Shown here in pieces: positions 1-64,000 of a stretch of 64,000 bases of DNA. This DNA is from Hyalangium versicolor (GTDB taxonomy: Bacteria > Myxococcota > Myxococcia > Myxococcales > Myxococcaceae): the NCBI RefSeq assembly GCF_020103695.1, contig NZ_JAHXBF010000001.1, positions 558,001 to 622,000 of the forward strand, read 5' to 3'. How positions within the stretch are numbered: position 1 is the first letter of the stretch; each line of letters opens with the position of its first letter. Both the position numbers and the translations under genes were made by a program. The notes below the pieces were generated by a model. The model saw only the letters and a program-made list of their open reading frames with translations. It was not told the DNA's origin and made no database searches.

Positions 1-3000
1 TGGGAGAGATCCACGCCTTGGTAGGCCTCGCAGTGGGGCGCGAGTTGGAAGAGCACCATCCCCGTGCCGCACCCCAGCTCCAGCACCCTCCGGGGCCGGA
101 GCGCGAGAACGCGCTCCACACGCTCCGCGAGCCACTGCCGCATCTCGTCCTCGGGCAACGGACGGTTGTCGACACTGCTGCGCCAGCCTGCGGTGTTGAA
201 CAGCGGATCGCCACGTTGCTCGCTGAGCGCCTCTTCGTAGACAGCGCCCCACAGCGTCTTCCACTCCTCCACCTGCGTCCGGGCCTGGGCGCTGGACTCC
301 TTGCTCCGGCCGAACTCGGCGGAGGGCACGACATAGGCAGTGAGCACGGGATCGCCGAAGGCATCGGCGCGGGCAACGATCGCCGCCTCGCGCACGTCCG
401 GGTGCTCCAGGAGCCGGTATTCGATCTCGCCCGGCTCGATGCGGTGGCCCCGGATCTTGAGCTGATGGTCGGCGCGGCCTACGAACTCGAGGCTCCCATC
501 CGGCAGGTGCCGCAGGAGATCTCCCGTGCGGTAGAGCCTTCCTCCCTCGCCGCCAAACGGATCCGGGATGAATCGCTCGGCCGTCAGCTCTGGACGCCCA
601 AGGTAGCCATGGGCGAGTGCCACGCCGCCGATGTAGCCCTCGCCCACCGCACCGGGGGGGACGGGCTGGAGCAGCCCATCCAGCACATAGAGGCGCATGT
701 TGGCGGTGGGCCTGCCAAGGGAGATGGGCCCTTCGGTATGGCGCACGAGGGCGGAGGTGCACCAGACCGTGGCTTCGGTGGGCCCATACATGTTGTGCAG
801 CTCGCCCTTCAGCGTCCCGAGCAGCTCTCGGGCCAGGGCTGGGGAGAGCGCCTCGCCACCCACCAGGAGCTTCTGGAGCTGGCCCAGCGCGGCGCGGCCG
901 TCCTGATCCAGCAGCATCATCCGGACGAAGGAGGGAGTGCTCTGCAGGTGCGTCACCTGGTGACGGGCGATGAGCGCCGCTGGCGAGCTGTCCTCCACGA
1001 GCGGACCCCGCGGGCTGCCAGGGCTCAGCGGCCAGCTCATGGATACCTGCTCCGCTATGTTCCCGGAGTGTCGCTGGAAGCGCTGCCTCAGCGTGTCCAG
1101 GGAGCGCAGGCTCGCGAGTACCTCGTCGCTGTCGATCCCGAAGTCGATGAGGCATGCGAGTTCGTCGGCACCGAGCGCCTGGAGGCGATGGACCAGCTCC
1201 TCGCACGAGTCCGGAGTTCCGAACAGGGCACTCGTCTCCACGTAGCGCCGGTAGGCCTGCTCCAGCATGAGTTCGGGATCCACCTGGTGGCCGTGCTGGT
1301 CCGCGACCGGATTGAGCAGACCCGTGAAGGAGCGCAGGTAGTTCTTGAAGGGCTCGCGGATCCGCTCGGACACCAGCGCGGCGCTCTCGCCCACGAAGGT
1401 GTGCAGCATGACGGTGACGCGACCCTCCTCTGGCACCAGGCCTCGTTGGGCCCTCGCCTCGCGGTAGATGGAGATGCGCTCCTCGAGTTCGCGCACGTTC
1501 TGTCCCAGCAGGTGGGTGAGCACATGGGCGCCCAGCTCTCCGGCGAGCCGGAACGTCTCCGGATTGCCTCCCGCGGTGAGCCACATGGGGAGTTGTTCCT
1601 GCACGGGCGGAGGTTGGATCCGGACCTGGATCTCCTGGCCGATGCCATTGCGGCGAGAGATGGCGCCGCCTCCCCACAGCGTGCGCACGGTCTCGATGTG
1701 CCGCAGCATCAGCTCCTTGCGGCCGTTGTACTGGTCCGGGGCGAGCACGAAGTCGTTGAAGTGCCAGCCCGAGGCGAACGCGACGCCCGCGCGGCCCTGC
1801 GAGAGGTTGTCCACCACGGACCACTCCTCTGCGACGCGCAGGGGATCGTGCAGGGGCAGCACCACGCTGCCCGCCCGGATCGACACCCTCCGAGTCACCG
1901 CCGCGATCGCCGCGCCCATCAAGGAAGGATTCGGGTAGAGACCTCCAAAGGAGTGGAAGTGCCGCTCGGGCGTCCACACCGCTTCGAAGCCATGGGTGTC
2001 CGCGAACCGCGCGCCCTCCAGCAGCAGCCGGTATCGGTCTCCGCCACGCTGGGACGCGTTGTCGGCGAAGTAGAAGAGGCTGAACCCCATCCCTCGCGAG
2101 CGAGTTCGGGGAGCCTTCGCCGGCGCTGGCGCTGGCTGCCGCTCCTCACGGGTGTCCGGCAGGAGCACCACCTTGAAACCTCGCGCGAGGGTCCAGAAGA
2201 GCTCCAGGACGGAGATGTCGAAGGAGATGCTCGTGACGGCCAGCCACGTGCCGGGCGCCTCGGTGCCAAGCCGGTCATCCATCCCCCGGAAGAAGGCCGC
2301 AACTCCCTCATGGTGGACGATCACGCCCTTGGGACGGCCCGTGGAGCCGGAGGTGTAGAGCACGTACGCGGCCTGGCGCGGATCGATGGCCACGCCGGGG
2401 TTGGTTACGGCTTCGCGAGCCAGCTCCGCCTGATCCCGGTCCACGCAGCTCGTGCGGCAGGGGGTGGGCCCGAGCGCGTCCAGCAGGGACTCGCGTGTCA
2501 CGATCATCCGGAGGTGCGCATCGGAGATCATGAAGCGCAGACGCTCGGCGGGGTATGCCGGATCCAACGGTACGTAGGCCGCGCCCGCCTTGAGGATGCC
2601 CAGCAGGGCGATGACCATTTCGGGCGAGCGCTCCAGGCAGACGCCGACCCGGTCCTCCACCCCCACGCCCAGCCGGCGCAGGTGCCACGCCACCTGGTTG
2701 GCGCGCGCGTTGAGCTCCTGGTACGTGAAGGCCTGCGACTCCCGGCCCGCCTTGTCGAAGACGAGCGCCGTCTGCTGGGGCGTCAGGGCCGCCTGGGCCT
2801 CGAAGAGCTCATGGATGCAGGCGCGGCGGTAACGCACCCGCGTGTCGTTCCACTCGTTCAGCACCCGCTCACGCTCGGCGGAGGACAGCAGCGGCAGCCG
2901 CGAGACGGGCTCGTCCGGAGCCACCACGGCGGCCTCCAGGAGCGTCTGGAAGTGCGACAGCAACCGATCGATGGTCTCCGGGCGGAAGAGATCCTCGTTA

Positions 3001-6000
3001 TAGAGGCACCCTCCGCGGAGCCCTCCCTCGCTCGGCCAGACGTGGAGTTCGAGATCGAAGCGGATGGTCGCCTCGTCCAATGCGAGCACCTCGGACTCGA
3101 GCCCCTCCAACTCGAAGCGAGGCGCCATGGCCTCGCGCTCCTGGAGCGCGAACATCACCTGGAAGAGCGGATTGCGGCTGAGGTCGCGCTGAGGCTGTAA
3201 CTCCTCGACGAGCTTCTCGAAGGGCAGATCCTGGTTCGCATATGCCCCCAGCGCCGTGCTCCGCGCTCGCGCGAGCACCTCGCGGAACGAGGGTGTCCCC
3301 TCGAAGGGAGTGGAGAGCACCAGTGAGTTGACGAAGAACCCGATGAGGTTCTCGATCTCCGAGTAGCCCCGGTTGGCGATTGGCGAGCCGACGGTGATGT
3401 GGGGCTGGCCCGTGTAGCGGTGCAGGAGCGTCTGGAAGCCCGCCAGCAGCACCATGAAGAGCGTCGCACCTTCCTGACGGCCCAGTTCCTCCAGCGCGGA
3501 GGTGAGCCGGACTGGCAGCCGGAACGGGCGCGAGCCTCCGTGGAACGTCTCCACGGCAGGGCGCGGAAAGTCCGTGGGGAGCTGGAGCGGGGTGAGATCC
3601 GCGAGCGCGGCGCGGTAGTGCTTCACCATCGCCTCGAGCGCGGGGCCTCGCAGCCAGCCGCGCTGCCAGTGCGCGAAGTCCGCATACTGGATGGGCAGCG
3701 CTGCCAGCGGCGAGGGCTTGCCGGCGCGGAACGCCGCGTAGAGAGCGCGCAGCTCCCGGGAGAAGACGCCCACGGACCAGCCGTCGAAGGCGATGTGGTG
3801 GAAGCTCACCAAGAGCACATGCTCCTGCTCGCCCAGCCGCAGCAGACGCGCGCGCATGAGCGGCCCCTGCGAGAGATCGAAGAGCGTGGACTTCTCCTGC
3901 TGGATCATCCGCAGCAGCTCGCGCTGACGCTCCTCGGCGGACAGGTCCGACAGATCCCACGAGGGCAGATCCAACGTCGTGAGGGGGAGGACTCGCTGCA
4001 CCGGCTCATCGCCCGAGGCGTGGAAGCAGGTGCGCAACGCCTCGTGTCTGCGGAAGATCTCATCCAGCGCCTGGCCCAACGCCGCGCGATCCAGCGTCCC
4101 CTTCAGTCGGAGGTTGACGGCGACGTTGTAGGTGTTGCCCAGCGAGCCCAACTGCTCCAGGAACCACAGCCGCTGCTGCGCGAACGAGGCGGGCACGCTC
4201 TCGCGGGTGGAGGTGGGCAGCAGGGGTGGAGCCAGGGGACGCGCTCCGCGCTCGAGATGTTCCTCGACCCAGGCGGCCAGGCCCGCAGGGGTCGGCAGCT
4301 CGAAGAGTTTGACCAGGGGCAGCTCCACGCCGAACACGCTGCGGATCCGGGAGGCGAGCCGCGTGGCGAGCAGGGAGTGGCCGCCGAGCGCGAAGAAGTC
4401 GTCGTGGATACCCACCCGCGCGACGCCGAGCATGCCGGAGAAGAGGCCCGTGATGGCCTCTTCCATCGGGGATCGCGGCCCGGTGAACTCCTCCTGCTCC
4501 TGGGAGCCGTGCTCGGGAGGCGGCAGTGCCCGGGCATCCACCTTGCCGTTCTGCGTGAGCGGCAGCGCTGGCAACAGGGCGAAGGCGGAGGGGACCATGA
4601 AGGCGGGCAGGGCGCCTTCGAGCGACTCGCGCAGCGCCCCGGTGGACAGTCCAGGGCCTTCGGGCACCACGTAGGCGACGAGCCGCTTGTCGTTGGGGGC
4701 TTCCTCTCGTACCACCACGGCCACGTCCCGCACCCGTGGGTCCTTGAGGAGCTGGGCCTCCACCTCTCCGGGCTCGATGCGGAAGCCGCGGATCTTCACC
4801 TGCCGGTCCACCCGGCCGAGGAACTCGATGGTGCCATCCGGCAGGTAGCGCGCACGATCGCCCGTCCGGTACAGCCGCGCGGAGGGCTCCTCGCGGAAGG
4901 GATCTGGAACGAGCTTCTGCGCAGTCAGCTCGGGCTGGCTCCGGTAGCCCCACGGGACGGCCGGGCCACCGATGTAGATCTCCCCGGGCACGCCGATGGG
5001 AACGCGGTTGAGGTGCCGGTCCAGGAGGTGGACGATCCGATCCCCAATGGCCCGGCCGATGGGGAGCGACTCCCGGCGCGCGTCGAAGTCCCGCGGCACC
5101 GGGTAGCAGGTGGCGAACACGGTGCACTCGGATGGCCCGTACCCATTGACGATGCGCGTGTCCGGCAGCAGCCGAAGCGCCCGGGTCACGTGCGCGACGG
5201 ATACTTTGTCTCCTCCCGTCATCAGTTGACGCACGCCGCGCAGGGCCTCGGGCATGGTGTCGATGAAGAGGTTGAAGAGCGCGGAGGTCAGCCACAGCGT
5301 GGTGATGCCCTGGCGCTGGATGGCGTTCGCCAGCTCCGAGGGGTTGGGTGTCGCGCCGGGGTGCACCACGCAGCGTCCACCGCACAGCAGCGCGGGCCAT
5401 AGCTCGAGCGTGAGCGCATCCCAGGAGATGGAGGAGTACTGGAGCAGCACCTGCTCCTCGTCGAACGTGACGTACCGGACGCCGAGGATGAAGCCGGGAA
5501 TGGCGCGGTGGGGGACCTCGACCGCCTTGGGCGTCCCCGTGGAGCCCGACGAGTACATGACGTAGGCGAGATCCTCCGGCGTCACATGGGAGGCAGGGGC
5601 GGTCTCGGGCGCGCGAGCCAGCGTGTCCCCCAGCGCGTCCAGGCACACGAGCCGGGCCTCGTGCGGCGGCAACCGCGCGGCGACATCCGTGGTGCTCAGC
5701 AGGACGGAGACCCGTGTGTCCCGCAGGCAGAACTCCAGCCGCTCTGGGGGGAAGGTCCTGTCCAACATCACATAGGCGCCTCCCGCCTTCAGGATGGCCA
5801 GGATGCACGCCATCATCTCCAGCGAGCGCTCCATGCACACGCCCACCAGCGCTCCGGGCCCCACGCCGAGCTGGACGAGGTGGTGAGCCAGGCGGTTGGA
5901 GCGCGCGTCCAGCTCGCGGTAGCTCCAGTGCGTGTCTCCACAGGACAGGGCGATCCGTTCACCGGCCTTGCGCACCTGGGCCTCGAAGAGGTGGTGGATG

Positions 6001-6053
6001 CAGGCAGGGCGTGACGGCATGGCGGCTTCTTCTGACGCGCGGTGGCTCAGCAT
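1..6053 (-). CDS. NRPS, A-PCP-C-A with monooxygenase and N-methyltransferase insertions (3' end outside window)
   Basis: Reading down from about 6020, residues 1-500 are an adenylation domain (SSGSTGTPK near residue 155), followed by a PCP (GGHSLLATR, Ser near 546) and a condensation domain with intact HHIAFDG (near 740). A second A domain follows, with YTSGSTGRPKG near 1220. It breaks after the A4 segment SFDISVLELF for a luciferase-like flavin monooxygenase (about 1305-1655, GFSLFYFADN, ERHFHSFGG). It resumes with MYGPTEATVW and breaks again after A8 for a methyltransferase (VLELGCGTG) that runs off the window. By-eye specificity codes are DALWMGGVFK (hydrophobic, uncertain) and DILQLGMVWK (glycine-like). 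The monooxygenase position matches what is known of myxothiazol MtaG, so this is probably the release end. Start is uncertain: ATG at 6053 or 6020, or GTG at 6068 overlapping the upstream stop. Confidence 0.93.
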   Translation of the reverse strand, partial: MLSHRASEEAAMPSRPACIHHLFEAQVRKAGERIALSCGDTHWSYRELDARSNRLAHHLVQLGVGPGALVGVCMERSLEMMACILAILKAGGAYVMLDRTFPPERLEFCLRDTRVSVLLSTTDVAARLPPHEARLVCLDALGDTLARAPETAPASHVTPEDLAYVMYSSGSTGTPKAVEVPHRAIPGFILGVRYVTFDEEQVLLQYSSISWDALTLELWPALLCGGRCVVHPGATPNPSELANAIQRQGITTLWLTSALFNLFIDTMPEALRGVRQLMTGGDKVSVAHVTRALRLLPDTRIVNGYGPSECTVFATCYPVPRDFDARRESLPIGRAIGDRIVHLLDRHLNRVPIGVPGEIYIGGPAVPWGYRSQPELTAQKLVPDPFREEPSARLYRTGDRARYLPDGTIEFLGRVDRQVKIRGFRIEPGEVEAQLLKDPRVRDVAVVVREEAPNDKRLVAYVVPEGPGLSTGALRESLEGALPAFMVPSAFALLPALPLTQNGKVDARALPPPEHGSQEQEEFTGPRSPMEEAITGLFSGMLGVARVGIHDDFFALGGHSLLATRLASRIRSVFGVELPLVKLFELPTPAGLAAWVEEHLERGARPLAPPLLPTSTRESVPASFAQQRLWFLEQLGSLGNTYNVAVNLRLKGTLDRAALGQALDEIFRRHEALRTCFHASGDEPVQRVLPLTTLDLPSWDLSDLSAEERQRELLRMIQQEKSTLFDLSQGPLMRARLLRLGEQEHVLLVSFHHIAFDGWSVGVFSRELRALYAAFRAGKPSPLAALPIQYADFAHWQRGWLRGPALEAMVKHYRAALADLTPLQLPTDFPRPAVETFHGGSRPFRLPVRLTSALEELGRQEGATLFMVLLAGFQTLLHRYTGQPHITVGSPIANRGYSEIENLIGFFVNSLVLSTPFEGTPSFREVLARARSTALGAYANQDLPFEKLVEELQPQRDLSRNPLFQVMFALQEREAMAPRFELEGLESEVLALDEATIRFDLELHVWPSEGGLRGGCLYNEDLFRPETIDRLLSHFQTLLEAAVVAPDEPVSRLPLLSSAERERVLNEWNDTRVRYRRACIHELFEAQAALTPQQTALVFDKAGRESQAFTYQELNARANQVAWHLRRLGVGVEDRVGVCLERSPEMVIALLGILKAGAAYVPLDPAYPAERLRFMISDAHLRMIVTRESLLDALGPTPCRTSCVDRDQAELAREAVTNPGVAIDPRQAAYVLYTSGSTGRPKGVIVHHEGVAAFFRGMDDRLGTEAPGTWLAVTSISFDISVLELFWTLARGFKVVLLPDTREERQPAPAPAKAPRTRSRGMGFSLFYFADNASQRGGDRYRLLLEGARFADTHGFEAVWTPERHFHSFGGLYPNPSLMGAAIAAVTRRVSIRAGSVVLPLHDPLRVAEEWSVVDNLSQGRAGVAFASGWHFNDFVLAPDQYNGRKELMLRHIETVRTLWGGGAISRRNGIGQEIQVRIQPPPVQEQLPMWLTAGGNPETFRLAGELGAHVLTHLLGQNVRELEERISIYREARAQRGLVPEEGRVTVMLHTFVGESAALVSERIREPFKNYLRSFTGLLNPVADQHGHQVDPELMLEQAYRRYVETSALFGTPDSCEELVHRLQALGADELACLIDFGIDSDEVLASLRSLDTLRQRFQRHSGNIAEQVSMSWPLSPGSPRGPLVEDSSPAALIARHQVTHLQSTPSFVRMMLLDQDGRAALGQLQKLLVGGEALSPALARELLGTLKGELHNMYGPTEATVWCTSALVRHTEGPISLGRPTANMRLYVLDGLLQPVPPGAVGEGYIGGVALAHGYLGRPELTAERFIPDPFGGEGGRLYRTGDLLRHLPDGSLEFVGRADHQLKIRGHRIEPGEIEYRLLEHPDVREAAIVARADAFGDPVLTAYVVPSAEFGRSKESSAQARTQVEEWKTLWGAVYEEALSEQRGDPLFNTAGWRSSVDNRPLPEDEMRQWLAERVERVLALRPRRVLELGCGTGMVLFQLAPHCEAYQGVDLS

Positions 6054-6064
6054 CGTGGGCACCG

Positions 6065-6412
6065 TCACACCGCGGGCGTGAAGAAGTAGGAGGTGCGCTT
6101 CTTGATCATTCCATCCTCGAAGGTGTAGCAGTCGGCGAAGCGCACCTGGAGCGGCGTGCCATTGCGGTGCGTTCCCGCGAAGTGTCCCCAGCAGGCCGCG
6201 CTGTCCTCTTCCGTGAGCAGCCCGTCGATCGTGTGGCGTCCCGCCGCGATGACGCGCACGCGCTCGTAGAAGTCGAGCAACTCCTGGGCCCCGATGATGG
6301 GAGCGTACCCGGGTCGCTCGTAGATGACGTCCCGGCAGAACAGCGGACGAAGCCCCGCCCAATTGTTGCTGTCGATGTGATGGAACATCTGGACGATCAG
6401 CTCCTTCGACAT
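6065..6412 (-). CDS. SnoaL-like (NTF2-fold) protein
   Basis: This 115-residue protein has the NTF2/SnoaL fold pattern: an N-terminal helix pair (HHIDSNNWAGLRPLFCRDV), a DFYERVRV helix, and a C-terminal sheet ending in FADCYTFEDGMIKKRTSYF. The family includes polyketide cyclases, ketosteroid isomerases and small dehydratases, and the sequence does not decide between them. It sits between the free-standing condensation protein and the NRPS that begins with an A domain, so it physically separates the two halves of a split C/A module. It lies 43 nt after the condensation gene and about 11 nt before the next ATG, in the same transcription unit. A tailoring role on a carrier-bound intermediate is inference; a structural role in the split module is also possible. 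Confidence 0.85.
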   Translation of the reverse strand: MSKELIVQMFHHIDSNNWAGLRPLFCRDVIYERPGYAPIIGAQELLDFYERVRVIAAGRHTIDGLLTEEDSAACWGHFAGTHRNGTPLQVRFADCYTFEDGMIKKRTSYFFTPAV

Positions 6413-6455
6413 GGGACCCTCTTCGGTGCTTCGTCGTGGGACACGGCGGAGGCGC

Positions 6456-8060
6456 TCACGCTTGCGCCATGCTCCAGGCCTCGAGTTGCCGCTGCTCGGC
6501 GTGGGTGAGCAGCGGGAGCGCGGACAGCCGGCTGTGCGGCTGCGCGACGATGCCGTCCAGCAGCGTCTGGTAATGGCCGAGCATGCGGGTGATGGTGTCC
6601 GCCCGCAGCAGGCCGGTGTCGTAGATGAACTGGCACTGGAAGCCCTCGGGGTCCTCCCAGATGTGCAGCTCCAGATCGAAGCGGGCCGCGTTCTCTTCGA
6701 AGTGCAGGGGAATGAAGGTCATCCCACCCGCTTCGATCGATGCCCCCATGCCCTTGCGCTGCTGGAAGGAGAAGATGACCTGGAACAGCGGGTTCTGGCT
6801 CGGATCGCGCTCGGGCTGCAGGCTCTCCACGAGCTTCTCGAAGGGCAGATCCGGGTGCTCATACGCCCCGAGCGCCATCTCGCGAGTGCGGCGCAGCAGC
6901 TCGATGAAGGGAGGATCCCCTCGGAAGTCTCCGCAGAGCACGAGCGAGTTGACGAAGAAGCCAATCAGCCCTTCGACTTCGGCGCGGTTGCGGTTGGCGA
7001 TGGGCGAGCCCACCGTGATGCGATCCTGGCCTGTGTAGCGGTAGAGCAGGGTCTGGAACGCGGCCAGCAACGTCATGAACAGGGTGGCGCCCTGGGTGCG
7101 CCCAAGCTTCTCCAACTCGGTGATGCGGGAGTGGGACAAGAGGATGCGCTGACCGGCACCCGGTGCGTGCTTGCGGACGGAGGGGCGGGGGCTGTCGGTG
7201 CAGAGCGCCAGCGGCTCGAGTTCCGCGAGCGCCTTGCGCCAATAGGCGAGCTGGGAGTCCAGCCGCTCTCCCTGCAGCCAGCGGCGCTGCCACACAGCGA
7301 AGTCCGCGTACTGGATGGAAAGCGGGGGCAGCGGGGAAGGGCGCCGCGTGGCCAGCGCCGGGTAGAGCGCGACCAGCTCCTTCAAGTAGACGTCCAGCGA
7401 CCACCCATCCGAGGCGATGTGGTGGAACGTGCTCACGAGTACATGGTCTGTCTCGTCCAGGCGGAACAGGCGCGAGCGCAGCAGCAGGCCCCGGGACAGA
7501 TCGAAGGGCCGGGCGTTCTCCTCGACCGTCAGCCGGGCCAGCTCGCGCTCCCGCTCCACTGGGGGCAGGTGGGAGAGATCCACCTCTGGGAGCGCGTAGG
7601 CAGTGGGTGGCAGCACATGCTGCGTCGGGTTGCCGTCCGTCTCCTGGAAGCGGGTGCGGAGGGCCTCGTGGCGGTTGACCAGTTCCTGGAGGCAGGCGCG
7701 CAGGGCCGTGGCCTCCAGTGGGCCATGGAGGCGCATGTTGGCGGGGGTGTTGTAGGCGTTGCCCCCAAACCCCATACGCTCGATGAGCCACAAGCGCTGC
7801 TGCGCGAAGGACAGGGGGAGCGGCTGCTCGCGGCTCACGGGAAGCAGCGGCTCGGGCGGGGCGGCGGACTTCCTGATTGCCATCCCCGCGCGGGCCTGGC
7901 CGAGGAAGGAGATGAGCTCCGACTTGCGCTGGCTCAGCTCGTTGCGCAGCTCTGGGGTGAGCGAGCCCTTGGGCGCGTCGAGGCGCAGGTTTCCCGCGTC
8001 GACGCTCACCCGGATGTCGCGCTCCTCCAACTGGCGCAGCAGCTCCGAGACGGGCCTCAT
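6456..8060 (-). CDS. Stand-alone condensation protein with TubC-type docking domain
   Basis: This 534-residue protein starts at the ATG that overlaps the upstream PKS stop (ATGA). Residues 1-55 (MRPVSELLRQLEERDIRVSV and a helix ending in ELISFLGQ) match the TubC N-terminal docking domain, which receives the C-terminus of the preceding subunit. The rest is one NRPS condensation domain with SFAQQRLWLIE at its start, intact HHIASDG, and VGSPIANRN. No A or PCP domain follows; the next NRPS gene instead starts directly with an A domain. The enzyme should therefore acylate the residue on the PCP of that next protein with the polyketide acyl chain from the PKS at 8057-12718, working across a protein boundary. 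Free-standing C domains inside collinear lines are uncommon. Confidence 0.92.
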   Translation of the reverse strand: MRPVSELLRQLEERDIRVSVDAGNLRLDAPKGSLTPELRNELSQRKSELISFLGQARAGMAIRKSAAPPEPLLPVSREQPLPLSFAQQRLWLIERMGFGGNAYNTPANMRLHGPLEATALRACLQELVNRHEALRTRFQETDGNPTQHVLPPTAYALPEVDLSHLPPVERERELARLTVEENARPFDLSRGLLLRSRLFRLDETDHVLVSTFHHIASDGWSLDVYLKELVALYPALATRRPSPLPPLSIQYADFAVWQRRWLQGERLDSQLAYWRKALAELEPLALCTDSPRPSVRKHAPGAGQRILLSHSRITELEKLGRTQGATLFMTLLAAFQTLLYRYTGQDRITVGSPIANRNRAEVEGLIGFFVNSLVLCGDFRGDPPFIELLRRTREMALGAYEHPDLPFEKLVESLQPERDPSQNPLFQVIFSFQQRKGMGASIEAGGMTFIPLHFEENAARFDLELHIWEDPEGFQCQFIYDTGLLRADTITRMLGHYQTLLDGIVAQPHSRLSALPLLTHAEQRQLEAWSMAQA

Positions 8061-11000
8061 AGCTCGATCACCTCGCGCTCGGGGGCCAGGGCCCCGGGAG
8101 GAATGGCGGGAGCAGCTCTGGAGCGCATGAGCGTCTGGATGCACGCCGCCTGCCCCGCGATGGTCGGGTACTCGAAGAGCACGCTGAGCGGCAGCTCCAG
8201 TTGGAGGACGCTGCGCAGCTTGGAGATGGCTTGGGTGGCCAGGAGCGAGTGCAGCCCCAGATCCATCAGGTTGTCCTGGACGCCAATCCCCTGGATGCCC
8301 AGGAAGTGTTCCCACAGCGAGGCGAGCTTGTTCTCGAGCTCCCCTTCGGGCGCCACATACGGCGTGCCGAGCTCGGGTCGCTGATGGGCCTGGCGCGGAG
8401 GGGCTTGGGGCGCGGAGGCCTCCAGCCGGGCCCGGGCGTCGAGCATGCCCTCCCGTCCGAGCGCCTCCAGATCGAACGGGGAGACGAGGACGCGCGAGAA
8501 GGGGTGCCGCAGCAGCGCGCCGAAGAGCCGAGCGCCCTCGCTGGGACTCACGCCGTCCTGGAATACGGAGGGGCCGGCGCTTCCGCCGCGCTGGGCCCAC
8601 CGCTCCGTGGCCTGCTGGTACATGCCGGTGCCCTTCCAATCGAACCAGCCGACGGACACCGTGGGTGTTCCCCCCAGCCGGGTGAAGAAAGGAGCGAAGG
8701 CATCCAGGAAGTCGCTCGCGGCGCAGTGCGCCACCTGTCCGAACTTCGTCTGGTGCAGCTCCGTGCCGAGCGTCGAGCAGAGCAGGAAGAAATCCAGCGG
8801 CTGTCCCTCCAGCACGCGCTGCAGCACGAGCGTGCCGTGCACCCTGGCGGACAGGTACGGCCTCAGCGAGGCTCGCGTCCGGCCCTGGAGGAGCCCTCCC
8901 TCGTCCAGCACCCCCGCGGCCTGGATGACGCCGTCGATCCTCCCGAAGCGCCGGAGGGCCTCCCGCACCACGGTGCGCATGCGCTCGAGATCCGCGACAT
9001 CCGCCTGCTCGATCCACACCTGTGCGCCCTGCCGCTCCATCTCCCGGAGCTGGTGGATGCGCTGGCTCGTGGCATCCCGCGCCTCGTGCTCCGCGAGCCA
9101 GGTGTCCCACTGCTCGCGCGCGGGGAAAGGTCCTCGCCCCGTGAGCAGGAGCCTCGCGCGGACGGTGCGCGCCAGATGGCCGGCGAGGGCGAGTCCGATG
9201 CCCCCGAGCCCGCCAGCCAGGAGGTAGACACCGCCTTCCTTCAACCGCGCAGTGCTCTCAGTGGGGACTTCCATCCGGAAGGGCCGGGTGAACTGTTCGA
9301 ACCGGTGCCGGCCGCGGTAGGCCACGAGCACGCCGCCCTCAGGCTGGCTGAGTTCCTGGAGCAGCGGCTCGGCGAGTTCGCCGCTCCGGCTCGGAGGCGG
9401 CAGCACCACGTCTACACACCGGATCCAGAGGCCCGTGTACTCCTGGGGAATGACCTTGCATGCCCCGAGCAGAGCGCTCTTGACGGGATGCAACTCCTCG
9501 TCGCCGAGCACCTCGGCGAGCTGGTTGGCAACGACCAGGAGCCGCCACGCGTGCGTGAAGCCACTGCGGCCGATGGCCTGGGCCAGGAACACGAGGCTGT
9601 GCAGGCCTCGGTCCAGGGTGGGCTCTACGTCCTCCAGCAGCCGGGAGGGGAACACCTCGGGGGTTACGTTCCAGAGGTGCAGGACGGCCTCGGGCAACTG
9701 GTCCTCTCGCCGCAATGTCTCCAGCAGGCGCTGGTAGTGCTCGGGCTCTCCCGGGGCCAGGGTGAAGTCCCGCAGGCCCGCACGGTGATAGTGCGCGCCC
9801 ATGCGCACGACGATGGGCGGCACGCCGGCGGCCTCCAGCCGGGCCTGGAGCTCCGTGCCCAGACCACACTCGTCCATCATCAGCAGGCAGCGGACCTGGG
9901 GGAGCGCCGTGCTCCTCGCGAGGAACGGCACCGTCCGCCGCCACGAGGGCAGGTAGATCCAGTCCGCCAGCTCGGGCTTGCGCATCAGGGCGGGGGCCTG
10001 CGCCGCGCTGGATGCAGCCCGTGGGGGTTGGGAGTCAATCCAATGGCGGCTGCGCTCGAACGGATAGGTGGGCAGACGGATCTTGTTCCGGCGGGAGTGA
10101 GCGTGCACCCCGCTCCAATCGGGGCTGCGGCCCGCGAGCCAGAGCCTGCCCAGGGTACCCAGCAAATGTGCTTGCTCCGAAGAGGCAGCGTCCTGCTGGC
10201 GGTTCAGCGACGGGAGAATCGTGCGAGAGCCCGTCTCCGGCTGCATCCTCGCCAGGGTGGTCAACGTCCGGCCGGGGCCGATCTCGAGCAACAGTTGCTC
10301 GGGATCCTTCAGCAACTGCGCGATGCCATCGGAGAAGCGCACGGGCTGCCGGAGCTGCTTCACCCAATAGCCCGGATCCGTGGCCTCCCCAGCGGTGATC
10401 CACGTCCCGGTGACGTTCGACAAGAAGGGCAGGGTGGGCGCGTGGAGCTTCACGCCGGTGAACCGCTCGCGGAAGGGCGCGAGGATCGCGTCCATCACTC
10501 GAGAGTGCGCGGCATGCTCGATGCGCAGGAACCGGCTCTCGATGCCCTCTGCCGTGAGCTGATGGTGGAGCGCGTTCACGTCCTCTGGAAGGCCGGAGAT
10601 CACGCACAGGGATGGCGCGTTGACGGCCGCGAGCGACAGGCCGTCCGTGAGCCGCGCGCGCACCTCCTGCTCGGACAAGGGGACCGAGAGGTTCGCACCT
10701 CGGGGGAGCCCCTGGATGAGGGCTCCGCGGGCCGCGACGATCTCGAGCGCGTCCTCGAGCGAGAAGACGCCCGCGAGGCAGGCCGCCACGTACTCTCCGA
10801 TGCTGTGACCCAGCATGGCGCTGGGCGTGATGCCCCAGGACATCCAGAGCTGGGCCAGGGCGTACTCGGTGACGAAGAGCGCGGGCAGCGCATACCGCGT
10901 CTTGCCCAACGCGATTGCGGCCTCGTCCTGGCGCTCGGGCGCGCTGTAGAGCACCGCCTCCAGGTCCAGCCCGGAACGGCTGCGGAGCAGCTCGCAGCAG

Positions 11001-12718
11001 CGCTCCACGTGCTCCTGGAACACGGGCTCTCGCCGCCGCAGCTCGGCGCCCATGTTCACTGCTTGGGCACCTCCGCCCGAGAACAGGAAGGCCACGGGTC
11101 GATCCCGTGCCGCGCTGAAGCCGGACAGCAGTCGCTCCCCCCGGCCCGGGCCTGAGAGCACCTGGGCCGCGTCGGCGGGATTCGTGGCCACCACGCACAG
11201 CCGGTGGGGCAGCTCGGTCCGGCCGTTCTGGAGGGTGTGGGCCACGTCCGCCAGGCAGAGGGAGGGATGGGCCTCGAGGTGCTGGGCGAGTCGTGTGGCG
11301 GAGGACTCCAGCGCCGTGCGGGTCTGGGCCGACAGCACCAGGAGTTGCGGCGTGTCGCTGAAAGGCGTGGGTGCCCGGGCAGGCGCCTCCTCGAGGATGA
11401 GGTGCGCGTTGGTGCCGCCGATCCCGAATGAGCTCACTCCCGCGCGCCGCGGTCCTCCCTGGGAGTGCCACGGGGTGAGCCGGTCATTGACGACGAAGGG
11501 GCTGTTCTCGAAGTCGATTGCGGGGTTGGGACGGATGAAGTTGAGCGTGGGGGGCAGCAGCCCGTGCTGCAGCGCGAGCGAGACCTTGATCACCCCGCCC
11601 ACCCCTGCCGCTGTGTCCATATGGCCCACGTTGGTCTTCAGCGAGCCGATCCGGCAGAAGCCGCGCTCCGCCGTGGTCCCGCGGAAGGCGCGCGTCAGCG
11701 CCGTGAGCTCGATGGGATCTCCCAGCGACGTCCCTGTCCCATGCGCCTCGACATAGGTGATGGAGCCGGCCGGGACGCCCGCGACGGCGTGGGCCTCCTG
11801 GATGACGGCCTGCTGTCCGTTGACACCCGGCGCGGTGAAGCCCGCCTTGGAGGATCCATCGTTGTTGATGGCCGAGCCCTTGATGACGGCGGCCACCACA
11901 TCCCCGTCCGCGAGCGCCTGGGACAGGAGCTTGAGCACCACGACGCCAACGCCGTTGCTGCCCACCGTGCCGCTGGCCGTGGAGTCGAAAGCGCGGCAGT
12001 GGCCGTCGGACGAGAACGTCATCCCGTCCTCGTAGAGGTACCCGTTCTTGTGGGGCACGCGCACCGAGGCGCCGCCCGCGAGCGCCACGTCGCACTCTCC
12101 GTTGAGGATGCTCTGACAGGCCACATGGATGGCCACCAGCGACGTCGAGCAGGCCGTCTGGACGTTCACGCTCGGCCCGCGCAGGTTCAGCTTGTAGGAC
12201 ACGCGCGTGGGCAGCAGATCCTTGTCGTTGCTGATGAGCACCTGGAAGGCGCGCGCCGAAGCCTGCAGTTGCTCGTGGGTGGCCAGGTTGTTGAGCAGGT
12301 ACGTGTTCAGTCCACAGCCCGCGTAGACTCCGATCGTCCCCGGGTAACGCTGTGGATCGCACCCGGCACTCTCCAGCGCCTCCCACGCGCACTCGAGGAA
12401 GAGCCGCTGCTGGGGATCGATCAGCTCCGCCTCGCGCGGGCTGTAGCCGAAGAGGCCCGCGTCGAACCCCTCCACGTTCTGCAGGATGCCAGCGGCGCGG
12501 ACATAGCGCGGGTTGCGGATCAGCTCGGATGGCAGGCCCGAGCGTGTGAGTTCCTCCTCGCTGAAGAAGGTGATGGACTCCACGCCCTCGCGCAGGTTGC
12601 GCCAGAAGGCGTCGACGTCCATGGCGCCTGGGAAGCGGCACGCCATGCCGATGATGGCGATGTCCGTCTCGCGGGGCGAGTTCGCTTCGGGAAGGGATCC
12701 GGTGGGGGCGGTGCTCAA
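8057..12718 (-). CDS. Type I PKS module KS-AT-(degenerate KR)-ACP
   Basis: This is about 1553 residues. KS occupies 20-450 with TACSTS (Cys near 190), VEAHGTGT and KTNVGH. AT follows with GHSIGEY near 640 and an atypical specificity box, HAAHS. A Rossmann KR begins with LLAGGLGGIG near 1171 and an ACP holds DLGLHSLLA (Ser near 1490). In the KR the catalytic Tyr position of the usual NYAAAN block reads AHCAAS, and the usual Lys position reads Arg (ARVHGTL). The KR is therefore probably inactive and the beta-keto group would persist. The first clear in-frame start is TTG at 12718, just after the upstream stop; further upstream the frame overlaps the CmlA gene. No MT, DH or ER is visible. The product passes to the TubC-docked C protein. 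Confidence 0.92.
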   Translation of the reverse strand: MSTAPTGSLPEANSPRETDIAIIGMACRFPGAMDVDAFWRNLREGVESITFFSEEELTRSGLPSELIRNPRYVRAAGILQNVEGFDAGLFGYSPREAELIDPQQRLFLECAWEALESAGCDPQRYPGTIGVYAGCGLNTYLLNNLATHEQLQASARAFQVLISNDKDLLPTRVSYKLNLRGPSVNVQTACSTSLVAIHVACQSILNGECDVALAGGASVRVPHKNGYLYEDGMTFSSDGHCRAFDSTASGTVGSNGVGVVVLKLLSQALADGDVVAAVIKGSAINNDGSSKAGFTAPGVNGQQAVIQEAHAVAGVPAGSITYVEAHGTGTSLGDPIELTALTRAFRGTTAERGFCRIGSLKTNVGHMDTAAGVGGVIKVSLALQHGLLPPTLNFIRPNPAIDFENSPFVVNDRLTPWHSQGGPRRAGVSSFGIGGTNAHLILEEAPARAPTPFSDTPQLLVLSAQTRTALESSATRLAQHLEAHPSLCLADVAHTLQNGRTELPHRLCVVATNPADAAQVLSGPGRGERLLSGFSAARDRPVAFLFSGGGAQAVNMGAELRRREPVFQEHVERCCELLRSRSGLDLEAVLYSAPERQDEAAIALGKTRYALPALFVTEYALAQLWMSWGITPSAMLGHSIGEYVAACLAGVFSLEDALEIVAARGALIQGLPRGANLSVPLSEQEVRARLTDGLSLAAVNAPSLCVISGLPEDVNALHHQLTAEGIESRFLRIEHAAHSRVMDAILAPFRERFTGVKLHAPTLPFLSNVTGTWITAGEATDPGYWVKQLRQPVRFSDGIAQLLKDPEQLLLEIGPGRTLTTLARMQPETGSRTILPSLNRQQDAASSEQAHLLGTLGRLWLAGRSPDWSGVHAHSRRNKIRLPTYPFERSRHWIDSQPPRAASSAAQAPALMRKPELADWIYLPSWRRTVPFLARSTALPQVRCLLMMDECGLGTELQARLEAAGVPPIVVRMGAHYHRAGLRDFTLAPGEPEHYQRLLETLRREDQLPEAVLHLWNVTPEVFPSRLLEDVEPTLDRGLHSLVFLAQAIGRSGFTHAWRLLVVANQLAEVLGDEELHPVKSALLGACKVIPQEYTGLWIRCVDVVLPPPSRSGELAEPLLQELSQPEGGVLVAYRGRHRFEQFTRPFRMEVPTESTARLKEGGVYLLAGGLGGIGLALAGHLARTVRARLLLTGRGPFPAREQWDTWLAEHEARDATSQRIHQLREMERQGAQVWIEQADVADLERMRTVVREALRRFGRIDGVIQAAGVLDEGGLLQGRTRASLRPYLSARVHGTLVLQRVLEGQPLDFFLLCSTLGTELHQTKFGQVAHCAASDFLDAFAPFFTRLGGTPTVSVGWFDWKGTGMYQQATERWAQRGGSAGPSVFQDGVSPSEGARLFGALLRHPFSRVLVSPFDLEALGREGMLDARARLEASAPQAPPRQAHQRPELGTPYVAPEGELENKLASLWEHFLGIQGIGVQDNLMDLGLHSLLATQAISKLRSVLQLELPLSVLFEYPTIAGQAACIQTLMRSRAAPAIPPGALAPEREVIEL

Positions 12719-12720
12719 GG

Positions 12721-14313
12721 TCAGCTCAGGAGGAGGTCGTGCTTGCCGAACAGGTTCAGGGCTTGCCGCCCCTGGGCGCGGCAGTGGTCGATCAACCGCC
12801 GTGCCTCCACGATGGGCTTGGAGGTCTCGGTGTATTGGAGCGCGGTGAGGTGGGTCAGCCACGGCTCTTGCCCCATGGCGTAGACGTAGACTTCGCGGGG
12901 GTTGAGCCGCTCGACCAGCTCGCGCGTCTTCGGGAAGTCCGAGCTGTTGAGCCGCCGGGACTGATCCATCTTCCGGCCCAGGGGCTTGCACAGCAGGGGG
13001 CCGTAGAGCCAGCTCAAGGGGGCTCCGTCGCACTCGAGCCCCAGGAAGAGCCGGTCGACGTCCCCCGTGAGCGAGTGGACGTGCTCGTACACGGCGGGCT
13101 CCATGTTGTTCAGGTCCGCCCCGATGAAGCTGCGCTTGCCGCCCAGCTCGAGCAGGTAGGCGCTCTTGGTGCGGATGTCGAGATCCCCATGCTCGCCCAG
13201 GAAGGGCAGGCTGGTGAGGGTGCCGCCGGGAAGGGCGAGTGACTCGAGCTCGCCCAGCTCGATCACATGAGTGAAGCCGGTATGGCGCAGGATGAGTCGG
13301 AGCGAGGGATCCACCAGGCTGCCACCCGTGCTCCGGGGCACGACCACGTGACGAACCTTGTGCCGCAGTGGCAGCAGCGTCTCGAAGAGGACGTGGTCCT
13401 GGTGGTTGTGTGTCAGCAGGACGTAGTCGATGGTCTCCGGCAAATCCTCGAAGCTGTAGCGGGGCACGGCCGCGTCCGCGTGGTAGCTGATGACCGGGTC
13501 AACGAGGATGCTCACGTCCCGGCTCTCGAAGAGCAGACACGCATGGCCGAAGTAGCGGATGCGGGTTCCGGGGCCTTCCCAAGAGGGGCGCGGCGCGGGC
13601 GCCTCGGGTGTGAAGAGCGAGGCGAAGTGCGCGGCCTGCTGGGACGGGATGCCGAGCTTCTCCGCGAGCGGAGCCAGAGGAGCCGGCGTGCGCCGCATCG
13701 CGAACAGCTCATCTAGCGCGGGCGTCTCGAAGGGCAGAGGGAGCTCGAGCCGGCTGGCATCGGCCAGGCGAGGCGTGCTGAAGGCGAAGGGCCGGCTGTC
13801 TCCCTGCACGCGCAGCAGTGACAGGCTCTGGCACGAGCGATCATGGAAGGGGCTGCGGTAGAGCAGGCCTTCCAGCAGGCGGAACGTGGGGCGGTTGTTG
13901 GCGTCGTAGACGAGTTCCACGTACCCCCGCAGGAGCTTGGGGATCTTCGCGTAGAGCGGCTCGAGCGAGAGCCCCTGCGTGTCCTGCTCCAGGAGCTTGT
14001 CGAGGCTCTTGATCGCCTCGGCGAAAGCCAGCAACGGGCCGTGCTCCTGGGTGATCCGATCCGCCAGGGCCTTCACCTCGTGGGCCCGGCGGGGGTCGCA
14101 TCCCAGGAAGGGTCCCCCCAGCATCTCCGGGCGCTGGAGCGCGGCGACGTGGATCTCCGGCGCCTCCACGAAGGAGCGCATGAGCTTCAGGTGGACGTTG
14201 GCCGTGTACATCGCCGCGGAGGCGGGCGCGATGAGGTAGGGCCACGCGTACCACTGGTTGAACAGGGGCTCCGCGAGGACGTCCGGCCTGAGGTAGACGC
14301 GCTGGTTGCTCAT
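12721..14313 (-). CDS. CmlA-type diiron beta-hydroxylase acting on carrier-bound amino acid
   Basis: This 530-residue protein has the two-part build of CmlA. A unique N-terminal domain covers about residues 1-240 and contains QWYAWPYLIAPASAAMY. A metallo-beta-lactamase-fold domain follows, with YFGHACLLFESRDVSILVDP and the metal motif HNHQDH near residue 300. In this family (chloramphenicol CmlA and glycopeptide homologues) the diiron centre hydroxylates the beta-carbon of an aminoacyl group tethered to a PCP. The gene overlaps the upstream NRPS stop (ATGA) and comes directly after a module whose second A domain looks aromatic (code DAWIAGAICK by eye). Hydroxylation of that aromatic residue at its beta position is the simplest inference. 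The length matches CmlA (about 530 aa). The start is firm. Confidence 0.9.
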   Translation of the reverse strand: MSNQRVYLRPDVLAEPLFNQWYAWPYLIAPASAAMYTANVHLKLMRSFVEAPEIHVAALQRPEMLGGPFLGCDPRRAHEVKALADRITQEHGPLLAFAEAIKSLDKLLEQDTQGLSLEPLYAKIPKLLRGYVELVYDANNRPTFRLLEGLLYRSPFHDRSCQSLSLLRVQGDSRPFAFSTPRLADASRLELPLPFETPALDELFAMRRTPAPLAPLAEKLGIPSQQAAHFASLFTPEAPAPRPSWEGPGTRIRYFGHACLLFESRDVSILVDPVISYHADAAVPRYSFEDLPETIDYVLLTHNHQDHVLFETLLPLRHKVRHVVVPRSTGGSLVDPSLRLILRHTGFTHVIELGELESLALPGGTLTSLPFLGEHGDLDIRTKSAYLLELGGKRSFIGADLNNMEPAVYEHVHSLTGDVDRLFLGLECDGAPLSWLYGPLLCKPLGRKMDQSRRLNSSDFPKTRELVERLNPREVYVYAMGQEPWLTHLTALQYTETSKPIVEARRLIDHCRAQGRQALNLFGKHDLLLS

Positions 14314-17300
14314 GGTTTGCCTCCGCTGTCCGGCCGGGAGCGTTGGCCCACCCGCAGCTCTCGCTGCCGACGCGCCAGCTCTCGGCGCGGGCCACGGCTC
14401 TCGGGCGCGTGGGGGGCCTCGTCCGCCGAGGCTTCGTGGCGGCTGCCGAGCAGCCCCGCGAGGGCGTGGATGGTGGTGTATTGGAACAGATCGATCATCG
14501 ACACCTCGACCGACAACTGTTGCCTCAGTTGCGTGCGCAGGTTCGCCAGCAGCAGCGAGTGCCCGCCCAGGTCGAAGAAGTTGTCGTGGATGCCCACCTG
14601 CTCCAGGCGCAGCACGTCCTTCCAGATGGCGGTGATCCTGCGCTCGAGTTCCGTCTGTGGGAGGACGGGCGCCGCTTCGGAGTCCGAGGGAGCGCTGCTG
14701 GGAGGAGGCAGGGCGCGCCTGTCGAGCTTGCCGCTGGGGCTCAACGGAAGCGCGTCCAGGAAGCAGAACGCGGAGGGGATCATGTACTCCGGCAGGTTCG
14801 TTCTCAGGTGAGCCCGGAGGTCCGCGAGGCCAGGACGTGCCGTCCCGGCAGAGGCCCGTGCAACGACATAGGCCACGAGTCGCTCCTGCCCGGCCGAGCC
14901 CGAGCGCACCACCACGGCCTCCCGGATTCCCGGGTGATCGAGCAGCCACGACTCGATCTCGCCTGGTTCGATCCGGTAGCCCCGCAGCTTCACCTGGAAG
15001 TCGGTGCGGCCCAGGTACTCCAGCTCTCCGTTCTCCTGCCACCGCGCCTTGTCCCCCGTGCGATAGAGGCGCGCGCCCGGCTCGTTGGAGAAAGGGTGGG
15101 GGATGAACCGCTCGGCCGTCAGCTCTGGCCGGCCCAGGTAGCCCCGCGCGAGTCCCTCCCCACCGATGTACAGCTCGCCGGGCACGCCCACGGGGACTGG
15201 CCGCAGCCGCGTGTCCAACACGTACCCCTGCACGTTGTGGAAGGGACGGCCGAGGGTGATGCGCTCCGGCTCCACGTGCATGGCGATCGAGGAGCAGATG
15301 GTGACCTCGGTGGGTCCATAGGCATTGAGGAAGCGCGGGCCGGTGCGCCAGCGCTCCACCAACTCCGGCGTGCACGCCTCGCCTCCAGAGGCGAGCGTCT
15401 CCAGCGTCTCCAGCCCTCGCGGATCGAGCTGCGCGAGCACCGAGGGCGTAAGGATTGCCGCGGTGATGGAGCGTCTCCGCAGCACTTCATGCAGCGCCTC
15501 GCCGGGGATCAGCTCTTCGCGCGGGGCGAGGTGCACCGACGCCCCCACCATCAGGGTGGGGAAGATCTCCCAGACAGACGCATCGAAGCTCGCGGAGGCG
15601 AACTGGAGGACGCGGCTGCAGGGGTGCAGCGCCATGGCGCTGGCGATCTGCAGCGCGGTGTTGCACAGCCCTCGGTGCCGCAGCAGCGTTCCCTTGGGGC
15701 GGCCCGTGGAGCCCGAGGTGTAGATGACGTACGCAAGGTGCTCGCCATCGAGTTCGACCCGTGGACTCTCCTCGGGCCCTTCCTCCATGAGGGCGCGCTG
15801 CTCGTCCAGGACGATGACGTACGTGCCGGCGGGCAGGCTGGGGCGAGGCGCGCGGGAGTGCGTGAGGAACACGCGCGGCCGGGCATCCGAGATGAGAGCG
15901 CCGAGGCGCTCGAGGGGGAGGGAGGGCTCCAGCGGCAGCCACGCCCCGCCGGCCTTGAGGGTAGCGAGCATGGCCACCACCAGCTCCGTGGAGCGCTCCA
16001 GGCCCAGCGCGACGATGACGTCAGGGCCCACACCCTGGCGGCGCAGGGCGTTGGCAAGCCTGTTGGCGCGGCTGTCGAGCTGCTGGTACGTGAGCACCTC
16101 GTCCTGGAAGGCGACGGCGAGGGCATCCGGCGTGCGCAGGACCTGGGCTTCGATGAGGTGGTGGACGAGCGCGGGTTCGGGCAACTCGTGCTTCTCCAGG
16201 TTGCGCTCCACCAACACCTGGTGACGCTCGGCGCGAGACAGCAGGGGCAGCTCGGAGATGCGCGCATCCGGCGCGTCCACCGCTCCTTGCAGGAGGACGC
16301 GCAGGTGCTCGGCCATCCGTTGGATGAAGGAAGCCTCGAAGAGCGCGCTGTTGTACTCGAAGGTTCCCTTCCACTGCCCGTCGTGCTCCTCGAACACCAG
16401 GCTCAGCTCGAAGCGCGAGGTGCCGGGGTCCACGTTGAGCGGACGCACTCGCAGGCCTGGGAGGCGGAGGCTGCGCTCCAGGGCGTCCTGCACCGAGAAC
16501 GCCACCTGGAACAGCGGCGAGCGGTCCACGCTTCTGGGCACGCCCAGCGCCTCGACGATCTGCTCGAAGGGCACCTCCTGATGGGTGTAGGCGTCGAGGG
16601 CGATGGTACGGGTGGATGCGAGCAGCGCTCCAAAGGAGGGATCGCCCGACAGCCGGAGACGCAGGGGCAGCAGGTTGACGAACAGCCCCATCATCGGCTC
16701 GAACTCGGCGCGGTGGCCTGCGCTCGGTGATCCGATGATCAGATCCTCCTGGCCGCTGTAGCGCGAGAGCAGGATCGCGAAGGCGCTCAGCAGCGCCATG
16801 TACGGCGTGACGTGGGAGCTCCGGGCGAGCCGGCCCAGGGCATCTCCCAGCTCGCGCTCAAGGGTGAAGGAGTACTGTCGGCCCTGGAATGTCTGCACCG
16901 CGGGCCGGGCATGACTCGTGGGCAGCTCGAGGGCGAGCGGGGCATCCCGGAGCTGGGTGCGCCAGAAGTCGAGCCCCTGCTGGATCGCGGGGGAGTCCTG
17001 GCACTGCCGCTGCCAGTGAGCATGGTCCGAGTATTGGAAGGCCAGCTCGGGCCGCTCTGCTTCCTGTCCAGCCAGGGCCGCGGCGTAGTCCTGGGAGAGC
17101 TCCTCGGCCATCACGCGCATGGATTCCCCATCCGCGATGAGGTGGTGCAGGACGAAGAGCAGCAGCCACTCGTGATCGGTATGGCGCACGAGGGTCACGC
17201 GGAACAGCGGTCCCGTGGTGAGCTCGAAGGGGCGGCGGGCCTCCTGTTCGAGCCATTCCCGCTCCGCCTCCGTGCTCGTCAACCCGAGCGCCTCGCCCTC

Positions 17301-20300
17301 CACGTGCTGGAAGATGAACCCGGGTCCAGACTGCAGCCGCTGGACGGGAACGCCCCCGGACTCGGGAAAGCAGGTCCGGAGGATCTCGTGGCGTTTCACG
17401 AGTCGCGCGACACATCGCTCCAGCACGGCCGCATCGAGTGGACCGGTGAGCCTCAGCGCGAAGGGCATGTGGTAGACGGGGCCCGCGTTCAGTTGATGCA
17501 GGAACCACAGGCGGCGTTGGGCCGAGGACAGGGGCGCATCCGGGGTCCTCTCGAGCCTTCTCGGAGGAGGCAGAGAGCGCCCCACGCTCCGGAGCGTCTC
17601 CAAGTGCCGCGCGAGCCCGGCGGGCGTGGGGAAGTCGAACAACGCGCGCATCGGCAGCTCGCGCCCGAGGCTCTTGCGGATGCGCGAGATCGCCCGTGCG
17701 ACGAGCAGCGAGTGGCCTCCCTGTTCGAAGAAGTCGGTGTGACGGCCGAGTGCGCTCACGCCCAACAGCTCGCCGAGGAGTGAGGCCAGGAGTTCCTCGA
17801 GCGGACCTTGGGGCCGGGCTTGCAGGGCCGGATCCTCGGTGGGGTGCTCGGGGGCACGAAGGGCCCGCCGGTCGATCTTCCCGTTCGGCGTGCGTGGCAT
17901 CTCCTCCAGCGGTACCAGCAGGGAGGGGATGAAGTGCGCGGGCAGCCGCTCCTTGAGGAAGGTGCGCAGCCCGGGGAGTGAGACCGTGTGACCGGCCGCG
18001 GGGACCACATAGGCCACGAGCCGGGGCTCTCCTCCCGCTCCCGTTTCCGCCATCACGGCGATCTGGCCAAGGCCTGGAAAGGGGCTGGCCACCTGCTCGA
18101 TCTCTCCGGGCTCGATGCGGAAGCCCCGGATCTTCACCTGGTGGTCGATGCGGCCCAGGTACTCGAGCGTTCCATCTCCCCGGTAGCGCGTGAGGTCTCC
18201 CGTCCGGTAGAGGCGCGCGCCCGGCTCGGAGCTGAAGGGATCGGGGATGAACCGCTGCGCCGTGAGTTCGGGCCTGCCCAGGTAGCCTCGCGCCAGCCCC
18301 GAGCCCCCCAGGTAGAGCTCCCCGGGTACTCCGATGGGGACGGGGTGCAGCAGGTGATCCAGCACGTAGGCGCGCGTGTACTGGATGGGCCGGCCGATCG
18401 CCGGAGGTGTGGCCTGTCCTCGCTCGATGAGCGCGAAGGTCGAGTAGGTGGTGTCCTCCGTGGGCCCATAGAGATTGTAGACGCGCTCGGCTTGCGTGCG
18501 CGCGTAGAGGTCCTCCACCAGCGAGCGGTGGAGCGCCTCGCCTGCCAGGTTGACGGTCTTCACCGACGCGGGCAGCCCCCGGTCCGCCAGCAGCTCGGCC
18601 ATGGCGGAGGGGACGGTGTTGATCAGCGTGATCTCGCTGGCATTTTCCAGGGACGGCAGCGCCAGCGCGTTGTCCGCGAGGATCACCTTGCCGCCCGTGG
18701 CCAGCGGCAGGAAGAGCTCGAAGACGGACAGGTCGAAGCACACGGAGGTCGAGGCCAGGATCCCTGCCCGCTGCTCGGCCGGGAAGACGCGCGCCGCCCA
18801 GTCGAGGAACGCCACCACGCTCCGGTGTTCGATGGCCACGCCCTTGGGCCGTCCGGTGGAGCCGGAGGTGTAGATGACATAGGCGAGGTGGGAGGGAGAC
18901 AGCCCGGACGGAAGAGGCGTTGCGTCGGGCCCTGCCGCCTCCCAGTCCTCGGAGTCGAGCTCGATGAGCCGCGACGCCGTGCCACGCAGCAGGGACGCAT
19001 ATGCGGACTGAGTCAGGGTGAGGCGCGCGCCCGCATCCTCCAGGGTGAAGCGCAGGCGCTCGGCGGGGTAGGCGGGATCGAGCGGCACGTACGCCGCGCC
19101 CGCCTTGAGGATGGCCAGGAGTGCGGTGACGAGCCCCGTATCACGCCGCAGGCATACGCCAATGCGCTCCTCGGGCCCCGCCCCGAGTGCCCGGAGCCGG
19201 CCCGCGAGCTGGGTGGAGCGCTTGTCCAACTCGGCATATGTGAGGCGCTCCCGGCCCGAGACGGCCGCGATGGCCTGGGGAGTCCTCCGGGCCTGCGCCA
19301 CGAACAGCTCGTGCAGGCACGCGGTGCCCAGGAACGGTTCGCCTCCCGCGTTCCATTCGGTGAGCAGCCGCTGCCGCTCCTCCTGGGGCAGGAGCGCCAA
19401 GGCGTCCACGGACGTTCCGGGCTGGGCGACGATCGACTCCAGCAAGGTCCGGAAGTGGCCGATCATTCGATCGAGGGTGGCGCGATCGAACAACCGCGTG
19501 TCGTATTTGAAGGTGCCTGAGAGGGCGGAGGGCGCGTCCCACAGCTCCAGGCACAGCTCGAACTGGTTCTCCTGCTGGGGAATCTCGAAGGGCTCGAGCA
19601 CCAGCCCCGCCGCGTCCACGCGGGCCGCGGCAGCGCCAGGCGCGAGCAGGGACAGGGCCTCCTCGAACTGTTGAGGCCGGTGCAGCAGGAAGAGGACCTG
19701 GAACAGCGAGGTGGGGGTGCCCGCACGCTGGGGCCGCAGGCGCTCGGTGAGCAGCGGCAGGGGGAATCCCTGATGATCGAGCGCGCCCAGCACGGTCTCG
19801 CGAGTGCGGGACAGGTGCGAGCGGAAGTCCTGTCCGGGCTCGAGTTGGCACCTCAGCACCAGGGTGTCGATCATGAAGCCGACGACGTTGGAGAGCTCAG
19901 CGCGGGCTCGGCCTTCACCCGTCACCGGCGAGCCCACGAGCAGATCCCGCTGGCCTGACCATCGCGAGAGGAGAACCTGGAACGCCGCGAGCAGCAGCGT
20001 GTAGAGGGTGGTGCCCTCGGCCCGCGCCAATGCCCGCAGGGACTGGCTCAGCTCGGGTGACAGCGTGAAGTCAATCGAGGCGCCTTCGCGGAGCGAGTCT
20101 GGACGCCGGGGCCGATCGCTGGGCAACTGAAGCTCGGGCAGCGGGAGCGCGAGCTGCTGGCGCCAATAAGACCAGAGGCGCTCCCCCTCGGGGCCCGCGA
20201 GCTGCCCGGCTTTCCAGCGGACGAAGTCCTCGTAGGTGTGCGCGAGGGGCGTGAGCCCCGCGCTCAGTTCATCCCCCCCGGCTGCGTACAGGCGGACCAG

Positions 20301-20813
20301 CTCGTCGAGCATGAGCCAGTACGACCAGCCGTCGCAGACGAGGTGGTGCATGGCGAGCAGCAGGATGTGCTCGGAGGGACTGCGGCTGAAGAGGGTGACG
20401 CGCAGCAGGGGCCCGCGCTCTAGATCAAAGGGCCGCTTCAAGGCTGCGGTGGCGGACCTCCGCAGCGTCTCTTCATCCTGTCCCTGGACCGGAACCTGCT
20501 CGAAGTGCAGCGGCTGCGTGCTGAGTACTTCCTGGACGGGCTGGCCCTCCTGCTCGCGGAAGATGGTGCGCAGGCTCGGGTGCCGGCGTACGAGCGCTTC
20601 CAGGGAGCGGCGCAGGACATCGATGTCGAGCGTCGTGGTGCTCCGGGCGGCGAACGCCACGTTGTAGGCCGGATCCTCCGGAGTGTTGCGGCACAGGAAC
20701 CAAAGGCCCTGTTGGCCTGGGGACAGCGGGAAGGGGACCTGGGGTGACTCGGCTCGCCGGCGCAACAGCTCCGCGAGCAGTGCGCGCCTGTCGGAGGGTG
20801 GGGCGGGCATCAT
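14310..20813 (-). CDS. Bimodular NRPS C-A-PCP-C-A-PCP
   Basis: This 2167-residue protein has six domains. C1 has HHLVCDG near 159. A1 has YTSGSTGRPKG near 648 and YGPTEDTTYS. PCP1 has EQGGHSLLV, Ser near 1034. C2 has HHLIADG near 1225. A2 has YTSGSTGRPKG near 1700 and AYGPTEVTIC. PCP2 has DLGGHSLLL, Ser near 2085. All core motifs look intact, and there is no epimerase or thioesterase. By-eye codes against GrsA are DLFNNALTYK (which I recall as an alanine-type code) and DAWIAGAICK (Asp-Ala-Trp start and Cys at 331 suggest an aromatic residue). The C1 domain should accept the polyketide from the PKS upstream, whose stop overlaps this ATG. The C-terminal tail is Arg-rich. The CmlA gene follows immediately. 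Confidence 0.96.
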   Translation of the reverse strand: MMPAPPSDRRALLAELLRRRAESPQVPFPLSPGQQGLWFLCRNTPEDPAYNVAFAARSTTTLDIDVLRRSLEALVRRHPSLRTIFREQEGQPVQEVLSTQPLHFEQVPVQGQDEETLRRSATAALKRPFDLERGPLLRVTLFSRSPSEHILLLAMHHLVCDGWSYWLMLDELVRLYAAGGDELSAGLTPLAHTYEDFVRWKAGQLAGPEGERLWSYWRQQLALPLPELQLPSDRPRRPDSLREGASIDFTLSPELSQSLRALARAEGTTLYTLLLAAFQVLLSRWSGQRDLLVGSPVTGEGRARAELSNVVGFMIDTLVLRCQLEPGQDFRSHLSRTRETVLGALDHQGFPLPLLTERLRPQRAGTPTSLFQVLFLLHRPQQFEEALSLLAPGAAAARVDAAGLVLEPFEIPQQENQFELCLELWDAPSALSGTFKYDTRLFDRATLDRMIGHFRTLLESIVAQPGTSVDALALLPQEERQRLLTEWNAGGEPFLGTACLHELFVAQARRTPQAIAAVSGRERLTYAELDKRSTQLAGRLRALGAGPEERIGVCLRRDTGLVTALLAILKAGAAYVPLDPAYPAERLRFTLEDAGARLTLTQSAYASLLRGTASRLIELDSEDWEAAGPDATPLPSGLSPSHLAYVIYTSGSTGRPKGVAIEHRSVVAFLDWAARVFPAEQRAGILASTSVCFDLSVFELFLPLATGGKVILADNALALPSLENASEITLINTVPSAMAELLADRGLPASVKTVNLAGEALHRSLVEDLYARTQAERVYNLYGPTEDTTYSTFALIERGQATPPAIGRPIQYTRAYVLDHLLHPVPIGVPGELYLGGSGLARGYLGRPELTAQRFIPDPFSSEPGARLYRTGDLTRYRGDGTLEYLGRIDHQVKIRGFRIEPGEIEQVASPFPGLGQIAVMAETGAGGEPRLVAYVVPAAGHTVSLPGLRTFLKERLPAHFIPSLLVPLEEMPRTPNGKIDRRALRAPEHPTEDPALQARPQGPLEELLASLLGELLGVSALGRHTDFFEQGGHSLLVARAISRIRKSLGRELPMRALFDFPTPAGLARHLETLRSVGRSLPPPRRLERTPDAPLSSAQRRLWFLHQLNAGPVYHMPFALRLTGPLDAAVLERCVARLVKRHEILRTCFPESGGVPVQRLQSGPGFIFQHVEGEALGLTSTEAEREWLEQEARRPFELTTGPLFRVTLVRHTDHEWLLLFVLHHLIADGESMRVMAEELSQDYAAALAGQEAERPELAFQYSDHAHWQRQCQDSPAIQQGLDFWRTQLRDAPLALELPTSHARPAVQTFQGRQYSFTLERELGDALGRLARSSHVTPYMALLSAFAILLSRYSGQEDLIIGSPSAGHRAEFEPMMGLFVNLLPLRLRLSGDPSFGALLASTRTIALDAYTHQEVPFEQIVEALGVPRSVDRSPLFQVAFSVQDALERSLRLPGLRVRPLNVDPGTSRFELSLVFEEHDGQWKGTFEYNSALFEASFIQRMAEHLRVLLQGAVDAPDARISELPLLSRAERHQVLVERNLEKHELPEPALVHHLIEAQVLRTPDALAVAFQDEVLTYQQLDSRANRLANALRRQGVGPDVIVALGLERSTELVVAMLATLKAGGAWLPLEPSLPLERLGALISDARPRVFLTHSRAPRPSLPAGTYVIVLDEQRALMEEGPEESPRVELDGEHLAYVIYTSGSTGRPKGTLLRHRGLCNTALQIASAMALHPCSRVLQFASASFDASVWEIFPTLMVGASVHLAPREELIPGEALHEVLRRRSITAAILTPSVLAQLDPRGLETLETLASGGEACTPELVERWRTGPRFLNAYGPTEVTICSSIAMHVEPERITLGRPFHNVQGYVLDTRLRPVPVGVPGELYIGGEGLARGYLGRPELTAERFIPHPFSNEPGARLYRTGDKARWQENGELEYLGRTDFQVKLRGYRIEPGEIESWLLDHPGIREAVVVRSGSAGQERLVAYVVARASAGTARPGLADLRAHLRTNLPEYMIPSAFCFLDALPLSPSGKLDRRALPPPSSAPSDSEAAPVLPQTELERRITAIWKDVLRLEQVGIHDNFFDLGGHSLLLANLRTQLRQQLSVEVSMIDLFQYTTIHALAGLLGSRHEASADEAPHAPESRGPRRELARRQRELRVGQRSRPDSGGKP

Positions 20814-23800
20814 TCGAGCACCTTGCGCTCTCTCGAGAGGTCCCCGATGAGCTGCTCCACCTCGGCTTCACTGAGCTGCTCCAGGTTGGCCAGCAGTCCC
20901 CGGGCTTCCTCGGGCCGCAGCGAACGAGCCGCGGCAGGCGCAGGGGGCTTCCGGGCCGTGGTGATTCGCGCCACGAGCTCCTCGAGCGTCGAGCCTCCGA
21001 GGAAGGCCAGCAGGGGAATGTCGGTGCCCAGCTCTGCTCGGATCTTGTTCCGCAGCTCCACGGCCATGAGCGAGTCGAGGCCAAAGTGGATCAGCGGCGA
21101 TCGGGCATCGAGTTCATGCTCCGCCATGCGCAGGGTCCGGGCGATGCGTGTGCGCAGATAACCCGCCAGATCGATCCCGCTGGTGGGAGGGTGCTGGCGA
21201 GAGCGGTGGGGGCTCGCGGCGGTCTTCGTGACGAGCTCTTCGATCAACAGCGGAGCCTGCCCAGCGGGAAACTGCCGCAGGTAGTCCTCCCAGTGCATGT
21301 CCACCACGCAGACGTGGGGCTCACGGGCTGGCAGGCGCGCCAGACAGTCCAACGCTCGGGAGGGCTCCATGGCGCTCAGGCCGTGGCCCTGCAACTGGGA
21401 CGTCCGGTGTCCTCCCACCCGGCGCGTCATCCCCGTATCGGCCCAGAGCCCCCAACTCACGCTGAGCGCGGGCAGTCCGAGCTGGTGCCGGTAGCGCGCC
21501 AGTCCATCCAGGAATGCGTTGGCCGCGACGTAGTTGCCCAACCCCGTCAGCCCCAGCACGCTCGCGACGGAGGAGTAGAGGACGAAGAAATCCAGCGGCA
21601 GCTTCCGGGTGAGCTGATGCAGGTTCCAGGCCCCTGCCAGCTTGGGTGCGAACACCGTCTCGAAGAGTGCCCACTGGTGATCGTGCAGCAGCCGGTCCGC
21701 GAAGACGCCTGCTGCGTGGATGATGCCGTGCAGGGGCGGCATTGTCCGCTCCACCTGCTGGAGCATCGCGGCGGCCTGTTCCTCCACGCTGATGTCGGCC
21801 CGCCAGGCGAGTACTTCCACTCCCTGGGCTCGAAGTTGCTCGAGCTGGGCTCGCGCCTCGTCCGAGCCCGCTCCTCGGCCGACGAGCACGAGGTGACGCG
21901 CTCCCCACTCCACCAGCCGGGAAGCCGTCTCCAGGCCGATGCCCCCGAGCCCTCCGGTGATGAGATAGGTAGCATCGGCGCGGATGGGTAGCTGCTGGCC
22001 TGGTGCCAGCTTGGGGAGCCGCGAGAGCCGTGAGACGTAGCGCCGTCCCCCGCGCAGGGCGAGGGCGCTCTCCGAGGGGCTCTCTACCCGCAGCAGCTCC
22101 TGGACGAGGAACGAGGCCTCCGTGTCCGGACCCGAGGGATCCAGGTCCACGCGGACCGTGCGGAACTCGGGGTGCTCGGTGGCGATGGATTGTCCCAGTC
22201 CCCAGAGCGCCGCGTGGAGGGGAGTGACGGGCGCACCCTCTGTGCCGAACCCCTGGGCTCCGCGCGTCACCAACCAGAGAGATGGTGGTGTCGGAAGGGC
22301 CGCGCTGATCAGCGCCTGCACGAGGTGGAGTGTGCTCTGGCACCCGAGCCGGGTGGCATCCTGCAGTGCTCCGAGGGTGGGTTCCGGAGAGGTCTCTTCA
22401 TCCAGCGTCCACAAGTGGACCACCCCTTTGAGGGGCGAGCCGTCACGCCGCAACACCGCCAACAATCGTTCGAAGTGCTCTCGCCGAGATGGATCGACCG
22501 AGAACACGCCGGGTGACACCTCCTGGTACTCGTCGCGCCGCTGCACCCAGATGCACTCCTGGCCCTGCTCGCGCAGCAGCTTCGCGACTCCTTGCGCTGT
22601 CCCCCGCGTGTCAGCGAGCAGGAGCCACCGTCCCGAGGTGCGTGTCTGCTCGCTCTGAGGCTCACTCTCGCGAGCGGCTCGCCACCCTGGGGCGTACAAC
22701 CACTCGGAGGAGCTGTCCTCCAGGCGCGCGCGCAGCGTGTCCAGGGACACGGGTCGCAACTGGAGCCCGTTCAGCGTGGCGAGGCGCTCGCCTGCCTCGG
22801 AGAACACCTGGAAATCGAAGCTCTGCACGGCCGCGTGGGCGTCACCCTGGGGGCGGAGCCGCGTGTGGCAGAAGACGCGCGAGCCGATGGGCGCATGGAG
22901 GGACAAGGCCTGCAGGCCGAGGGCCATCGCGGGTGCCGGCGGCTGCGAGGACGTGGCCGCGGCGGCGAGGGTCTGCATGCATGCATCGAGCAGGGCAGGG
23001 TGAAAGCCTGCCCAGCGTGAGTCCTCGGCCAGCTCCTGTGGGAGCACCACCTCGCCGAGAGCCTCTCCCTCTCCCCGCCAGAGGCGGTGCATGTTGCGGA
23101 ACGCTGGACCGGGTTGGATTCCCCGCTGGCCCAGCCACCGCTCGAACTCCTCGCTCGCTACGGGCGCTGGACACCGCTTCTGACACTCCGCGAACGCAGG
23201 GTCGGGTGTTCCTCCGGGCGTCGGGTCCGCGACGAGCGTGCCCTCGCAGTGCAGCACCCACGCAGCCTGGTCTCCCTCGGACCCGGTGCGGCCGTAGAGC
23301 TTGAAAGCCGCCGCCTGATGCTCCACAGGCCCGACGACGATCTGGAGCCAGGGCACTTCATTCCCGGACAGGAACAGGGGCTGGACGTACGAGACATCTC
23401 GCAGGCCACACCGGGGAGTCCCCAGGGCCGCGCGCCCGGCGGCAAGCGCTGCATCGAGGAACGCCGCCCCGGGCATGAGGGACGTCTCCAACAGACGGTG
23501 CTGGGCGAGCAGTGCCACCGTGGGCTCATCGAGCCGGGCTTCGAACCGCAGCTCCTGGGAGCCCGCCAAGACCATGCGCCGCCCCAATAGGGGGTGTGCG
23601 CCGGGCTCGAGTCGAGGAGCGGGGGCCTCAGGGGCAGGCGGGCTGAGCCAATAGCGGCGGCGCTGGAACGCCACTGTGGGCACTGACACCCGGCGCCTCG
23701 CGTGGGGCCGATCGAAGCGAGACCAATCCACGGGTACCCCGCGCACCTCCAACTGCGCGAGGCTCGTCAAGAGCTGGGCCCAGTCGGGCTGATCTGGACG

Positions 23801-26368
23801 CAGGCTGGGCAACCAGCTCAGCTCCGGGGCGGACAGGGTTTGCGGCCCCATCCCCACCAGCGTGGGCTTGGGCCCCACCTCGAGGAAGATCTCCACGCCC
23901 CGCCGGCCCAGGCTGCGCATCCCATCCGCGAAGCGGACCGTCTCCCGGAGATGGCGGCAGAAGTACTCGGCGCTCAAGGCCTCGGGGCCGAGCACGTCCC
24001 CCGTCACGTTGGAGACGAGCCCCAGCTTCATGGGCGTGAACCTCACCTGCAGCGCCGCCTGCTCGAACGCGCCGAGCATGGGATCCATCAAGTGCGAGTG
24101 GCCCGGATAGGCGATCCGCAACAGCCGGGTCTCCAGTCCCCGCTGGTTGAGCGTCTCCAGGACGTCCTTCACCTGACCGGCTCGGCCCGAGATGACGATG
24201 CTCTCCGGTCCGTTGATGGCGGCGATGGAGATGCGTCCGGCGAAGGGGGTGAGCGCCTCCCTCACCCGCGCCTCTTCGCCATAGACCATGGCCATCTCGC
24301 CCGGTTCCACGCGCTCCTGCATCCACCGGCCGCGCTGGCTCACCAGCCGCAGTCCCTCCTCCAGGCTGAACGCACCGGCGACACAGGCGGCCGCGTACTC
24401 ACCCAGGCTGTGGCCCAGCACGTAGTCGGGCTCGATTCCCCAGGAGCGCCAGAGGACGGCCAGGCTGTACTCGAGGGCGAACAGCGCCGGCTGGGTGAAA
24501 GCCGTCTCGTCCAGCCGAGTCGTGGTGTCGAGCAGCGAGGTGCCCAACAGCGGCCGAAGGATGGCCTCACAGCGATCCATCGACTCCCGGAACACGGGCG
24601 AGCTGGCGTAGAGCTGCCGGGCCATGCCCGGGTACTGCGAGCCCTGGCCAGTGAACAGGAAGGCGATTCGCGGGCGCGCGTTCATGCGGGCCCGGCCGTT
24701 CCAGACATCTGGCGCTGCGCCTTCCTTCGCGTACTGCTTCAGCCTGGCCTTCAACTCCCCGGTGTCTTGTGCCACCACGGCGAGCCGGTGCTCGAAGTGC
24801 TGCCGTCCCGTATTGGCGCTGTAGGCCAGGTCCGCCAGCGCCACCGGGGAGGGTCGCTCCAGGGCGCGCACCCATTTGTCGGCGAGCTGTCCCAGCGCCT
24901 CCTCGCTCTTGGCGGAGAGGCACACGATCTGATGCGAGCGCTCCGCTCCCCCGATCGCCTGCGGCGCCTCGGGCGGGGCCGGTGCCTCCTCGAGTACGAC
25001 ATGGGCGTTGGTGCCGCCGAACCCGAAAGCGCTCACTCCCGCCAGCCGAGGCCCCTGCCGCTGGGGCCAAGGGGTGAGCGACACCGGGACCGAGAGCTTC
25101 AGTTGCTCGAGGTCGATGGCGGGATTGGGCTTCTCGAAGTGAAGGCTGGCGGGGATCTGCTGGTGGGCGAGGGAGAGCGCCACCTTGATGAGGCCCGAGA
25201 TACCCGCGGCGGACTCGAGGTGGCCGATGTTCGTCTTCACGGAGCCGATGAGGCAGGGCCGCTCGGCGGGGCGGCCCTCGGACAGCACCTCTCCCAGGGC
25301 CTGGGCCTCGATGGGATCTCCCACCTCGGTGCCCGTCCCATGGGCCTCCACGTAGTCGATGTCGGCCGGCTTGACGCGGGCGTGTGCGAGGACCGAACGC
25401 AGCAACTGCCGCTGGGCTGTGCCACTCGGGGCGGTGAGGAAGCTGCTCGCCCCATCCTGGTTCACATGGCTCGCGCGGACGGTGGCGTAGATGCGATCGC
25501 TGTCGCGCAGGGCGGCCGCAAGGGGCTTGAGGACCACGATTCCGCCCCCCTCGCCCCGGATATAGCCGTTGGCCCGGTGGTCAAAGGCCTTGCAGCGCGC
25601 ATCCGGGGCCATCGCTCCCAGGCGTGCCATGGCCACGCTGCTGTCCGGGGCGAGGATGAGGTTGACGCCCCCGGCGAGGGCGAGAGTGCTCTCCCCGCTG
25701 CGCAGGCTCTGGCAGGCCAGATGCACGGTGGTGAGCGAGGAGGAGCAGGCGGTGTCCACCGTCATGCTCGGTCCGTTCAGCCCGAGCACGAACGAGATGC
25801 GGTTGGAGATGATGCTGAAGTGCTCGCCCGTGGCGGTGTGCTGCTCGATGATGCGTGTTCCGGCCTTGTGCTTGAGCGTGGCGTAGTCGTTCCAGCACGC
25901 GCTCAGGAAGACGCCCGTCATCGAGCCCCGCAGCGTCTCCGGACGCACGCCCGAGTCCTCCAGGGCCTCCCAGGCCAGCTCCAGAGCGAGCCGCTGCTGG
26001 GGATCCATCTGGATGGCCTCGCGCGGCGCGATGCCGAAGAAGAGGCTGTCGAACGTATCGACGCTGTCGAGGAATCCGCCCTGGCGGACATAGATCTTTC
26101 CGGACGCGCCGCGGTCCGGATCGTAGAAGGCGTCGATGTCCCAGCGGTCCCCAGGCTGATCGCCAATGGCGTCGCGCCCCTGGGCCAACAACTCCCAGAA
26201 CTCCGCGGGGGAGTGCACGCCCCCGGGAAGCCGGCAGCCGATCCCCACCACGGCGATGGGCTCGTGCTGGGCCTGCTCCAGCCGCGCAATGCGTGCCTGC
26301 GCCTGCTCCAGTGCGAGGAAGGCGCGCTGCAGCGGCGTCAGTCGTTCGACTCGCTCCTGCTCGTTCAT
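20810..26368 (-). CDS. Type I PKS module KS-AT-DH-KR-ACP
   Basis: This 1852-residue protein opens with an N-terminal coiled coil of about 35 residues (LEQAQARIARLEQ), typical of a docking helix. KS has TACSSS near 208, VEAHGTGT and KTNIGH. AT has GHSLGEY near 654 and a specificity box YPGHS, which is neither the malonyl HAFH nor the methylmalonyl YASH pattern. DH keeps its His in QHRLLETSLMPG (near 956, with Glu where the motif usually has Gly) and its Asp in HPALLDACMQ. KR has ITGGLGGIG near 1473 with catalytic Lys (FAPKLAG), Ser (YSSVAS) and Tyr (GNYVAAN) intact. ACP has FGLDSLMA near 1763. The predicted result is an alpha,beta-unsaturated unit with an alkyl branch if the local CCR supplies the extender. 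The C-terminal tail SEAEVEQLIGDL resembles a docking helix. Confidence 0.96.
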   Translation of the reverse strand: MNEQERVERLTPLQRAFLALEQAQARIARLEQAQHEPIAVVGIGCRLPGGVHSPAEFWELLAQGRDAIGDQPGDRWDIDAFYDPDRGASGKIYVRQGGFLDSVDTFDSLFFGIAPREAIQMDPQQRLALELAWEALEDSGVRPETLRGSMTGVFLSACWNDYATLKHKAGTRIIEQHTATGEHFSIISNRISFVLGLNGPSMTVDTACSSSLTTVHLACQSLRSGESTLALAGGVNLILAPDSSVAMARLGAMAPDARCKAFDHRANGYIRGEGGGIVVLKPLAAALRDSDRIYATVRASHVNQDGASSFLTAPSGTAQRQLLRSVLAHARVKPADIDYVEAHGTGTEVGDPIEAQALGEVLSEGRPAERPCLIGSVKTNIGHLESAAGISGLIKVALSLAHQQIPASLHFEKPNPAIDLEQLKLSVPVSLTPWPQRQGPRLAGVSAFGFGGTNAHVVLEEAPAPPEAPQAIGGAERSHQIVCLSAKSEEALGQLADKWVRALERPSPVALADLAYSANTGRQHFEHRLAVVAQDTGELKARLKQYAKEGAAPDVWNGRARMNARPRIAFLFTGQGSQYPGMARQLYASSPVFRESMDRCEAILRPLLGTSLLDTTTRLDETAFTQPALFALEYSLAVLWRSWGIEPDYVLGHSLGEYAAACVAGAFSLEEGLRLVSQRGRWMQERVEPGEMAMVYGEEARVREALTPFAGRISIAAINGPESIVISGRAGQVKDVLETLNQRGLETRLLRIAYPGHSHLMDPMLGAFEQAALQVRFTPMKLGLVSNVTGDVLGPEALSAEYFCRHLRETVRFADGMRSLGRRGVEIFLEVGPKPTLVGMGPQTLSAPELSWLPSLRPDQPDWAQLLTSLAQLEVRGVPVDWSRFDRPHARRRVSVPTVAFQRRRYWLSPPAPEAPAPRLEPGAHPLLGRRMVLAGSQELRFEARLDEPTVALLAQHRLLETSLMPGAAFLDAALAAGRAALGTPRCGLRDVSYVQPLFLSGNEVPWLQIVVGPVEHQAAAFKLYGRTGSEGDQAAWVLHCEGTLVADPTPGGTPDPAFAECQKRCPAPVASEEFERWLGQRGIQPGPAFRNMHRLWRGEGEALGEVVLPQELAEDSRWAGFHPALLDACMQTLAAAATSSQPPAPAMALGLQALSLHAPIGSRVFCHTRLRPQGDAHAAVQSFDFQVFSEAGERLATLNGLQLRPVSLDTLRARLEDSSSEWLYAPGWRAARESEPQSEQTRTSGRWLLLADTRGTAQGVAKLLREQGQECIWVQRRDEYQEVSPGVFSVDPSRREHFERLLAVLRRDGSPLKGVVHLWTLDEETSPEPTLGALQDATRLGCQSTLHLVQALISAALPTPPSLWLVTRGAQGFGTEGAPVTPLHAALWGLGQSIATEHPEFRTVRVDLDPSGPDTEASFLVQELLRVESPSESALALRGGRRYVSRLSRLPKLAPGQQLPIRADATYLITGGLGGIGLETASRLVEWGARHLVLVGRGAGSDEARAQLEQLRAQGVEVLAWRADISVEEQAAAMLQQVERTMPPLHGIIHAAGVFADRLLHDHQWALFETVFAPKLAGAWNLHQLTRKLPLDFFVLYSSVASVLGLTGLGNYVAANAFLDGLARYRHQLGLPALSVSWGLWADTGMTRRVGGHRTSQLQGHGLSAMEPSRALDCLARLPAREPHVCVVDMHWEDYLRQFPAGQAPLLIEELVTKTAASPHRSRQHPPTSGIDLAGYLRTRIARTLRMAEHELDARSPLIHFGLDSLMAVELRNKIRAELGTDIPLLAFLGGSTLEELVARITTARKPPAPAAARSLRPEEARGLLANLEQLSEAEVEQLIGDLSRERKVLE

Positions 26369-27711
26369 GGCTCGCTCCTTCCCGGAGAGCCGGTCCGCTG
26401 GGCGAGCAGGGCCTCGATCTGTTCATCCGAGAGCTGCTCCACCCGCTCCAGCGCCTCCTGGAACTTCCCGGAGGGCTCCGCGACAGCAGCAGGAGTGGGC
26501 TCGGGAGCGCGATGCGAGCCCAGATACTGGGCGAGCGCATGAACGTTGGGGTGGTCCCAGAGGGCAACCAGGGGCACCGCCTGTCCGAACTCCTCCTCGA
26601 GCCGCTTCTGGAGCGCGATCATCCCTCGGGAGGTGACTCCCAACGTGCCAAGGGGCGCATCGGAGGGGATCTGCTCCGCGGGCACCTCCAACAGGGGCGC
26701 CAGACACGCACGCAGCCGGGCCTCGAACCCAGTGCCCACCTCCGGGGACTGTGCTGGCACGGCGGTGCTCAGCCGGACCACGGCGGCGCGGTCCGGCGCG
26801 AGCCGCTCGATCTGCGCGGCCACGTCCTCCAGGTAGCGAGCGGCCCCCACGCCGTTGATCACCCGGTGATCGAACGTCAGCGCGATGTTCGCCAACTGCT
26901 CGTCACCGCGCCGGAAGGGCGCTCCGATAAAGAGCACGCCCACGGCCGGAGTCATCAGCAGCGGGGTTGCCTGGTGGACGCCGAGATCCCCCAGGTACGT
27001 GACCAGCACCTGCGTGGAGGCGGTGATCTGGAGTTCGCCGGAGCGGGCGCGCTGGATGGCTTCGCTCGATGCCTGAACCAGGTCAGGGAAGGCGAGGGTG
27101 TCCGCCTCGCGGAGCACGGCCGTCGTGAGTCCGTCCTCCGGGAGTTCCACGGCGATCCCCAGGTTGAGGTGGGAGAACTCCCGGAGTGTCCGTGGATCGG
27201 CGAGCGTCGAGCGGAACCGGGGATGGGAGCGCGCGGCCTGGGCGAGGCAGTACGCGAGCACCTGGAACTCGGAGAACGCCAGTCCCGGGTGCTTCTCCAC
27301 GAGCGCCCGCATGCCCTGGCGCAACCGGCCCCAGTCCAGCTCGCGCGCCATGGTGGCGGGGATGGCTTCCTCGGCGCTGCGCCTCAGGTGGTGGTTGAGC
27401 CGCTGCTGGCGCTCCGAGAGGGGCCGCAGTGTGAACGCGCTCCCAGGCTCCGGAGCGTCTTGCGGCCTCTCCACCACCTCCATCCGGCCCAGGGGAGCCC
27501 CCACCTCGACGAACGCGTCGGCGTCCACCAGCCACTCCACGAGCCGGCCCTCGTGCGGGCTCTCGATCTCGATCCCGGCCTTGTCCGTCTCGATCTCGTA
27601 GAGCTTGTCATCCTGGCGCACGGTCTCGCCCTGGCTCTTGAAGAACCGGCGCACGCGCACCACGAGAACTCCTTCGCCGAGACGCGGAACTGTCAACTCC
27701 ACGATGCTCAT
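26365..27711 (-). CDS. Lipoyl domain-E2 acyltransferase-acyl carrier protein fusion, possible starter-loading module
   Basis: This 448-residue protein joins three parts. Residues 1-78 are a lipoyl domain with the acceptor lysine in ETDKAG (Lys44). Residues about 95-315 are a 2-oxoacid dehydrogenase E2 catalytic domain ending in TFDHRVINGVGAARYL. The catalytic His is present, but the usual Asp before Gly is Asn. Residues about 325-410 are an acyl carrier domain with Ser near 360 in LGVTSRGM. The tail LSDEQIEALL resembles PKS C-terminal docking helices and would face the coiled coil of the next protein, whose ATG overlaps this stop. E2 enzymes transfer acyl groups from lipoamide to CoA; here the carrier arm could be the acceptor, loading a starter from a 2-oxo acid. 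No E1 gene is in the window, so this is inference. Confidence 0.88.
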   Translation of the reverse strand: MSIVELTVPRLGEGVLVVRVRRFFKSQGETVRQDDKLYEIETDKAGIEIESPHEGRLVEWLVDADAFVEVGAPLGRMEVVERPQDAPEPGSAFTLRPLSERQQRLNHHLRRSAEEAIPATMARELDWGRLRQGMRALVEKHPGLAFSEFQVLAYCLAQAARSHPRFRSTLADPRTLREFSHLNLGIAVELPEDGLTTAVLREADTLAFPDLVQASSEAIQRARSGELQITASTQVLVTYLGDLGVHQATPLLMTPAVGVLFIGAPFRRGDEQLANIALTFDHRVINGVGAARYLEDVAAQIERLAPDRAAVVRLSTAVPAQSPEVGTGFEARLRACLAPLLEVPAEQIPSDAPLGTLGVTSRGMIALQKRLEEEFGQAVPLVALWDHPNVHALAQYLGSHRAPEPTPAAVAEPSGKFQEALERVEQLSDEQIEALLAQRTGSPGRSEP

Positions 27712-27752
27712 GGACAGGACTCCTGAGGGGCAGCGTCACGAAGAAACGGCTC

Positions 27753-29021
27753 TCACTGCCAGGCAGGGGAGCGGGGCCCCGTGGGCTCCAGGTGCGAGGC
27801 CCCGATCACGATCGCCATGTTCCCCACCGGCGCGCGGTTGTCGGCCATGAGTTGATGGCACTCGCCCGTCTGTTCGAAGGAGAAGACGTGCGAGAGCACA
27901 GGGTCCACCTTGCGGTCTTGCACCAGCGCGTTGAAGCGCTCGGCGTCGTGATCATTGCCCGCATGGGAGCCCTGGAGCCGCTTCTGCCTCATCCACAGGT
28001 AACGCAGATCCAGGGTGGCGTTGTAGCCCGAGGTCCCCGCGCAGATGGCCACCATGCCGCCCGTGTCACAGACGAACAGGGAGGTGGGGAGCGTCTCTTC
28101 GCCTGGATGCTCGATGACGATGCGGGGGTTGTTGTTGCGCCCGGAGATCTCCCAGATGGCGCGGCCGAACTTGCGCGCTTCCTTCGCCCAAGCCGAGAAG
28201 GCCTCCGGGGTATTGATCTCGTGGGTGAGCGCGCCCCAGTGCGAGAAGTGTTTGCGGTTGATGTAGCCCGCGGCACCCAGGGACACACAGAACTGGCCCC
28301 GCTCCTCGCTGCTCACCACGGCGATGGGGATGCCCCCTCCGAGCCGCACGAGTTGGATCGCCAGCACCCCGAGCCCTCCGGCCCCTCCCCACACCAGCAC
28401 CACGTCCCCCTTGTGCAGGGTATTCCCCTGCCAATGATGGAGCATGCGGTAGACGGTCGTTCCGCACAGCAGGTACGAGGCCGCCTGTGCCCACGAAAGA
28501 TGGCGGGGACGTGGCTGGCACTGGCGGGCCTGGACCTTGGTGAACTGGGCGAACGAGCCCCAATTGCTCTCGAAACCCCAGATCCGGCTCGAGGATGCTC
28601 CGAGTGGATCTCTGCCAGCGGCGATCCACGGATCATCCTGTTTCCACTGCACGCAGTGGAGGATGACCTCGTCTCCGACACGGACATGACGGACCGCGGA
28701 GCCCACCTGGTAGACGATCCCGGAGGCATCCGAGCCTCCAATGTGAAAAGGCTCGTCCTCTCCACCCTGGAGCCGGCGTTGCGCGATCACGTCCACCGGG
28801 TAGCCCCGGGCCGCCCAGACATTGTTGTAATTGACCCCCGCCGCCATCACGGCCACCAGCACCTCGTCGGGTCCGGGCTCGGGAACATCCACGATCTCGA
28901 ATTGGAACGCGGAGGACGGAGCGCCGAAGCGCTCGCGCCGGATCACCTGAGCATGCATTCGCCGGGGAACGACACCCAGGGGAGGCAACTCCCCCACGGG
29001 TACGAGATCGGGTCGAGTCAT
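27753..29021 (-). CDS. ccr: Crotonyl-CoA carboxylase/reductase
   Basis: This 422-residue medium-chain reductase has the residues known for reductive carboxylation: Asn in [12 protein letters not shown], Phe-Glu in [12 protein letters not shown], and His in [12 protein letters not shown]. Its NADPH-binding segment is [17 protein letters not shown], near residue 205. Enzymes of this family reduce 2-enoyl-CoA and fix CO2, giving ethylmalonyl-CoA or longer alkylmalonyl-CoA. In assembly-line clusters they supply non-standard extender units. It lies 41 nt upstream of the lipoyl-E2-ACP gene in the same orientation, and both AT domains in the cluster have non-canonical specificity boxes. Which enoyl-CoA it uses cannot be read from the sequence. 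The length and start are normal for the family. Confidence 0.95.
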
Positions 29022-29057
29022 GGAGCCGGTCGATGGTGGGCAGCGTGAGCTGGAGGG

Positions 29058-29303
29058 TCAGTCCACGGTGATCTTCGAGGGGGCGGCTCGCACCTTGGCC
29101 TTGGCCTCGCCCTCCTCGATGTCTTGGAGTTCCCCTTGAACGATTTCCAGGCAGCCCGTGAGCAACTCCGCGTTGGCTCTCAGCACATACTTGCGCAAGA
29201 TCCCGAGCGCACGACTGCCCGAGGTCAATGGGCTCGAGGCCTGCTCACCAATGCTGCTCAAGATGGTACCCGTTTTCTTCGCAGACGGCCGCTCGTAGGA
29301 CAT
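29058..29303 (-). CDS. Small protein of unknown function (81 aa)
   Basis: I do not recognise this protein. It is 81 residues, hydrophilic and mostly helical in appearance. The central segment (SRALGILRKYVLRANAELLT) could form an amphipathic helix, followed by an acidic stretch (QGELQDIEEGEAKAK) and a short tail ending ITVD. There is no signal peptide, Cys, or metal motif. It lies 36 nt before the CCR gene and 56 nt after the ArsA-like ATPase, in the same orientation, so it is likely co-transcribed with the biosynthetic genes. The gene neighbourhood suggests a partner of the ATPase, such as a client or adaptor, but this is inference only. The ATG is followed by coding-like high GC3 sequence, which supports it being real. 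Confidence 0.65.
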   Translation of the reverse strand: MSYERPSAKKTGTILSSIGEQASSPLTSGSRALGILRKYVLRANAELLTGCLEIVQGELQDIEEGEAKAKVRAAPSKITVD

Positions 29304-29359
29304 ACGGGGTTCTCCCTGAATGAACTGCGTTTGGAGTGCAATGCGAGGTAGCGCTGGGA

Positions 29360-30580
29360 TCAGGCGCGAGCGAAGCGGACCGTCAGCCGGTCTTCATTCA
29401 TTCGGGCGCTGATGACGTCCAGGTTCACGACGGAGCGTGGCAGGAGGATGTTGCGCTTGAAGGTGCCGATGCGCACCACGAGATCCTCATGGTGCCGGGA
29501 GACGTCAATCTGATCCTTCATCACGAAGGGCAGCTTGAGTTCGAGCCGGTAATGGCCCTCGGACTCCTTGGCGAAGCCATAGGCCGGCAGGTTGACGAAG
29601 AAGCCCGCGGGATCGCGCTCGGCGTAGAGCATCCGCGCGAAGGTCTCCAACTGCTCCTGGCCCACCACTTCCGCGGAGAGGAAGGGCAACCGGGAGACGG
29701 GAACCGGGTCGAAGTAGTTCTGGATGTCCGTGGAGTACTTCGCCTGGGATTTGGCCCAGGCCTCGAAGTAGCCCTCGCCCGTGGGGAGCAACCGGTTGAT
29801 GACGACCGAGTCGATGGTCACCCCGTACAGGCAGAAGTACATGAAGGCACGTTGGGTCTCGCGCACCACCATCTTCTCCGGGTTGGTGACGAGTCGTACG
29901 GTGGTGACCTTCGGATCGCGCAGCAGCGCTTCCACGCCCTCGAGCCGCTTGAACAGCCCCTGCAGCGCGGAGAAGTAGCGCTCGTCCGGGAGGAACTCCA
30001 GGTACTGTTGCGCGGCCGCGCCGATCACCTTGGCCATGGGCCGGATCACCTGCGCGAGCTTGCGATCCGCGTTCAAGCGTTTGCGGGCGTACCAGTCCAG
30101 CGTCGTCGTGATGCTGACGAACCGGAGCGCCTCGCTCGTGGGAGGGCAATCCAGCACGATGACGTCATAGCGGTGCTCGGACACGTAGCGGTTGAGCTCC
30201 ATGAGCGCCACCACGTCCTCCATGCCAGGCATGATGGCGACCTCCTCCGCCACAATGCCTTCCAGCCCGCCTCCCATCATGATGGCCGCGCTGTAACGGT
30301 AGATATCCTTCCAGCTCCGTTCCAGCTCTTCCTGGACATCAATCTCTTGGATGTCCAGGTTGTCTCTCACCCGGACGGGCTGCCCCTTGGAGCGGGTGAA
30401 CAGCTCCTCACTGACATCGAAAGAATCACTCAGGCTGTGAGCCAGATCAAAGGACAGCACCAGCGTGCGGTGACCCTTTTGAGCAGAGGCCAGCCCCGTG
30501 GCGGCGGCGACGGTTGTTTTGCCGACCCCGCCCTTGCCAGAGACGAGAATGATTCGAGCCATATGAGCTACATTACCCAT
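29360..30580 (-). CDS. ArsA/Get3-family ATPase
   Basis: This protein of about 406 residues has the deviant Walker A motif SGKGGVGKTT near residue 14, a switch-like DLAHS where ArsA and Get3 have DPAHS, a Walker B-like VIVLDCPPT, and the later VVINRLLP segment of the family. There is one ATPase domain, as in Get3. The C-terminal 90 residues form the beta-rich ArsA_HSP20-like extension (LELKLPFVMKDQ, RIGTFKRNILLP). ArsA-family ATPases drive anion export or deliver client proteins; no arsB or arsenic genes are nearby. It is the first gene of the NRPS/PKS transcription unit, so a chaperone-like or regulatory job is possible. The start could be 30580 (AGGGA upstream) or the ATG at 30562, which fits family N-termini better. 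Confidence 0.88.
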   Translation of the reverse strand: MGNVAHMARIILVSGKGGVGKTTVAAATGLASAQKGHRTLVLSFDLAHSLSDSFDVSEELFTRSKGQPVRVRDNLDIQEIDVQEELERSWKDIYRYSAAIMMGGGLEGIVAEEVAIMPGMEDVVALMELNRYVSEHRYDVIVLDCPPTSEALRFVSITTTLDWYARKRLNADRKLAQVIRPMAKVIGAAAQQYLEFLPDERYFSALQGLFKRLEGVEALLRDPKVTTVRLVTNPEKMVVRETQRAFMYFCLYGVTIDSVVINRLLPTGEGYFEAWAKSQAKYSTDIQNYFDPVPVSRLPFLSAEVVGQEQLETFARMLYAERDPAGFFVNLPAYGFAKESEGHYRLELKLPFVMKDQIDVSRHHEDLVVRIGTFKRNILLPRSVVNLDVISARMNEDRLTVRFARA

Positions 30581-30600
30581 GAGGTTTCCCTGGTTGTCAA
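30570..30600 (-). promoter_or_regulatory. Possible promoter of the NRPS/PKS unit
   Basis: A TTGACA hexamer (complement of 30595-30600) is followed after 19 bp by TAATGT (complement of 30570-30575). The spacing is longer than optimal. If used, transcription would begin very close to the ATG at 30562, making the ArsA-like message nearly leaderless and favouring that start over 30580. This is the only sigma70-like pair I could see in the divergent gap, and by itself it is weak evidence. Confidence 0.25.
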
Positions 30601-30663
30601 GTGATCAATCGTACGATCCACTCTGGGAAATAATCTCTACGCAACCTACTGCGGTGGGTCGTC

Positions 30664-30753
30664 ATGAGCGCCCAGGTCTGGACGGCATGGAGGGTGGCTG
30701 CTATGAGGGCTCGCCTTTCTTCTGCTGAGCAAGCTTCAAGAGGGTCGTCATGA
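30664..30753 (+). CDS. 29-codon upstream ORF coupled to mbtH
   Basis: An ATG at 30664 opens 29 codons (peptide begins [20 protein letters not shown]), ending in a TGA that overlaps the mbtH ATG by the ATGA arrangement. The 15 bases around its start (30656-30670) are repeated exactly around the mbtH start (30742-30756, GGGTCGTCATGAGCG). The repeat makes initiation at both sites plausible and could couple mbtH translation to the small ORF, or it may be a scar of a local duplication. The peptide has two Trp but no obvious leader-peptide or attenuator structure. Whether it is translated is unknown. Confidence 0.35.
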
Positions 30754-30968
30754 GCGAGCAGGATGGCGGGATTGTCTATAAGGTGGTCGTGAACCATGAG
30801 GAGCAGTACTCCCTCTGGCCGGCGGACCGGGAGAACGCTCCGGGGTGGAGGGACGCGGGCACGCAAGGCTCCCAGGCCGAGTGCCTCGAGTACATCAAGC
30901 GTGTCTGGACGGACATGCGCCCGCTGAGTCTGCGCAAGCGCATGGATGAACGGCAGAACACCCCATGA
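30750..30968 (+). CDS. mbtH: MbtH-like protein
   Basis: This 72-residue protein shows the whole family signature: [10 protein letters not shown], then PGW and AG, then [19 protein letters not shown]. MbtH-like proteins bind adenylation domains and are needed for folding or activity of many NRPS A domains. Four A domains in this window are candidate partners. It is divergently transcribed from the NRPS/PKS unit and overlaps the following thioesterase gene by ATGA (30965-30968), so the two form a small accessory operon. The start is supported by AGAGGG about 6 nt upstream and by the family N-terminus. Confidence 0.96.
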
Positions 30969-31762
30969 GTGCGCTTCCCTCAGGCGGGGCGCCTGCCGCG
31001 GGTTCACCTACCCGATTGTGGTTCCCCTACTGGCGCCCAAAGCCTGACGCACGTGCGCGGCTGTTCTGCTTTCCGTTCGCTGGGGGCTCTGCATCGGTGT
31101 TCCAGCGCTGGGCCCAAGCGGGGCTGGCGTCTGCGGACGTCATCGCGGTGCAATATCCCGGGCGGGAAACGCGCATTCGAGAGCCCCTGTGCCGTCATGT
31201 GCCCGAGCTTGTCCAAGCGCTGGGGCCCGTGCTTCGGCCATTGCTGGATCGTCCCTTTGCCTTCTTGGGCTACAGCCTGGGGACCTATGTCGCCTTGGAG
31301 CTGGCTCACTGGCTGCAGCAGGAGGCAGCTCCGGCGCCACTCGGGCTGATGCTGGCGGCAGGCGCTTCTCCTCACCAGATGCAGGGCCGGAAGCTGTACA
31401 CGCTGCGAGACGGCGAGCTCCTCGCGGAGCTCGGGAAGTACGGTGGCACGCCGCCCCAGGTTCTCGAAGATCGGGAGTTGATGGAGGTGCTGCTGCCGGT
31501 GCTGCGCGCGGATTTCGAGATGGCGGAAGAGTATCGCAGGCGGATGGAGCCTGGACTCTCGCTGCCCTTCAACGTGTGGGGCGGCCAGGAGGACACCTCA
31601 CCCTCGCCACAGGCTCTGGAAGGGTGGCGCGAATACACCACGGGCCCCTGCACGCTGCAGGTGCTCCCTGGGGGCCACTTCTTCATGTTCTCTTCCAGCG
31701 GGGACGTGCTTCGAGAGAGCGTGCAGCGGACGTTGCAGCAGTGGTCTGCCCAGGGAGGCTAG
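30965..31762 (+). CDS. Type II thioesterase
   Basis: This 265-residue alpha/beta hydrolase is of the type II thioesterase family that clears misprimed or stalled carrier proteins. It has [17 protein letters not shown] at the start, the nucleophile motif GYSLGT (Ser near residue 104), the [10 protein letters not shown] region holding the acid, and LPGGHFFMF with the catalytic His near 239. The length and motif spacing are normal. It overlaps mbtH by 4 nt and ends 4 nt before the convergent decarboxylase gene, leaving no room for an intergenic terminator. It probably serves the NRPS/PKS line, although the neighbouring ACP pathway could also use it. Confidence 0.95.
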
Positions 31763-31766
31763 GCAA

Positions 31767-33017
31767 TCAGACGAGTGCCTCGAGTGCATCCGGGTGCCCG
31801 AGGAACCCACGAGGGCTGGCGGACCGGCCGTATGCACCCGATTGGAGAACGACGACGAGGTCCCCCTCGGTCGCGGTGGCGAGTTGGGCCTTGTCGGCCA
31901 GCAGGTCGAGCGGGGTGCACAGCGGACCGACGACGCTCGCTACCTCCGTTGGTCCCTGTCTCCCATTGATCGCGACAGGGTAGTTCTTGCGGATCACCTG
32001 ACCGAAGTTGCCGGAGGCGGCGAGGTGATGGTGCATTCCCCCGTCCGTCACGAGGAACACCTGCCCCCGCGAGACCTTCCGCTCGATCACGCGGCACACG
32101 TAGAGGCCCGCCTCGCCCACCAGGTAGCGTCCGAGCTCGATGACGACTTCCATCTCCGGACGCTGCGCGCGGGCGTGCTCGGCGAGCGTGTTCAGGTGCT
32201 CGATCACGGCGTGCACCTCCAGCGGCTTGTCGCTCGGCGTATAGGGGATGCCGAATCCACCGCCCAGGTTGAGGGAGCGCAGCGGTACGTTCAGCTTCTC
32301 CGCCCAGTGAAGCGCGAGCTCGCAGCTTCGCGATTGCGCCTCGATGATGGCATCCGCACGGAGATTCTGCGACCCAGCGAACAGGTGGAACCCCTCGAAG
32401 TCGAGCCCGGCGTGTTTGATCTCCCCGATGAGCTCTGGCAACAGCTCGGCGTCGACGCCGAATTGTTGCGCGCCTCCACTCATCTTCATGCCTGAAGCGC
32501 GGAGCGTGAACGGCAGGTTCACCCTGACGGAAACCCTCGCAGGCTGGCCCGTTGAGTCGGAGATCTCCGCCAGGAGCCGCACATCGCGAAACGACTCGAC
32601 GTTGATGAGGATGCCAGCCGCGTGCGCCTGCTTCAGCTCTCGCTCGCTCTTACCGGGGCCGGCGAAGCTGATGTGCTTGGGGGACTTGCCGGTGTCGAGC
32701 GCGACACGCAGCTCTCCCGCCGATGCCACGTCCAATCCATCCGCCAGCCCCGCGAAGTGGCAGACCAGGGCGGGCATCGGATTGGCTTTGATGGCGTAGT
32801 GGATCCGCACAATGGGAGAGAGTGCACGTCTGAGCCCCTGGACGCGCTCGGTGATCCGCCGCCGATCATAGAGGTAACAGGGGGTGCCGCCCACCGCGTC
32901 GACCACTTGCGACAGGGGTTGTCCACCGACGAGGAACTCACCTGTTTCGTTCCGTGGCCAGCCACTCCAGGTGCCGCTCTCGTGGGGCTCGAGCCATGCT
33001 GCTTCAGCTGCTTCCAT
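31767..33017 (-). CDS. PLP-dependent decarboxylase, fold III (BtrK/DAP-decarboxylase-like)
   Basis: This 416-residue protein has HYAIKANP near residue 74, which carries the PLP lysine, plus LDVASAGEL, NLGGGFGIPY, and GPLCTPLD near 365 with the active-site Cys. These mark the alanine-racemase-fold decarboxylases (diaminopimelate and ornithine decarboxylases). The closest relatives I recall are the exosortase-associated decarboxylases and butirosin BtrK, which decarboxylates a glutamyl group held on an ACP. An ATP-grasp enzyme and an ACP in the same operon fit the BtrK reading. The start is the ATG after AAAGGA. A longer open frame continues upstream to 33623, but it overlaps the ligase gene and is not coding-like. 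It is the last gene of the long minus-strand operon. Confidence 0.88.
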   Translation of the reverse strand: MEAAEAAWLEPHESGTWSGWPRNETGEFLVGGQPLSQVVDAVGGTPCYLYDRRRITERVQGLRRALSPIVRIHYAIKANPMPALVCHFAGLADGLDVASAGELRVALDTGKSPKHISFAGPGKSERELKQAHAAGILINVESFRDVRLLAEISDSTGQPARVSVRVNLPFTLRASGMKMSGGAQQFGVDAELLPELIGEIKHAGLDFEGFHLFAGSQNLRADAIIEAQSRSCELALHWAEKLNVPLRSLNLGGGFGIPYTPSDKPLEVHAVIEHLNTLAEHARAQRPEMEVVIELGRYLVGEAGLYVCRVIERKVSRGQVFLVTDGGMHHHLAASGNFGQVIRKNYPVAINGRQGPTEVASVVGPLCTPLDLLADKAQLATATEGDLVVVLQSGAYGRSASPRGFLGHPDALEALV

Positions 33018-33039
33018 TTCCTTTCTCCCTGAGCATGCG

Positions 33040-34629
33040 TCAATGAGTCTCTTCGCCGATGAGCTCCCGCTGGAGCTTCTTGCGATCAATCTTGCCGTTC
33101 CCATTGCGAGGCAGGCTCTCGTCGCGAACCTCGACATGGTGGGGAACCATGTAGGGAGGCAGCATCTTCTGCAGCGCGCGCAGGAGGCCATCGGCGCTGA
33201 ACTCGGAGGGCGTCCTGGGCAGGAGGAGCACGGCGATGCGATGCCCGAGGCGCTCGTCGGGAAGGCCGACCGCGGCAGCCTCGGCCACGAGCCCGGTCGA
33301 ATAGATCGCCTCCTCGATCTCAACGGGGCTGATCCGGTATCCCGACGACTTGAGCATCTCGTCGTTCCGCCCGATGAAGTAGAGGAAGCCCTCCTCGTCC
33401 ATTTGCACGCTATCTCCGGAGAACACGGCGATCTCGGGCAGCACGAGCCCGTTGAGGCTCCTCGGGAGCAGGCGGAACCGCTCGGCGGTCCGCTGGGAGT
33501 CCTTCCAATAGCCAAGGGCGACGGTGGAGCCGCGGTGAACGAGTTCGCCCGGTTCGTTCGGCGCGCAGGGGGTGCCATCCGGACGCAACACCAACAACTC
33601 CTGATTGGGAATGGCGCGTCCAATCGAATCGGGACGACGGTCGACCTCTTCCGGAGGCAGGTAGCTGGAACGAAACGCCTCGGTCAGTCCATACATGAGG
33701 TATGGCTTTGCCGAGGGGACACGCGCCCGCAGCCGGGCGAGTGTCTCACGAGGCATCTTTCCACCGGTATTGGCGAAGTAGCGCAGGTGCTCGTTGATCT
33801 CCCGGGGCCACTCGAGCTCGGAGAGCTGGACGTAGAGCGGCGGTACGGCGGTAAGGCCCGTGATGCGCTCGCGAGCCAACGTCTTCAGGACCTCCGTGGG
33901 CATCGTGTAGTCCAGGAGGACGGCGCGGCCCCCCGCATAGAACGTCGTCGTCAGCTGCGAGAACCCGGCGTCGAAGGAGAGAGGGAGCACCGCCAGCAGC
34001 CGGTCGTCGGCGCGATTCTCGAGATAGCTCGCAACGCTCGCCGCTCCGGACACAAGGTTGCGGTGGCTGATCACCACCCCCTTCGGTTTCCCGGTGCTCC
34101 CCGAGGTGTAGAGGATCGCGGCCATGTCGATGTCGGCGAGCCGGACCGGCGCGGGTGCCCCGGTGGAGATGAACTCCTCCCACGTGTGGAGGGCATACCG
34201 TGTTTCCTCTTCGGCCAGCGGACAGCTCTCCGAGGTCAGCACGACCATCCGCAGCATCGGGCAGCGCGAGAGTGTGTCGCGGAGCGACAGGTAACGCTCC
34301 CGGGACGTGAACAGGATCTCCACGTCTCCATCGAGGAGGATGTGCTCGACCTGCAGGGACTTGAGGACGGGGTTGATCGGAACGAAGCAGCAGCCGGCTT
34401 TCGTGGCCCCGAACGCGGCCGCGACTGCTTCGTGCGACTTCGAGAGATAGATCCCGACGCGCGCAAAGCGCTCCAGCCCGGCGGCTTTCAGCCCGCCCGC
34501 GACGCGGTCCTGAAGCGTGGCCAGCTGCGCGTACGTGAGCATGTGCCCCTTGCTCCTCAAGCTCTGGGCGGTGGGGGCTCGCTCAGCGGCGCGATCGATC
34601 AGGTGGTGGAGGAGGTATGGGGCGGTCAT
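33040..34629 (-). CDS. AMP-forming acyl/aminoacyl ligase
   Basis: This 529-residue ANL-family enzyme has LYTSGSTGKPKGV (P-loop), YGLTEAFRSS, the hinge region FSGDSVQMDEEGFLYFIGRND, and a C-terminal NGNGKIDRKKL with the catalytic lysine. It resembles the AMP ligases that accompany fold-III decarboxylases in exosortase loci; there is no exosortase here. It could activate an acid as CoA or ACP thioester for the two acyl-CoA dehydrogenase homologues encoded just upstream. The substrate is not readable. It lies 22 nt before the decarboxylase and 24 nt after the dehydrogenase-like gene, all on one strand. Confidence 0.92.
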   Translation of the reverse strand: MTAPYLLHHLIDRAAERAPTAQSLRSKGHMLTYAQLATLQDRVAGGLKAAGLERFARVGIYLSKSHEAVAAAFGATKAGCCFVPINPVLKSLQVEHILLDGDVEILFTSRERYLSLRDTLSRCPMLRMVVLTSESCPLAEEETRYALHTWEEFISTGAPAPVRLADIDMAAILYTSGSTGKPKGVVISHRNLVSGAASVASYLENRADDRLLAVLPLSFDAGFSQLTTTFYAGGRAVLLDYTMPTEVLKTLARERITGLTAVPPLYVQLSELEWPREINEHLRYFANTGGKMPRETLARLRARVPSAKPYLMYGLTEAFRSSYLPPEEVDRRPDSIGRAIPNQELLVLRPDGTPCAPNEPGELVHRGSTVALGYWKDSQRTAERFRLLPRSLNGLVLPEIAVFSGDSVQMDEEGFLYFIGRNDEMLKSSGYRISPVEIEEAIYSTGLVAEAAAVGLPDERLGHRIAVLLLPRTPSEFSADGLLRALQKMLPPYMVPHHVEVRDESLPRNGNGKIDRKKLQRELIGEETH

Positions 34630-34653
34630 CGATACACCTCGGAAGCATTGGGC

Positions 34654-35673
34654 TCAGCAAGGGGCGGCTGTCATCAAGGCGCCCGCTTTCACTGCGTTGA
34701 TCATGACAGTGAGGGTCCGGACCTGTTCGAACAGCCGCCGGAAGGGCAGGCCCTCGACATATCCGTGCCCCGCAGCGGTCTGCACTGCGTCGCGCGCGAT
34801 CCGGAAGGAGAGGTCGCCGACGTGGCCGACGCTGAACTCCGCGATGCCTCCCTTCATCCCGGGCGGTTCGCACTGCTCGATGCTCGCGGTCAGATAGAGC
34901 GAGAGCGCTTCCTGGTTCAACGCCAGATCCGCAAGGCGCACGGCGACGGCCTGGTGCTGAGTGATGGGCTTCCCAGCGGACTGCCGCGTTCTGGCATAGG
35001 CATACGCCTCATCGACGAGCCGCCGCGTCGCTCCGACGATCAGCCCGCACAGAAGGGCCATCTGCGCGCGGACGTAGGTATCCCAGGCTCCCGCCGCCAG
35101 TGGCCTCATGCCGATGTCGCTACGAGTGACTCCTGGCTGGAGCGAACAGGTGAGCACCTCGCCGAAGGGAAAGCCGAGCAGGCCGCCCTTCCGTGAGCAG
35201 GTGAGCCCAGACACGCAGATCCCCCTGCTGACAGGAACAGCCAGGGTCGGTCCGTTCGGGTCGAAGAGGGCGATCGTCGGTGGACAGGCCGGATCGACCA
35301 TGGGCTGCCACGACGTCCACTGCGTAGCGCTGGCGTTCGGAATGGCGACGAGATCCGCCAATGGAGGAAGCTCCGCGGCCCTGGCCGGTGCACTGGACAG
35401 TCCTCGCCATGCAGCCGGCAGGTTGGCGTGTCCGAGCAGCTCGGCCATGTGGAAGAGCAGCACCGGCACGTCTTCGCGGCTCTCGAGTTCGGGCAGCACG
35501 CTCTCGAGTTCGAGTTCCCGCACGAGCGCGACCGCCGCCCACAGGTGTGCGCGCTCTGTCGAGGAAAGATCGCGGATGGCGCTGGCGACGGCTCGGGCCG
35601 CGCTCACATAGGGTTCGGCGACCGGCGAACACCGGAAATCGATCGGAGCAGAAGGATCTTCATGAGGAGTCAT
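34654..35673 (-). CDS. Divergent acyl-CoA dehydrogenase-like protein
   Basis: This 339-residue protein has recognisable acyl-CoA dehydrogenase helices in its C-terminal half: KPITQHQAVAVRLADLALNQ, then RDAVQTAAGHGYVEGLPFRRLFEQ. The N-terminal half is poorly conserved. The segment that normally carries the catalytic Glu in the EGT motif is missing; the protein ends soon after FEQVRTL. It may be a non-catalytic or altered partner of the intact dehydrogenase encoded next to it (35751-36932), as in heteromeric dehydrogenases; this is inference. I chose ATG 35673 because GGAG lies just upstream; ATG at 35694 is the alternative. Confidence 0.8.
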   Translation of the reverse strand: MTPHEDPSAPIDFRCSPVAEPYVSAARAVASAIRDLSSTERAHLWAAVALVRELELESVLPELESREDVPVLLFHMAELLGHANLPAAWRGLSSAPARAAELPPLADLVAIPNASATQWTSWQPMVDPACPPTIALFDPNGPTLAVPVSRGICVSGLTCSRKGGLLGFPFGEVLTCSLQPGVTRSDIGMRPLAAGAWDTYVRAQMALLCGLIVGATRRLVDEAYAYARTRQSAGKPITQHQAVAVRLADLALNQEALSLYLTASIEQCEPPGMKGGIAEFSVGHVGDLSFRIARDAVQTAAGHGYVEGLPFRRLFEQVRTLTVMINAVKAGALMTAAPC

Positions 35674-35750
35674 GGATGTCTCCGTGAATGGCATTGATCG
35701 AATGCCGGAGTGGGGAACGGAGGGTGGGGAGTCCCGCGTGCCCGGGGTGC

Positions 35751-36932
35751 TCAGTGCAAGTATGCCCTGGCGATCATCAGGCGCTGCATGTCACCGGTTC
35801 CCTCCAGGATGTCGAAGGCCTTGGCATCGCGATAGAACTGTTCGATCCGGTCCCCCACCGTGACGGCCTTGGCCGGGAATAGCGTCGACAGCCGGTGTGC
35901 CAGCTCCATGGAGACGGTGGACGCGAACGCCTTGGCCAGCGACGCATCGGTCGAAGCGTGTTGCCCCGCGTCGAACTTCCATGCGGCACGGAGCGCCAGG
36001 AGCTGCGATGAGCAGATCCGGGCACGGAACATGTTGAGCTCTTCGCGTGCCTGCTCGGTCGTGGTGCGTGACAGCTCCGCCTCGCCGCTGTCGAGGCATC
36101 GCTCGGCATGGTCCACCATGCCGAGGCAGCCGCCGTTGATGAGCGAGGAGAGCACGGGTCGCATGTAGTCCCACGCGGCCTGCGCGCCCGTGAAGGCGTC
36201 CATCAGGGGGCCACGTTTGCCGGTGTGCCCCAGCATGTTCGTCGCTGGCACCCGGCAGTCGGAGAAGGAGAGGGACGCGAGCTGGCTCGCCCTGAGCCCC
36301 ATCATGTCCTCGCAGCGGTCCACCGAGAACCCTGGCGTGTCGCGCGGCACGACGAACGCGCGAATGGCGAAGCGCCCCTTGCTCGGGTCGATCGAGGCGA
36401 ACACGACGACGACGTCCGCCCTTCCTCCGCTGGTGATGAAGCACTTGGTACCGTTGAGCACGTAGTCATCCCCGGCGCGTGTGGCCACCGTGCGCATGGC
36501 GGCGGCATCCGAGCCGCCCTGGGGTTCGGTGATGGCAAAGGCTCCCCACACCGGCCTCGTCTGCCCGAGGAACCGCTGGAAGTAGGCGACCTTCTGTTCT
36601 TCCGTTCCCAGCGCGAGCACAGGCGGGCACGACAGCCCTGGGCCGGGCAGGCCGATCGGAAGTGCTGGGCAGATGCGTCCGATGCGCTCGAAGACCACCG
36701 CCCGCCGGACAGCCGTCGACGTGAGCGCGATGCCACCATACGAGACGGGCATGTTCACGCGGTTCAGCAGGTCGACGGGCATCAGCGACCAGAGCTCGCT
36801 CGGGATGTCCGCCTCCGCATCGGCTCGTGCAGCGAGCGGAGCCAGGTGCGTCTCCAAGGCTTCGAAGAGCTGCCAGGTCTCCGGATCCGCGCGGCGGCTC
36901 TCCCTCAGCACCTCGTCGGGGTCGACCCTCAC
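35751..36932 (-). CDS. Acyl-CoA dehydrogenase
   Basis: This 393-residue flavoprotein has FAITEPQGGSDAAAMRT (FAD and substrate loop), GTKCFITSGGRAD, and the C-terminal DILEGTGDMQRLMIAR with the catalytic Glu. It should dehydrogenate the alpha-beta bond of an acyl thioester. Carrier-bound aminoacyl substrates are known for related pathway enzymes such as prolyl-PCP oxidases, and the ACP in this operon makes that possible. The start is a GTG whose last bases overlap the upstream pentapeptide-gene stop (GTGA), with GGGAG upstream. An open frame continues farther upstream, but it overlaps the pentapeptide gene. Confidence 0.92.
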   Translation of the reverse strand: MRVDPDEVLRESRRADPETWQLFEALETHLAPLAARADAEADIPSELWSLMPVDLLNRVNMPVSYGGIALTSTAVRRAVVFERIGRICPALPIGLPGPGLSCPPVLALGTEEQKVAYFQRFLGQTRPVWGAFAITEPQGGSDAAAMRTVATRAGDDYVLNGTKCFITSGGRADVVVVFASIDPSKGRFAIRAFVVPRDTPGFSVDRCEDMMGLRASQLASLSFSDCRVPATNMLGHTGKRGPLMDAFTGAQAAWDYMRPVLSSLINGGCLGMVDHAERCLDSGEAELSRTTTEQAREELNMFRARICSSQLLALRAAWKFDAGQHASTDASLAKAFASTVSMELAHRLSTLFPAKAVTVGDRIEQFYRDAKAFDILEGTGDMQRLMIARAYLH

Positions 36933-37231
36933 GGCGAGTCTCCCTTCCCGGAGTCCCGTTGCGCGGCCTGGTAGGTGTCGAGCAGGAGCTTCACATCGAT
37001 GCCCTCGATGGTCATGCCCTCGTACTCGCAGTTGCTGATGCTCACGCCAATGAAGCTGGCCCGGGTGAAGGAGCTCCCGTCGAGGAGGACATCCTTGAAG
37101 CTCGACTGGGCGAGCGAGACCTCCGAGAACGTGCTGCCAGCCAGACGCACGTCGTCGAACTTGCTGCACGCGAGGTCGGAATCAGTGGCTTCGATCTTGT
37201 GGATGACGTCGTTGAGGTTGATCGTACTCAT
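36929..37231 (-). CDS. Small pentapeptide-repeat-like protein
   Basis: This 100-residue protein has repeating five-residue units with Phe or Leu at every fifth position (CSKFDDVRLAGSTFSEVSLA, then QSSFKDVLLDGSSFTRASFI). They predict about two turns of a right-handed quadrilateral beta-helix. Pentapeptide proteins include DNA-gyrase protectors and scaffold proteins, and also immunity proteins. This one is short and lies directly after the MATE exporter gene (1 nt gap) and overlaps the dehydrogenase start, so a self-resistance or scaffolding role in the pathway is plausible but not shown. Confidence 0.75.
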   Translation of the reverse strand: MSTINLNDVIHKIEATDSDLACSKFDDVRLAGSTFSEVSLAQSSFKDVLLDGSSFTRASFIGVSISNCEYEGMTIEGIDVKLLLDTYQAAQRDSGKGDSP

Positions 37232-37232
37232 G

Positions 37233-38669
37233 TCAGGTTCTCCTCTCCTGTGAATGAAGAGCCGTCAGTTGTCTTGAGAAGGGCGTCGCCAGGTTCGGGC
37301 GGAGCTCGCTGTAGCAGCGCCGCGTCACCGCCACGGCGGTGACGCCAAACCCGATGAGCAGTCCCCACCAGACACCGCGCACGCCGTGGCCGAGCACCGG
37401 GCCCAGGAGGAACTGGCTGCCTGCGGCGATCACGCAGTACCCCAGGAAGGATTGCATGAGCGGGGCTCGGGTCTGGCCCACGCCGCGAAGGATCGCCGCG
37501 CCGATGATGATGAGGCCTTGGATGGTGAGCAGGATGCCGCCCGGGAGCATGAGCTGTCGGAGAAGCGTCTGCGCCTCGGGCGCGAAGGCGGCCTTGCCGA
37601 GAAACACCGCCCCGAGCTGCACGGGAATCGCCGCGAACACCGCGATGACCAGCACTCCGAACACGGCGCCGAGCATCAACGACACCACCGCGACCCGGTT
37701 GCGATTGATCACATCTCCCTTCGAGTGCAGCACGGCGATCCGTTGCACGGCGGCGTGCCCGAGGCCGACGGGGACGACCTGACACAAACTCACCCACAGC
37801 AACACGATCGAGTGCACGGGGATCGCGGACGTCCAGTAGCGTCCGATGATGAGCGAGCTGATCAGTGGGGCGAGGCTGTCGAGGAGGATGACGACGCCGA
37901 TCGGCCAGCCCACCGAAGCGACGATCGCGCTCGCCGCTCGCAGCTTCGCCTTCACCTCGGTGAGGGTGCCGGGACGGGGCCGCAGATCGGGGAAGGCGCG
38001 CAGTGACAAGGCAGCGAGCAGCAGCATCAGCCAGTTCGAGGCGGAGACGCTGAGCAGGACCCTCACGGCCGTACTCCCCAACACGGCTGGCCACAGGCCT
38101 GTGGTGGCGGTGGCGATGATGGCCGCGCTCGCGGCACCGGTCGCATACACCAGCGTCACGATGCCGGGCTTTTCCCGCAGTGACGCGTGGACGCGGTACA
38201 CAGCCATCCAGAGCGCGGGAATGATACCGATGGCGGCCACCGCACCCTGCGGAGGTGCCAGCGCTACGACGTCCGAGTTCATCCCGAGCATTCTCAAGAT
38301 GGCGCCAATGGCGAAGCTGAGCATCATCGAGCCCACTCCGAGCGCAAGCGCCAACAGGAGCCCGGCGACGATGGCCGCGTCGTACGCGCTCTGATCCTTG
38401 CGCCCGAGCGCCTGCCCCGCGACGAAGTAGAGCGCCTGCAAGCTGCCAGAGGCGGCGAGGAAGATGGTCAGATTGACGGACGTCACCAGCGAGTAGCTGG
38501 AGAAGGTCATCGCGGCCTCTTTCGCGACGAGGCTCGCGACGTAGAGGCTCGCGAGCAGCGGAGCCACCTGGGTCGCGACCGTCTTCATCGCGAGCACGGA
38601 GAGAGCCCAGACGACAGCGGAGGTACCTCTGGGAGCGGCCCGCGTCTCCTGTAGCGAGGATGCCTTCAT
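37233..38669 (-). CDS. MATE-family exporter
   Basis: This 478-residue polytopic membrane protein has about twelve hydrophobic segments and the two-bundle layout of MATE transporters. Typical pieces are YSLVTSVNLTIFLAASGS in the first bundle, PIGVVILLDSLAPL at the start of the second, and GHAAVQRIAVLHSKGD. MATE proteins expel drugs or metabolites with proton or sodium exchange, so this is the likely inner-membrane exporter or self-protection pump of the operon. The start is ATG 38669, which overlaps the upstream stop by ATGA with AAGGA upstream; a longer open frame to 38741 overlaps the thiolase-like gene. Confidence 0.88.
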   Translation of the reverse strand: MKASSLQETRAAPRGTSAVVWALSVLAMKTVATQVAPLLASLYVASLVAKEAAMTFSSYSLVTSVNLTIFLAASGSLQALYFVAGQALGRKDQSAYDAAIVAGLLLALALGVGSMMLSFAIGAILRMLGMNSDVVALAPPQGAVAAIGIIPALWMAVYRVHASLREKPGIVTLVYATGAASAAIIATATTGLWPAVLGSTAVRVLLSVSASNWLMLLLAALSLRAFPDLRPRPGTLTEVKAKLRAASAIVASVGWPIGVVILLDSLAPLISSLIIGRYWTSAIPVHSIVLLWVSLCQVVPVGLGHAAVQRIAVLHSKGDVINRNRVAVVSLMLGAVFGVLVIAVFAAIPVQLGAVFLGKAAFAPEAQTLLRQLMLPGGILLTIQGLIIIGAAILRGVGQTRAPLMQSFLGYCVIAAGSQFLLGPVLGHGVRGVWWGLLIGFGVTAVAVTRRCYSELRPNLATPFSRQLTALHSQERRT

Positions 38670-39817
38670 CTCTGTGCTTCCTTTCCGCTCACGGAACACC
38701 AGAGCTGGGCGCCCACCGATCCGCCGTACGACATTCCCCACGAGAGAAACGATCCGTCATTCCTCACGCGGCCCGTTCTCACACCGTCGGAGAGCTCCGC
38801 GAGCAGCGCGGGTGCGGCGGCCGCGCACCAATAGCCATCGTCCTCGCGAGGCGCGAAGACAGGAGCCCGCACGCCGAGGCGCTCCCTGAGCCGGAGGTCC
38901 ACGTCGGGGTGCAGGCCGGAAGAGATCCAGCCCGACAGGCCCATCGGGGTTACGCCATGTTCGCGCAGACAGTCCGCGATCACAGACTCCGCCGCGTCGA
39001 GCATGGCGGGGGTGTCGAGCGTCAGAGACCGTCGCGCGCGCGGGGCGGGTGTCTTGTTCGCGCCCGTGCTGTCGCCTCGCAATGGCGGGAGACCTCGAAC
39101 CTCGAACGACGGCAGGGGCCGCACCTCGAGCGGCGGCTCGCGGATGAACGGATTGAAGCTGCGAACTGTCCCGCCCACGTAGCGCAGGCCGGGCTGCTCC
39201 TCACGCGTGAACCAGGCGGCGACAGCGCCATCGCCGAGCACCGTGGATGAGTCCCAGCGTCGAGGGAACGCGACGGGCCACCGCTCAGCGGCGATGAAGA
39301 GGGCGCCGCGGCCAGGCTTCGTCAGCATCGAATCGATGATGTCCACCGCGCCCGGCAGCGAAGCCCCCTGGAGCTGGGACACCGCGAAGTGTGGCACGTG
39401 GGAGAGGCCCACCGTTCCCACGATCCCGCCGATCATCGAATGGAAGATGCCACTCTCATCGAGCGACGTTGCGGAGCACACGACGAGCTCACATCGCGCG
39501 GCCAACTCCTTCATCGGGAGCACTTCGGCGAGCGCGGCGACCGCCTGACCAGCCAGCTCCGCCTGCGTGCGCGTGCGGGAGATGCGGAACCGTAGCCCCT
39601 CCGGGGGCGCGGTCATTTCAGCCCCCAGCCCGCACAGCTCTCGCGAGTCATGACCGATCTGTGCGTGGAGGAACTCCGCGATGCCGCGCTCCAGCGAGAC
39701 TTCTGTCGTGGCGTACTCGGCGGTGACCGCGGCGGTCCAACCCGGCAGGTCGAGGAAGTCTGGTGGTCTCGCGACCCGGGCCCAGGCGAGGGTCAGTGGA
39801 GCTTCAGCGGCGTTCAT
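38666..39817 (-). CDS. Thiolase-fold protein lacking the catalytic Cys (KAS III-like, degenerate)
   Basis: This 383-residue protein has the order of a ketosynthase III or chain-length-factor-like fold: CELVVCSATSLDESGIFH, then HFAVSQLQGASLPGAVDII, then FIAAERW and a second half with LDAAESVIADCLREHGVTP. In the nucleophile segment the expected Cys is Ala (QLQGASLPGAV). It is therefore unlikely to condense by the usual acyl-enzyme route and may be a structural partner of an active homologue or a modified acyltransferase. The ATG at 39817 overlaps the end of the ACP gene by 14 nt. It is one of four thiolase-fold genes in this operon. Confidence 0.72.
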   Translation of the reverse strand: MNAAEAPLTLAWARVARPPDFLDLPGWTAAVTAEYATTEVSLERGIAEFLHAQIGHDSRELCGLGAEMTAPPEGLRFRISRTRTQAELAGQAVAALAEVLPMKELAARCELVVCSATSLDESGIFHSMIGGIVGTVGLSHVPHFAVSQLQGASLPGAVDIIDSMLTKPGRGALFIAAERWPVAFPRRWDSSTVLGDGAVAAWFTREEQPGLRYVGGTVRSFNPFIREPPLEVRPLPSFEVRGLPPLRGDSTGANKTPAPRARRSLTLDTPAMLDAAESVIADCLREHGVTPMGLSGWISSGLHPDVDLRLRERLGVRAPVFAPREDDGYWCAAAAPALLAELSDGVRTGRVRNDGSFLSWGMSYGGSVGAQLWCSVSGKEAQR

Positions 39818-40091
39818 CGACCTTCTTCTCCACGAATGAGACGAGGTTCCCCCAGCGGCTGAACAGGTCCGCGGACAGGTCCTCCACATCGATGGCGATG
39901 TCGAACACCTTCTCGATGGCGGAAAGGAGCGCGATCACATTCAGCGACTCAAGGCCGAGCTCGTAAAGGTTGGCGTCATCCGTGAGATCTCGTGGTGAGA
40001 TGTCCAACTTCAGGGTCTCGAGGAGGATCTGACGGAGTTGATCGGCGACATTCGAAGTAGCGCCAGCGGTATGACCTGCCTGCATTTCCAT
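39804..40091 (-). CDS. Acyl carrier protein
   Basis: This small carrier protein of about 95 residues has the phosphopantetheine Ser in YELGLESLNVIALLSAIE; Glu replaces the usual Asp before the Ser. Helix I is VADQLRQILLETLKLD, and the C-terminal region DVEDLSADLFSRWGNLVSFV is typical. It lies between the ATP-grasp gene and a thiolase-like gene, so it is the expected tether for the substrate of this pathway. Start choice: ATG 40091 has GGGGA at a suitable distance; ATG 40100 and GTG 40106 are in frame upstream. It has no sign of belonging to the modular NRPS/PKS proteins, which carry their own carriers. Confidence 0.93.
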   Translation of the reverse strand: MEMQAGHTAGATSNVADQLRQILLETLKLDISPRDLTDDANLYELGLESLNVIALLSAIEKVFDIAIDVEDLSADLFSRWGNLVSFVEKKVDERR

Positions 40092-40151
40092 GGTGTTCAT
40101 CCCCACGTTGATGGTTGCTGTTTTGCGCCCTTGCGCGGCTTCAGCGAAGGA

Positions 40152-41366
40152 CTACAGGCGCTGTATCTCCAGGGACGAATAGAACCGCTCGTACAGCGCG
40201 CTCCGCCTCGTATCGAACTCCGTGCGATCCGGGGACGAGAACACGAGCAGCCCCGTGAAGTCCGTGCAGTGCGAGGCCGCGGCCAGGAACTGGCCGGGTT
40301 TGAGATCGATCTTCACGTAACGGATCCACGACTCGGAGAACATGTCGGGTGTCGCGGCGCGCTGCACGAAACCCGCGAACGCCTGACGGAAGCCCATGAG
40401 CGCGAATGTCTGTCCGGTCTTTTGCTGGCCGGAAGGAATGAGGTCTCCGCGTCCTGCTTCGAGGAGCAGGACCGCTCGCGAGAAGTTGATACCGCACTGT
40501 CCTTCCATCATGAGAACGATGCCTCCACCGCCCGGCCGCGCTGCTACCTCCAGGAAGACAATCTCGTTCTGCGATGTGACGAAGCACTCCATGTGGGTGA
40601 CGCCATTCTCGAGCTTCAACACGCTCAGCATGCGCGTGGAGAAGGCTTCGAGCCGCTCCTTGAGCTCCCCCTCGGTGAGCATGACGCTCACGAATGGCGT
40701 GCCGGCCGTGAAATCGATGTTTGCCATTCCTGGCAGATACGGCGCGCTCGATGTGTGAATGGGCTTGCCGTCACGGACGACCGCATTCACGTGATAGAGC
40801 GTCCCCTCGATGAACTCCTCTGCCTCGAAGGACTTCGCTGCATGGCCCTGGCCGTACCAGTGATTGAGCTCATCGCGTGAGTCGATGAACGAGACATCGC
40901 GGGAGCCCTGGCCGTCCACGGGTTTGATGACGAGCCGGTGATATTTTGCGAGCAGTGCCTCGACACCCGCGCGGTTCTCGCAGCTCACGTGCTCGGGCAC
41001 GCGGACGCCGGCTGCGCGCAGGAGCTTTTTCATCAACATCTTGTTCCGGAAGCGCTGGGCATCCTCGGGCCTTGCTCCAGGCAACTTCAGTTCGTTGCGA
41101 ACGCGAGCGGCCACGTCGACCAGCAACTCGTCCAGGGTGGCGACAGCGAACACGCCATGTTCCGCGTGACGTCGCATCGCCCGCTGACACACGTCGTCGG
41201 GGTCTCTCCACCGGACGATCTCGATGTCGGCTGTCTCGAAGTACTTCGCGTTGGCTTTGTCGACGAAGACCGCGACCGGGAAGGGCAGGTTGGCGAGGAT
41301 CGAGCTGCCATCTAGCGCCGTGAACGCGCGGCCATCGCCGCGTGCGAAGATCAACATCTTACTCAT
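40152..41366 (-). CDS. ATP-grasp ligase, candidate aminoacyl-ACP synthetase (BtrJ-like)
   Basis: This protein of about 404 residues has ATP-grasp features: RFRNKMLMKKLLRAAGV, HRLVIKPVDGQGSRDV (ATP-binding Lys and Gly loop), EEFIEGTLYHV, and the metal-binding ENGVTHMECFV with EIVFLEVAARPGGG. ATP-grasp enzymes join a carboxylate to an amine or thiol through an acyl phosphate. With an ACP next door and a fold-III decarboxylase downstream, loading of an amino acid onto the ACP, as BtrJ does in butirosin biosynthesis, is the leading inference. A dipeptide ligase is the alternative. ATG 41366 has AAGGAG upstream and overlaps the preceding stop by 8 nt. Confidence 0.85.
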   Translation of the reverse strand: MSKMLIFARGDGRAFTALDGSSILANLPFPVAVFVDKANAKYFETADIEIVRWRDPDDVCQRAMRRHAEHGVFAVATLDELLVDVAARVRNELKLPGARPEDAQRFRNKMLMKKLLRAAGVRVPEHVSCENRAGVEALLAKYHRLVIKPVDGQGSRDVSFIDSRDELNHWYGQGHAAKSFEAEEFIEGTLYHVNAVVRDGKPIHTSSAPYLPGMANIDFTAGTPFVSVMLTEGELKERLEAFSTRMLSVLKLENGVTHMECFVTSQNEIVFLEVAARPGGGGIVLMMEGQCGINFSRAVLLLEAGRGDLIPSGQQKTGQTFALMGFRQAFAGFVQRAATPDMFSESWIRYVKIDLKPGQFLAAASHCTDFTGLLVFSSPDRTEFDTRRSALYERFYSSLEIQRL

Positions 41367-42447
41367 GACGCGCTCCTTGCTGTGGGCGTGTGTGCCTGAC
41401 ACCGCCGTGGATTGTTGGAGGGAAGGGATGGCGGCTGGTCCAGCCGGTCGGTGTGGCGATGGCGTCGGGAGCGCAGCGCACGAGGAGCGCGCCTGCGTGG
41501 CCCGCGGGCGAGGCGGTCCAGATGACGGCCCTCACCGGCCTGCCCATGCGCACCGCCGCGGCCACGGCGGTCCGGAGCCCCGCCAGCGGAGAGGGGCTGG
41601 AGAGGTGCACGCCCGGGAGCGGACCGTCGAGGCATTCACCTCCGATGCCCGTGACCTGAGCGAGCCAGGAGTTCAGCCCCGTCTCGTAGTCATCACCCGC
41701 CAGGCAGAGCGATGCCCGATCCACGTCCGGGTTCTCCTGAAGCAGCCGGGTGATGCAGCGCTCGGCGAGGGCGCGCACGGACGCGAGTTGTCGCTCGGCG
41801 GGAGCCGTCCAGAGGTCGTGATCAGGCGGTTGGCTCGAGGCGACGACGGATTCGATCTCGGCAATGGGAGCGGAGATCAGGTCGCTCGAGGCCACGAGGC
41901 AGGCGGCGGCGGCATCGGCATGGGTGACGAGCCCCGGGACGCGACGGAAGAAGGGCGCGAGCCATTTGTCGGATGCGGAGATGCACGCGAGCCCCCCCTG
42001 GGCCGTATCCATCGCGGCGAGACGGAGGACCGCTGGGATTCCCGCGGTCCCGAGCTGCCCGACGGTTATCGCCGTGCTGGCATGGCGGAAGTGGTCGTAC
42101 CCGATGCGCATGCAGGCGGAGCCGAGGATCTGCTGATCGAGCGTGCATTGCGCGTGAATGATGGAGCGGATGTGCGGCGCCGCCGTGGATGCCGCGCTGA
42201 GCACGTCGGCCACGGCCGCCGACGCCATGTCACTGGTGCGCTCCGCGTCGGCGGCGGTCGGAGTCGAGTACTTGTCCGACAAGACCAGCACACCGCCACG
42301 TCGGACGGTCGGTGGATGCGAGCGCGTGCCAGCCGGTTCGAACAAGTGCCCATAGGCTGTGTGAATGACCGTCCCGAGCCGATTCGTGTGATGGGTGCTC
42401 GCGGGGAGGCGAACGCCGACAGCGGCGATGCGAAGCGCTAGACGCAT
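41359..42447 (-). CDS. Thiolase-fold protein lacking the catalytic Cys
   Basis: This 362-residue protein opens MRLALRIAAVGVRLPAS and has a thiolase-like layout: SIIHAQCTLDQQILGSACMR, then HASTAITVGQLGTAGIPAVL in the nucleophile-elbow region, then GGLACISASDKW and LVTHADAAAACLVAS. Thr occupies the position where a ketosynthase III has Cys (GQLGTAGIP). The second half (LCLAGDDYETGLNSW) lacks an obvious His motif. It is probably non-catalytic as a condensing enzyme. Its gene overlaps both neighbours (10 nt with the Cys-bearing homologue upstream, 8 nt with the ATP-grasp gene), which suggests stoichiometric expression and perhaps a heterodimer. Confidence 0.7.
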   Translation of the reverse strand: MRLALRIAAVGVRLPASTHHTNRLGTVIHTAYGHLFEPAGTRSHPPTVRRGGVLVLSDKYSTPTAADAERTSDMASAAVADVLSAASTAAPHIRSIIHAQCTLDQQILGSACMRIGYDHFRHASTAITVGQLGTAGIPAVLRLAAMDTAQGGLACISASDKWLAPFFRRVPGLVTHADAAAACLVASSDLISAPIAEIESVVASSQPPDHDLWTAPAERQLASVRALAERCITRLLQENPDVDRASLCLAGDDYETGLNSWLAQVTGIGGECLDGPLPGVHLSSPSPLAGLRTAVAAAVRMGRPVRAVIWTASPAGHAGALLVRCAPDAIATPTGWTSRHPFPPTIHGGVRHTRPQQGARHE

Positions 42448-43451
42448 GGGGAGTCCTCCCTTCGAGGCGCCAGGGCCATGCTCCGAGGCCCGTGGAGAAT
42501 GGGAAGCAAGGTCACCACCGTGTAGGCGCCCACGTTCGACTGCCCGCAGGAGGCGACCGCTTGCCCCTGGTCCAGGAGCGCGAAGCCCCGGTCCACCAGA
42601 TTCACCGCGAAGTCCGCGGAGCACGCGTGCCCCCGCATGCGGATGTTCTCGAGGAAGAAGGCACTCTCGGGCAGGTCGAGCGCATGGGCGATCTGAACCC
42701 AATAGTGGCGGTCAGCGTTGATTGGCATGAGCTGGCCGTACTGGCGCAGGGGAATGCCGGTGGCCTGACTGTGCTCGGCGAAGAGCAGCTTCGTATGCAG
42801 CCAGGTGTAGCGCGCGATCATCGAGATCGTCTTGGGATCGCTGGGGCCTTCGTGCAGCCCTGCGAAGTTCTTGTAGCTGATGCTCGCCAGGCGGCAGCGC
42901 ATGTTCTCCTTCGAGAGGAGGATGGCCGTCGCGCCATCGCTCTGGAGGCCTGCGTTCTGCCGGATGCGGTGCTTCGCATTGCCGAAGACACGGTCCGAGG
43001 TGACGACCAGGGCATACCGGGCATCACCATCCTCGGCGAGCAGGCGCGCGGCCCGATCGACGGCGGCGACCACCCCCGCGCACCCGATGTGCTCGATCGA
43101 GAAACACAGCTGCGGGGCAAGGTCATACCGCTGGAGGATCTCCGTGAGGAGCGAGCTGGGGGGCGGCGGCATGCTGAAGGCCTGGGTGTGCGCGTGGACG
43201 AGGTAGCGGACCTCGGAGAGGAGAGCTCCGTGCCGCGCCACGAGCGTGTCGATCGCTCCGAAGATGAGCTCCGCGTCGGAGTGCTCGGACCCTTCGTAGA
43301 AATAGCGGCACCCATGCGCGAGCAGTTCCTCCACCAACTGCGGCGAGACCTTCTGAGAGGCCGCCCATTCCACGATGTCGACAGCGGGTCCTGGGAGGTT
43401 GTACGCGGCATCCGCGATCCCGACCTCGTGATGTGTGGAGTGTTCAGCCAT
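42438..43451 (-). CDS. Ketosynthase III-like enzyme with catalytic Cys
   Basis: This 337-residue thiolase-fold protein keeps the nucleophile Cys in SIEHIGCAGVVAAVDRAARL. Upstream it has YLVHAHTQAFSMPPPP. In the C-terminal half, the segment equivalent to the FabH His motif reads LMPINADRHYW (Ile at the usual His place), and the Asn segment reads RGHACSADFAVNL (His in place of Asn). The residue set differs from a standard FabH, so it may be an acyltransferase or a specialised condensing enzyme. It overlaps the GNAT gene by 8 nt and the Cys-less homologue by 10 nt. Confidence 0.83.
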   Translation of the reverse strand: MAEHSTHHEVGIADAAYNLPGPAVDIVEWAASQKVSPQLVEELLAHGCRYFYEGSEHSDAELIFGAIDTLVARHGALLSEVRYLVHAHTQAFSMPPPPSSLLTEILQRYDLAPQLCFSIEHIGCAGVVAAVDRAARLLAEDGDARYALVVTSDRVFGNAKHRIRQNAGLQSDGATAILLSKENMRCRLASISYKNFAGLHEGPSDPKTISMIARYTWLHTKLLFAEHSQATGIPLRQYGQLMPINADRHYWVQIAHALDLPESAFFLENIRMRGHACSADFAVNLVDRGFALLDQGQAVASCGQSNVGAYTVVTLLPILHGPRSMALAPRREDSPCV

Positions 43452-44094
43452 GGGTGACCTCCAGTCCTCCGTCGTCGGGCAGCGTCCTCATGAAGTGGGT
43501 GCGGAACGTCCGCCCCTGCTCTGAGGGGACATCTGGGTAGAGCTGCCCGAACTCGGCGAGCGTCATGTCGTAGAGCCAGCGGTCATGGCGACGGCCATCG
43601 ATCACGTGCCGCGAGCGCTGGGTGCCCGAGTGGCGCATGCCAATGATGTCGTGCAGGTAGATTGACGCGCGATTCGACGCCACCACCCAGGTGGTGGCGA
43701 TCTGCCTCCCAAAATCCAGGAACCCCGTGGCCAGGATGCGGGCGCCGGCGCTCGTGACACTGTTGCGGATGGGGCGCATCACCGAGAGATCCCGAACGAT
43801 CCACACATCCATCGAGCCCATCAGGTCATCGATGTTGTTCATGCAGACGAGTCCCAGCGGCCGGCTGTCGCCAGGAAGTTGGAACAAGCGCGCGCACACG
43901 TGGGAGTTGCTCAGCATCAGATAGAGCTGGCGCTTCGACAAATCCTGTCGGCCACCTCCGAAATCCAGCCAGCAGCGCACCTGGGGTGGGTTCATCCATT
44001 CCCAGACCATGTCGAGGTGCTGCGGGCCGAATGGGAGGAGTTCGACTCTCGGCCACGTCGTGCCCGGCAACCTCGGCAGTTCATTGATTCTCAT
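43444..44094 (-). CDS. GNAT-family N-acetyltransferase
   Basis: This 216-residue protein resembles the RimJ/RimL-like branch of GNAT acyltransferases: VELLPFGPQHLDMVWEWMN at the start, LGLVCMNNIDDLMGSMDVWI for the central beta-strands, then a helix-strand pair with TTWVVASNRASIYLHDIIGM and RHDRWLYDMTL. The acetyl-CoA pyrophosphate loop is weakly conserved. It could acylate an amine formed by the decarboxylase in the same operon or protect the host from a toxic amine; both are inference. Its ATG overlaps the stop of the preceding ketosynthase III gene (ATGA), and its end overlaps the next. Confidence 0.75.
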   Translation of the reverse strand: MRINELPRLPGTTWPRVELLPFGPQHLDMVWEWMNPPQVRCWLDFGGGRQDLSKRQLYLMLSNSHVCARLFQLPGDSRPLGLVCMNNIDDLMGSMDVWIVRDLSVMRPIRNSVTSAGARILATGFLDFGRQIATTWVVASNRASIYLHDIIGMRHSGTQRSRHVIDGRRHDRWLYDMTLAEFGQLYPDVPSEQGRTFRTHFMRTLPDDGGLEVTHG

Positions 44095-45041
44095 GGGGTC
44101 TTCTCGGGATGCAGGGGTGGAGTCGTCGCTGTGTTCAGGATGAAGCCGCCGAAGCAGCCGCCGATGCCGCTCGAGAACACCAGGTGGTACCCAGGACTGC
44201 TCAAAGCACCGGAGTCAGCGATGTTGATGGCGACATCCGAGCCGAAGGCGTGGCCCACCCGCGCGAAGTTGTCGTGGAAGAGGCGCTCCTCGGGGATGGC
44301 CAGCGACGCCAGCACCTGGTGCCACGCCTGCAGGTTTACGTTGTGCGGGAGGATGGTGGACAGGTCTCCTGGCGCGATCCCCGCCGCCCTGAGCACGCGC
44401 CGTATCACGGAGACCAGCGTCCAGACGTAGTGGGGGCTCGTTCCGTAGAGCGTGTCCGGCATGACGCCTTGCACCGCGCGCGGGTCGTTGTACGTCTGCA
44501 GGCCGTGAACGCGTCCGGGAGCGTTCCTCTGGAGGAGCACGGCCGAAGCCGCATCCGAGTGGACGCCGGAGTCGCCGATCAGGCGGTAGTTCTCTCGGAT
44601 GATCGTGTCGAGGGTGACGATCACAGCGGAGCGCCACGCGCGGTGCCGGGTGAAGAGCGCATCCAAGACACGCAGCGCGTGCAGCGATGAGACGCATTGC
44701 TGCTGGGTGATGCCCAGCGCGTAGGCGTGAGCCAGCCCGCAGGCCCGCCGCAGCGCGCCCGCCAGGGTGTACGGCATGGGCAGGGCGCTCAGGGGTGAGG
44801 TGTGGCAGATGACCAGCGCGTCGAGTTCATCCGCCGCGACGGCACCCGTCTCGAGGACCTTGGAGATGGCCTCGCTCCCCAGCGCGATGAGCCCCTCCTC
44901 CTGTGCCCGGTGGAAGCGGGCGGCACCGTTGCGCGACAGGGCCTGGAGCCGATCCTCGGCGAGCGCTTGGGCGGTGCACCACTCGCTGACTGTGCATGAC
45001 GTTTTCGCCAGGACATAGGCTGTTGAAGCAATACCCATCAT
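44091..45041 (-). CDS. Ketosynthase III-like enzyme with Cys and His
   Basis: This 316-residue thiolase-fold protein has the nucleophile Cys in GITQQQCVSSLHALRVL and a His motif ILPHNVNLQAWHQVL that matches the FabH PHQAN block. The third catalytic position, normally Asn, lies in VGHAFGSDVAINIAD and is His. N-terminal features (LDALVICHTSP) are normal. Of the four thiolase-fold proteins here it is the one most likely to catalyse condensation or acyl transfer. It is the first biosynthetic gene after the transport genes, 33 nt downstream of the beta-barrel gene. Either of two adjacent ATGs at 45041 could start it. Confidence 0.85.
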   Translation of the reverse strand: MMGIASTAYVLAKTSCTVSEWCTAQALAEDRLQALSRNGAARFHRAQEEGLIALGSEAISKVLETGAVAADELDALVICHTSPLSALPMPYTLAGALRRACGLAHAYALGITQQQCVSSLHALRVLDALFTRHRAWRSAVIVTLDTIIRENYRLIGDSGVHSDAASAVLLQRNAPGRVHGLQTYNDPRAVQGVMPDTLYGTSPHYVWTLVSVIRRVLRAAGIAPGDLSTILPHNVNLQAWHQVLASLAIPEERLFHDNFARVGHAFGSDVAINIADSGALSSPGYHLVFSSGIGGCFGGFILNTATTPPLHPEKTP

Positions 45042-45074
45042 CTCACATCCCCAGACCGCTCTGCGGTGCTGGTC

Positions 45075-46511
45075 TCAGTAGCGCTTGCTCACGAACAGGT
45101 CGAATCGGAGAGCAGTCGGCGACGATCCATACTGGCTGTCTGGCCCGCCAAAGAATTGCAAGAATTGCCCACCCACCGACCAGTCATTTTTCAAATGCCA
45201 CGTGACCATCTGTTGCGTGAGCCCGCTCCAGTCGATGTTGTTGACTTGAACGAAGCTCGAGAGATCCAGTCCCCGGACAGCAAAGGCATCTCGCCACCCG
45301 GCGCGAGCAAAGGACCCATGTTTCAGGAGCGGCTCGGACTCGAAGGCTCGCCGATCGCTCATGTCCAACAGAGTCAGCTGCTTTTCGTTTGTGATGCCTC
45401 GCCACTGGCGCCAGGCCTCCGCACCGAGCGCATCACTGGCGAATTGCTGCTCCACCGTCAGCTCAATGCCGACAGGCGTCGTCCACGTCAGGTTGGCGGC
45501 TATCCGGTTGCACCAGGTGTATCCGGGCACCGGTTCGTCGGGTCCTCCGAGCGGTCGGCAGCCACCGACCGCCCAGTCGACGTTGAACACGAGGGCTTGC
45601 CCGAGCAGGAGCGACAGATCGAGGCCGAGCTTCGGCCGCTCGCTTTCGCGGGCGAGGAAGAGCACATCCACGGAGAGCCATTCCCGGATCTGGGGGGCCC
45701 ACTTGGCGTAGAGGGCGCCCTGGCTGTTCGTCCGATTCAGCCCTGGCGAATACCACGGTCCGATCTCCATCGGGTCCTGGCTGCTCAGCGGGGGCACCAG
45801 CGCGAGGGTATAGGCGCCGCTCTCGTGGATGTACTGAATCATTGCCACCACGGTGCCCAGCCGGTTCAACCGGAAGGCGTTTGGATCCAGCAGGAGCGGT
45901 TGGCGAACCGCTCCCTCCTTGAAGAAGTCCGTGGGGCTGTAACCACTGCCCACTCCGTTGCGGATGTTGATGCGCCCCACATCCAGGTAGAGGGGCCGTT
46001 CCTCGCTCCCCGCCTGCCAGCGGACCCACAACTCGCGCGGGTTGTTCAAAGCGCCGGAGTACGAGGAGGCATCCTGGGTTCGCAGGAGATCGAGCGCGCC
46101 CTGCCACTGGTTCGAGAACCCCAAGGTCCATCTCTTCCCCAGCGACCACTCATGGCGGAAGTCGAGGACCAGACGCCCGACATCCGCGTGAGCCCCGTGC
46201 TCCTGAGCCGGAGGGGGGCGCTCGTAGATGTGCTGCAGCCAGAGTTGGAACTCCAGGCCCCAGGAGGTATCGCCCTCCTCGGGGACGGCCTTGTCTTGCG
46301 CTTCGACCTGGTCCGGGTCGAGGCCCGGGGGCAGCTCGGGAGGGGCCTCGGCTCCAGGTGGCTCCCCAGAGAGGGGCGGTGCTTGCGATGCAGGGGCTGC
46401 GCGAGACACGTCCTCTGCCCAGCCGGGGGCGGCCGACGCGAAGATCGCCAGACCGGCCAGCGCGATCGGCGAGCGCGTTCGCCGCGCCAGGATCCTCGTG
46501 GCGCTGTGCAT
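45075..46511 (-). CDS. Outer-membrane beta-barrel protein
   Basis: This 478-residue protein has a signal peptide (SPIALAGLAIFASAAPGWA, cleavage near residue 32) and a Pro-rich linker. About 380 residues of alternating aromatic and polar strands follow (LEFQLWLQHIYERP, GALYAKWAPQIREWLSVDVL). It ends in DLFVSKRY, an aromatic terminal residue as expected for outer-membrane barrels. I do not recognise a specific family. Its position between the LolA-like gene and the ketosynthase genes suggests it is the outer-membrane part of an export or lipid-placement route. ATG 46511 has AGGGAG upstream. Confidence 0.8.
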   Translation of the reverse strand: MHSATRILARRTRSPIALAGLAIFASAAPGWAEDVSRAAPASQAPPLSGEPPGAEAPPELPPGLDPDQVEAQDKAVPEEGDTSWGLEFQLWLQHIYERPPPAQEHGAHADVGRLVLDFRHEWSLGKRWTLGFSNQWQGALDLLRTQDASSYSGALNNPRELWVRWQAGSEERPLYLDVGRINIRNGVGSGYSPTDFFKEGAVRQPLLLDPNAFRLNRLGTVVAMIQYIHESGAYTLALVPPLSSQDPMEIGPWYSPGLNRTNSQGALYAKWAPQIREWLSVDVLFLARESERPKLGLDLSLLLGQALVFNVDWAVGGCRPLGGPDEPVPGYTWCNRIAANLTWTTPVGIELTVEQQFASDALGAEAWRQWRGITNEKQLTLLDMSDRRAFESEPLLKHGSFARAGWRDAFAVRGLDLSSFVQVNNIDWSGLTQQMVTWHLKNDWSVGGQFLQFFGGPDSQYGSSPTALRFDLFVSKRY

Positions 46512-46522
46512 GGCTCGACTCC

Positions 46523-47359
46523 CTAGGTCTCGCCACGGAAGTGCGGCAGATAGTCACGCTGGAGCCAGGTCTTGGGGATCTCTCGCGACTGGAACTTCGA
46601 CGCCCGGATGACGGTGATCCATGCCGGGTCGAGCCCATCGATGATGACGGTTTCGGTCGGGCGCTCACGGCCCAGGATGGTTTGGAACTTCCGGAAGTAC
46701 GCAGTCTTCAGCAGCCGGCCTTCGCTGGTGAAGAACTGCGCCTTGAGGGGGCGGCCGTTCTCCTCGTCTACCCAGTAGTCGACCATCGAATAGGGTGCGT
46801 CGTTGCGCTGCGAGACGAGGTGCAGCTTGACGCTGGGCCGCTGCTGCTTCGCTTCATCTTCAATCGGCTCGTGCCCGACGATGCTGGCGGTGTAGACCTT
46901 CGCCAGATTCGTGCTCATCACGTCACCGTTCGAGGCTTGCCCAAGGAGGCGCGCCTGCGGCGAGATGCGGATGCTCGCCTTGCTGGCGGGGTCGAAGAAC
47001 CAGACTTCCATCCCGTTGCGCAGGATGAGCTTGCCGGCATCGCGGCGCGGGCTGACGAAGCGGATGAGATTGTTGTACTGCGCGGACTCGGGAACGAGCT
47101 TCGAATAGACGACCAGCGTCGAGGAGTCGACCAGCTTGCCCGAGCGATACTCCGCAAGGGTGGTGGTGACCGAGAAATCGCCGTCCGGATTGCGCATGCT
47201 GTCGGCGCGCACCAGCAGCGCTTGCGCATCCTCGGCCGCCTGTGCAGGCGCCGCGAGCGAGACGACACAGGCCAGCGCCAGGGCGAGGGGTCCTACGCGA
47301 AGGCGCCGGGAATGACGGGCGAGCGTGTTCGCGAAGTCAGACGGGGTGAACTCATACAT
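46523..47359 (-). CDS. LolA-like outer membrane lipoprotein-sorting protein
   Basis: This 278-residue periplasmic protein has an N-terminal signal (VGPLALALACVVSLAAPAQA) and the half-barrel pattern of the LolA-like family: MRNPDGDFSVTTTLAEYRSG, LILRNGMEVWFFDP, SIVGHEPIEDE, and a C-terminal block with PLKAQFFTSEGRLLKTAYF and FQSREIPKTWL. Members of this family occur next to MMPL or FtsX-type transporters and carry hydrophobic cargo across the periplasm. It overlaps the permease gene by 8 nt and lies 11 nt before the beta-barrel gene. It would link the ABC transporter to the outer membrane. Confidence 0.87.
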   Translation of the reverse strand: MYEFTPSDFANTLARHSRRLRVGPLALALACVVSLAAPAQAAEDAQALLVRADSMRNPDGDFSVTTTLAEYRSGKLVDSSTLVVYSKLVPESAQYNNLIRFVSPRRDAGKLILRNGMEVWFFDPASKASIRISPQARLLGQASNGDVMSTNLAKVYTASIVGHEPIEDEAKQQRPSVKLHLVSQRNDAPYSMVDYWVDEENGRPLKAQFFTSEGRLLKTAYFRKFQTILGRERPTETVIIDGLDPAWITVIRASKFQSREIPKTWLQRDYLPHFRGET

Positions 47360-48740
47360 GTTGTAGCGCCTCCGTTACTTCCATTCGAGCGGCTCGGTTC
47401 GCGGGCCACAGCGCTGACAGGCAGGCCACCGCCGAGAGTCCAAGCACCGTCGCGGCAATCATCGAGGGACTGCCAAGCACGTCGATGCGCAGGGGAATGC
47501 TGGTCGAGCGGCCAGGGGGCGTCCATGCGAAGCCGCTCAGATCGAGGCCATACTGGAAGAGGAGTGCCAGCACTGCGCCAACGATGGTGCCGAACACCCC
47601 CAGGAGCGCGCCCTCGAGGATGAAGATCGAGCGGATGGAGGTGCGTTGGAACCCCAAGGAGCGAAGCGTGCCAATCTCGCCGATGCGCTCGCCCACGGCC
47701 ATGTTGACTGCATTGGCGATCGAGAAGAGCGCGATGAGGCCCATGAGGGCAGCGATGAATGTGAAGACGGACGTGTAGCTGGAGACGATCTGGTCGTATA
47801 CAGGGCTCACCTCGTGGAAGGTCAGCACCTCCAACTGGCCCGACTCCTTGACGAGCTGGTTCAGCCGGGCCTGCGCCGCTGGCAGCATGTCGCTGTGCCG
47901 CAGCTGGATGACGACTGCCGAGACGGCGCGCTCGTCCGGGCCGAACACGAGTCGCTGCGCGAGCGGTAGGGGCATGGCGACGTAGAGCGCGTCGATGTCA
48001 CGGACGACCTGGCGCTCTGCCTCGAGCACGTTCATTCGCACGACGTTCGGGAGTCCGCTGGGGGATGCGGCCAGGAGTTCGATGGACGCCGCCTTGCCTG
48101 TCCCAGCCTGCTGCGATTGCTCGGCCTGCCCGAGTGCGGAGATGTCTTCCGGGAGCGTGGCGGCCTTTGGATCCGCGACCGTCCGCGTGGGCAGCTCCTT
48201 GCAGCCCGTCAGCTTCAAAGGGCCGCAGAGGGCGAGCAGCTGTGCCATCTGGAAGCCGACGATGCCGCCATCCGGTGCGTCAGCCCTCAGCGCCGTCTTG
48301 CCTGGCGGAATCCCCGCACCGAATCCGTCCCATGCGAGCATCTTCGCATGCCCCGAGGGCTCCACGCCGATACCCGAGAAGTTGCTGGAGGCGCCCGCGG
48401 CGAAGTTCCCTGCTGCGCCCTCGACCTGGAGCACGGGGGTGACGACCGCGAGCATCGGAGCGAGCACTTCGTCGGTCTGGATCCTGCGCATCAGCGCTTC
48501 GTAATCGCGAATCGAGAAGCGTCCCGGGTCGCCTCGGCCAAAGTCCAGGTAGTCCTTGCGAACGACCTGCAGATGGCCGACTTGGCGCACCGTGATGGTC
48601 TGGAGCCCATGGATGTTGTCGTTGACGTAGCCCCCGAACACCAGGATGGCGAGGGTTCCAACGACCAACGCCACCGCGGTGAGCGCTGAGCGCCGAGCGT
48701 TGCGCAGCACGTTGCGCGAGGCGAGTGCGATGACGTTCAT
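47352..48740 (-). CDS. ABC transporter permease, LolC/LolE (FtsX) type
   Basis: This 462-residue protein has the FtsX-family layout: one N-terminal membrane helix (SALTAVALVVGTLAILVFGG), a large periplasmic domain of about 280 residues, and three C-terminal helices. The central membrane stretch FTFIAALMGLIALFSIANAV is followed by the GERIGEIGTLRSLGFQRTSI signature. Such permeases mechanically extract lipoproteins or other hydrophobic molecules rather than pumping through a channel. It overlaps the ATPase stop by 4 nt and is co-transcribed with a LolA-like chaperone. The cargo could be a product of the operon or a lipoprotein. Confidence 0.92.
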   Translation of the reverse strand: MNVIALASRNVLRNARRSALTAVALVVGTLAILVFGGYVNDNIHGLQTITVRQVGHLQVVRKDYLDFGRGDPGRFSIRDYEALMRRIQTDEVLAPMLAVVTPVLQVEGAAGNFAAGASSNFSGIGVEPSGHAKMLAWDGFGAGIPPGKTALRADAPDGGIVGFQMAQLLALCGPLKLTGCKELPTRTVADPKAATLPEDISALGQAEQSQQAGTGKAASIELLAASPSGLPNVVRMNVLEAERQVVRDIDALYVAMPLPLAQRLVFGPDERAVSAVVIQLRHSDMLPAAQARLNQLVKESGQLEVLTFHEVSPVYDQIVSSYTSVFTFIAALMGLIALFSIANAVNMAVGERIGEIGTLRSLGFQRTSIRSIFILEGALLGVFGTIVGAVLALLFQYGLDLSGFAWTPPGRSTSIPLRIDVLGSPSMIAATVLGLSAVACLSALWPANRAARMEVTEALQHV

Positions 48741-49489
48741 GGCTCACTCCGGGCGGACAGGGCGGGGGAGTGTCGCCGAGCACCATCGACCACCCGGCCG
48801 TCTTCGATGCGAAGCCACTCATCCGCGTCTTCGATCATCTGCGGGTCATGCGAGGAGAGGATGAAGGTGGTGTGGTGCTCGCGTTGCATGGTGCGCATCA
48901 GGGCCATCAGCTCCGCGCCTGTGCGGCGATCCAGATTGGCGGTGGGTTCGTCCGCGAGGACCAACGCTGGCCGCTTGACCATCGCGCGTGCAACGGCCAC
49001 GCGCTGGCGCTGTCCCCCCGAGAGTTCCGCGGGGCGCCGATGCAGCATCGGTCCCAATCCGACGGCCTCGAGCATCTCCTGGGCGCGCGCACGGCGCTCG
49101 GTGGCGTCGCGGATGGTGAGCCGCAGTGGATATTCCACGTTCTCCAGCGCGGTCAGCACTGGCACCAGGTTGAAGTTCTGGAACACGAAACCGATGTGTC
49201 TTGCGCGGAACGCGGTGCGCTTCTTGTCGCTCAGGGCCGCGACATCCTGGCCGGCGATCTCGACATGCCCGGTTGTTGGCAGGTCCAAGGCTCCGAGCAG
49301 GTGGAGGCCTGTACTCTTGCCGCTGCCCGAAGGGCCGCAGAGCACGGTGTATGAACCAACGGAGACCGCGAGGTCGATACCGCGAAGCGCTTGGACGGTG
49401 GTGTTGCCGAGACGATATTCCTTCGTCACATGCTCGAGCCGCGCGGCGAAACCGTCATTTGAAAGAAATGGATGGTCCACAGGTTGCAC
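48737..49489 (-). CDS. ABC transporter ATPase, LolD/MacB type
   Basis: This 250-residue ATPase has Walker A (GPSGSGKST), Q-loop (FVFQNFNLVPVLTALEN), ABC signature (LSGGQRQRVAVARAM), Walker B (ALVLADEPTANLD) and the switch His (FILSSHDPQMI). The sequence between them is typical of the LolD/MacB group. The start is GTG 49489; there is no ATG upstream in frame. It is the promoter-proximal gene of the 17-gene minus-strand run ending at 31767, so the upstream gap 49490-49829 should contain the operon promoter. Confidence 0.95.
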   Translation of the reverse strand: MQPVDHPFLSNDGFAARLEHVTKEYRLGNTTVQALRGIDLAVSVGSYTVLCGPSGSGKSTGLHLLGALDLPTTGHVEIAGQDVAALSDKKRTAFRARHIGFVFQNFNLVPVLTALENVEYPLRLTIRDATERRARAQEMLEAVGLGPMLHRRPAELSGGQRQRVAVARAMVKRPALVLADEPTANLDRRTGAELMALMRTMQREHHTTFILSSHDPQMIEDADEWLRIEDGRVVDGARRHSPALSARSEP

Positions 49490-49829
49490 CTTTGAACGGA
49501 TTCCCCTGACCGCAAGGGCGCTGATGTTTCGACTTGTCCGCTCATGCGAGTGCTCGAGTGACTGGTTTGGAGAGTTCGCCCGCCTACCTGACGGTCTCCA
49601 AGTTCAGGACTCGCTTGCTCCAGTGCAACAGCCTCCTGGAGTCATGGCGCATCTCAAAAGTGGACGCATCTGGATGGAGTGCCTGGTCGCGGGCTGTGAC
49701 GGTGGCCGCGGAGTCCCCCCGAGTCGTGCAGGGATTGGATCGGAGCGGCTCGCCTGGTCGTGGGGGTGGCAGGCTCAGGAGGGAGTGCCCGCGTGACCGG
49801 CGTGCGAAGAGACGTAGGCCTACACCCTC
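49490..49829. other. Intergenic gap, divergent
   Basis: This gap of about 340 bases separates the minus-strand operon from the plus-strand toxin remnant. I see no protein-like ORF on either strand, no RNA gene and no clear sigma70 pair. It should hold the promoter of the long operon. The toxin reading frame is closed by a TAG at 49815, 15 bases before its GTG, so the missing toxin N-terminus is not encoded here in frame. Confidence 0.5.
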
Positions 49830-51056
49830 GTGCCCGAGCGCCAGGAGGGTCCGGTTCGCCTCGCCCCTGAGGCGGATGAAGACCTGAAGGCGAAGTATCT
49901 CCAGTGGTGCGAGCTACGGGGAGGAGGCGACTGCCTGGGCCTGCTGGACGACGGGCCCTACCTGCGCACGGACGACCGGCGCACCCTGGCCTTGGCCCTC
50001 GCCTTCGGCACCGTGCTCGACGAGACGCAGGCGGCCCTGGTGCGCGAGTTGCTGGACGTGCGGGCACTCGTCTCCATGGTCGTCTGGACGGTGGCGCTCT
50101 ACTGCATGCTGTGGGTAGTGCCCGAGCCGACGACCAAGGCCATCGCCGCCGGCATGACCCTTCTCCTGATGGGCTACCTGGGCCTCGAGACGGTGTACGG
50201 GCTGATGGACGGGTGGGCCCGCATGGCCGACACGGCGCACCACGCCACCACCTTCGAGGAGTTGCGCGCGGCGGGTGATGAATTCGGCAAGGTGCTGGGT
50301 GAGGACGCGGCACGGGCCATGATCCTCGCTGTGGCCACCCTTAGTGGGCACACGCTGGGACAGGTGGCGGCGCGGGTGAAGCTGTTGCCGCGATTCAACC
50401 TCGTGGGGGCGCAGTTCGAGGCTCAGGGCGGCGCCGCCGTCATGAGGCGCCTTGAGGTCACGGGGGCGGCGCTCACGACGGAGAGGGCTCTGGCCAAGGC
50501 CGTAGCGGCGGCGGACACGGTAGCCACCTCTCCGCGGGGACCCATGGCCGTTGTGATGCTCAAGAAGGGGCAGGGGAATGGGGCGGGACAGGCTCCAGGA
50601 GGCCGCTCTGCCAAAACCACCATGCGTCACCGAGGCGGCAACCAGCAGGTGGAACTCAGCAACGGCCAGCGCTGGCACCTGCCTTGAGGCAGGTCGGTAG
50701 CCGAAATTCCCGCCGAGGACAAGGTGGGCGATATGCTCCAGGAGGCTGTCACCAAGGCCGCGAAGGAATGGGGACCCCACAAGCTCAGCCAGAACGAGCG
50801 AAGAGCCATCGATGATGCCAAGAAGACGGGCGAATATTGGTTGGCGCAGTTGCTGGAGCGCGAAGCCCAGGGGCGGTTCGTGCACGAAGAAGTCAAAGCC
50901 CAGTTACGAGGGAGCCTTCGGTACACACACCAGGGAGTGGACGTGGTTGACCTGAAGTCGGGCCGCAAGTACGAGATTCTCTCCGGCTCGGAGTCGAATC
51001 TCGCGCGTCATGGCAGGCGCATGGCGGGTGAGTTCTTCAGGATGCTCACCTTCTGA
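49830..51056 (+). pseudogene. SitA-type polymorphic toxin, N-terminally truncated and interrupted by TGA
   Basis: The first part (49830-50687, 285 residues) has two adjacent membrane segments (VRALVSMVVWTVALYCMLWV, then AIAAGMTLLLMGYLGLETVY) and the DTAHHATTFEELRAAGDEF block I know from myxobacterial SitA-type exchange toxins. It ends RWHLP at a TGA. The same frame continues without a shift through IPAEDKVGDMLQEAVTKA to the stop at 51056, which is the usual C-terminal toxin module (KYEILSGSESNLARHGRRMA). One substitution (for example CGA to TGA) explains the break. The lipoprotein signal that SitA proteins need is also missing. The locus is therefore probably dead as a delivered toxin, but its immunity gene follows. 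Confidence 0.75.
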
Positions 51057-51068
51057 TAAGGAGCAACC

Positions 51069-51695
51069 ATGGGGTGGCTCGAGAACGTCCTCATTGAGGA
51101 CAAGGAGATTGCAAACGAGCGGCTGGAGTTGACGGACAAGAATTCGCCCTATTTCCTTGGCCCCAACCTGTCGCTCAGAAATTACACCGTCATCCTGAAG
51201 GTCTCAGCCAGGAACCTGATCATCGTTGGGGCACGGTTTATTGACTGCACCTTCGAGGTGAAGCAGGAGCTAAAAAATCACCAGCAATGGGTGAAGGCGT
51301 CTCTCAATGGGTGCCGCTTCAAGGGGCGGCTGACCGGGTGCGACTTCGGGCACTGGCCCAACTACGGCACAGGTTGGGAGCACGGGGGCATCAAGGACTG
51401 CGACTTCACCGAGGCCCGCTTGGATGGCTGCCGGATCATGGGCGCTGATCCTGCCACCATTCGCTTTCCGAAGTGGCCCTGCTTCACCATCTTGGACCCC
51501 ATTGGCCGCGCCTCCGAGCTTCGCAGCGTCAAGTGGCCGGGCCGGTTCGGCTCTGTGGTCGTGGACGAGCTTCACACCCAACCAGCTTGCACCAAGGCGT
51601 TGACCGAACACTCCCTCACCATTGCAAAACAGTTGGACACCACCCAGGGAGAACTCCGGGCTGTCATCGAGAATTTCGACTGCATCATCTATTGA
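51069..51695 (+). CDS. Probable immunity protein with pentapeptide-like repeats
   Basis: This 208-residue cytosolic protein starts 12 bases after the toxin remnant with AAGGAG upstream. It has short beta-helix-like repeats (LIIVGARFIDCTFEV, SLNGCRFKGRLTGCDF, GGIKDCDFTEARLDGCRIMG). The second half is different and ends in LRAVIENFDCIIY. Position directly behind a SitA-type toxin is the usual arrangement for SitI immunity proteins, and immunity proteins of this repeat type occur with such toxins. It appears intact although the toxin is broken, so the cell could still be protected against the same toxin from kin. Confidence 0.72.
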   Translation: MGWLENVLIEDKEIANERLELTDKNSPYFLGPNLSLRNYTVILKVSARNLIIVGARFIDCTFEVKQELKNHQQWVKASLNGCRFKGRLTGCDFGHWPNYGTGWEHGGIKDCDFTEARLDGCRIMGADPATIRFPKWPCFTILDPIGRASELRSVKWPGRFGSVVVDELHTQPACTKALTEHSLTIAKQLDTTQGELRAVIENFDCIIY

Positions 51696-51742
51696 TTGAA
51701 CCGGCTGCGCTTGAACTCCCAATCCTGACAAACGCGGGCGAG

Positions 51743-51815
51743 AGGTGGCGGTAGGGCATGAGAATCGAACTCACCAGGGACCGCTCTCACGATCCCTCAC
51801 CGGTTTTGAAGCCCG
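51743..51815 (-). repeat. Partial copy of the tRNA-Sec 3' half (attachment-site-like)
   Basis: These 73 bases match 61469-61541 with about three mismatches. They cover the CCA end, acceptor 3' strand, T arm, variable arm and anticodon loop of the selenocysteine tRNA, then stop matching in the anticodon stem. The 5' half of the tRNA is absent, so this copy cannot give a functional tRNA. A 3'-end fragment of a tRNA at a distance from the complete gene is the classic trace of tyrosine-recombinase integration into a tRNA. Confidence 0.85.
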
Positions 51816-51917
51816 TACGTGTTCCAGCATCATTGGACGGCGACCGTCGAGAGGTGCCGAAAGTCCCACACTTGGGTAGCCTCGATATCCGGGCAACGCG
51901 CCGGTCGAGAGGAGCAT

Positions 51918-52634
51918 ATGCGGCTAGGTTCGTTCATGATCGTGGCAGTGCTGGGACTTGACTGCTCACCGCCCAAGGTGAGTCCCGGGGTTCTCCACCT
52001 TGGACCTGGAGAAACGCTGAGCAGTGTTCCTGGTCCCATGCCGGGTTTCGGCCCCTTCTCCAACTTTTCGGACGCGCTCCTTGCCGCTTGCCCGCTAATC
52101 CTGGGGAAGCCTCACGCGATGGCTGGACGCCCAACAGATGAGAACTTCAGGCTCCGGTGGAAGCTATCGCAGGAATACTGTGCCTGGCTGTACTACACGC
52201 CTGACGACAACTACGAGATGAGCATGCTGGTTGCCGCGACCATGCAACCGGACCCGACCCTCCGCACCTGCGACCTACCCTCTGCAGTCGACGATCGCCG
52301 TTATGCACCGGAGAAACTAGGTTACGTCTTTGTTCTTCACAACCACCCCTATGAGAATGCCCTTTCCAAGTCGGATATCCGCTTCATTGTCTCGATGGCT
52401 GCCGAGCACGAAGTGGTTGTCAAGACACGTTCAGGAGCGATCCCGATATCAATCATTGCATTCTATTCGCACTCCGCCGACCCTGAGCGTCCAACCTGCG
52501 ATGGATTCTTTCAATATGTGCCAGGGACAGGAGAATTGATGAAGTGGACCCCCGATCAAGGACACTGGAGTCCTGAGCAGATTGGTACCATCACATGGAC
52601 AGCCCCCGGGATATACCGGATCGACTACAAGTAA
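51918..52634 (+). CDS. Lipoprotein with JAMM-like HxH motif (copy 1)
   Basis: This 238-residue protein starts at ATG 51918 after GAGGAG and has a lipoprotein-type N-terminus (SFMIVAVLGLDC). The folded part begins with FSNFSDALLAACPLILGKP and contains CAWLYYTPDDNYEMS. It then has VLHNHPYENALSKSDIRFIV, close to the JAMM/MPN metal motif of RadC and Rpn11 (HxHP, then Ser and Asp), but with one residue fewer between the second His and Ser. A conserved CDGFFQYVP follows. It is about half identical by eye to the lipoprotein at 61811-62578. A surface metallo-isopeptidase or a toxin-like effector are possibilities; neither is proven. Confidence 0.72.
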   Translation: MRLGSFMIVAVLGLDCSPPKVSPGVLHLGPGETLSSVPGPMPGFGPFSNFSDALLAACPLILGKPHAMAGRPTDENFRLRWKLSQEYCAWLYYTPDDNYEMSMLVAATMQPDPTLRTCDLPSAVDDRRYAPEKLGYVFVLHNHPYENALSKSDIRFIVSMAAEHEVVVKTRSGAIPISIIAFYSHSADPERPTCDGFFQYVPGTGELMKWTPDQGHWSPEQIGTITWTAPGIYRIDYK

Positions 52635-52676
52635 TTGGATGCCTTTTCTCCAGGCTCCGCATGAGTGGGTGATGAG

Positions 52677-53294
52677 ATGAGGAAACGAACTCTGCTCCTT
52701 GGCCTGACCGTTTTCGTTGCTGGCTGCATTCGAAGCCTGTGGCACCCAGCGGCCTCGGTAGGGGATGACCTGTCCATCACTTTCCCGGAGTTTTTTGATC
52801 AAGCGCCCGTCGCTGTGGGTGGGAACGAGGATATGTTTGAGTTGGACGGCCCGACGATGCGTGCTCTTGCAGTGGCCGCGAATGATCTTCTCCCTGTCAG
52901 GGACAATCTTCCGTGTGTGGACAAGCAGGAATCCCACGTGTACCGGATCGTTCGCCGAGGAGACCTTATCTTCGTTCGGATTGACGAGAACCCTGCATAC
53001 TGCGGCAGAAAGCATCCGCGCCTGGACTCGGGTGCCCACTACGCGATCGGCACTGACGGCAGGATCCTGAGGCGAGTGATCGATGGCACCGAAGTATATA
53101 CAAGCTCGGGTCGAGGCATCGTTGGAGCACCAGCGCCGCCAGGAGTCTCGCCTTCGTTTGACCCTGCGCGGATGAACACGCCAACATTCCTCCTCAAGTC
53201 GCACGATGGGGGTGTGAGCCCCGAGAAGGAAACACCACCAACCCCGCCATCCCCTGGTGATGGCGGCGCGCCTTTGAGTCCTGATGCAGGGTAG
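52677..53294 (+). CDS. Small lipoprotein, partner of the JAMM-like protein (copy 1)
   Basis: This 205-residue protein has a lipoprotein signal ending in VFVAGC. The body has SITFPEFFDQAPVAVGG, ELDGPTMRALAVAANDLLPV, RRGDLIFVRID and AIGTDGRILRRVIDG. The last 50 residues are a low-complexity Pro/Gly tail. It is paralogous to 62575-63168, which likewise follows a JAMM-like lipoprotein, so the two genes form a conserved pair. I do not recognise the family. A cognate inhibitor or a binding partner of the JAMM-like protein is a reasonable inference. GTG 52665 is an alternative start. Confidence 0.68.
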   Translation: MRKRTLLLGLTVFVAGCIRSLWHPAASVGDDLSITFPEFFDQAPVAVGGNEDMFELDGPTMRALAVAANDLLPVRDNLPCVDKQESHVYRIVRRGDLIFVRIDENPAYCGRKHPRLDSGAHYAIGTDGRILRRVIDGTEVYTSSGRGIVGAPAPPGVSPSFDPARMNTPTFLLKSHDGGVSPEKETPPTPPSPGDGGAPLSPDAG

Positions 53295-53534
53295 TGGCTT
53301 TTCGAGAGCCGGGCTTCACTACAGAGAGGTTTGGGGGCCCCCGAGGCTCTGCACAACACCGAGAACATGATTGCGGTCGATGCCGACACCTACGCGAAGA
53401 TCAGTGCGTATTACTCCTCGAAGCAGAAGTTCACGGGCGGCATGGTCGTGCGTGAACGGCTGCGCACAAAATCATATGAGGAACAAAGAGAGTCTGGACT
53501 GAAGACCCTGAGGCAATTTGGAGTCATCCCATGA
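53295..53534 (+). pseudogene. C-terminal fragment of a toxin-like protein
   Basis: An open frame without a convincing start encodes ALHNTENMIAVDADTYAKIS, then YYSSKQKFTGGMVVRERL and SYEEQRESGLKTLRQFGVI. The pattern resembles the extreme C-terminus of nuclease-type polymorphic toxins of myxobacteria. The rest of the toxin is absent: the frame is closed by the stop of the preceding lipoprotein gene. I read it as a remnant left by rearrangement; the family assignment is from memory and uncertain. Confidence 0.45.
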
Positions 53535-53555
53535 AGGCAGCACAATTCAAGAGTC

Positions 53556-53885
53556 TCACTCCGTAAACCCCCGGTCCTGCCCAGGTCGCGCGAGTGCCGT
53601 GGGGGGATACCCCCTGAGTTGTAGCTCGTGAGCCGACGTCTTCTCGCTGCGCCGCCCGTAGAGCTGGCGCAGTGCCTGCTTGAGTCGCTGCGCCGTCGAG
53701 TCGTGCGCCTCGCGCAGCCGGGCCAGCAAGTCCATCAACAGCTCAATGGCCTTGTCCCCCTGGCCCGCCTCCAACAGCCCCAGCACGTAGGCGCGCACAC
53801 CCTCCATGTCCTCGGACTTGGGGGGCCGCTGCTGCTCCTGTTTGAGTTCCCCGGCCTCGTCTGCCTCTGTCGCGGGCGTCGTCAT
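53556..53885 (-). pseudogene. IS66 TnpC N-terminal fragment
   Basis: These 109 residues contain the N-terminal helix region of IS66 main transposases: LLARLREAHDSTAQRLKQAL followed by RQLYGRRSEKTSAHEL. The full transposase is about 500 residues; here the frame ends shortly after GYPPTALARPGQDRG. The catalytic DDE domain is missing. The N-terminal Glu-rich extension is unusual for the family. It starts 68 nt after the tnpB-like gene. Confidence 0.6.
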
Positions 53886-53953
53886 GCCCGCGCAGGTATG
53901 CCAACCCAGGGAGTAGGACGCAACTCAAAAGCCGTAGGGCGTCCTGTGGCCTC

Positions 53954-54322
53954 TCAGTGCACGGCACGCCGACGCGTTCGCGCTGCCTCCACCAGCGACA
54001 GCAGTTCCACCAACTGCTTGGCCTCCAGGCTCACCGAGGCTTGCCCCTCGACCACGGGCGGCACGCGGAAGCGCCTCGCCTCCAGCCGTTTGCTCACCAC
54101 GCAGAAACCATTGGCATCCCAGCTCAGGAGGATTCTCTGGGGGCTCCTGGGCATCGGGACCAGGTGCTTGGTCGCCTTCCTGGTCCGCTCCTGCTCGAGG
54201 ATCATGGCCTCCGTGAGGACCAAGCAGAGTGCCTTGGCCTCTTCGAGCGTCATCGGCCGGAGCAGGCGGCAGCTCCGGACGACGCAGATGATCTTCTTCA
54301 AGGTGTCCTCCATGCGGCGCAC
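53954..54322 (-). CDS. tnpB: IS66 TnpB-like accessory protein
   Basis: The C-terminal 70 residues match the IS66 ORF2 (TnpB) signature: ILLSWDANGFCVVSKRLEAR, then RFRVPPVVEG and LEAKQLVELLSLV. The N-terminal half (MEDTLKKIICVVRSCRLL) does not look like a standard TnpB start, which normally carries a V..DMR.. segment, so the gene may be divergent or rearranged. It precedes the transposase fragment as in IS66. It cannot act without an intact TnpC. Confidence 0.6.
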   Translation of the reverse strand: MRRMEDTLKKIICVVRSCRLLRPMTLEEAKALCLVLTEAMILEQERTRKATKHLVPMPRSPQRILLSWDANGFCVVSKRLEARRFRVPPVVEGQASVSLEAKQLVELLSLVEAARTRRRAVH

Positions 54323-54587
54323 GCACAGAGGGCATGGAGCCCACGTAGCGCGCGTGATGCGCGCCAGCGAGGGCGCAGGGGTGGGAGGGAGCCAATGACG
54401 GTGGCGTCACGTACGCCAGATCTCGCCTGCTGCTCCCACACTGGCAACATTCGAAGACGTCCAACTCGAAGGTTCGTCACGCCAGCTCAGCCCAATCCAG
54501 CCGAGGCTTGCGCTTCTTCTTCGGCTCCTACTTCGCTGCTGCCTCATGTGGCAGACTCGTCTCTTCCGGTTTCGGCTCTGACCCCGC

Positions 54588-55790
54588 TTGAGGGAAGCCT
54601 CTGAGCACCCACACCGCCGAGCCAGAGGCTCGCGGCAGTCGCCGAGGATCAGGAATGCCCCGTTGACTTCCGCACGCGGGATTCGATATTGCCGCGTATC
54701 CAGTGACTCGGTTAAGTATGAGGGGGCTGCGCTGATTCACCGGGCATGGGCCATCGCGTGTGCATGGCTGCTTGGGGCGGAACCGGCGACCGCTCCGAAG
54801 GCGGCCGGGCTTCCCTCGGGGAATGTCTTATCCCCCCAGCCCCAATGGGTGGAAGTCCCCACGCCCCGGGAACCCTCCCAGGAAAGCATTGAGGAGGCCC
54901 AGCGCGTGCTCGTGAGGGGGCAGCAGGAGAAGCCCCCCATGATTGATCTAGAGGATCTCTTCGGGTTCGAGCCCGCCAAGCTGATGCTCATCGGAGACGA
55001 CGTCCCCCTCCCAACGCTGCGAGAAGTTCCCGTCTTCGACGGCGCACAGCTCATCGTGCCGGAGACGTCTGATTCCCAGGTGCCGGAGCCCGATCCCGGG
55101 AACGAGGCCGGCGCGGGGGCTTCCCTGATACGCAAGGAGGACGACCACTCGTTCCTAGACGTCGTGGCCGTCGGGCGGGACGGAGGTTTCCATTGCACGG
55201 GAGTCCTGGTGGGCCCGGCGCTGGTGCTGACGGCGCGTCACTGCCTGCCCGCAGAGCGGGTGCTTTTCGGCGTGGAGGTGGAACGCCCCCTAGCTGAAGT
55301 AGAGGTTGCGCGCGAGGCAATTCCGGAGGACGACACCTTGGACGCGGCCGTCCTGCACTTAGCTCAGCCTATCGATGCGGTGACACCCAGGAGCTGGCGG
55401 CGAAGCACGGATGCCGCGCCACCACGTGCGTTTGTCATGCTCATGGGTTTCGGCTCGAACGAGCCGTCCGGCCAGAGCGGAGCGGGACGCAAGCGCAAGG
55501 CGCTCGTGCCCGTGGCTGGCTGGGGCTGCGAGGGCAGCCGGGTACGCTGGAGCGGCTGCGACCCGCGCCAGGAGATGGTAATCCCAGGCAGCCGCGGTCG
55601 CGACACCTGCGATGGAGACAGCGGGGGCCCGGTCTTCGAGCCCCACGAGGGCACTTGGCAGTTGCTGGCGCTTGTTTCACGCCCCATCGCCGCCACCCGC
55701 ACACGCTGCGGTGAAGGTGGCGTTTACGTGCGCGTGGACCGGCTGGCGGACTGGCTGGAGGCGCAGCTCGCGGAATCCTTGTCACGGTAG
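54588..55790 (+). CDS. Secreted trypsin-like serine protease (S1)
   Basis: The catalytic triad of a chymotrypsin-fold protease is visible: His in VLTARHCLP, Asp in DDTLDAAVLHLAQP and Ser in DTCDGDSGGPVF. Cys pairs are placed as in trypsin-like enzymes (FHCTGVLVGPALVLTA opens the domain). The mature domain is about 210 residues and is preceded by about 140 residues that are probably a propeptide, rich in Pro and Glu. The 5' end is uncertain: the open frame starts at TTG 54588, while a signal-like stretch (HRAWAIACAWLLGA) begins near 54735, where only CTG or other weak starts are available. It is followed after 11 nt by the large secreted protein. Confidence 0.85.
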   Translation: MREASEHPHRRARGSRQSPRIRNAPLTSARGIRYCRVSSDSVKYEGAALIHRAWAIACAWLLGAEPATAPKAAGLPSGNVLSPQPQWVEVPTPREPSQESIEEAQRVLVRGQQEKPPMIDLEDLFGFEPAKLMLIGDDVPLPTLREVPVFDGAQLIVPETSDSQVPEPDPGNEAGAGASLIRKEDDHSFLDVVAVGRDGGFHCTGVLVGPALVLTARHCLPAERVLFGVEVERPLAEVEVAREAIPEDDTLDAAVLHLAQPIDAVTPRSWRRSTDAAPPRAFVMLMGFGSNEPSGQSGAGRKRKALVPVAGWGCEGSRVRWSGCDPRQEMVIPGSRGRDTCDGDSGGPVFEPHEGTWQLLALVSRPIAATRTRCGEGGVYVRVDRLADWLEAQLAESLSR

Positions 55791-55801
55791 GAGGCTCTTC
55801 G

Positions 55802-58144
55802 ATGAGGCAGTGGGTGTCCTGGAAGTGGGGGCCCGTGGTAGTGGCACTGCTGGTGGCGGGGCGAGCAGCGGCGGTATCCCCTAACTGCCCCAAAGAGCGG
55901 CTGTGCCTCAAGACGGGCGAATTCAAGCGCGTCCTGGTGATGCCCAAGAGGCTGTTGCCGACACGGCTGCGCGTCAGCTTCGACAGCGAGGTGGTGCCAG
56001 ACGACAAGGCTGTGGCGCCAGAAGACAAACCGGACTGGATGGGGCCTGCTGGCCAGCATGTGGAGTTGGAATGGGACCCTCTCCAGTCCACACGGGTTCC
56101 CAGGACTGTGAACCTGGGGCCAGGACAGTGGTCCATCTCGTTCACTATGGAGCCTCTGCCGCTGTCCTCCTCGGACCCGCAGCGGCTGCCCGTGTACCTG
56201 TCCGCTAGCTTTGAGGAAACCTCCGACCCGGCCATTCGCATGCAGAAGACCTTCAAGGGAACCTTCCACTATCTTGCGGAGCGGGTGAAGAAGCCCTCCA
56301 GCCCAGCGGAAGCGGAGCAACGAACCATCAGTGTCGACGCACTCGACAAGAGCGCCGGGGCCTATGCACCTGTGGAGGTGACCTTTCAGGTGCTGGACCT
56401 GCCCTCGCTGGAGGAAACGGTGGGCGGGCTGTCCGCGACCGAGGGCGGTGCCATCGGTGGAAGGAGCCTCGACGTCACGGCGAGCCAGGCGGTGAACGAG
56501 CTGTTCTCCATCCTCGCCGAGTTGGCCTTCGAGCAGGCCAGCGCCCGGGCCTTCCAGGTTCTCTCGGACCGGTTGACCACCCTGACCTGCTCGAAGCTTC
56601 GCATGAGCACGTTGCTGAGCGGCGTTCCCAAGAATGACGTGACGCGGTTCGTGCTGCGCCCCCCGGACGAGCCGACTGCGGGCGATGAATTCACCAAGGA
56701 CCTGCTGCTTCCCAATACATGTTCGGCGGTGAAGGGCCTCCGCATGGAGGAACTCGCCACTGCGGGCAGCACACTCCTGGATGCGTTGGCGCGTGACGTG
56801 CTGTGGGTCACCTCCAGCGCGCTTCTCCCCAGCCTTACGCCAGTGGCACCGGCACCGGGACAACCCGCACCGGCCCAGACCCCGGAGCAGCGCTACACGA
56901 GCCGGTTCCTCAAGCAACTGGCTATCATGCTCGGGAACCAGCTTGTGAACCACCGCACGCTGGAACTCCGGCAGTCGCAGTTGCTTCTGCTGGAGGCCAG
57001 CCGACATGGGTGGAAGAAAGAAGAGGCTAGCGCCTACACCTGCGGTGTGCAGGTGGCGTTCGCAGCGATGGCGCAGTGCCATGCATCCGGCAGCTGTGAC
57101 GCACGGCAGATCGTAGAACTGGTTCGCTATCCGGAACGCTACTTCAACTTATCCGCGAGTGGCTGCGATCGCTTCCTGGGGGAGCAGCACTTCGATGAGC
57201 TGCGCGCGGTATGGCCTGACTTGGAGCAAATGATCGAGCGGGGGCTCCAAGTGCTTCAGCCGTCGAGTCGGACCCCTGCCCGCGAGCACCTGCGCCTCAC
57301 CGTGGAGCTGGGGCTGGAACTGGTCGAGCGCGGCGCGGCCAGCAGCCAGGATGCCACGCTGGCGGCGCTCCTCAAGGACATGCGACTTGTCGCATTGGGA
57401 ATCGTGGATCAGGACGTGCAGCCAGTGCTGGTGGGCGTGGGACGGCTTATCCGCCGTGCCAGGGTGGACTTCTGCGCCCAGGCCGAGACCGACAAGAACA
57501 AGAACGAGCGGGGACTGGTTTGCAATGGCCAGCTCCCGGAAGATCTCACCCGGGCCACCCACCTAATAGCGGCGGTGACCTCCTATGTCCGGACCTACTC
57601 CGACAGTGTGAAGGCGGATGCGCGCCAGTTGGAAGCCGCGCGTGAGGCGCGCAAGAACGCTATCCGCTCACTCATCCTGGCGACGACGGACCGCACGCAG
57701 CGAGATGGCGAGCGCATCGTCTCGCTGGGGACTGCGGTGGGCGCCTCGGTGGGCGGGCTCCAAACGGTGGACGGGAATGCGCAGTGGCTGACCCCCCAGT
57801 TGTCGCTTCCCGTGGGAATCGCCTTGCAGCGCCTGCCCGATACCCGCGCTTCCGGCTGCGAGAACTGGTCGGGTTGGCACCTCCAGTTCTCGTTCGCGGA
57901 CTTGGGGCAGTACGTGGCCTATGACAAGGACGGCGACGTGACGTCGGCGCGCTGGGATACGGCCCTGACGCTGGGGCTCCAGGCAGGTGTTCTCTTCGGC
58001 GACACGCGAGACCAGTTCCTCATCGCTGCGGACGTGCGCTACTCGCCGACGCTCTTCACCGAGCCGAAGCAGGACTCCGGCGGTGGTGCCTTCCGGGCCG
58101 GAATCATGGTCGCGTACTACGTCCCTTTCTTCGACTTCAATTGA
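55802..58144 (+). CDS. Large secreted protein of unknown function
   Basis: This 780-residue protein has a signal peptide (WGPVVVALLVAGRAAA) and starts after GGAGG overlapping the protease stop. The N-terminal 180 residues look like beta-sandwich material with SWSISF-type strands. The middle (about 230-640) is mainly helical with several Cys (TCSKLRMS, LPNTCSAVKG, CGVQVAFAAMAQCHASGSC). The last 130 residues are strand-rich with alternating hydrophobics (WHLQFSFADLGQYVAY, RDQFLIAADVRYSP) and end YYVPFFDFN, compatible with an outer-membrane or surface beta-structure. I recognise no family. The tight spacing with the protease suggests a shared operon, perhaps with the protein as substrate or anchor. 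Confidence 0.75.
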   Translation: MRQWVSWKWGPVVVALLVAGRAAAVSPNCPKERLCLKTGEFKRVLVMPKRLLPTRLRVSFDSEVVPDDKAVAPEDKPDWMGPAGQHVELEWDPLQSTRVPRTVNLGPGQWSISFTMEPLPLSSSDPQRLPVYLSASFEETSDPAIRMQKTFKGTFHYLAERVKKPSSPAEAEQRTISVDALDKSAGAYAPVEVTFQVLDLPSLEETVGGLSATEGGAIGGRSLDVTASQAVNELFSILAELAFEQASARAFQVLSDRLTTLTCSKLRMSTLLSGVPKNDVTRFVLRPPDEPTAGDEFTKDLLLPNTCSAVKGLRMEELATAGSTLLDALARDVLWVTSSALLPSLTPVAPAPGQPAPAQTPEQRYTSRFLKQLAIMLGNQLVNHRTLELRQSQLLLLEASRHGWKKEEASAYTCGVQVAFAAMAQCHASGSCDARQIVELVRYPERYFNLSASGCDRFLGEQHFDELRAVWPDLEQMIERGLQVLQPSSRTPAREHLRLTVELGLELVERGAASSQDATLAALLKDMRLVALGIVDQDVQPVLVGVGRLIRRARVDFCAQAETDKNKNERGLVCNGQLPEDLTRATHLIAAVTSYVRTYSDSVKADARQLEAAREARKNAIRSLILATTDRTQRDGERIVSLGTAVGASVGGLQTVDGNAQWLTPQLSLPVGIALQRLPDTRASGCENWSGWHLQFSFADLGQYVAYDKDGDVTSARWDTALTLGLQAGVLFGDTRDQFLIAADVRYSPTLFTEPKQDSGGGAFRAGIMVAYYVPFFDFN

Positions 58145-58366
58145 GCCCACATGGTAGCCCACGATGGATGGATTGCATCCGTAGTCCTGGGAGAACTGTT
58201 ACGCCGATAAGGACCACAGGGGTCGGGACACGGACTCCACCCACAGGCAGAGCGCAGGTGTGGGCTACGACGTTGCTTGGCAGGCAGTGCTGCTCAGGGG
58301 CCGTCACCTTCGGCGTGTCTCGCGCAACGCCCCTCTCCTCCTGTCTGCGTTGGCAAGGAACTAGCT

Positions 58367-59986
58367 ATGAATCGAATCACTTTCAGTTCAGAGCCATTTA
58401 CTTCGTGGATGCAGGTGCGTGGGCAGCTCAAGCAACTCGGGCCAGCCCGCGTTCTACGCATCCTGCTGGAGATGGTTCATCATCACATGCGTGCCAACCA
58501 GGGCGTGTTCGTGGGAGATGCGGTCCATAACTTCATCAATCACGCAATCGTCGTCCGCGTGCTACTCCGGCAGATCATCGATGGGAATCTGGACCTCGCG
58601 CAGCCGGTAGCGCTACTTTCAGATGCTGAAAAGCGGGTTTTCTTGTCTGTGTTGAAGCAACTCAACGACAAGGCCAATACCGAGTCTTCGGCTTCACCGT
58701 CGGTCGCGGACATGGTTGAGAAGGCATGGAGGCTCACCCTTCGGCATCGAGGCCGGAGCCGATCTCCAAAGTTTGAGATTGCTCGCGCCTGGATCCTCCT
58801 CAGGAGGAAGTGGAAAGAGAAGCGGGAATCCATCCTGTCGATGTACGACGCCAAGATTCAAATCCCCTTGAGCGTGGCGTTCGACTCGCTCGAGCATGGC
58901 TTGGTTCTGAATTTTGCGCTTTACCATGGAAGTGGTTTAGTTTCCGATGTGGGCCGTGCATTCGAGCAAGTCTCTTTCGCGGCGCAGCTCGATTCATTGC
59001 TGGATTGGTATGTGCCGCCCGCAGACGCCGTTGTGGGTGACTGGAGCGATATCGAGAGTTTTCCAGGGGTAGGTCTATCGAGCGTGTTCAGCGAGAATCC
59101 CATCGTCCGCATTGGGAAGGCTTTGATTGCCCCGGATCCAAGCTTGCTGCTGGCCGATCTCGAAGACCGGATGGTGCGGCGTGCCCTGAGAAACTTTGTC
59201 GAGGAGGGGGCCAAGCGTGAGGAGATTGCCAGGACCATGCTCGGCTACGTCTTTGAGTCGTATGTGCAAGACCTTGTTGCAGCGTGCTGCGCGTTCTCGA
59301 CGGATGAGGAGTACATCGAGGAATTCGAAGTGGGCGCCGGCAGGGACTCTCCAGAGGCGTTTGCCAAAGGGCCCGTGCTCACTATTTTTGAGGCAAAGAC
59401 CACGCGGTTCATGCGTCCGTTCGATGCCCATGGTGGGCTGAGTGACTTCTTGAGTTGGCTGCGAAAGATAGCTGGTGAGCGCCCTGGCAGCAGAGGCGCG
59501 CTCGAACAGGGGGCCCGCTTTCTTTCACTCTGGAAATCCTCCTCTACGGAGATTGTCTCAAGACTCGGTGCATGGGACCCCTCCAGTCCTTTCTACTATG
59601 TCATCGTGTCTCCGGAGGATCCGCCCTTTGTCACGCATTGGTCGGAGTTTCGGGCGCAGCTCTGGCGTCCGTCCCTTGAGCCGGGCGCACGGGAACTCGA
59701 TGCGCGGACGATTTTTATGTCTATTCGAGATCTTGAGATCATCCTTTGTACCTTGCAGTGGCTGAAGGATGAGGGACGCCCAGGTAGCATCCATTCTTTA
59801 CTAGGTGAGTGGCTTCAACAATGGAACTCGCCTGGACTCAGGATCTCTCACGACAGAGTGAAATCAGGCATTGGCGACTTCTTGTTGGGAAAGTCCCCTG
59901 CGGTTGCCAGCGTCATGCCTGCTCTTCTCAAGAGCGCATTCGACGAATTCATGGACCAGACACACGGACTGGCCTTTACGCGCTGA
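58367..59986 (+). CDS. Orphan protein with a possible PD-(D/E)XK-like ExK site
   Basis: This 539-residue cytosolic protein starts at ATG 58367 after AAGGAA. I do not recognise its family. It has a helical N-terminal half, a central region with MLGYVFESYVQDLVAACCAF, and a segment EFEVGAGRDSPEAFAKGPVL followed by TIFEAKTTRF. The strand ending in ExK after an acidic segment resembles the core of PD-(D/E)XK nucleases. Base composition and codon use are visibly less GC-rich than neighbouring genes, a sign of transfer. There is no partner gene on the same strand. A defence-type or restriction-like nuclease is a speculative reading. Confidence 0.7.
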   Translation: MNRITFSSEPFTSWMQVRGQLKQLGPARVLRILLEMVHHHMRANQGVFVGDAVHNFINHAIVVRVLLRQIIDGNLDLAQPVALLSDAEKRVFLSVLKQLNDKANTESSASPSVADMVEKAWRLTLRHRGRSRSPKFEIARAWILLRRKWKEKRESILSMYDAKIQIPLSVAFDSLEHGLVLNFALYHGSGLVSDVGRAFEQVSFAAQLDSLLDWYVPPADAVVGDWSDIESFPGVGLSSVFSENPIVRIGKALIAPDPSLLLADLEDRMVRRALRNFVEEGAKREEIARTMLGYVFESYVQDLVAACCAFSTDEEYIEEFEVGAGRDSPEAFAKGPVLTIFEAKTTRFMRPFDAHGGLSDFLSWLRKIAGERPGSRGALEQGARFLSLWKSSSTEIVSRLGAWDPSSPFYYVIVSPEDPPFVTHWSEFRAQLWRPSLEPGARELDARTIFMSIRDLEIILCTLQWLKDEGRPGSIHSLLGEWLQQWNSPGLRISHDRVKSGIGDFLLGKSPAVASVMPALLKSAFDEFMDQTHGLAFTR

Positions 59987-60250
59987 CTTGTCGTCTCCAC
60001 GAGCGGAGGGCGACGCTACACCCGCACCTTGCTGCTAAAGGTGTGTGCGTGCCTCCAGGAGGAGGGTGACACATCGGACTTGGCCGCCTTCCCAGCACGG
60101 GTGACTCAGGGGGGCAGTGGCTTGGCCCTTTTTTCTGTAGCGGCACAACTCCCGGTAGCACACGATTGGAGTCTTCTTGCCTCCAAAGCGACGTTGCACG
60201 GGCTCGGCGCAGCCCTGCGCCGTTGCAATAGCCAAGCCGCACTCGCGGAT

Positions 60251-61018
60251 TTACTCGACCGCCTTCCAAGGTGTGATGCTCTGGCACTCGCTCGACGTGT
60301 TTTTGAACTGCGGCACGAGCGTCGCTCGTGTGACTTGGCCGGAGTTCACCAAGCCCATGACGCATTCACGAAACGCCGCTTTCGGGATACCCTCGTGCTT
60401 CACGCGGTAGGCACACTCGACGAGATCGCCCCAGACATAGGAAACGAGAAAGGCGTCGTTGCACTGCGGTTGGTCGCCCTTGCACTCAATGTGGCCTTCA
60501 TCGGTGTAGGCGCCATCTGACGAACTCGAGCAGACCGCTCCTTCCTCCGGCAGTACGTGCGTCATCTCGTGGGCGAGGGTGTTGATGAGCGTGCCGCGCT
60601 GCTCCTTTGTTGCGTCCTCCCACCGATCGATTCGCCTCGTGTTGATCCAGGATCCTACGCAGGCCGTCGTTGCCGCCGTCGACAATGGATGCAGCAGCGA
60701 GCACCGACTTCCCAGGACATGGCTGGGCAGGCGGGTCTTCATGGCCGCGAGGACGTCGGACGCCTTCGTTGTCCGGCAGGATTCGTCGGCTGACGTGGCG
60801 AGTGGTTGGTGGTCGAACGCCTTGATGGCCTCGGCGAAGGTCGGGTCCTCGAGAATCGCCTGGATCTCGTCGAAGGCGGCAATGAGGCGCGCAGTTCTCT
60901 CCGGCGAAGCTTCGACTGTAAGCGGTGGGGCGTCCGCTCGCCGGGTGCTCTGGTGGAGGACGCTCGTCGTGCACGCTGCACCCAGCAGGAGCCCGGCGGC
61001 AAAGATGAATCCCTTCAT
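60251..61018 (-). CDS. Lipoprotein with HExxH motif
   Basis: This 255-residue protein starts at ATG 61018 (GGAG 7 nt upstream; GTG 61024 is in frame) and has a lipobox (FAAGLLLGAACTTS). It carries LINTLAHEMTHVLPEEG, a gluzincin-like HExxH metal site, followed by a Glu-rich segment and several Cys (GAVCSSSS, IECKGDQPQCND, VECAYRV). The rest is not recognisable. A zinc peptidase or a fold descended from one, anchored to a membrane and facing the periplasm or surface, is the likely reading. It is transcribed toward the orphan gene at 58367 with a 264-base gap lacking features. Confidence 0.75.
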   Translation of the reverse strand: MKGFIFAAGLLLGAACTTSVLHQSTRRADAPPLTVEASPERTARLIAAFDEIQAILEDPTFAEAIKAFDHQPLATSADESCRTTKASDVLAAMKTRLPSHVLGSRCSLLHPLSTAATTACVGSWINTRRIDRWEDATKEQRGTLINTLAHEMTHVLPEEGAVCSSSSDGAYTDEGHIECKGDQPQCNDAFLVSYVWGDLVECAYRVKHEGIPKAAFRECVMGLVNSGQVTRATLVPQFKNTSSECQSITPWKAVE

Positions 61019-61471
61019 GAACACGCTCCATGAGGCGGCGCAGTGCCAATCCTTGAACCTCGGTCGCTACTATCACGCCTGCATTGCAGATGTGCGAGCG
61101 CCTGGATGGATGAGAACCCTGCTGCGGGCGGCGGCCGGGTACTGAGAGGCAATTGAGGGAGGGAGGCTGCCGGTGGTCAAAGGGCCGTGCGCGGGCCGGT
61201 GTAGAGGCTGTGGAGCCCCTTGGGGCTGTGCATGACCTTGCCGCCATCCGTGAGGGGCTGCGGCGGATGTTGGACCTCCTGTGGTAGGCACCAGGGCTGT
61301 AGTCATGTGCCGACAGTGAGCGGGAGCCTGCCAGATCACCATGCCAACAGTTCGGGGGGGATTATAGGGACGTAAAAGGGACGTAACCGACTGAACGCCT
61401 GCGTACCCGTCCGAACACTGCGGTCCCCGCCCAGTATCAGCTGCAACCGCCCGATTTCAGGGGGAAAAAGG
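61019..61471. other. Intergenic region
   Basis: About 450 bases lie between the HExxH lipoprotein gene and the tRNA-Sec. On the plus strand a frame ending at 61287 reads VEPLGAVHDLAAIREGLRRM, which looks like a protein C-terminus, but it has no start and is closed upstream at 61113. I see no other gene, no clear terminator and no recombinase. It would be the end of an integrated element if the island model is right. Confidence 0.4.
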
Positions 61472-61541
61472 TGGCGGTAGGGCATGAGAATCGAACTCAC
61501 CAGGGACCGCTCTCGCGACCCCTCACCGGTTTTGAAGACCG
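61469..61541 (-). repeat. Direct repeat overlapping tRNA-Sec, second copy
   Basis: This is the tRNA-side copy of the 73-bp repeat at 51743-51815. It begins three bases beyond the CCA end and reaches into the anticodon stem. The differences include two substitutions in the variable-arm region. It lies wholly within functional tRNA sequence apart from the first bases. Confidence 0.85.
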
Positions 61542-61570
61542 GGCCGGCCACCAGATCCGGAGGCCCTACC
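61472..61570 (-). tRNA. selC: tRNA-Sec (UCA)
   Basis: The minus strand from 61570 to 61472 folds as a selenocysteine tRNA of 99 nt with encoded CCA. It has an 8-bp acceptor stem (GGTAGGGC with GCCCTACC), a long D arm, an anticodon stem CCGGT/ACCGG around the loop CTTCAAA (anticodon TCA), a long variable arm, and a T arm with TTCGATT loop. The long acceptor and variable arm distinguish it from a suppressor or Ser tRNA. It implies that the genome decodes UGA as selenocysteine somewhere. Confidence 0.95.
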
Positions 61571-61810
61571 TCATTCATTCGCCATCAGCGCTGCAGGCTC
61601 AGACGAGCGGCTCAAACTCAAGAGGGTGGTCCATATCCCAATGCTGCGCCCATGTCACACCGCAACCGATCGAGACCCTACCGACGTGCAGAGGCCGTGG
61701 GCGTTCTTGCTCCACGGGTTTGCCTCCAGTAGATGCTTGGGAGCAGCCAGGAAGAAGGCTTCGCATGTCGAGTCGAGGAACTCGGACTCCCCCGGAGCGA
61801 GGAAGACCTG

Positions 61811-62578
61811 ATGAATTCGGCGGAACGATGGCTTCAAGGTCTCCTGATTTCTTGGGCTTTCTGGATCGGGGGGGCCTGTGCGCCCAATGACCCGGAAGTG
61901 GTACGGCCTTCGCCAGGTGAACCGTTTCTGCCTCGATTGCCCGGCCCAGCGGCAGGGGGGCCATACGACTCATTCTCCCAGGCGCTGATTGCTTCTTGTC
62001 GGAAGATCCTCGCGAAGCCGGGAGCCTCCGTCGTCCATCTGCGGTACCAGGATTTCATCACCCAGTGGAGGCTCTCTACTGAGTACTGCGCCTGGATCTA
62101 CTACACGCCTGAGAACCGATACGAGATCAGCAGGTTGACCGATCAGTCGCGAGTGGATCCCTCCTATCGATTCAAGAGATGTGCGTTGCCGACGTCCGTG
62201 GAAGATCCGCGGTATCCAGCGCATGCCATCAAATACATCTGCGCCATTCATAATCATCCCTATGGTGACAGTTTGTCAGAGGATGATATCCGATCCATTG
62301 TCTCGCAGGGGTTTATTCACGGTTTTGAAGCTGAGACGAAGGATGGCACCGTGCTGCTGTCCATCGTTGCGTTTGTCTCGAATGATCCCACGAAGCCTTC
62401 CTGTGATGGGTTCTATCAGTACGTTCCAGCCGCAGGCAGTATGTATCGGTGGAAGCAGGTGGATGGAGCCTGGGCGTGCAGGAAGACAGGTGTCATCAAG
62501 TGGCAAAACATGGAACACTACACCTTGCAGAAGGTGGATGCCTCGTGCCCGGATTTCTCCGACATGGAGGCACCGTGA
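61811..62578 (+). CDS. Lipoprotein with JAMM-like HxH motif (copy 2)
   Basis: This 255-residue protein starts at ATG 61811 (AGGAAG upstream) with a lipoprotein signal (ISWAFWIGGACAPND). The body parallels the copy at 51918: FSQALIASCRKILAKPG, CAWIYYTPENRYEIS, ICAIHNHPYGDSLSEDDIRS and CDGFYQYVPAAGSM. The HNHP...S..D segment again resembles the JAMM metal motif with one residue fewer than in RadC, so this spacing is a shared feature. It ends in MEAP, overlapping the GTG of its partner gene. It lies on the 5' side of the complete tRNA-Sec, outside the repeat-bounded interval. Confidence 0.75.
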   Translation: MNSAERWLQGLLISWAFWIGGACAPNDPEVVRPSPGEPFLPRLPGPAAGGPYDSFSQALIASCRKILAKPGASVVHLRYQDFITQWRLSTEYCAWIYYTPENRYEISRLTDQSRVDPSYRFKRCALPTSVEDPRYPAHAIKYICAIHNHPYGDSLSEDDIRSIVSQGFIHGFEAETKDGTVLLSIVAFVSNDPTKPSCDGFYQYVPAAGSMYRWKQVDGAWACRKTGVIKWQNMEHYTLQKVDASCPDFSDMEAP

Positions 62579-63168
62579 GATACAGCTCCTTGTTCACGCT
62601 TATATTCTTGTTGAGCTGTGTGCGGAGCCCGAACTCCGCTGCGCTGCCCTCGTACGACGATGAGTCCATCGTGTTCCCGGATTTTCATGGGAGTGCCTCC
62701 ATCATCGTGGGGGAGAGTGGCAAGGCCTATGAACTTGATGGGGTGGTGCTTCGCGCGCTGATGGTTGCTGCCAGTGATCTCATTCCGTTCACAGATGAGA
62801 CGAAGCCCTGTTCGGAAACACTGGAGGCCCTCGGCTTCCAGGTCGTCCGCCAGGGAGACCTTATTTTTGTCTCCGTTCACGCGGACCTCGCGCGTTGCGG
62901 ACATCCTTTCCTGAGCCTCGACTCCGGCGTGAAGTACGCCATCAACAAGGAGGGACGCATCCTGCGGCGCGTGCGTGACGGCGAGTCCGGGACGCCTGCT
63001 GACTCAGCGGCTTCCGATGCAGGGCCGGGCAAGCTCTTCCAGGAGCCGGGACTCTCTACCGTTCTCAAGTCCCCTGGCTTCGACACCGAACGTCACCTGC
63101 CTCCGGGGTGGAAGGATGGAGGCAGTGGACTTGATGCGGGTGGTGAGTTCGATGGGGGAAGGCAGTAA
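62575..63168 (+). CDS. Small lipoprotein, partner of the JAMM-like protein (copy 2)
   Basis: This 197-residue protein starts at GTG 62575, overlapping the upstream stop (GTGA), with lipobox FLLSC. It parallels the protein at 52677: SIVFPDFHGSASIIVGESG, ELDGVVLRALMVAASDLIPF, VVRQGDLIFVSVHADLARCG and AINKEGRILRRVRDGE, then a low-complexity tail. Translational overlap with the JAMM-like gene supports a functional pair. The family is unknown to me. It ends 12 nt before the convergent TPR/metallopeptidase gene. Confidence 0.75.
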   Translation: MRYSSLFTLIFLLSCVRSPNSAALPSYDDESIVFPDFHGSASIIVGESGKAYELDGVVLRALMVAASDLIPFTDETKPCSETLEALGFQVVRQGDLIFVSVHADLARCGHPFLSLDSGVKYAINKEGRILRRVRDGESGTPADSAASDAGPGKLFQEPGLSTVLKSPGFDTERHLPPGWKDGGSGLDAGGEFDGGRQ

Positions 63169-63180
63169 CCCCAAACATCC

Positions 63181-64000
63181 TCAGTCCAGCCCGCGCTCCC
63201 ACAGGTCATCCTCGTCCAATCCCACCAGGTGACCGACTTCGTGCATCACCGTGATGCCGATCTGCTCGATCAGCTCCTCACGCGTCTTCGCGAAGCGCTC
63301 CAGGTTCCTCTGGTACAGCACGATCGATGCCGGGAAGTGATCATATGCGTTCGTCACGCTCCGCGCTCCCACCGGCGTGCCCCGGAACACGCCCAGGATG
63401 CACGGCGAGAGGGGAGGGGACTGGCCCGTGAGATCGTCGTCCGACGGAATGTCCTCCACCGAGATCGTCACGTTGTCCAGGTACCCCTTCACCTGCTCCG
63501 GAAGCGCCGTCACCGCCGACTCCAGCGCCCCGTCGAACTCCTCCTCCGACAACTCCACCGGCGGCGGGAACTCCTCCGGCATCAGCGCCTGCGCCTTCAC
63601 GAAGCGCTTCTTCGCCTCCTTCATGTCCCCACGCCGCTCCGCGATCAGCCCCAGGTAGTGGTGCGCCCAGGGCTCGTCCGAGGCTTCCTTCAACACCCGC
63701 TCGAACGCCCCGTTCGCCTCCTTGAAGCGGCACAACTCGAACAGCGCAATGCCTCGCTCCACCATCGCGTCCACCGAGCGCGGCATGTGCTCCAACGCCT
63801 CGTCCAGACGCGCGAGCGCTCGTGCACTCTCGCCCACCTGGTTCAACCCCATCCCTTCCAAGAGCAGGAACTCGTACACCAACTCCACATCGTCCGCGTG
63901 CTCGGCCAGCCCCCGGCCTCGCCCACACAGCGCCAGGCCGTCCTCCACCGCCTCCCGGTCCTCTCCCCTCCGACAGATCAGGAAATCCGCCGCGCCCAGG
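63181..64000 (-). CDS. TPR protein with C-terminal zincin-like metallopeptidase domain (5' end outside window)
   Basis: The frame runs to the right edge without a convincing start, so the gene begins beyond the window. The visible N-terminal part has TPR-type helix pairs (NQVGESARALARLDEALEHM, CRFKEANGAFERVLKEA, WAHHYLGLIAERRGDMKEAK). The C-terminal 110 residues are a small metallopeptidase domain (MetI/possible-zincin family) with ITVMHEVGHLVGLDEDDL, including HExxH and the downstream Asp. This pairing is common in myxobacteria; the domain's role is poorly defined. It looks like an ordinary chromosomal gene, different in character from the accessory region to its left. Confidence 0.85.
   Translation of the reverse strand, partial: LGAADFLICRRGEDREAVEDGLALCGRGRGLAEHADDVELVYEFLLLEGMGLNQVGESARALARLDEALEHMPRSVDAMVERGIALFELCRFKEANGAFERVLKEASDEPWAHHYLGLIAERRGDMKEAKKRFVKAQALMPEEFPPPVELSEEEFDGALESAVTALPEQVKGYLDNVTISVEDIPSDDDLTGQSPPLSPCILGVFRGTPVGARSVTNAYDHFPASIVLYQRNLERFAKTREELIEQIGITVMHEVGHLVGLDEDDLWERGLD

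Follow-up and report, generated by a model that had tools for sequence, protein, structure and literature searches.

A conserved operon in Hyalangium versicolor

Seventeen consecutive genes in the genome of Hyalangium versicolor raise two questions, namely, whether they form a single unit and, if so, what that unit makes. All 17 are encoded on the minus strand at positions 31767..49489 of the window, the 64,000-nt stretch of DNA analyzed, and every open reading frame was confirmed. Nine of the 16 junctions overlap by 4-14 nt and the other seven are spaced by 1-56 nt, in agreement with the original prediction of a tightly packed set with junctions that overlap or span less than 60 nt. Internal promoters or terminators that would split the unit were also sought: no sigma-70-like promoter was found in the region 31000-50300, and the 5 terminator-like sites (1 on the operon strand) were no more numerous than expected from shuffled sequence (mean, 7.2). 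Family scans were concordant with the gene list proposed earlier, the match of the GNAT-like protein being weak. These scans covered 16 proteins with Pfam, which returned no match for the beta-barrel, KAS-C, and KAS-D, and the 17th, a pentapeptide-repeat protein, with NCBIfam only. The contamination estimate of the genome was 6.92; a contaminant fragment was ruled out, as the operon is located on a 975,606-base contig, where it adjoins a SitA5-type gene.

A 13-gene core recurs, complete or nearly so and collinear, at six loci of other bacteria from two phyla, Myxococcota and Pseudomonadota (13, 13, 13, 11, 12, and 13 core genes in L006, L008, L009, L010, L011, and L012, respectively). This collinearity rules out chance neighbors; the operon is real and, as predicted, behaves as one co-inherited unit. 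The ATP-grasp and pentapeptide genes are absent at the corresponding place in L010, the pentapeptide gene being conserved in five of the six loci, and no decarboxylase was found in the stretch of L011 that was read. Since an ortholog of KAS-B was present in 0 of 97 relatives, the operon is patchy in its distribution and was probably acquired by transfer. Of the 17 flanking proteins tested against the loci of the relatives, only the NRPS/PKS frames matched, through shared adenylation, ketosynthase, and reductase folds, which indicates that the set is independent of the neighboring NRPS/PKS line.

Relationship to the afc cluster

The original statement that no characterized pathway is known to combine these genes was not supported. 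The afc cluster of the Burkholderia cepacia complex, which makes AFC-BC11 (PMC12186527), shares with the operon a TIGR03098 ligase, a stand-alone acyl carrier protein (ACP), a decarboxylase with the DAP-decarboxylase fold, KAS III-like proteins that bear either Cys or Thr, homologues of LolD, LolC, and LolA, and an outer-membrane protein. Like afc, the operon lacks condensation domains, none of which were detected among the 16 proteins scanned with Pfam; in this it differs from a modular NRPS. Profiles of KAS-A, KAS-B, KAS-C, KAS-D, LolD, LolC, and LolA matched the afc loci; the Afc gene names in these loci (L024 and L025) were assigned by order and homology to the published list (PMC12186527), the records carrying no gene annotation.

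Several afc genes had no counterpart among the operon proteins scanned, namely, those for the fatty-acyl-AMP ligase (FAAL), the citrate synthase (AfcS), the O-methyltransferase (AfcT; PMC12186527), a fatty-acid desaturase, and a PF12806-type dehydrogenase; the citrate synthase and PF12806 were seen in L025. The absence of FAAL, citrate synthase, methyltransferase, and PF12806-type dehydrogenase rules out a direct AFC-BC11 cluster, and the end of the pathway therefore cannot be copied from afc. Unlike afc, the operon contains an ATP-grasp ligase, a GNAT-like protein, a MATE transporter, a pentapeptide-repeat protein, two acyl-CoA dehydrogenase homologues (ACAD1 and ACAD2), and a second AfcR-like protein.

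Taken together, these data point to a conserved, afc-related operon that would build a short Asp-derived beta-amino-acid oligopeptide on one carrier, without condensation domains, for a dedicated envelope-crossing exporter, a reading to which we assign a probability of about 0.6. The gene content and order, the homologies, and the retention of catalytic residues are observed directly, whereas we infer the individual reactions, the substrate, the number of cycles, and the export route, with the likely sequence of events taken from afc biochemistry.

Ligase, carrier, and decarboxylase

The AMP ligase (33040..34629) scored 726.8 bits with TIGR03098 (cut-off, 592.35); the AfcQ of B. arboris, with which it shares 46% identity, also passed this cut-off (631 bits). 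Arg320 (EAFR) and Lys513 (NGK) of the window ligase correspond to AfcQ Arg311 and Lys503, both of which are shifted uniformly by two in the B. arboris frame. The Arg is non-discriminating, because it is also present in outgroup ligases (TECKR; TESKR in L007). According to aligned columns, both enzymes share the pocket start FDAG, and FDA also occurs in the long-branch ligases L039-L041. The tree places the operon ligases in a clade of their own (100/99). The biochemistry of AfcQ, AfcK, and AfcP has been established for afc, and AfcQ was shown to iterate (PMC12186527). By analogy, the operon ligase is predicted to activate the side-chain carboxylate of L-Asp and would load it onto the ACP (39804..40106; PF00550), an AfcK-like, stand-alone protein that is the only carrier of the operon and retains Ser54.

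The PLP decarboxylase (31767..33017) scored 563.5 bits with TIGR03099 (cut-off, 478.45) and keeps Lys77, Cys367, and Asp371. In a PDB search, its best solved-structure match was BtrK (7.7e-75), named there glutamyl-[BtrI ACP] decarboxylase, so that an aminoacyl-ACP substrate is predicted. Its identity with the B. arboris counterpart was only 27%, as determined by direct tblastn, a profile built from fused frames having been set aside. This BtrK/AfcP-like enzyme would strip the alpha-carboxylate to give beta-alanyl-ACP, whose free amine may accept the next Asp. The carrier, the TIGR03098 ligase, and the BtrK-like decarboxylase together argue for carrier-bound intermediates, as initially proposed.

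The match to BtrK also suggests a different course, in which only one amino acid is decarboxylated on the ACP, to beta-alanine or GABA, without iteration; the ATP-grasp enzyme would protect or extend it once, and a KAS-like acyltransferase would transfer it to another molecule. An ATP-grasp ligase, an ACP, and such a decarboxylase make up the butirosin set, BtrJ, BtrI, and BtrK. Beyond this set, the operon encodes an AMP ligase, dehydrogenases, four proteins of the KAS type, and a putative envelope exporter. Against a single, non-iterated unit, the operon ligase is of the type of the iterating AfcQ (PMC12186527), and the KAS homologues that lack Cys are afc-like, as are the Lol-like genes. We consider such a unit unlikely.

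KAS-like proteins

Of the four proteins with a thiolase fold, two keep the active-site Cys. KAS-A (44091..45041; PF08541), which is KAS III-like, possesses Cys116, His233, His264, and Asp269, all conserved across the six collinear loci. Its correspondence to AfcL was a weak lead and was set aside, since its profile did not match the frame at the AfcL position significantly and only a GHAFGSD stretch is common to both; the afc gene at this position has no significant profile counterpart in the operon, which speaks against the afc parallel. KAS-B (42438..43451), a KAS III homologue whose family comprises 58 proteins including itself, carries Cys124, and its profile matched AfcO with 288-291 bits; in an alignment of 27 rows, Ile, Val, Phe, Ala, or Thr occupies the position at which AfcO and KAS-A carry His. 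KAS-C (41359..42447) was assigned as AfcR-like by a profile match of about 129 bits. Its Thr134, which replaces the Cys, and His281 are invariant in 8 rows, and this Thr agrees with the Thr/His/Glu triad described for AfcR (PMC12186527). In KAS-D (38666..39817), a second AfcR-like homologue (63-75 bits), Gly replaces the Cys; its KAS III fold is backed by an AlphaFold model and Foldseek, whose top matches include FabH and PqsBC.

The latter matches raise the possibility that the KAS III homologues form carbon-carbon bonds by condensation, as happens in the synthesis of alkylquinolones and aryl polyenes, the amino acid serving only to start a polyketide or lipid chain. Reductase, FabA-like dehydratase, and ketosynthase-like frames, all rough open frames rather than curated genes, were found in L011 and L012 in an insert that separates the core from the Lol-like block. 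Aryl polyene clusters resemble the operon in harboring KAS-type and LolA-like genes close together; unlike them, the operon contains an amino-acid ligase and a decarboxylase, and families of ammonia lyases, reductases, or dehydratases were not found in it. Against condensation, no malonyl-loading or ketoreductase family was present among the operon proteins scanned. In addition, KAS-B and KAS-C match AfcO and AfcR of a peptide pathway in which the KAS III-like AfcL acts as an acyltransferase (PMC12186527). Carbon-carbon condensation is thus distinctly improbable. In the oligopeptide reading, KAS-A and KAS-B, which bear the Cys, would bind the chain through a thioester and hand it on to an acceptor; KAS-C and KAS-D, which lack the Cys, are their likely partners.

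Dehydrogenases and candidate chain-finishing enzymes

The acyl-CoA dehydrogenase ACAD1 (35751..36932; PF02770/PF00441) keeps Glu377, which is conserved in the six loci. Its degenerate homologue ACAD2 (34654..35694) matched the C-terminal domain only, has no EGT motif at its C-terminus, and is likely a non-catalytic partner. ACAD1, with ACAD2 as its likely partner, may desaturate the beta-alanine units. The ATP-grasp ligase (40152..41366; PF13535) is of the L-amino-acid-ligase type, these enzymes being its closest solved relatives (PDB 3vot, 6.5e-11). The GNAT-like protein (43444..44094) matched PF13523 weakly (14.3 bits against a cut-off of 27) and shows a conserved WLDFGGGRQ stretch in the alignment; a weak lead connecting it with the 206-aa frame at the AfcM position was set aside, since there was no significant profile match. 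Among the operon proteins scanned, the TIGR03098 ligase was the sole AMP-binding protein, and no second one (a fatty-acyl-AMP ligase, AfcA) was found. Capping or extension of the chain is therefore tentatively given to the ATP-grasp ligase, the GNAT-like protein, or both. The short pentapeptide-repeat protein (36929..37231; 100 aa) gave weak Qnr-family matches of about 25 bits.

Putative export block

Four genes encode Lol-like and outer-membrane proteins: a LolD-like ABC ATPase (48737..49489; TIGR02211, 234.5 bits, below the cut-off of 307.75) with an afc homologue, a LolC/FtsX-like permease (47352..48740; PF02687; TIGR02212, 62.7 bits, below cut-off), a LolA-like periplasmic carrier (46523..47359; PF17131, 108.9 bits), and an outer-membrane beta-barrel (45075..46511). 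The fold of the latter is backed by an AlphaFold (AF2) model and by Foldseek matches to OprD/AlgE-like barrels; its family is small (10 proteins including itself among 7,997 candidates scored), and it is only weakly similar to the afc barrels (8 bits). We infer envelope export, in which the MATE-family transporter (37233..38669; PF01554) would move the product across the inner membrane, and LolD/LolC, the LolA-like carrier, and the barrel toward the outer membrane. In afc, deletion of the outer-membrane channel gene afcI left the AFC-BC11 production profile unchanged (PMC12186527).

Among the six relatives, the Lol-like block is adjacent to the core in two, lies about 6 kb away in two, seems to have given way to a different ABC exporter in one, and was not found within the stretches read in the last. 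This variable placement counts against a dedicated export role. A bridging cluster in Nguyenibacter contains the operon-type genes for KAS-B, KAS-C, the ATP-grasp, pentapeptide, and GNAT-like proteins, LolD/C/A, and the barrel, along with a TIGR03098 ligase, an ABC-2 exporter, an AurF-like oxygenase, and, like L025, a dehydrogenase of the PF12806 type.

Exosortase-associated pair

TIGR03098 and TIGR03099, whose cut-offs were passed by the operon ligase and decarboxylase, are the pair that NCBI names "exosortase A system-associated." The name suggests that the two enzymes serve an envelope polysaccharide. In one sampled order, 32 of the 37 genomes with TIGR03099 (G101 aside) carry an exosortase; in G100, G101, and G102, each exosortase-bearing, no TIGR03098 match other than the operon ligase reached E <= 1e-100, so that the pair may serve beyond the operon there. 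However, exosortase (PF09721) gave 0 matches in the genome of the window, on which ground membership of the operon in the exosortase system was rejected, and none in the M. dinghuensis, Rhodanobacter, and Nguyenibacter genomes; the Pfam scan of 16 operon proteins detected no glycosyltransferase family. A polysaccharide role of the operon pair is accordingly very improbable.

The exosortase pair is adjacent and in the same order as in the operon in L026 and L027, whereas it is not adjacent in some genomes (e.g., G120 and G295). The ligases of 12 exosortase-genome loci are 49-57% identical to the window ligase, and in 7 of them the pocket motif is FDY rather than FDA. A literature search yielded no account of a role for this pair. 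As AfcQ is now linked to TIGR03098, for which the NCBI name gives an exosortase association only, the role of the pair becomes testable.

Implications

Condensation-free, carrier-bound beta-peptide assembly, biochemically shown for afc, may extend to a separate operon lineage that occurs in Myxococcota and Pseudomonadota and uses other finishing enzymes, and the operon offers a natural test of small-molecule export by Lol-like relays. More speculatively, the operon could represent one branch of a broader family of condensation-free factories, spread over two phyla, in which units of beta-alanine (or dehydro-beta-alanine) derived from Asp are stacked on one carrier and the resulting beta-peptide is sent to the outer membrane by a Lol-like relay; the exosortase-A pair might run the same first two steps and supply beta-amino-acyl groups to envelope polymers.

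Operon organization

The source genome (13.56 Mb, 101 contigs) carries, at 31767-49489 of the window (G000:C13:558001-622000), 17 genes that are all located on the minus strand. In order, they encode a LolD-like, a LolC/FtsX-like and a LolA-like protein, a beta-barrel protein, KAS-A, a GNAT-like protein, KAS-B, KAS-C, an ATP-grasp protein, an ACP, KAS-D, a MATE protein, a pentapeptide protein, the acyl-CoA dehydrogenase ACAD1, its degenerate homologue ACAD2, an AMP ligase and a PLP decarboxylase. Adjacent genes overlap at 9 of the 16 junctions and are spaced by 1-56 nt at the other 7. The original prediction regarded this set as a single operon. A consensus scan of the operon region revealed no sigma-70-like promoter and no excess of terminators; myxobacterial promoters may differ from the consensus.

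Several features surround the operon. Divergent from its start, a SitA5-family polymorphic toxin escort domain is encoded at 49830-50687 (+; 198.8 bits, cut-off 160). An ArsA-type ATPase with an ArsA HSP20-like domain (29360-30580, -) separates the operon from the NRPS/PKS line (8057-26368, -). This line is made up of large frames in which parts resemble ketosynthases and adenylation domains, and it is located outside the conserved unit. A selenocysteine tRNA gene is present at 61472-61570 (-).

Conservation as one unit

A KAS-B search, in which scoring was limited to the 7,992 candidates with most words in common, retrieved 58 proteins. A pattern built from an alignment of 27 of them and scanned against one genome per species (84,980 species) detected 8 loci. 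The 13-gene core from KAS-A to the decarboxylase was collinear in six of these. It was complete in Myxococcus dinghuensis (L006), a Gammaproteobacteria MAG (L008), a Burkholderiales MAG (L009) and a Rubrivivax MAG (L012); 12 of 13 genes were found in Piscinibacter defluvii (L011), the decarboxylase being absent from the stretch read, and 11 of 13 in a Pseudomonadota MAG (L010), which lacked the ATP-grasp and pentapeptide genes. Diverged partial sets were observed in a Rhodanobacter MAG (L007), where the set adjoins a transposase, and in Nguyenibacter (L013/L014). Among the 17 flanking window proteins, only NRPS/PKS frames matched the relatives' loci, through common adenylation, ketosynthase or reductase folds. 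The core is conserved without the NRPS/PKS line, and the 17-gene operon is one unit.

The four-gene Lol-like block (LolD-, LolC- and LolA-like proteins and the barrel) adjoins the core in M. dinghuensis and the Burkholderiales MAG, ends about 6 kb upstream of it in P. defluvii and Rubrivivax, and was not seen in the L010/L023 stretches read. In the Gammaproteobacteria MAG (L008/L021), the Lol-like block is apparently replaced by an exporter encoded downstream of the operon, which comprises an HlyD-like protein, a LolD homologue and two FtsX permeases. This exporter and a second ATP-grasp homologue (43%) occupy L021:3886-5109 and 5140-9470. In P. defluvii and Rubrivivax, the block and the core are separated by an insert (L011:1827-7754, L012:2071-7786) whose rough frames match a short-chain reductase, a FabA-like dehydratase and ketosynthases. 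A carrier domain was found in the L011 insert only, and an alpha/beta hydrolase detected there by scanning has a homologue in L012. A special acyl chain may be part of the product of these two operons. The Rubrivivax operon is followed immediately downstream by frames for a response regulator and a sensor kinase (L020:3493-5646).

Relationship to the Burkholderia afc cluster

Three Burkholderia records emerged when plasmid records were searched with KAS-B, and two of these matched with 34% identity. In both, from B. cenocepacia CMCC(B)23006 (L024) and B. arboris (L025), the surrounding region encodes homologues of LolD, LolC, LolA, KAS-B and KAS-C, an ACP, a PLP decarboxylase and an AMP ligase, arranged consistently with the lettering of the afc genes. 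The AfcQ homologue is split over two reading frames in L024 (20127-21667) and occupies a single frame in L025.

According to the main text on AFC-BC11 (PMC12186527), L-Asp is activated by AfcQ, at its side chain if the authors' reasoning is followed, and loaded on the carrier AfcK; AfcQ also attaches additional Asp to the amino group of the residue already on the carrier, and decarboxylation by AfcP forms beta-alanine. The KAS III-like AfcL accepts beta-alanyl chains as thioesters and hands (beta-Ala)3 to lysyl-CoA, AfcR is described with a Thr/His/Glu triad, and AfcI is an outer-membrane channel (PMC12186527). That main text makes no mention of exosortase, ATP-grasp or LolA.

Profile scores connected the two systems. 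Against AfcO, the KAS-B and KAS-A profiles scored 288-291 and 177-181 bits; against AfcR, the KAS-C and KAS-D profiles scored about 129 and 63-75 bits; and against the afc loci, the LolC and LolA profiles reached 117-120 and 74-77 bits. The TIGR03098 scores were 726.8 bits for the window ligase, 634.2 for Nguyenibacter and 630.8 for B. arboris AfcQ (cut-off 592.35). Arg320 and Lys513 of the window ligase correspond to Arg311 and Lys503 of AfcQ (residue numbers in the B. arboris frame are shifted by two) and are present throughout the 28 ligase rows compared; five of these rows repeat a gene already in the set, drawn a second time from an overlapping locus. The Arg is not specific: the outgroup ligases L028 and L030 (TECKR) have it too, as does L007 (TESKR). 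The motif FDA at the pocket start is common to the window, its operon relatives, AfcQ, Nguyenibacter and the long-branch rows without exosortase (L039-L041). Among the 12 ligases that come from exosortase genomes (L026, L027, L031-L038, L042, L043), FDA occurs in 5 and FDY in 7.

Thr134 and His281 of KAS-C are invariant in 8 rows, AfcR among them. The decarboxylase is akin to BtrK and retains Lys77, Cys367 and Asp371 wherever these positions fall within the alignment. The ACAD1 Glu is retained in the six collinear loci, and ACAD2 has a C-terminal domain only, without the EGT motif. The KAS-D model (mean pLDDT 79.2) matched FabH and PqsBC (best E 5.3e-18), and the barrel model (72.6; residues 1-106 unreliable) matched OprD-family and AlgE barrels (best E 1.8e-7; TM-scores 0.38-0.56 among the best 30 rows); the models rest on 7 and 15 sequences, respectively, and their details are not to be trusted.

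The systems also differ. FAAL, citrate synthase, methyltransferase, desaturase and PF12806-type dehydrogenase are all missing among the operon proteins scanned; in their stead the operon encodes ATP-grasp, GNAT-like, MATE and pentapeptide proteins, ACAD1/2 and a second AfcR-like protein. Its ATP-grasp protein is closest to L-amino acid ligases. In the Nguyenibacter cluster, operon-kind and afc-kind genes occur together.

The exosortase-associated ligase-decarboxylase pair

NCBI names both the ligase (TIGR03098) and the decarboxylase (TIGR03099) families "exosortase A system-associated". We know of no established role for this pair, and no account of it was found in the open-access literature searched. 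Exosortase (PF09721) was present in 5 of 9 genomes tested and absent from those of the window, M. dinghuensis, Rhodanobacter and Nguyenibacter. In three of the five exosortase-bearing genomes (G100, G101, G102), the operon ligase was the sole TIGR03098 match at E <= 1e-100. TIGR03099 was detected at E <= 1e-130 in 38 of 200 genomes of the order of G101. G101 aside, 32 of the 37 TIGR03099 genomes contained exosortase; the 5 without it (1.8-2.1 Mb) had the lowest scores. In the ligase tree, AfcQ and the operon ligases are both nested among those of exosortase genomes. Three small genomes without exosortase (L039, L040 and L041, in G241, G201 and G106) have a decarboxylase above the cut-off and a ligase under the TIGR03098 cut-off; in the tree these ligases stand apart on a long branch, and they carry TEAFRA(S/T) motifs.

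Distribution and possible transfer

The distribution of the operon is patchy. Among 98 genomes (the source genome and 97 relatives), a KAS-B ortholog was present in the source genome only (763 bits); two relatives scored 44.8 and 45.7 bits. Named KAS-B homologues include those of Hyalangium minutum, Myxococcus, Piscinibacter, Rhodopila and Tahibacter. A barrel search (7,997 candidates scored) returned 10 proteins including itself, and 4 of the other 9 are on contigs equal in size to KAS-B contigs (540313, 11050, 20626, 43938), as judged by size comparison alone. Both myxobacterial ligase rows are nested in a 7-row clade of operon ligases (100/99; midpoint root) whose other members are proteobacterial, and this nesting suggests transfer.

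Proposed pathway

By analogy with afc, the operon would direct Asp loading, decarboxylation and repetition of these steps. ACAD1 might then desaturate the chain, the ATP-grasp or GNAT-like protein could cap or extend it, and the Cys-bearing KAS proteins would transfer it. Export would proceed through the MATE protein and the Lol-like relay. Because deletion of afcI left the AFC-BC11 production profile unchanged (main text of PMC12186527), production may not require a barrel, or other channels may take its place.
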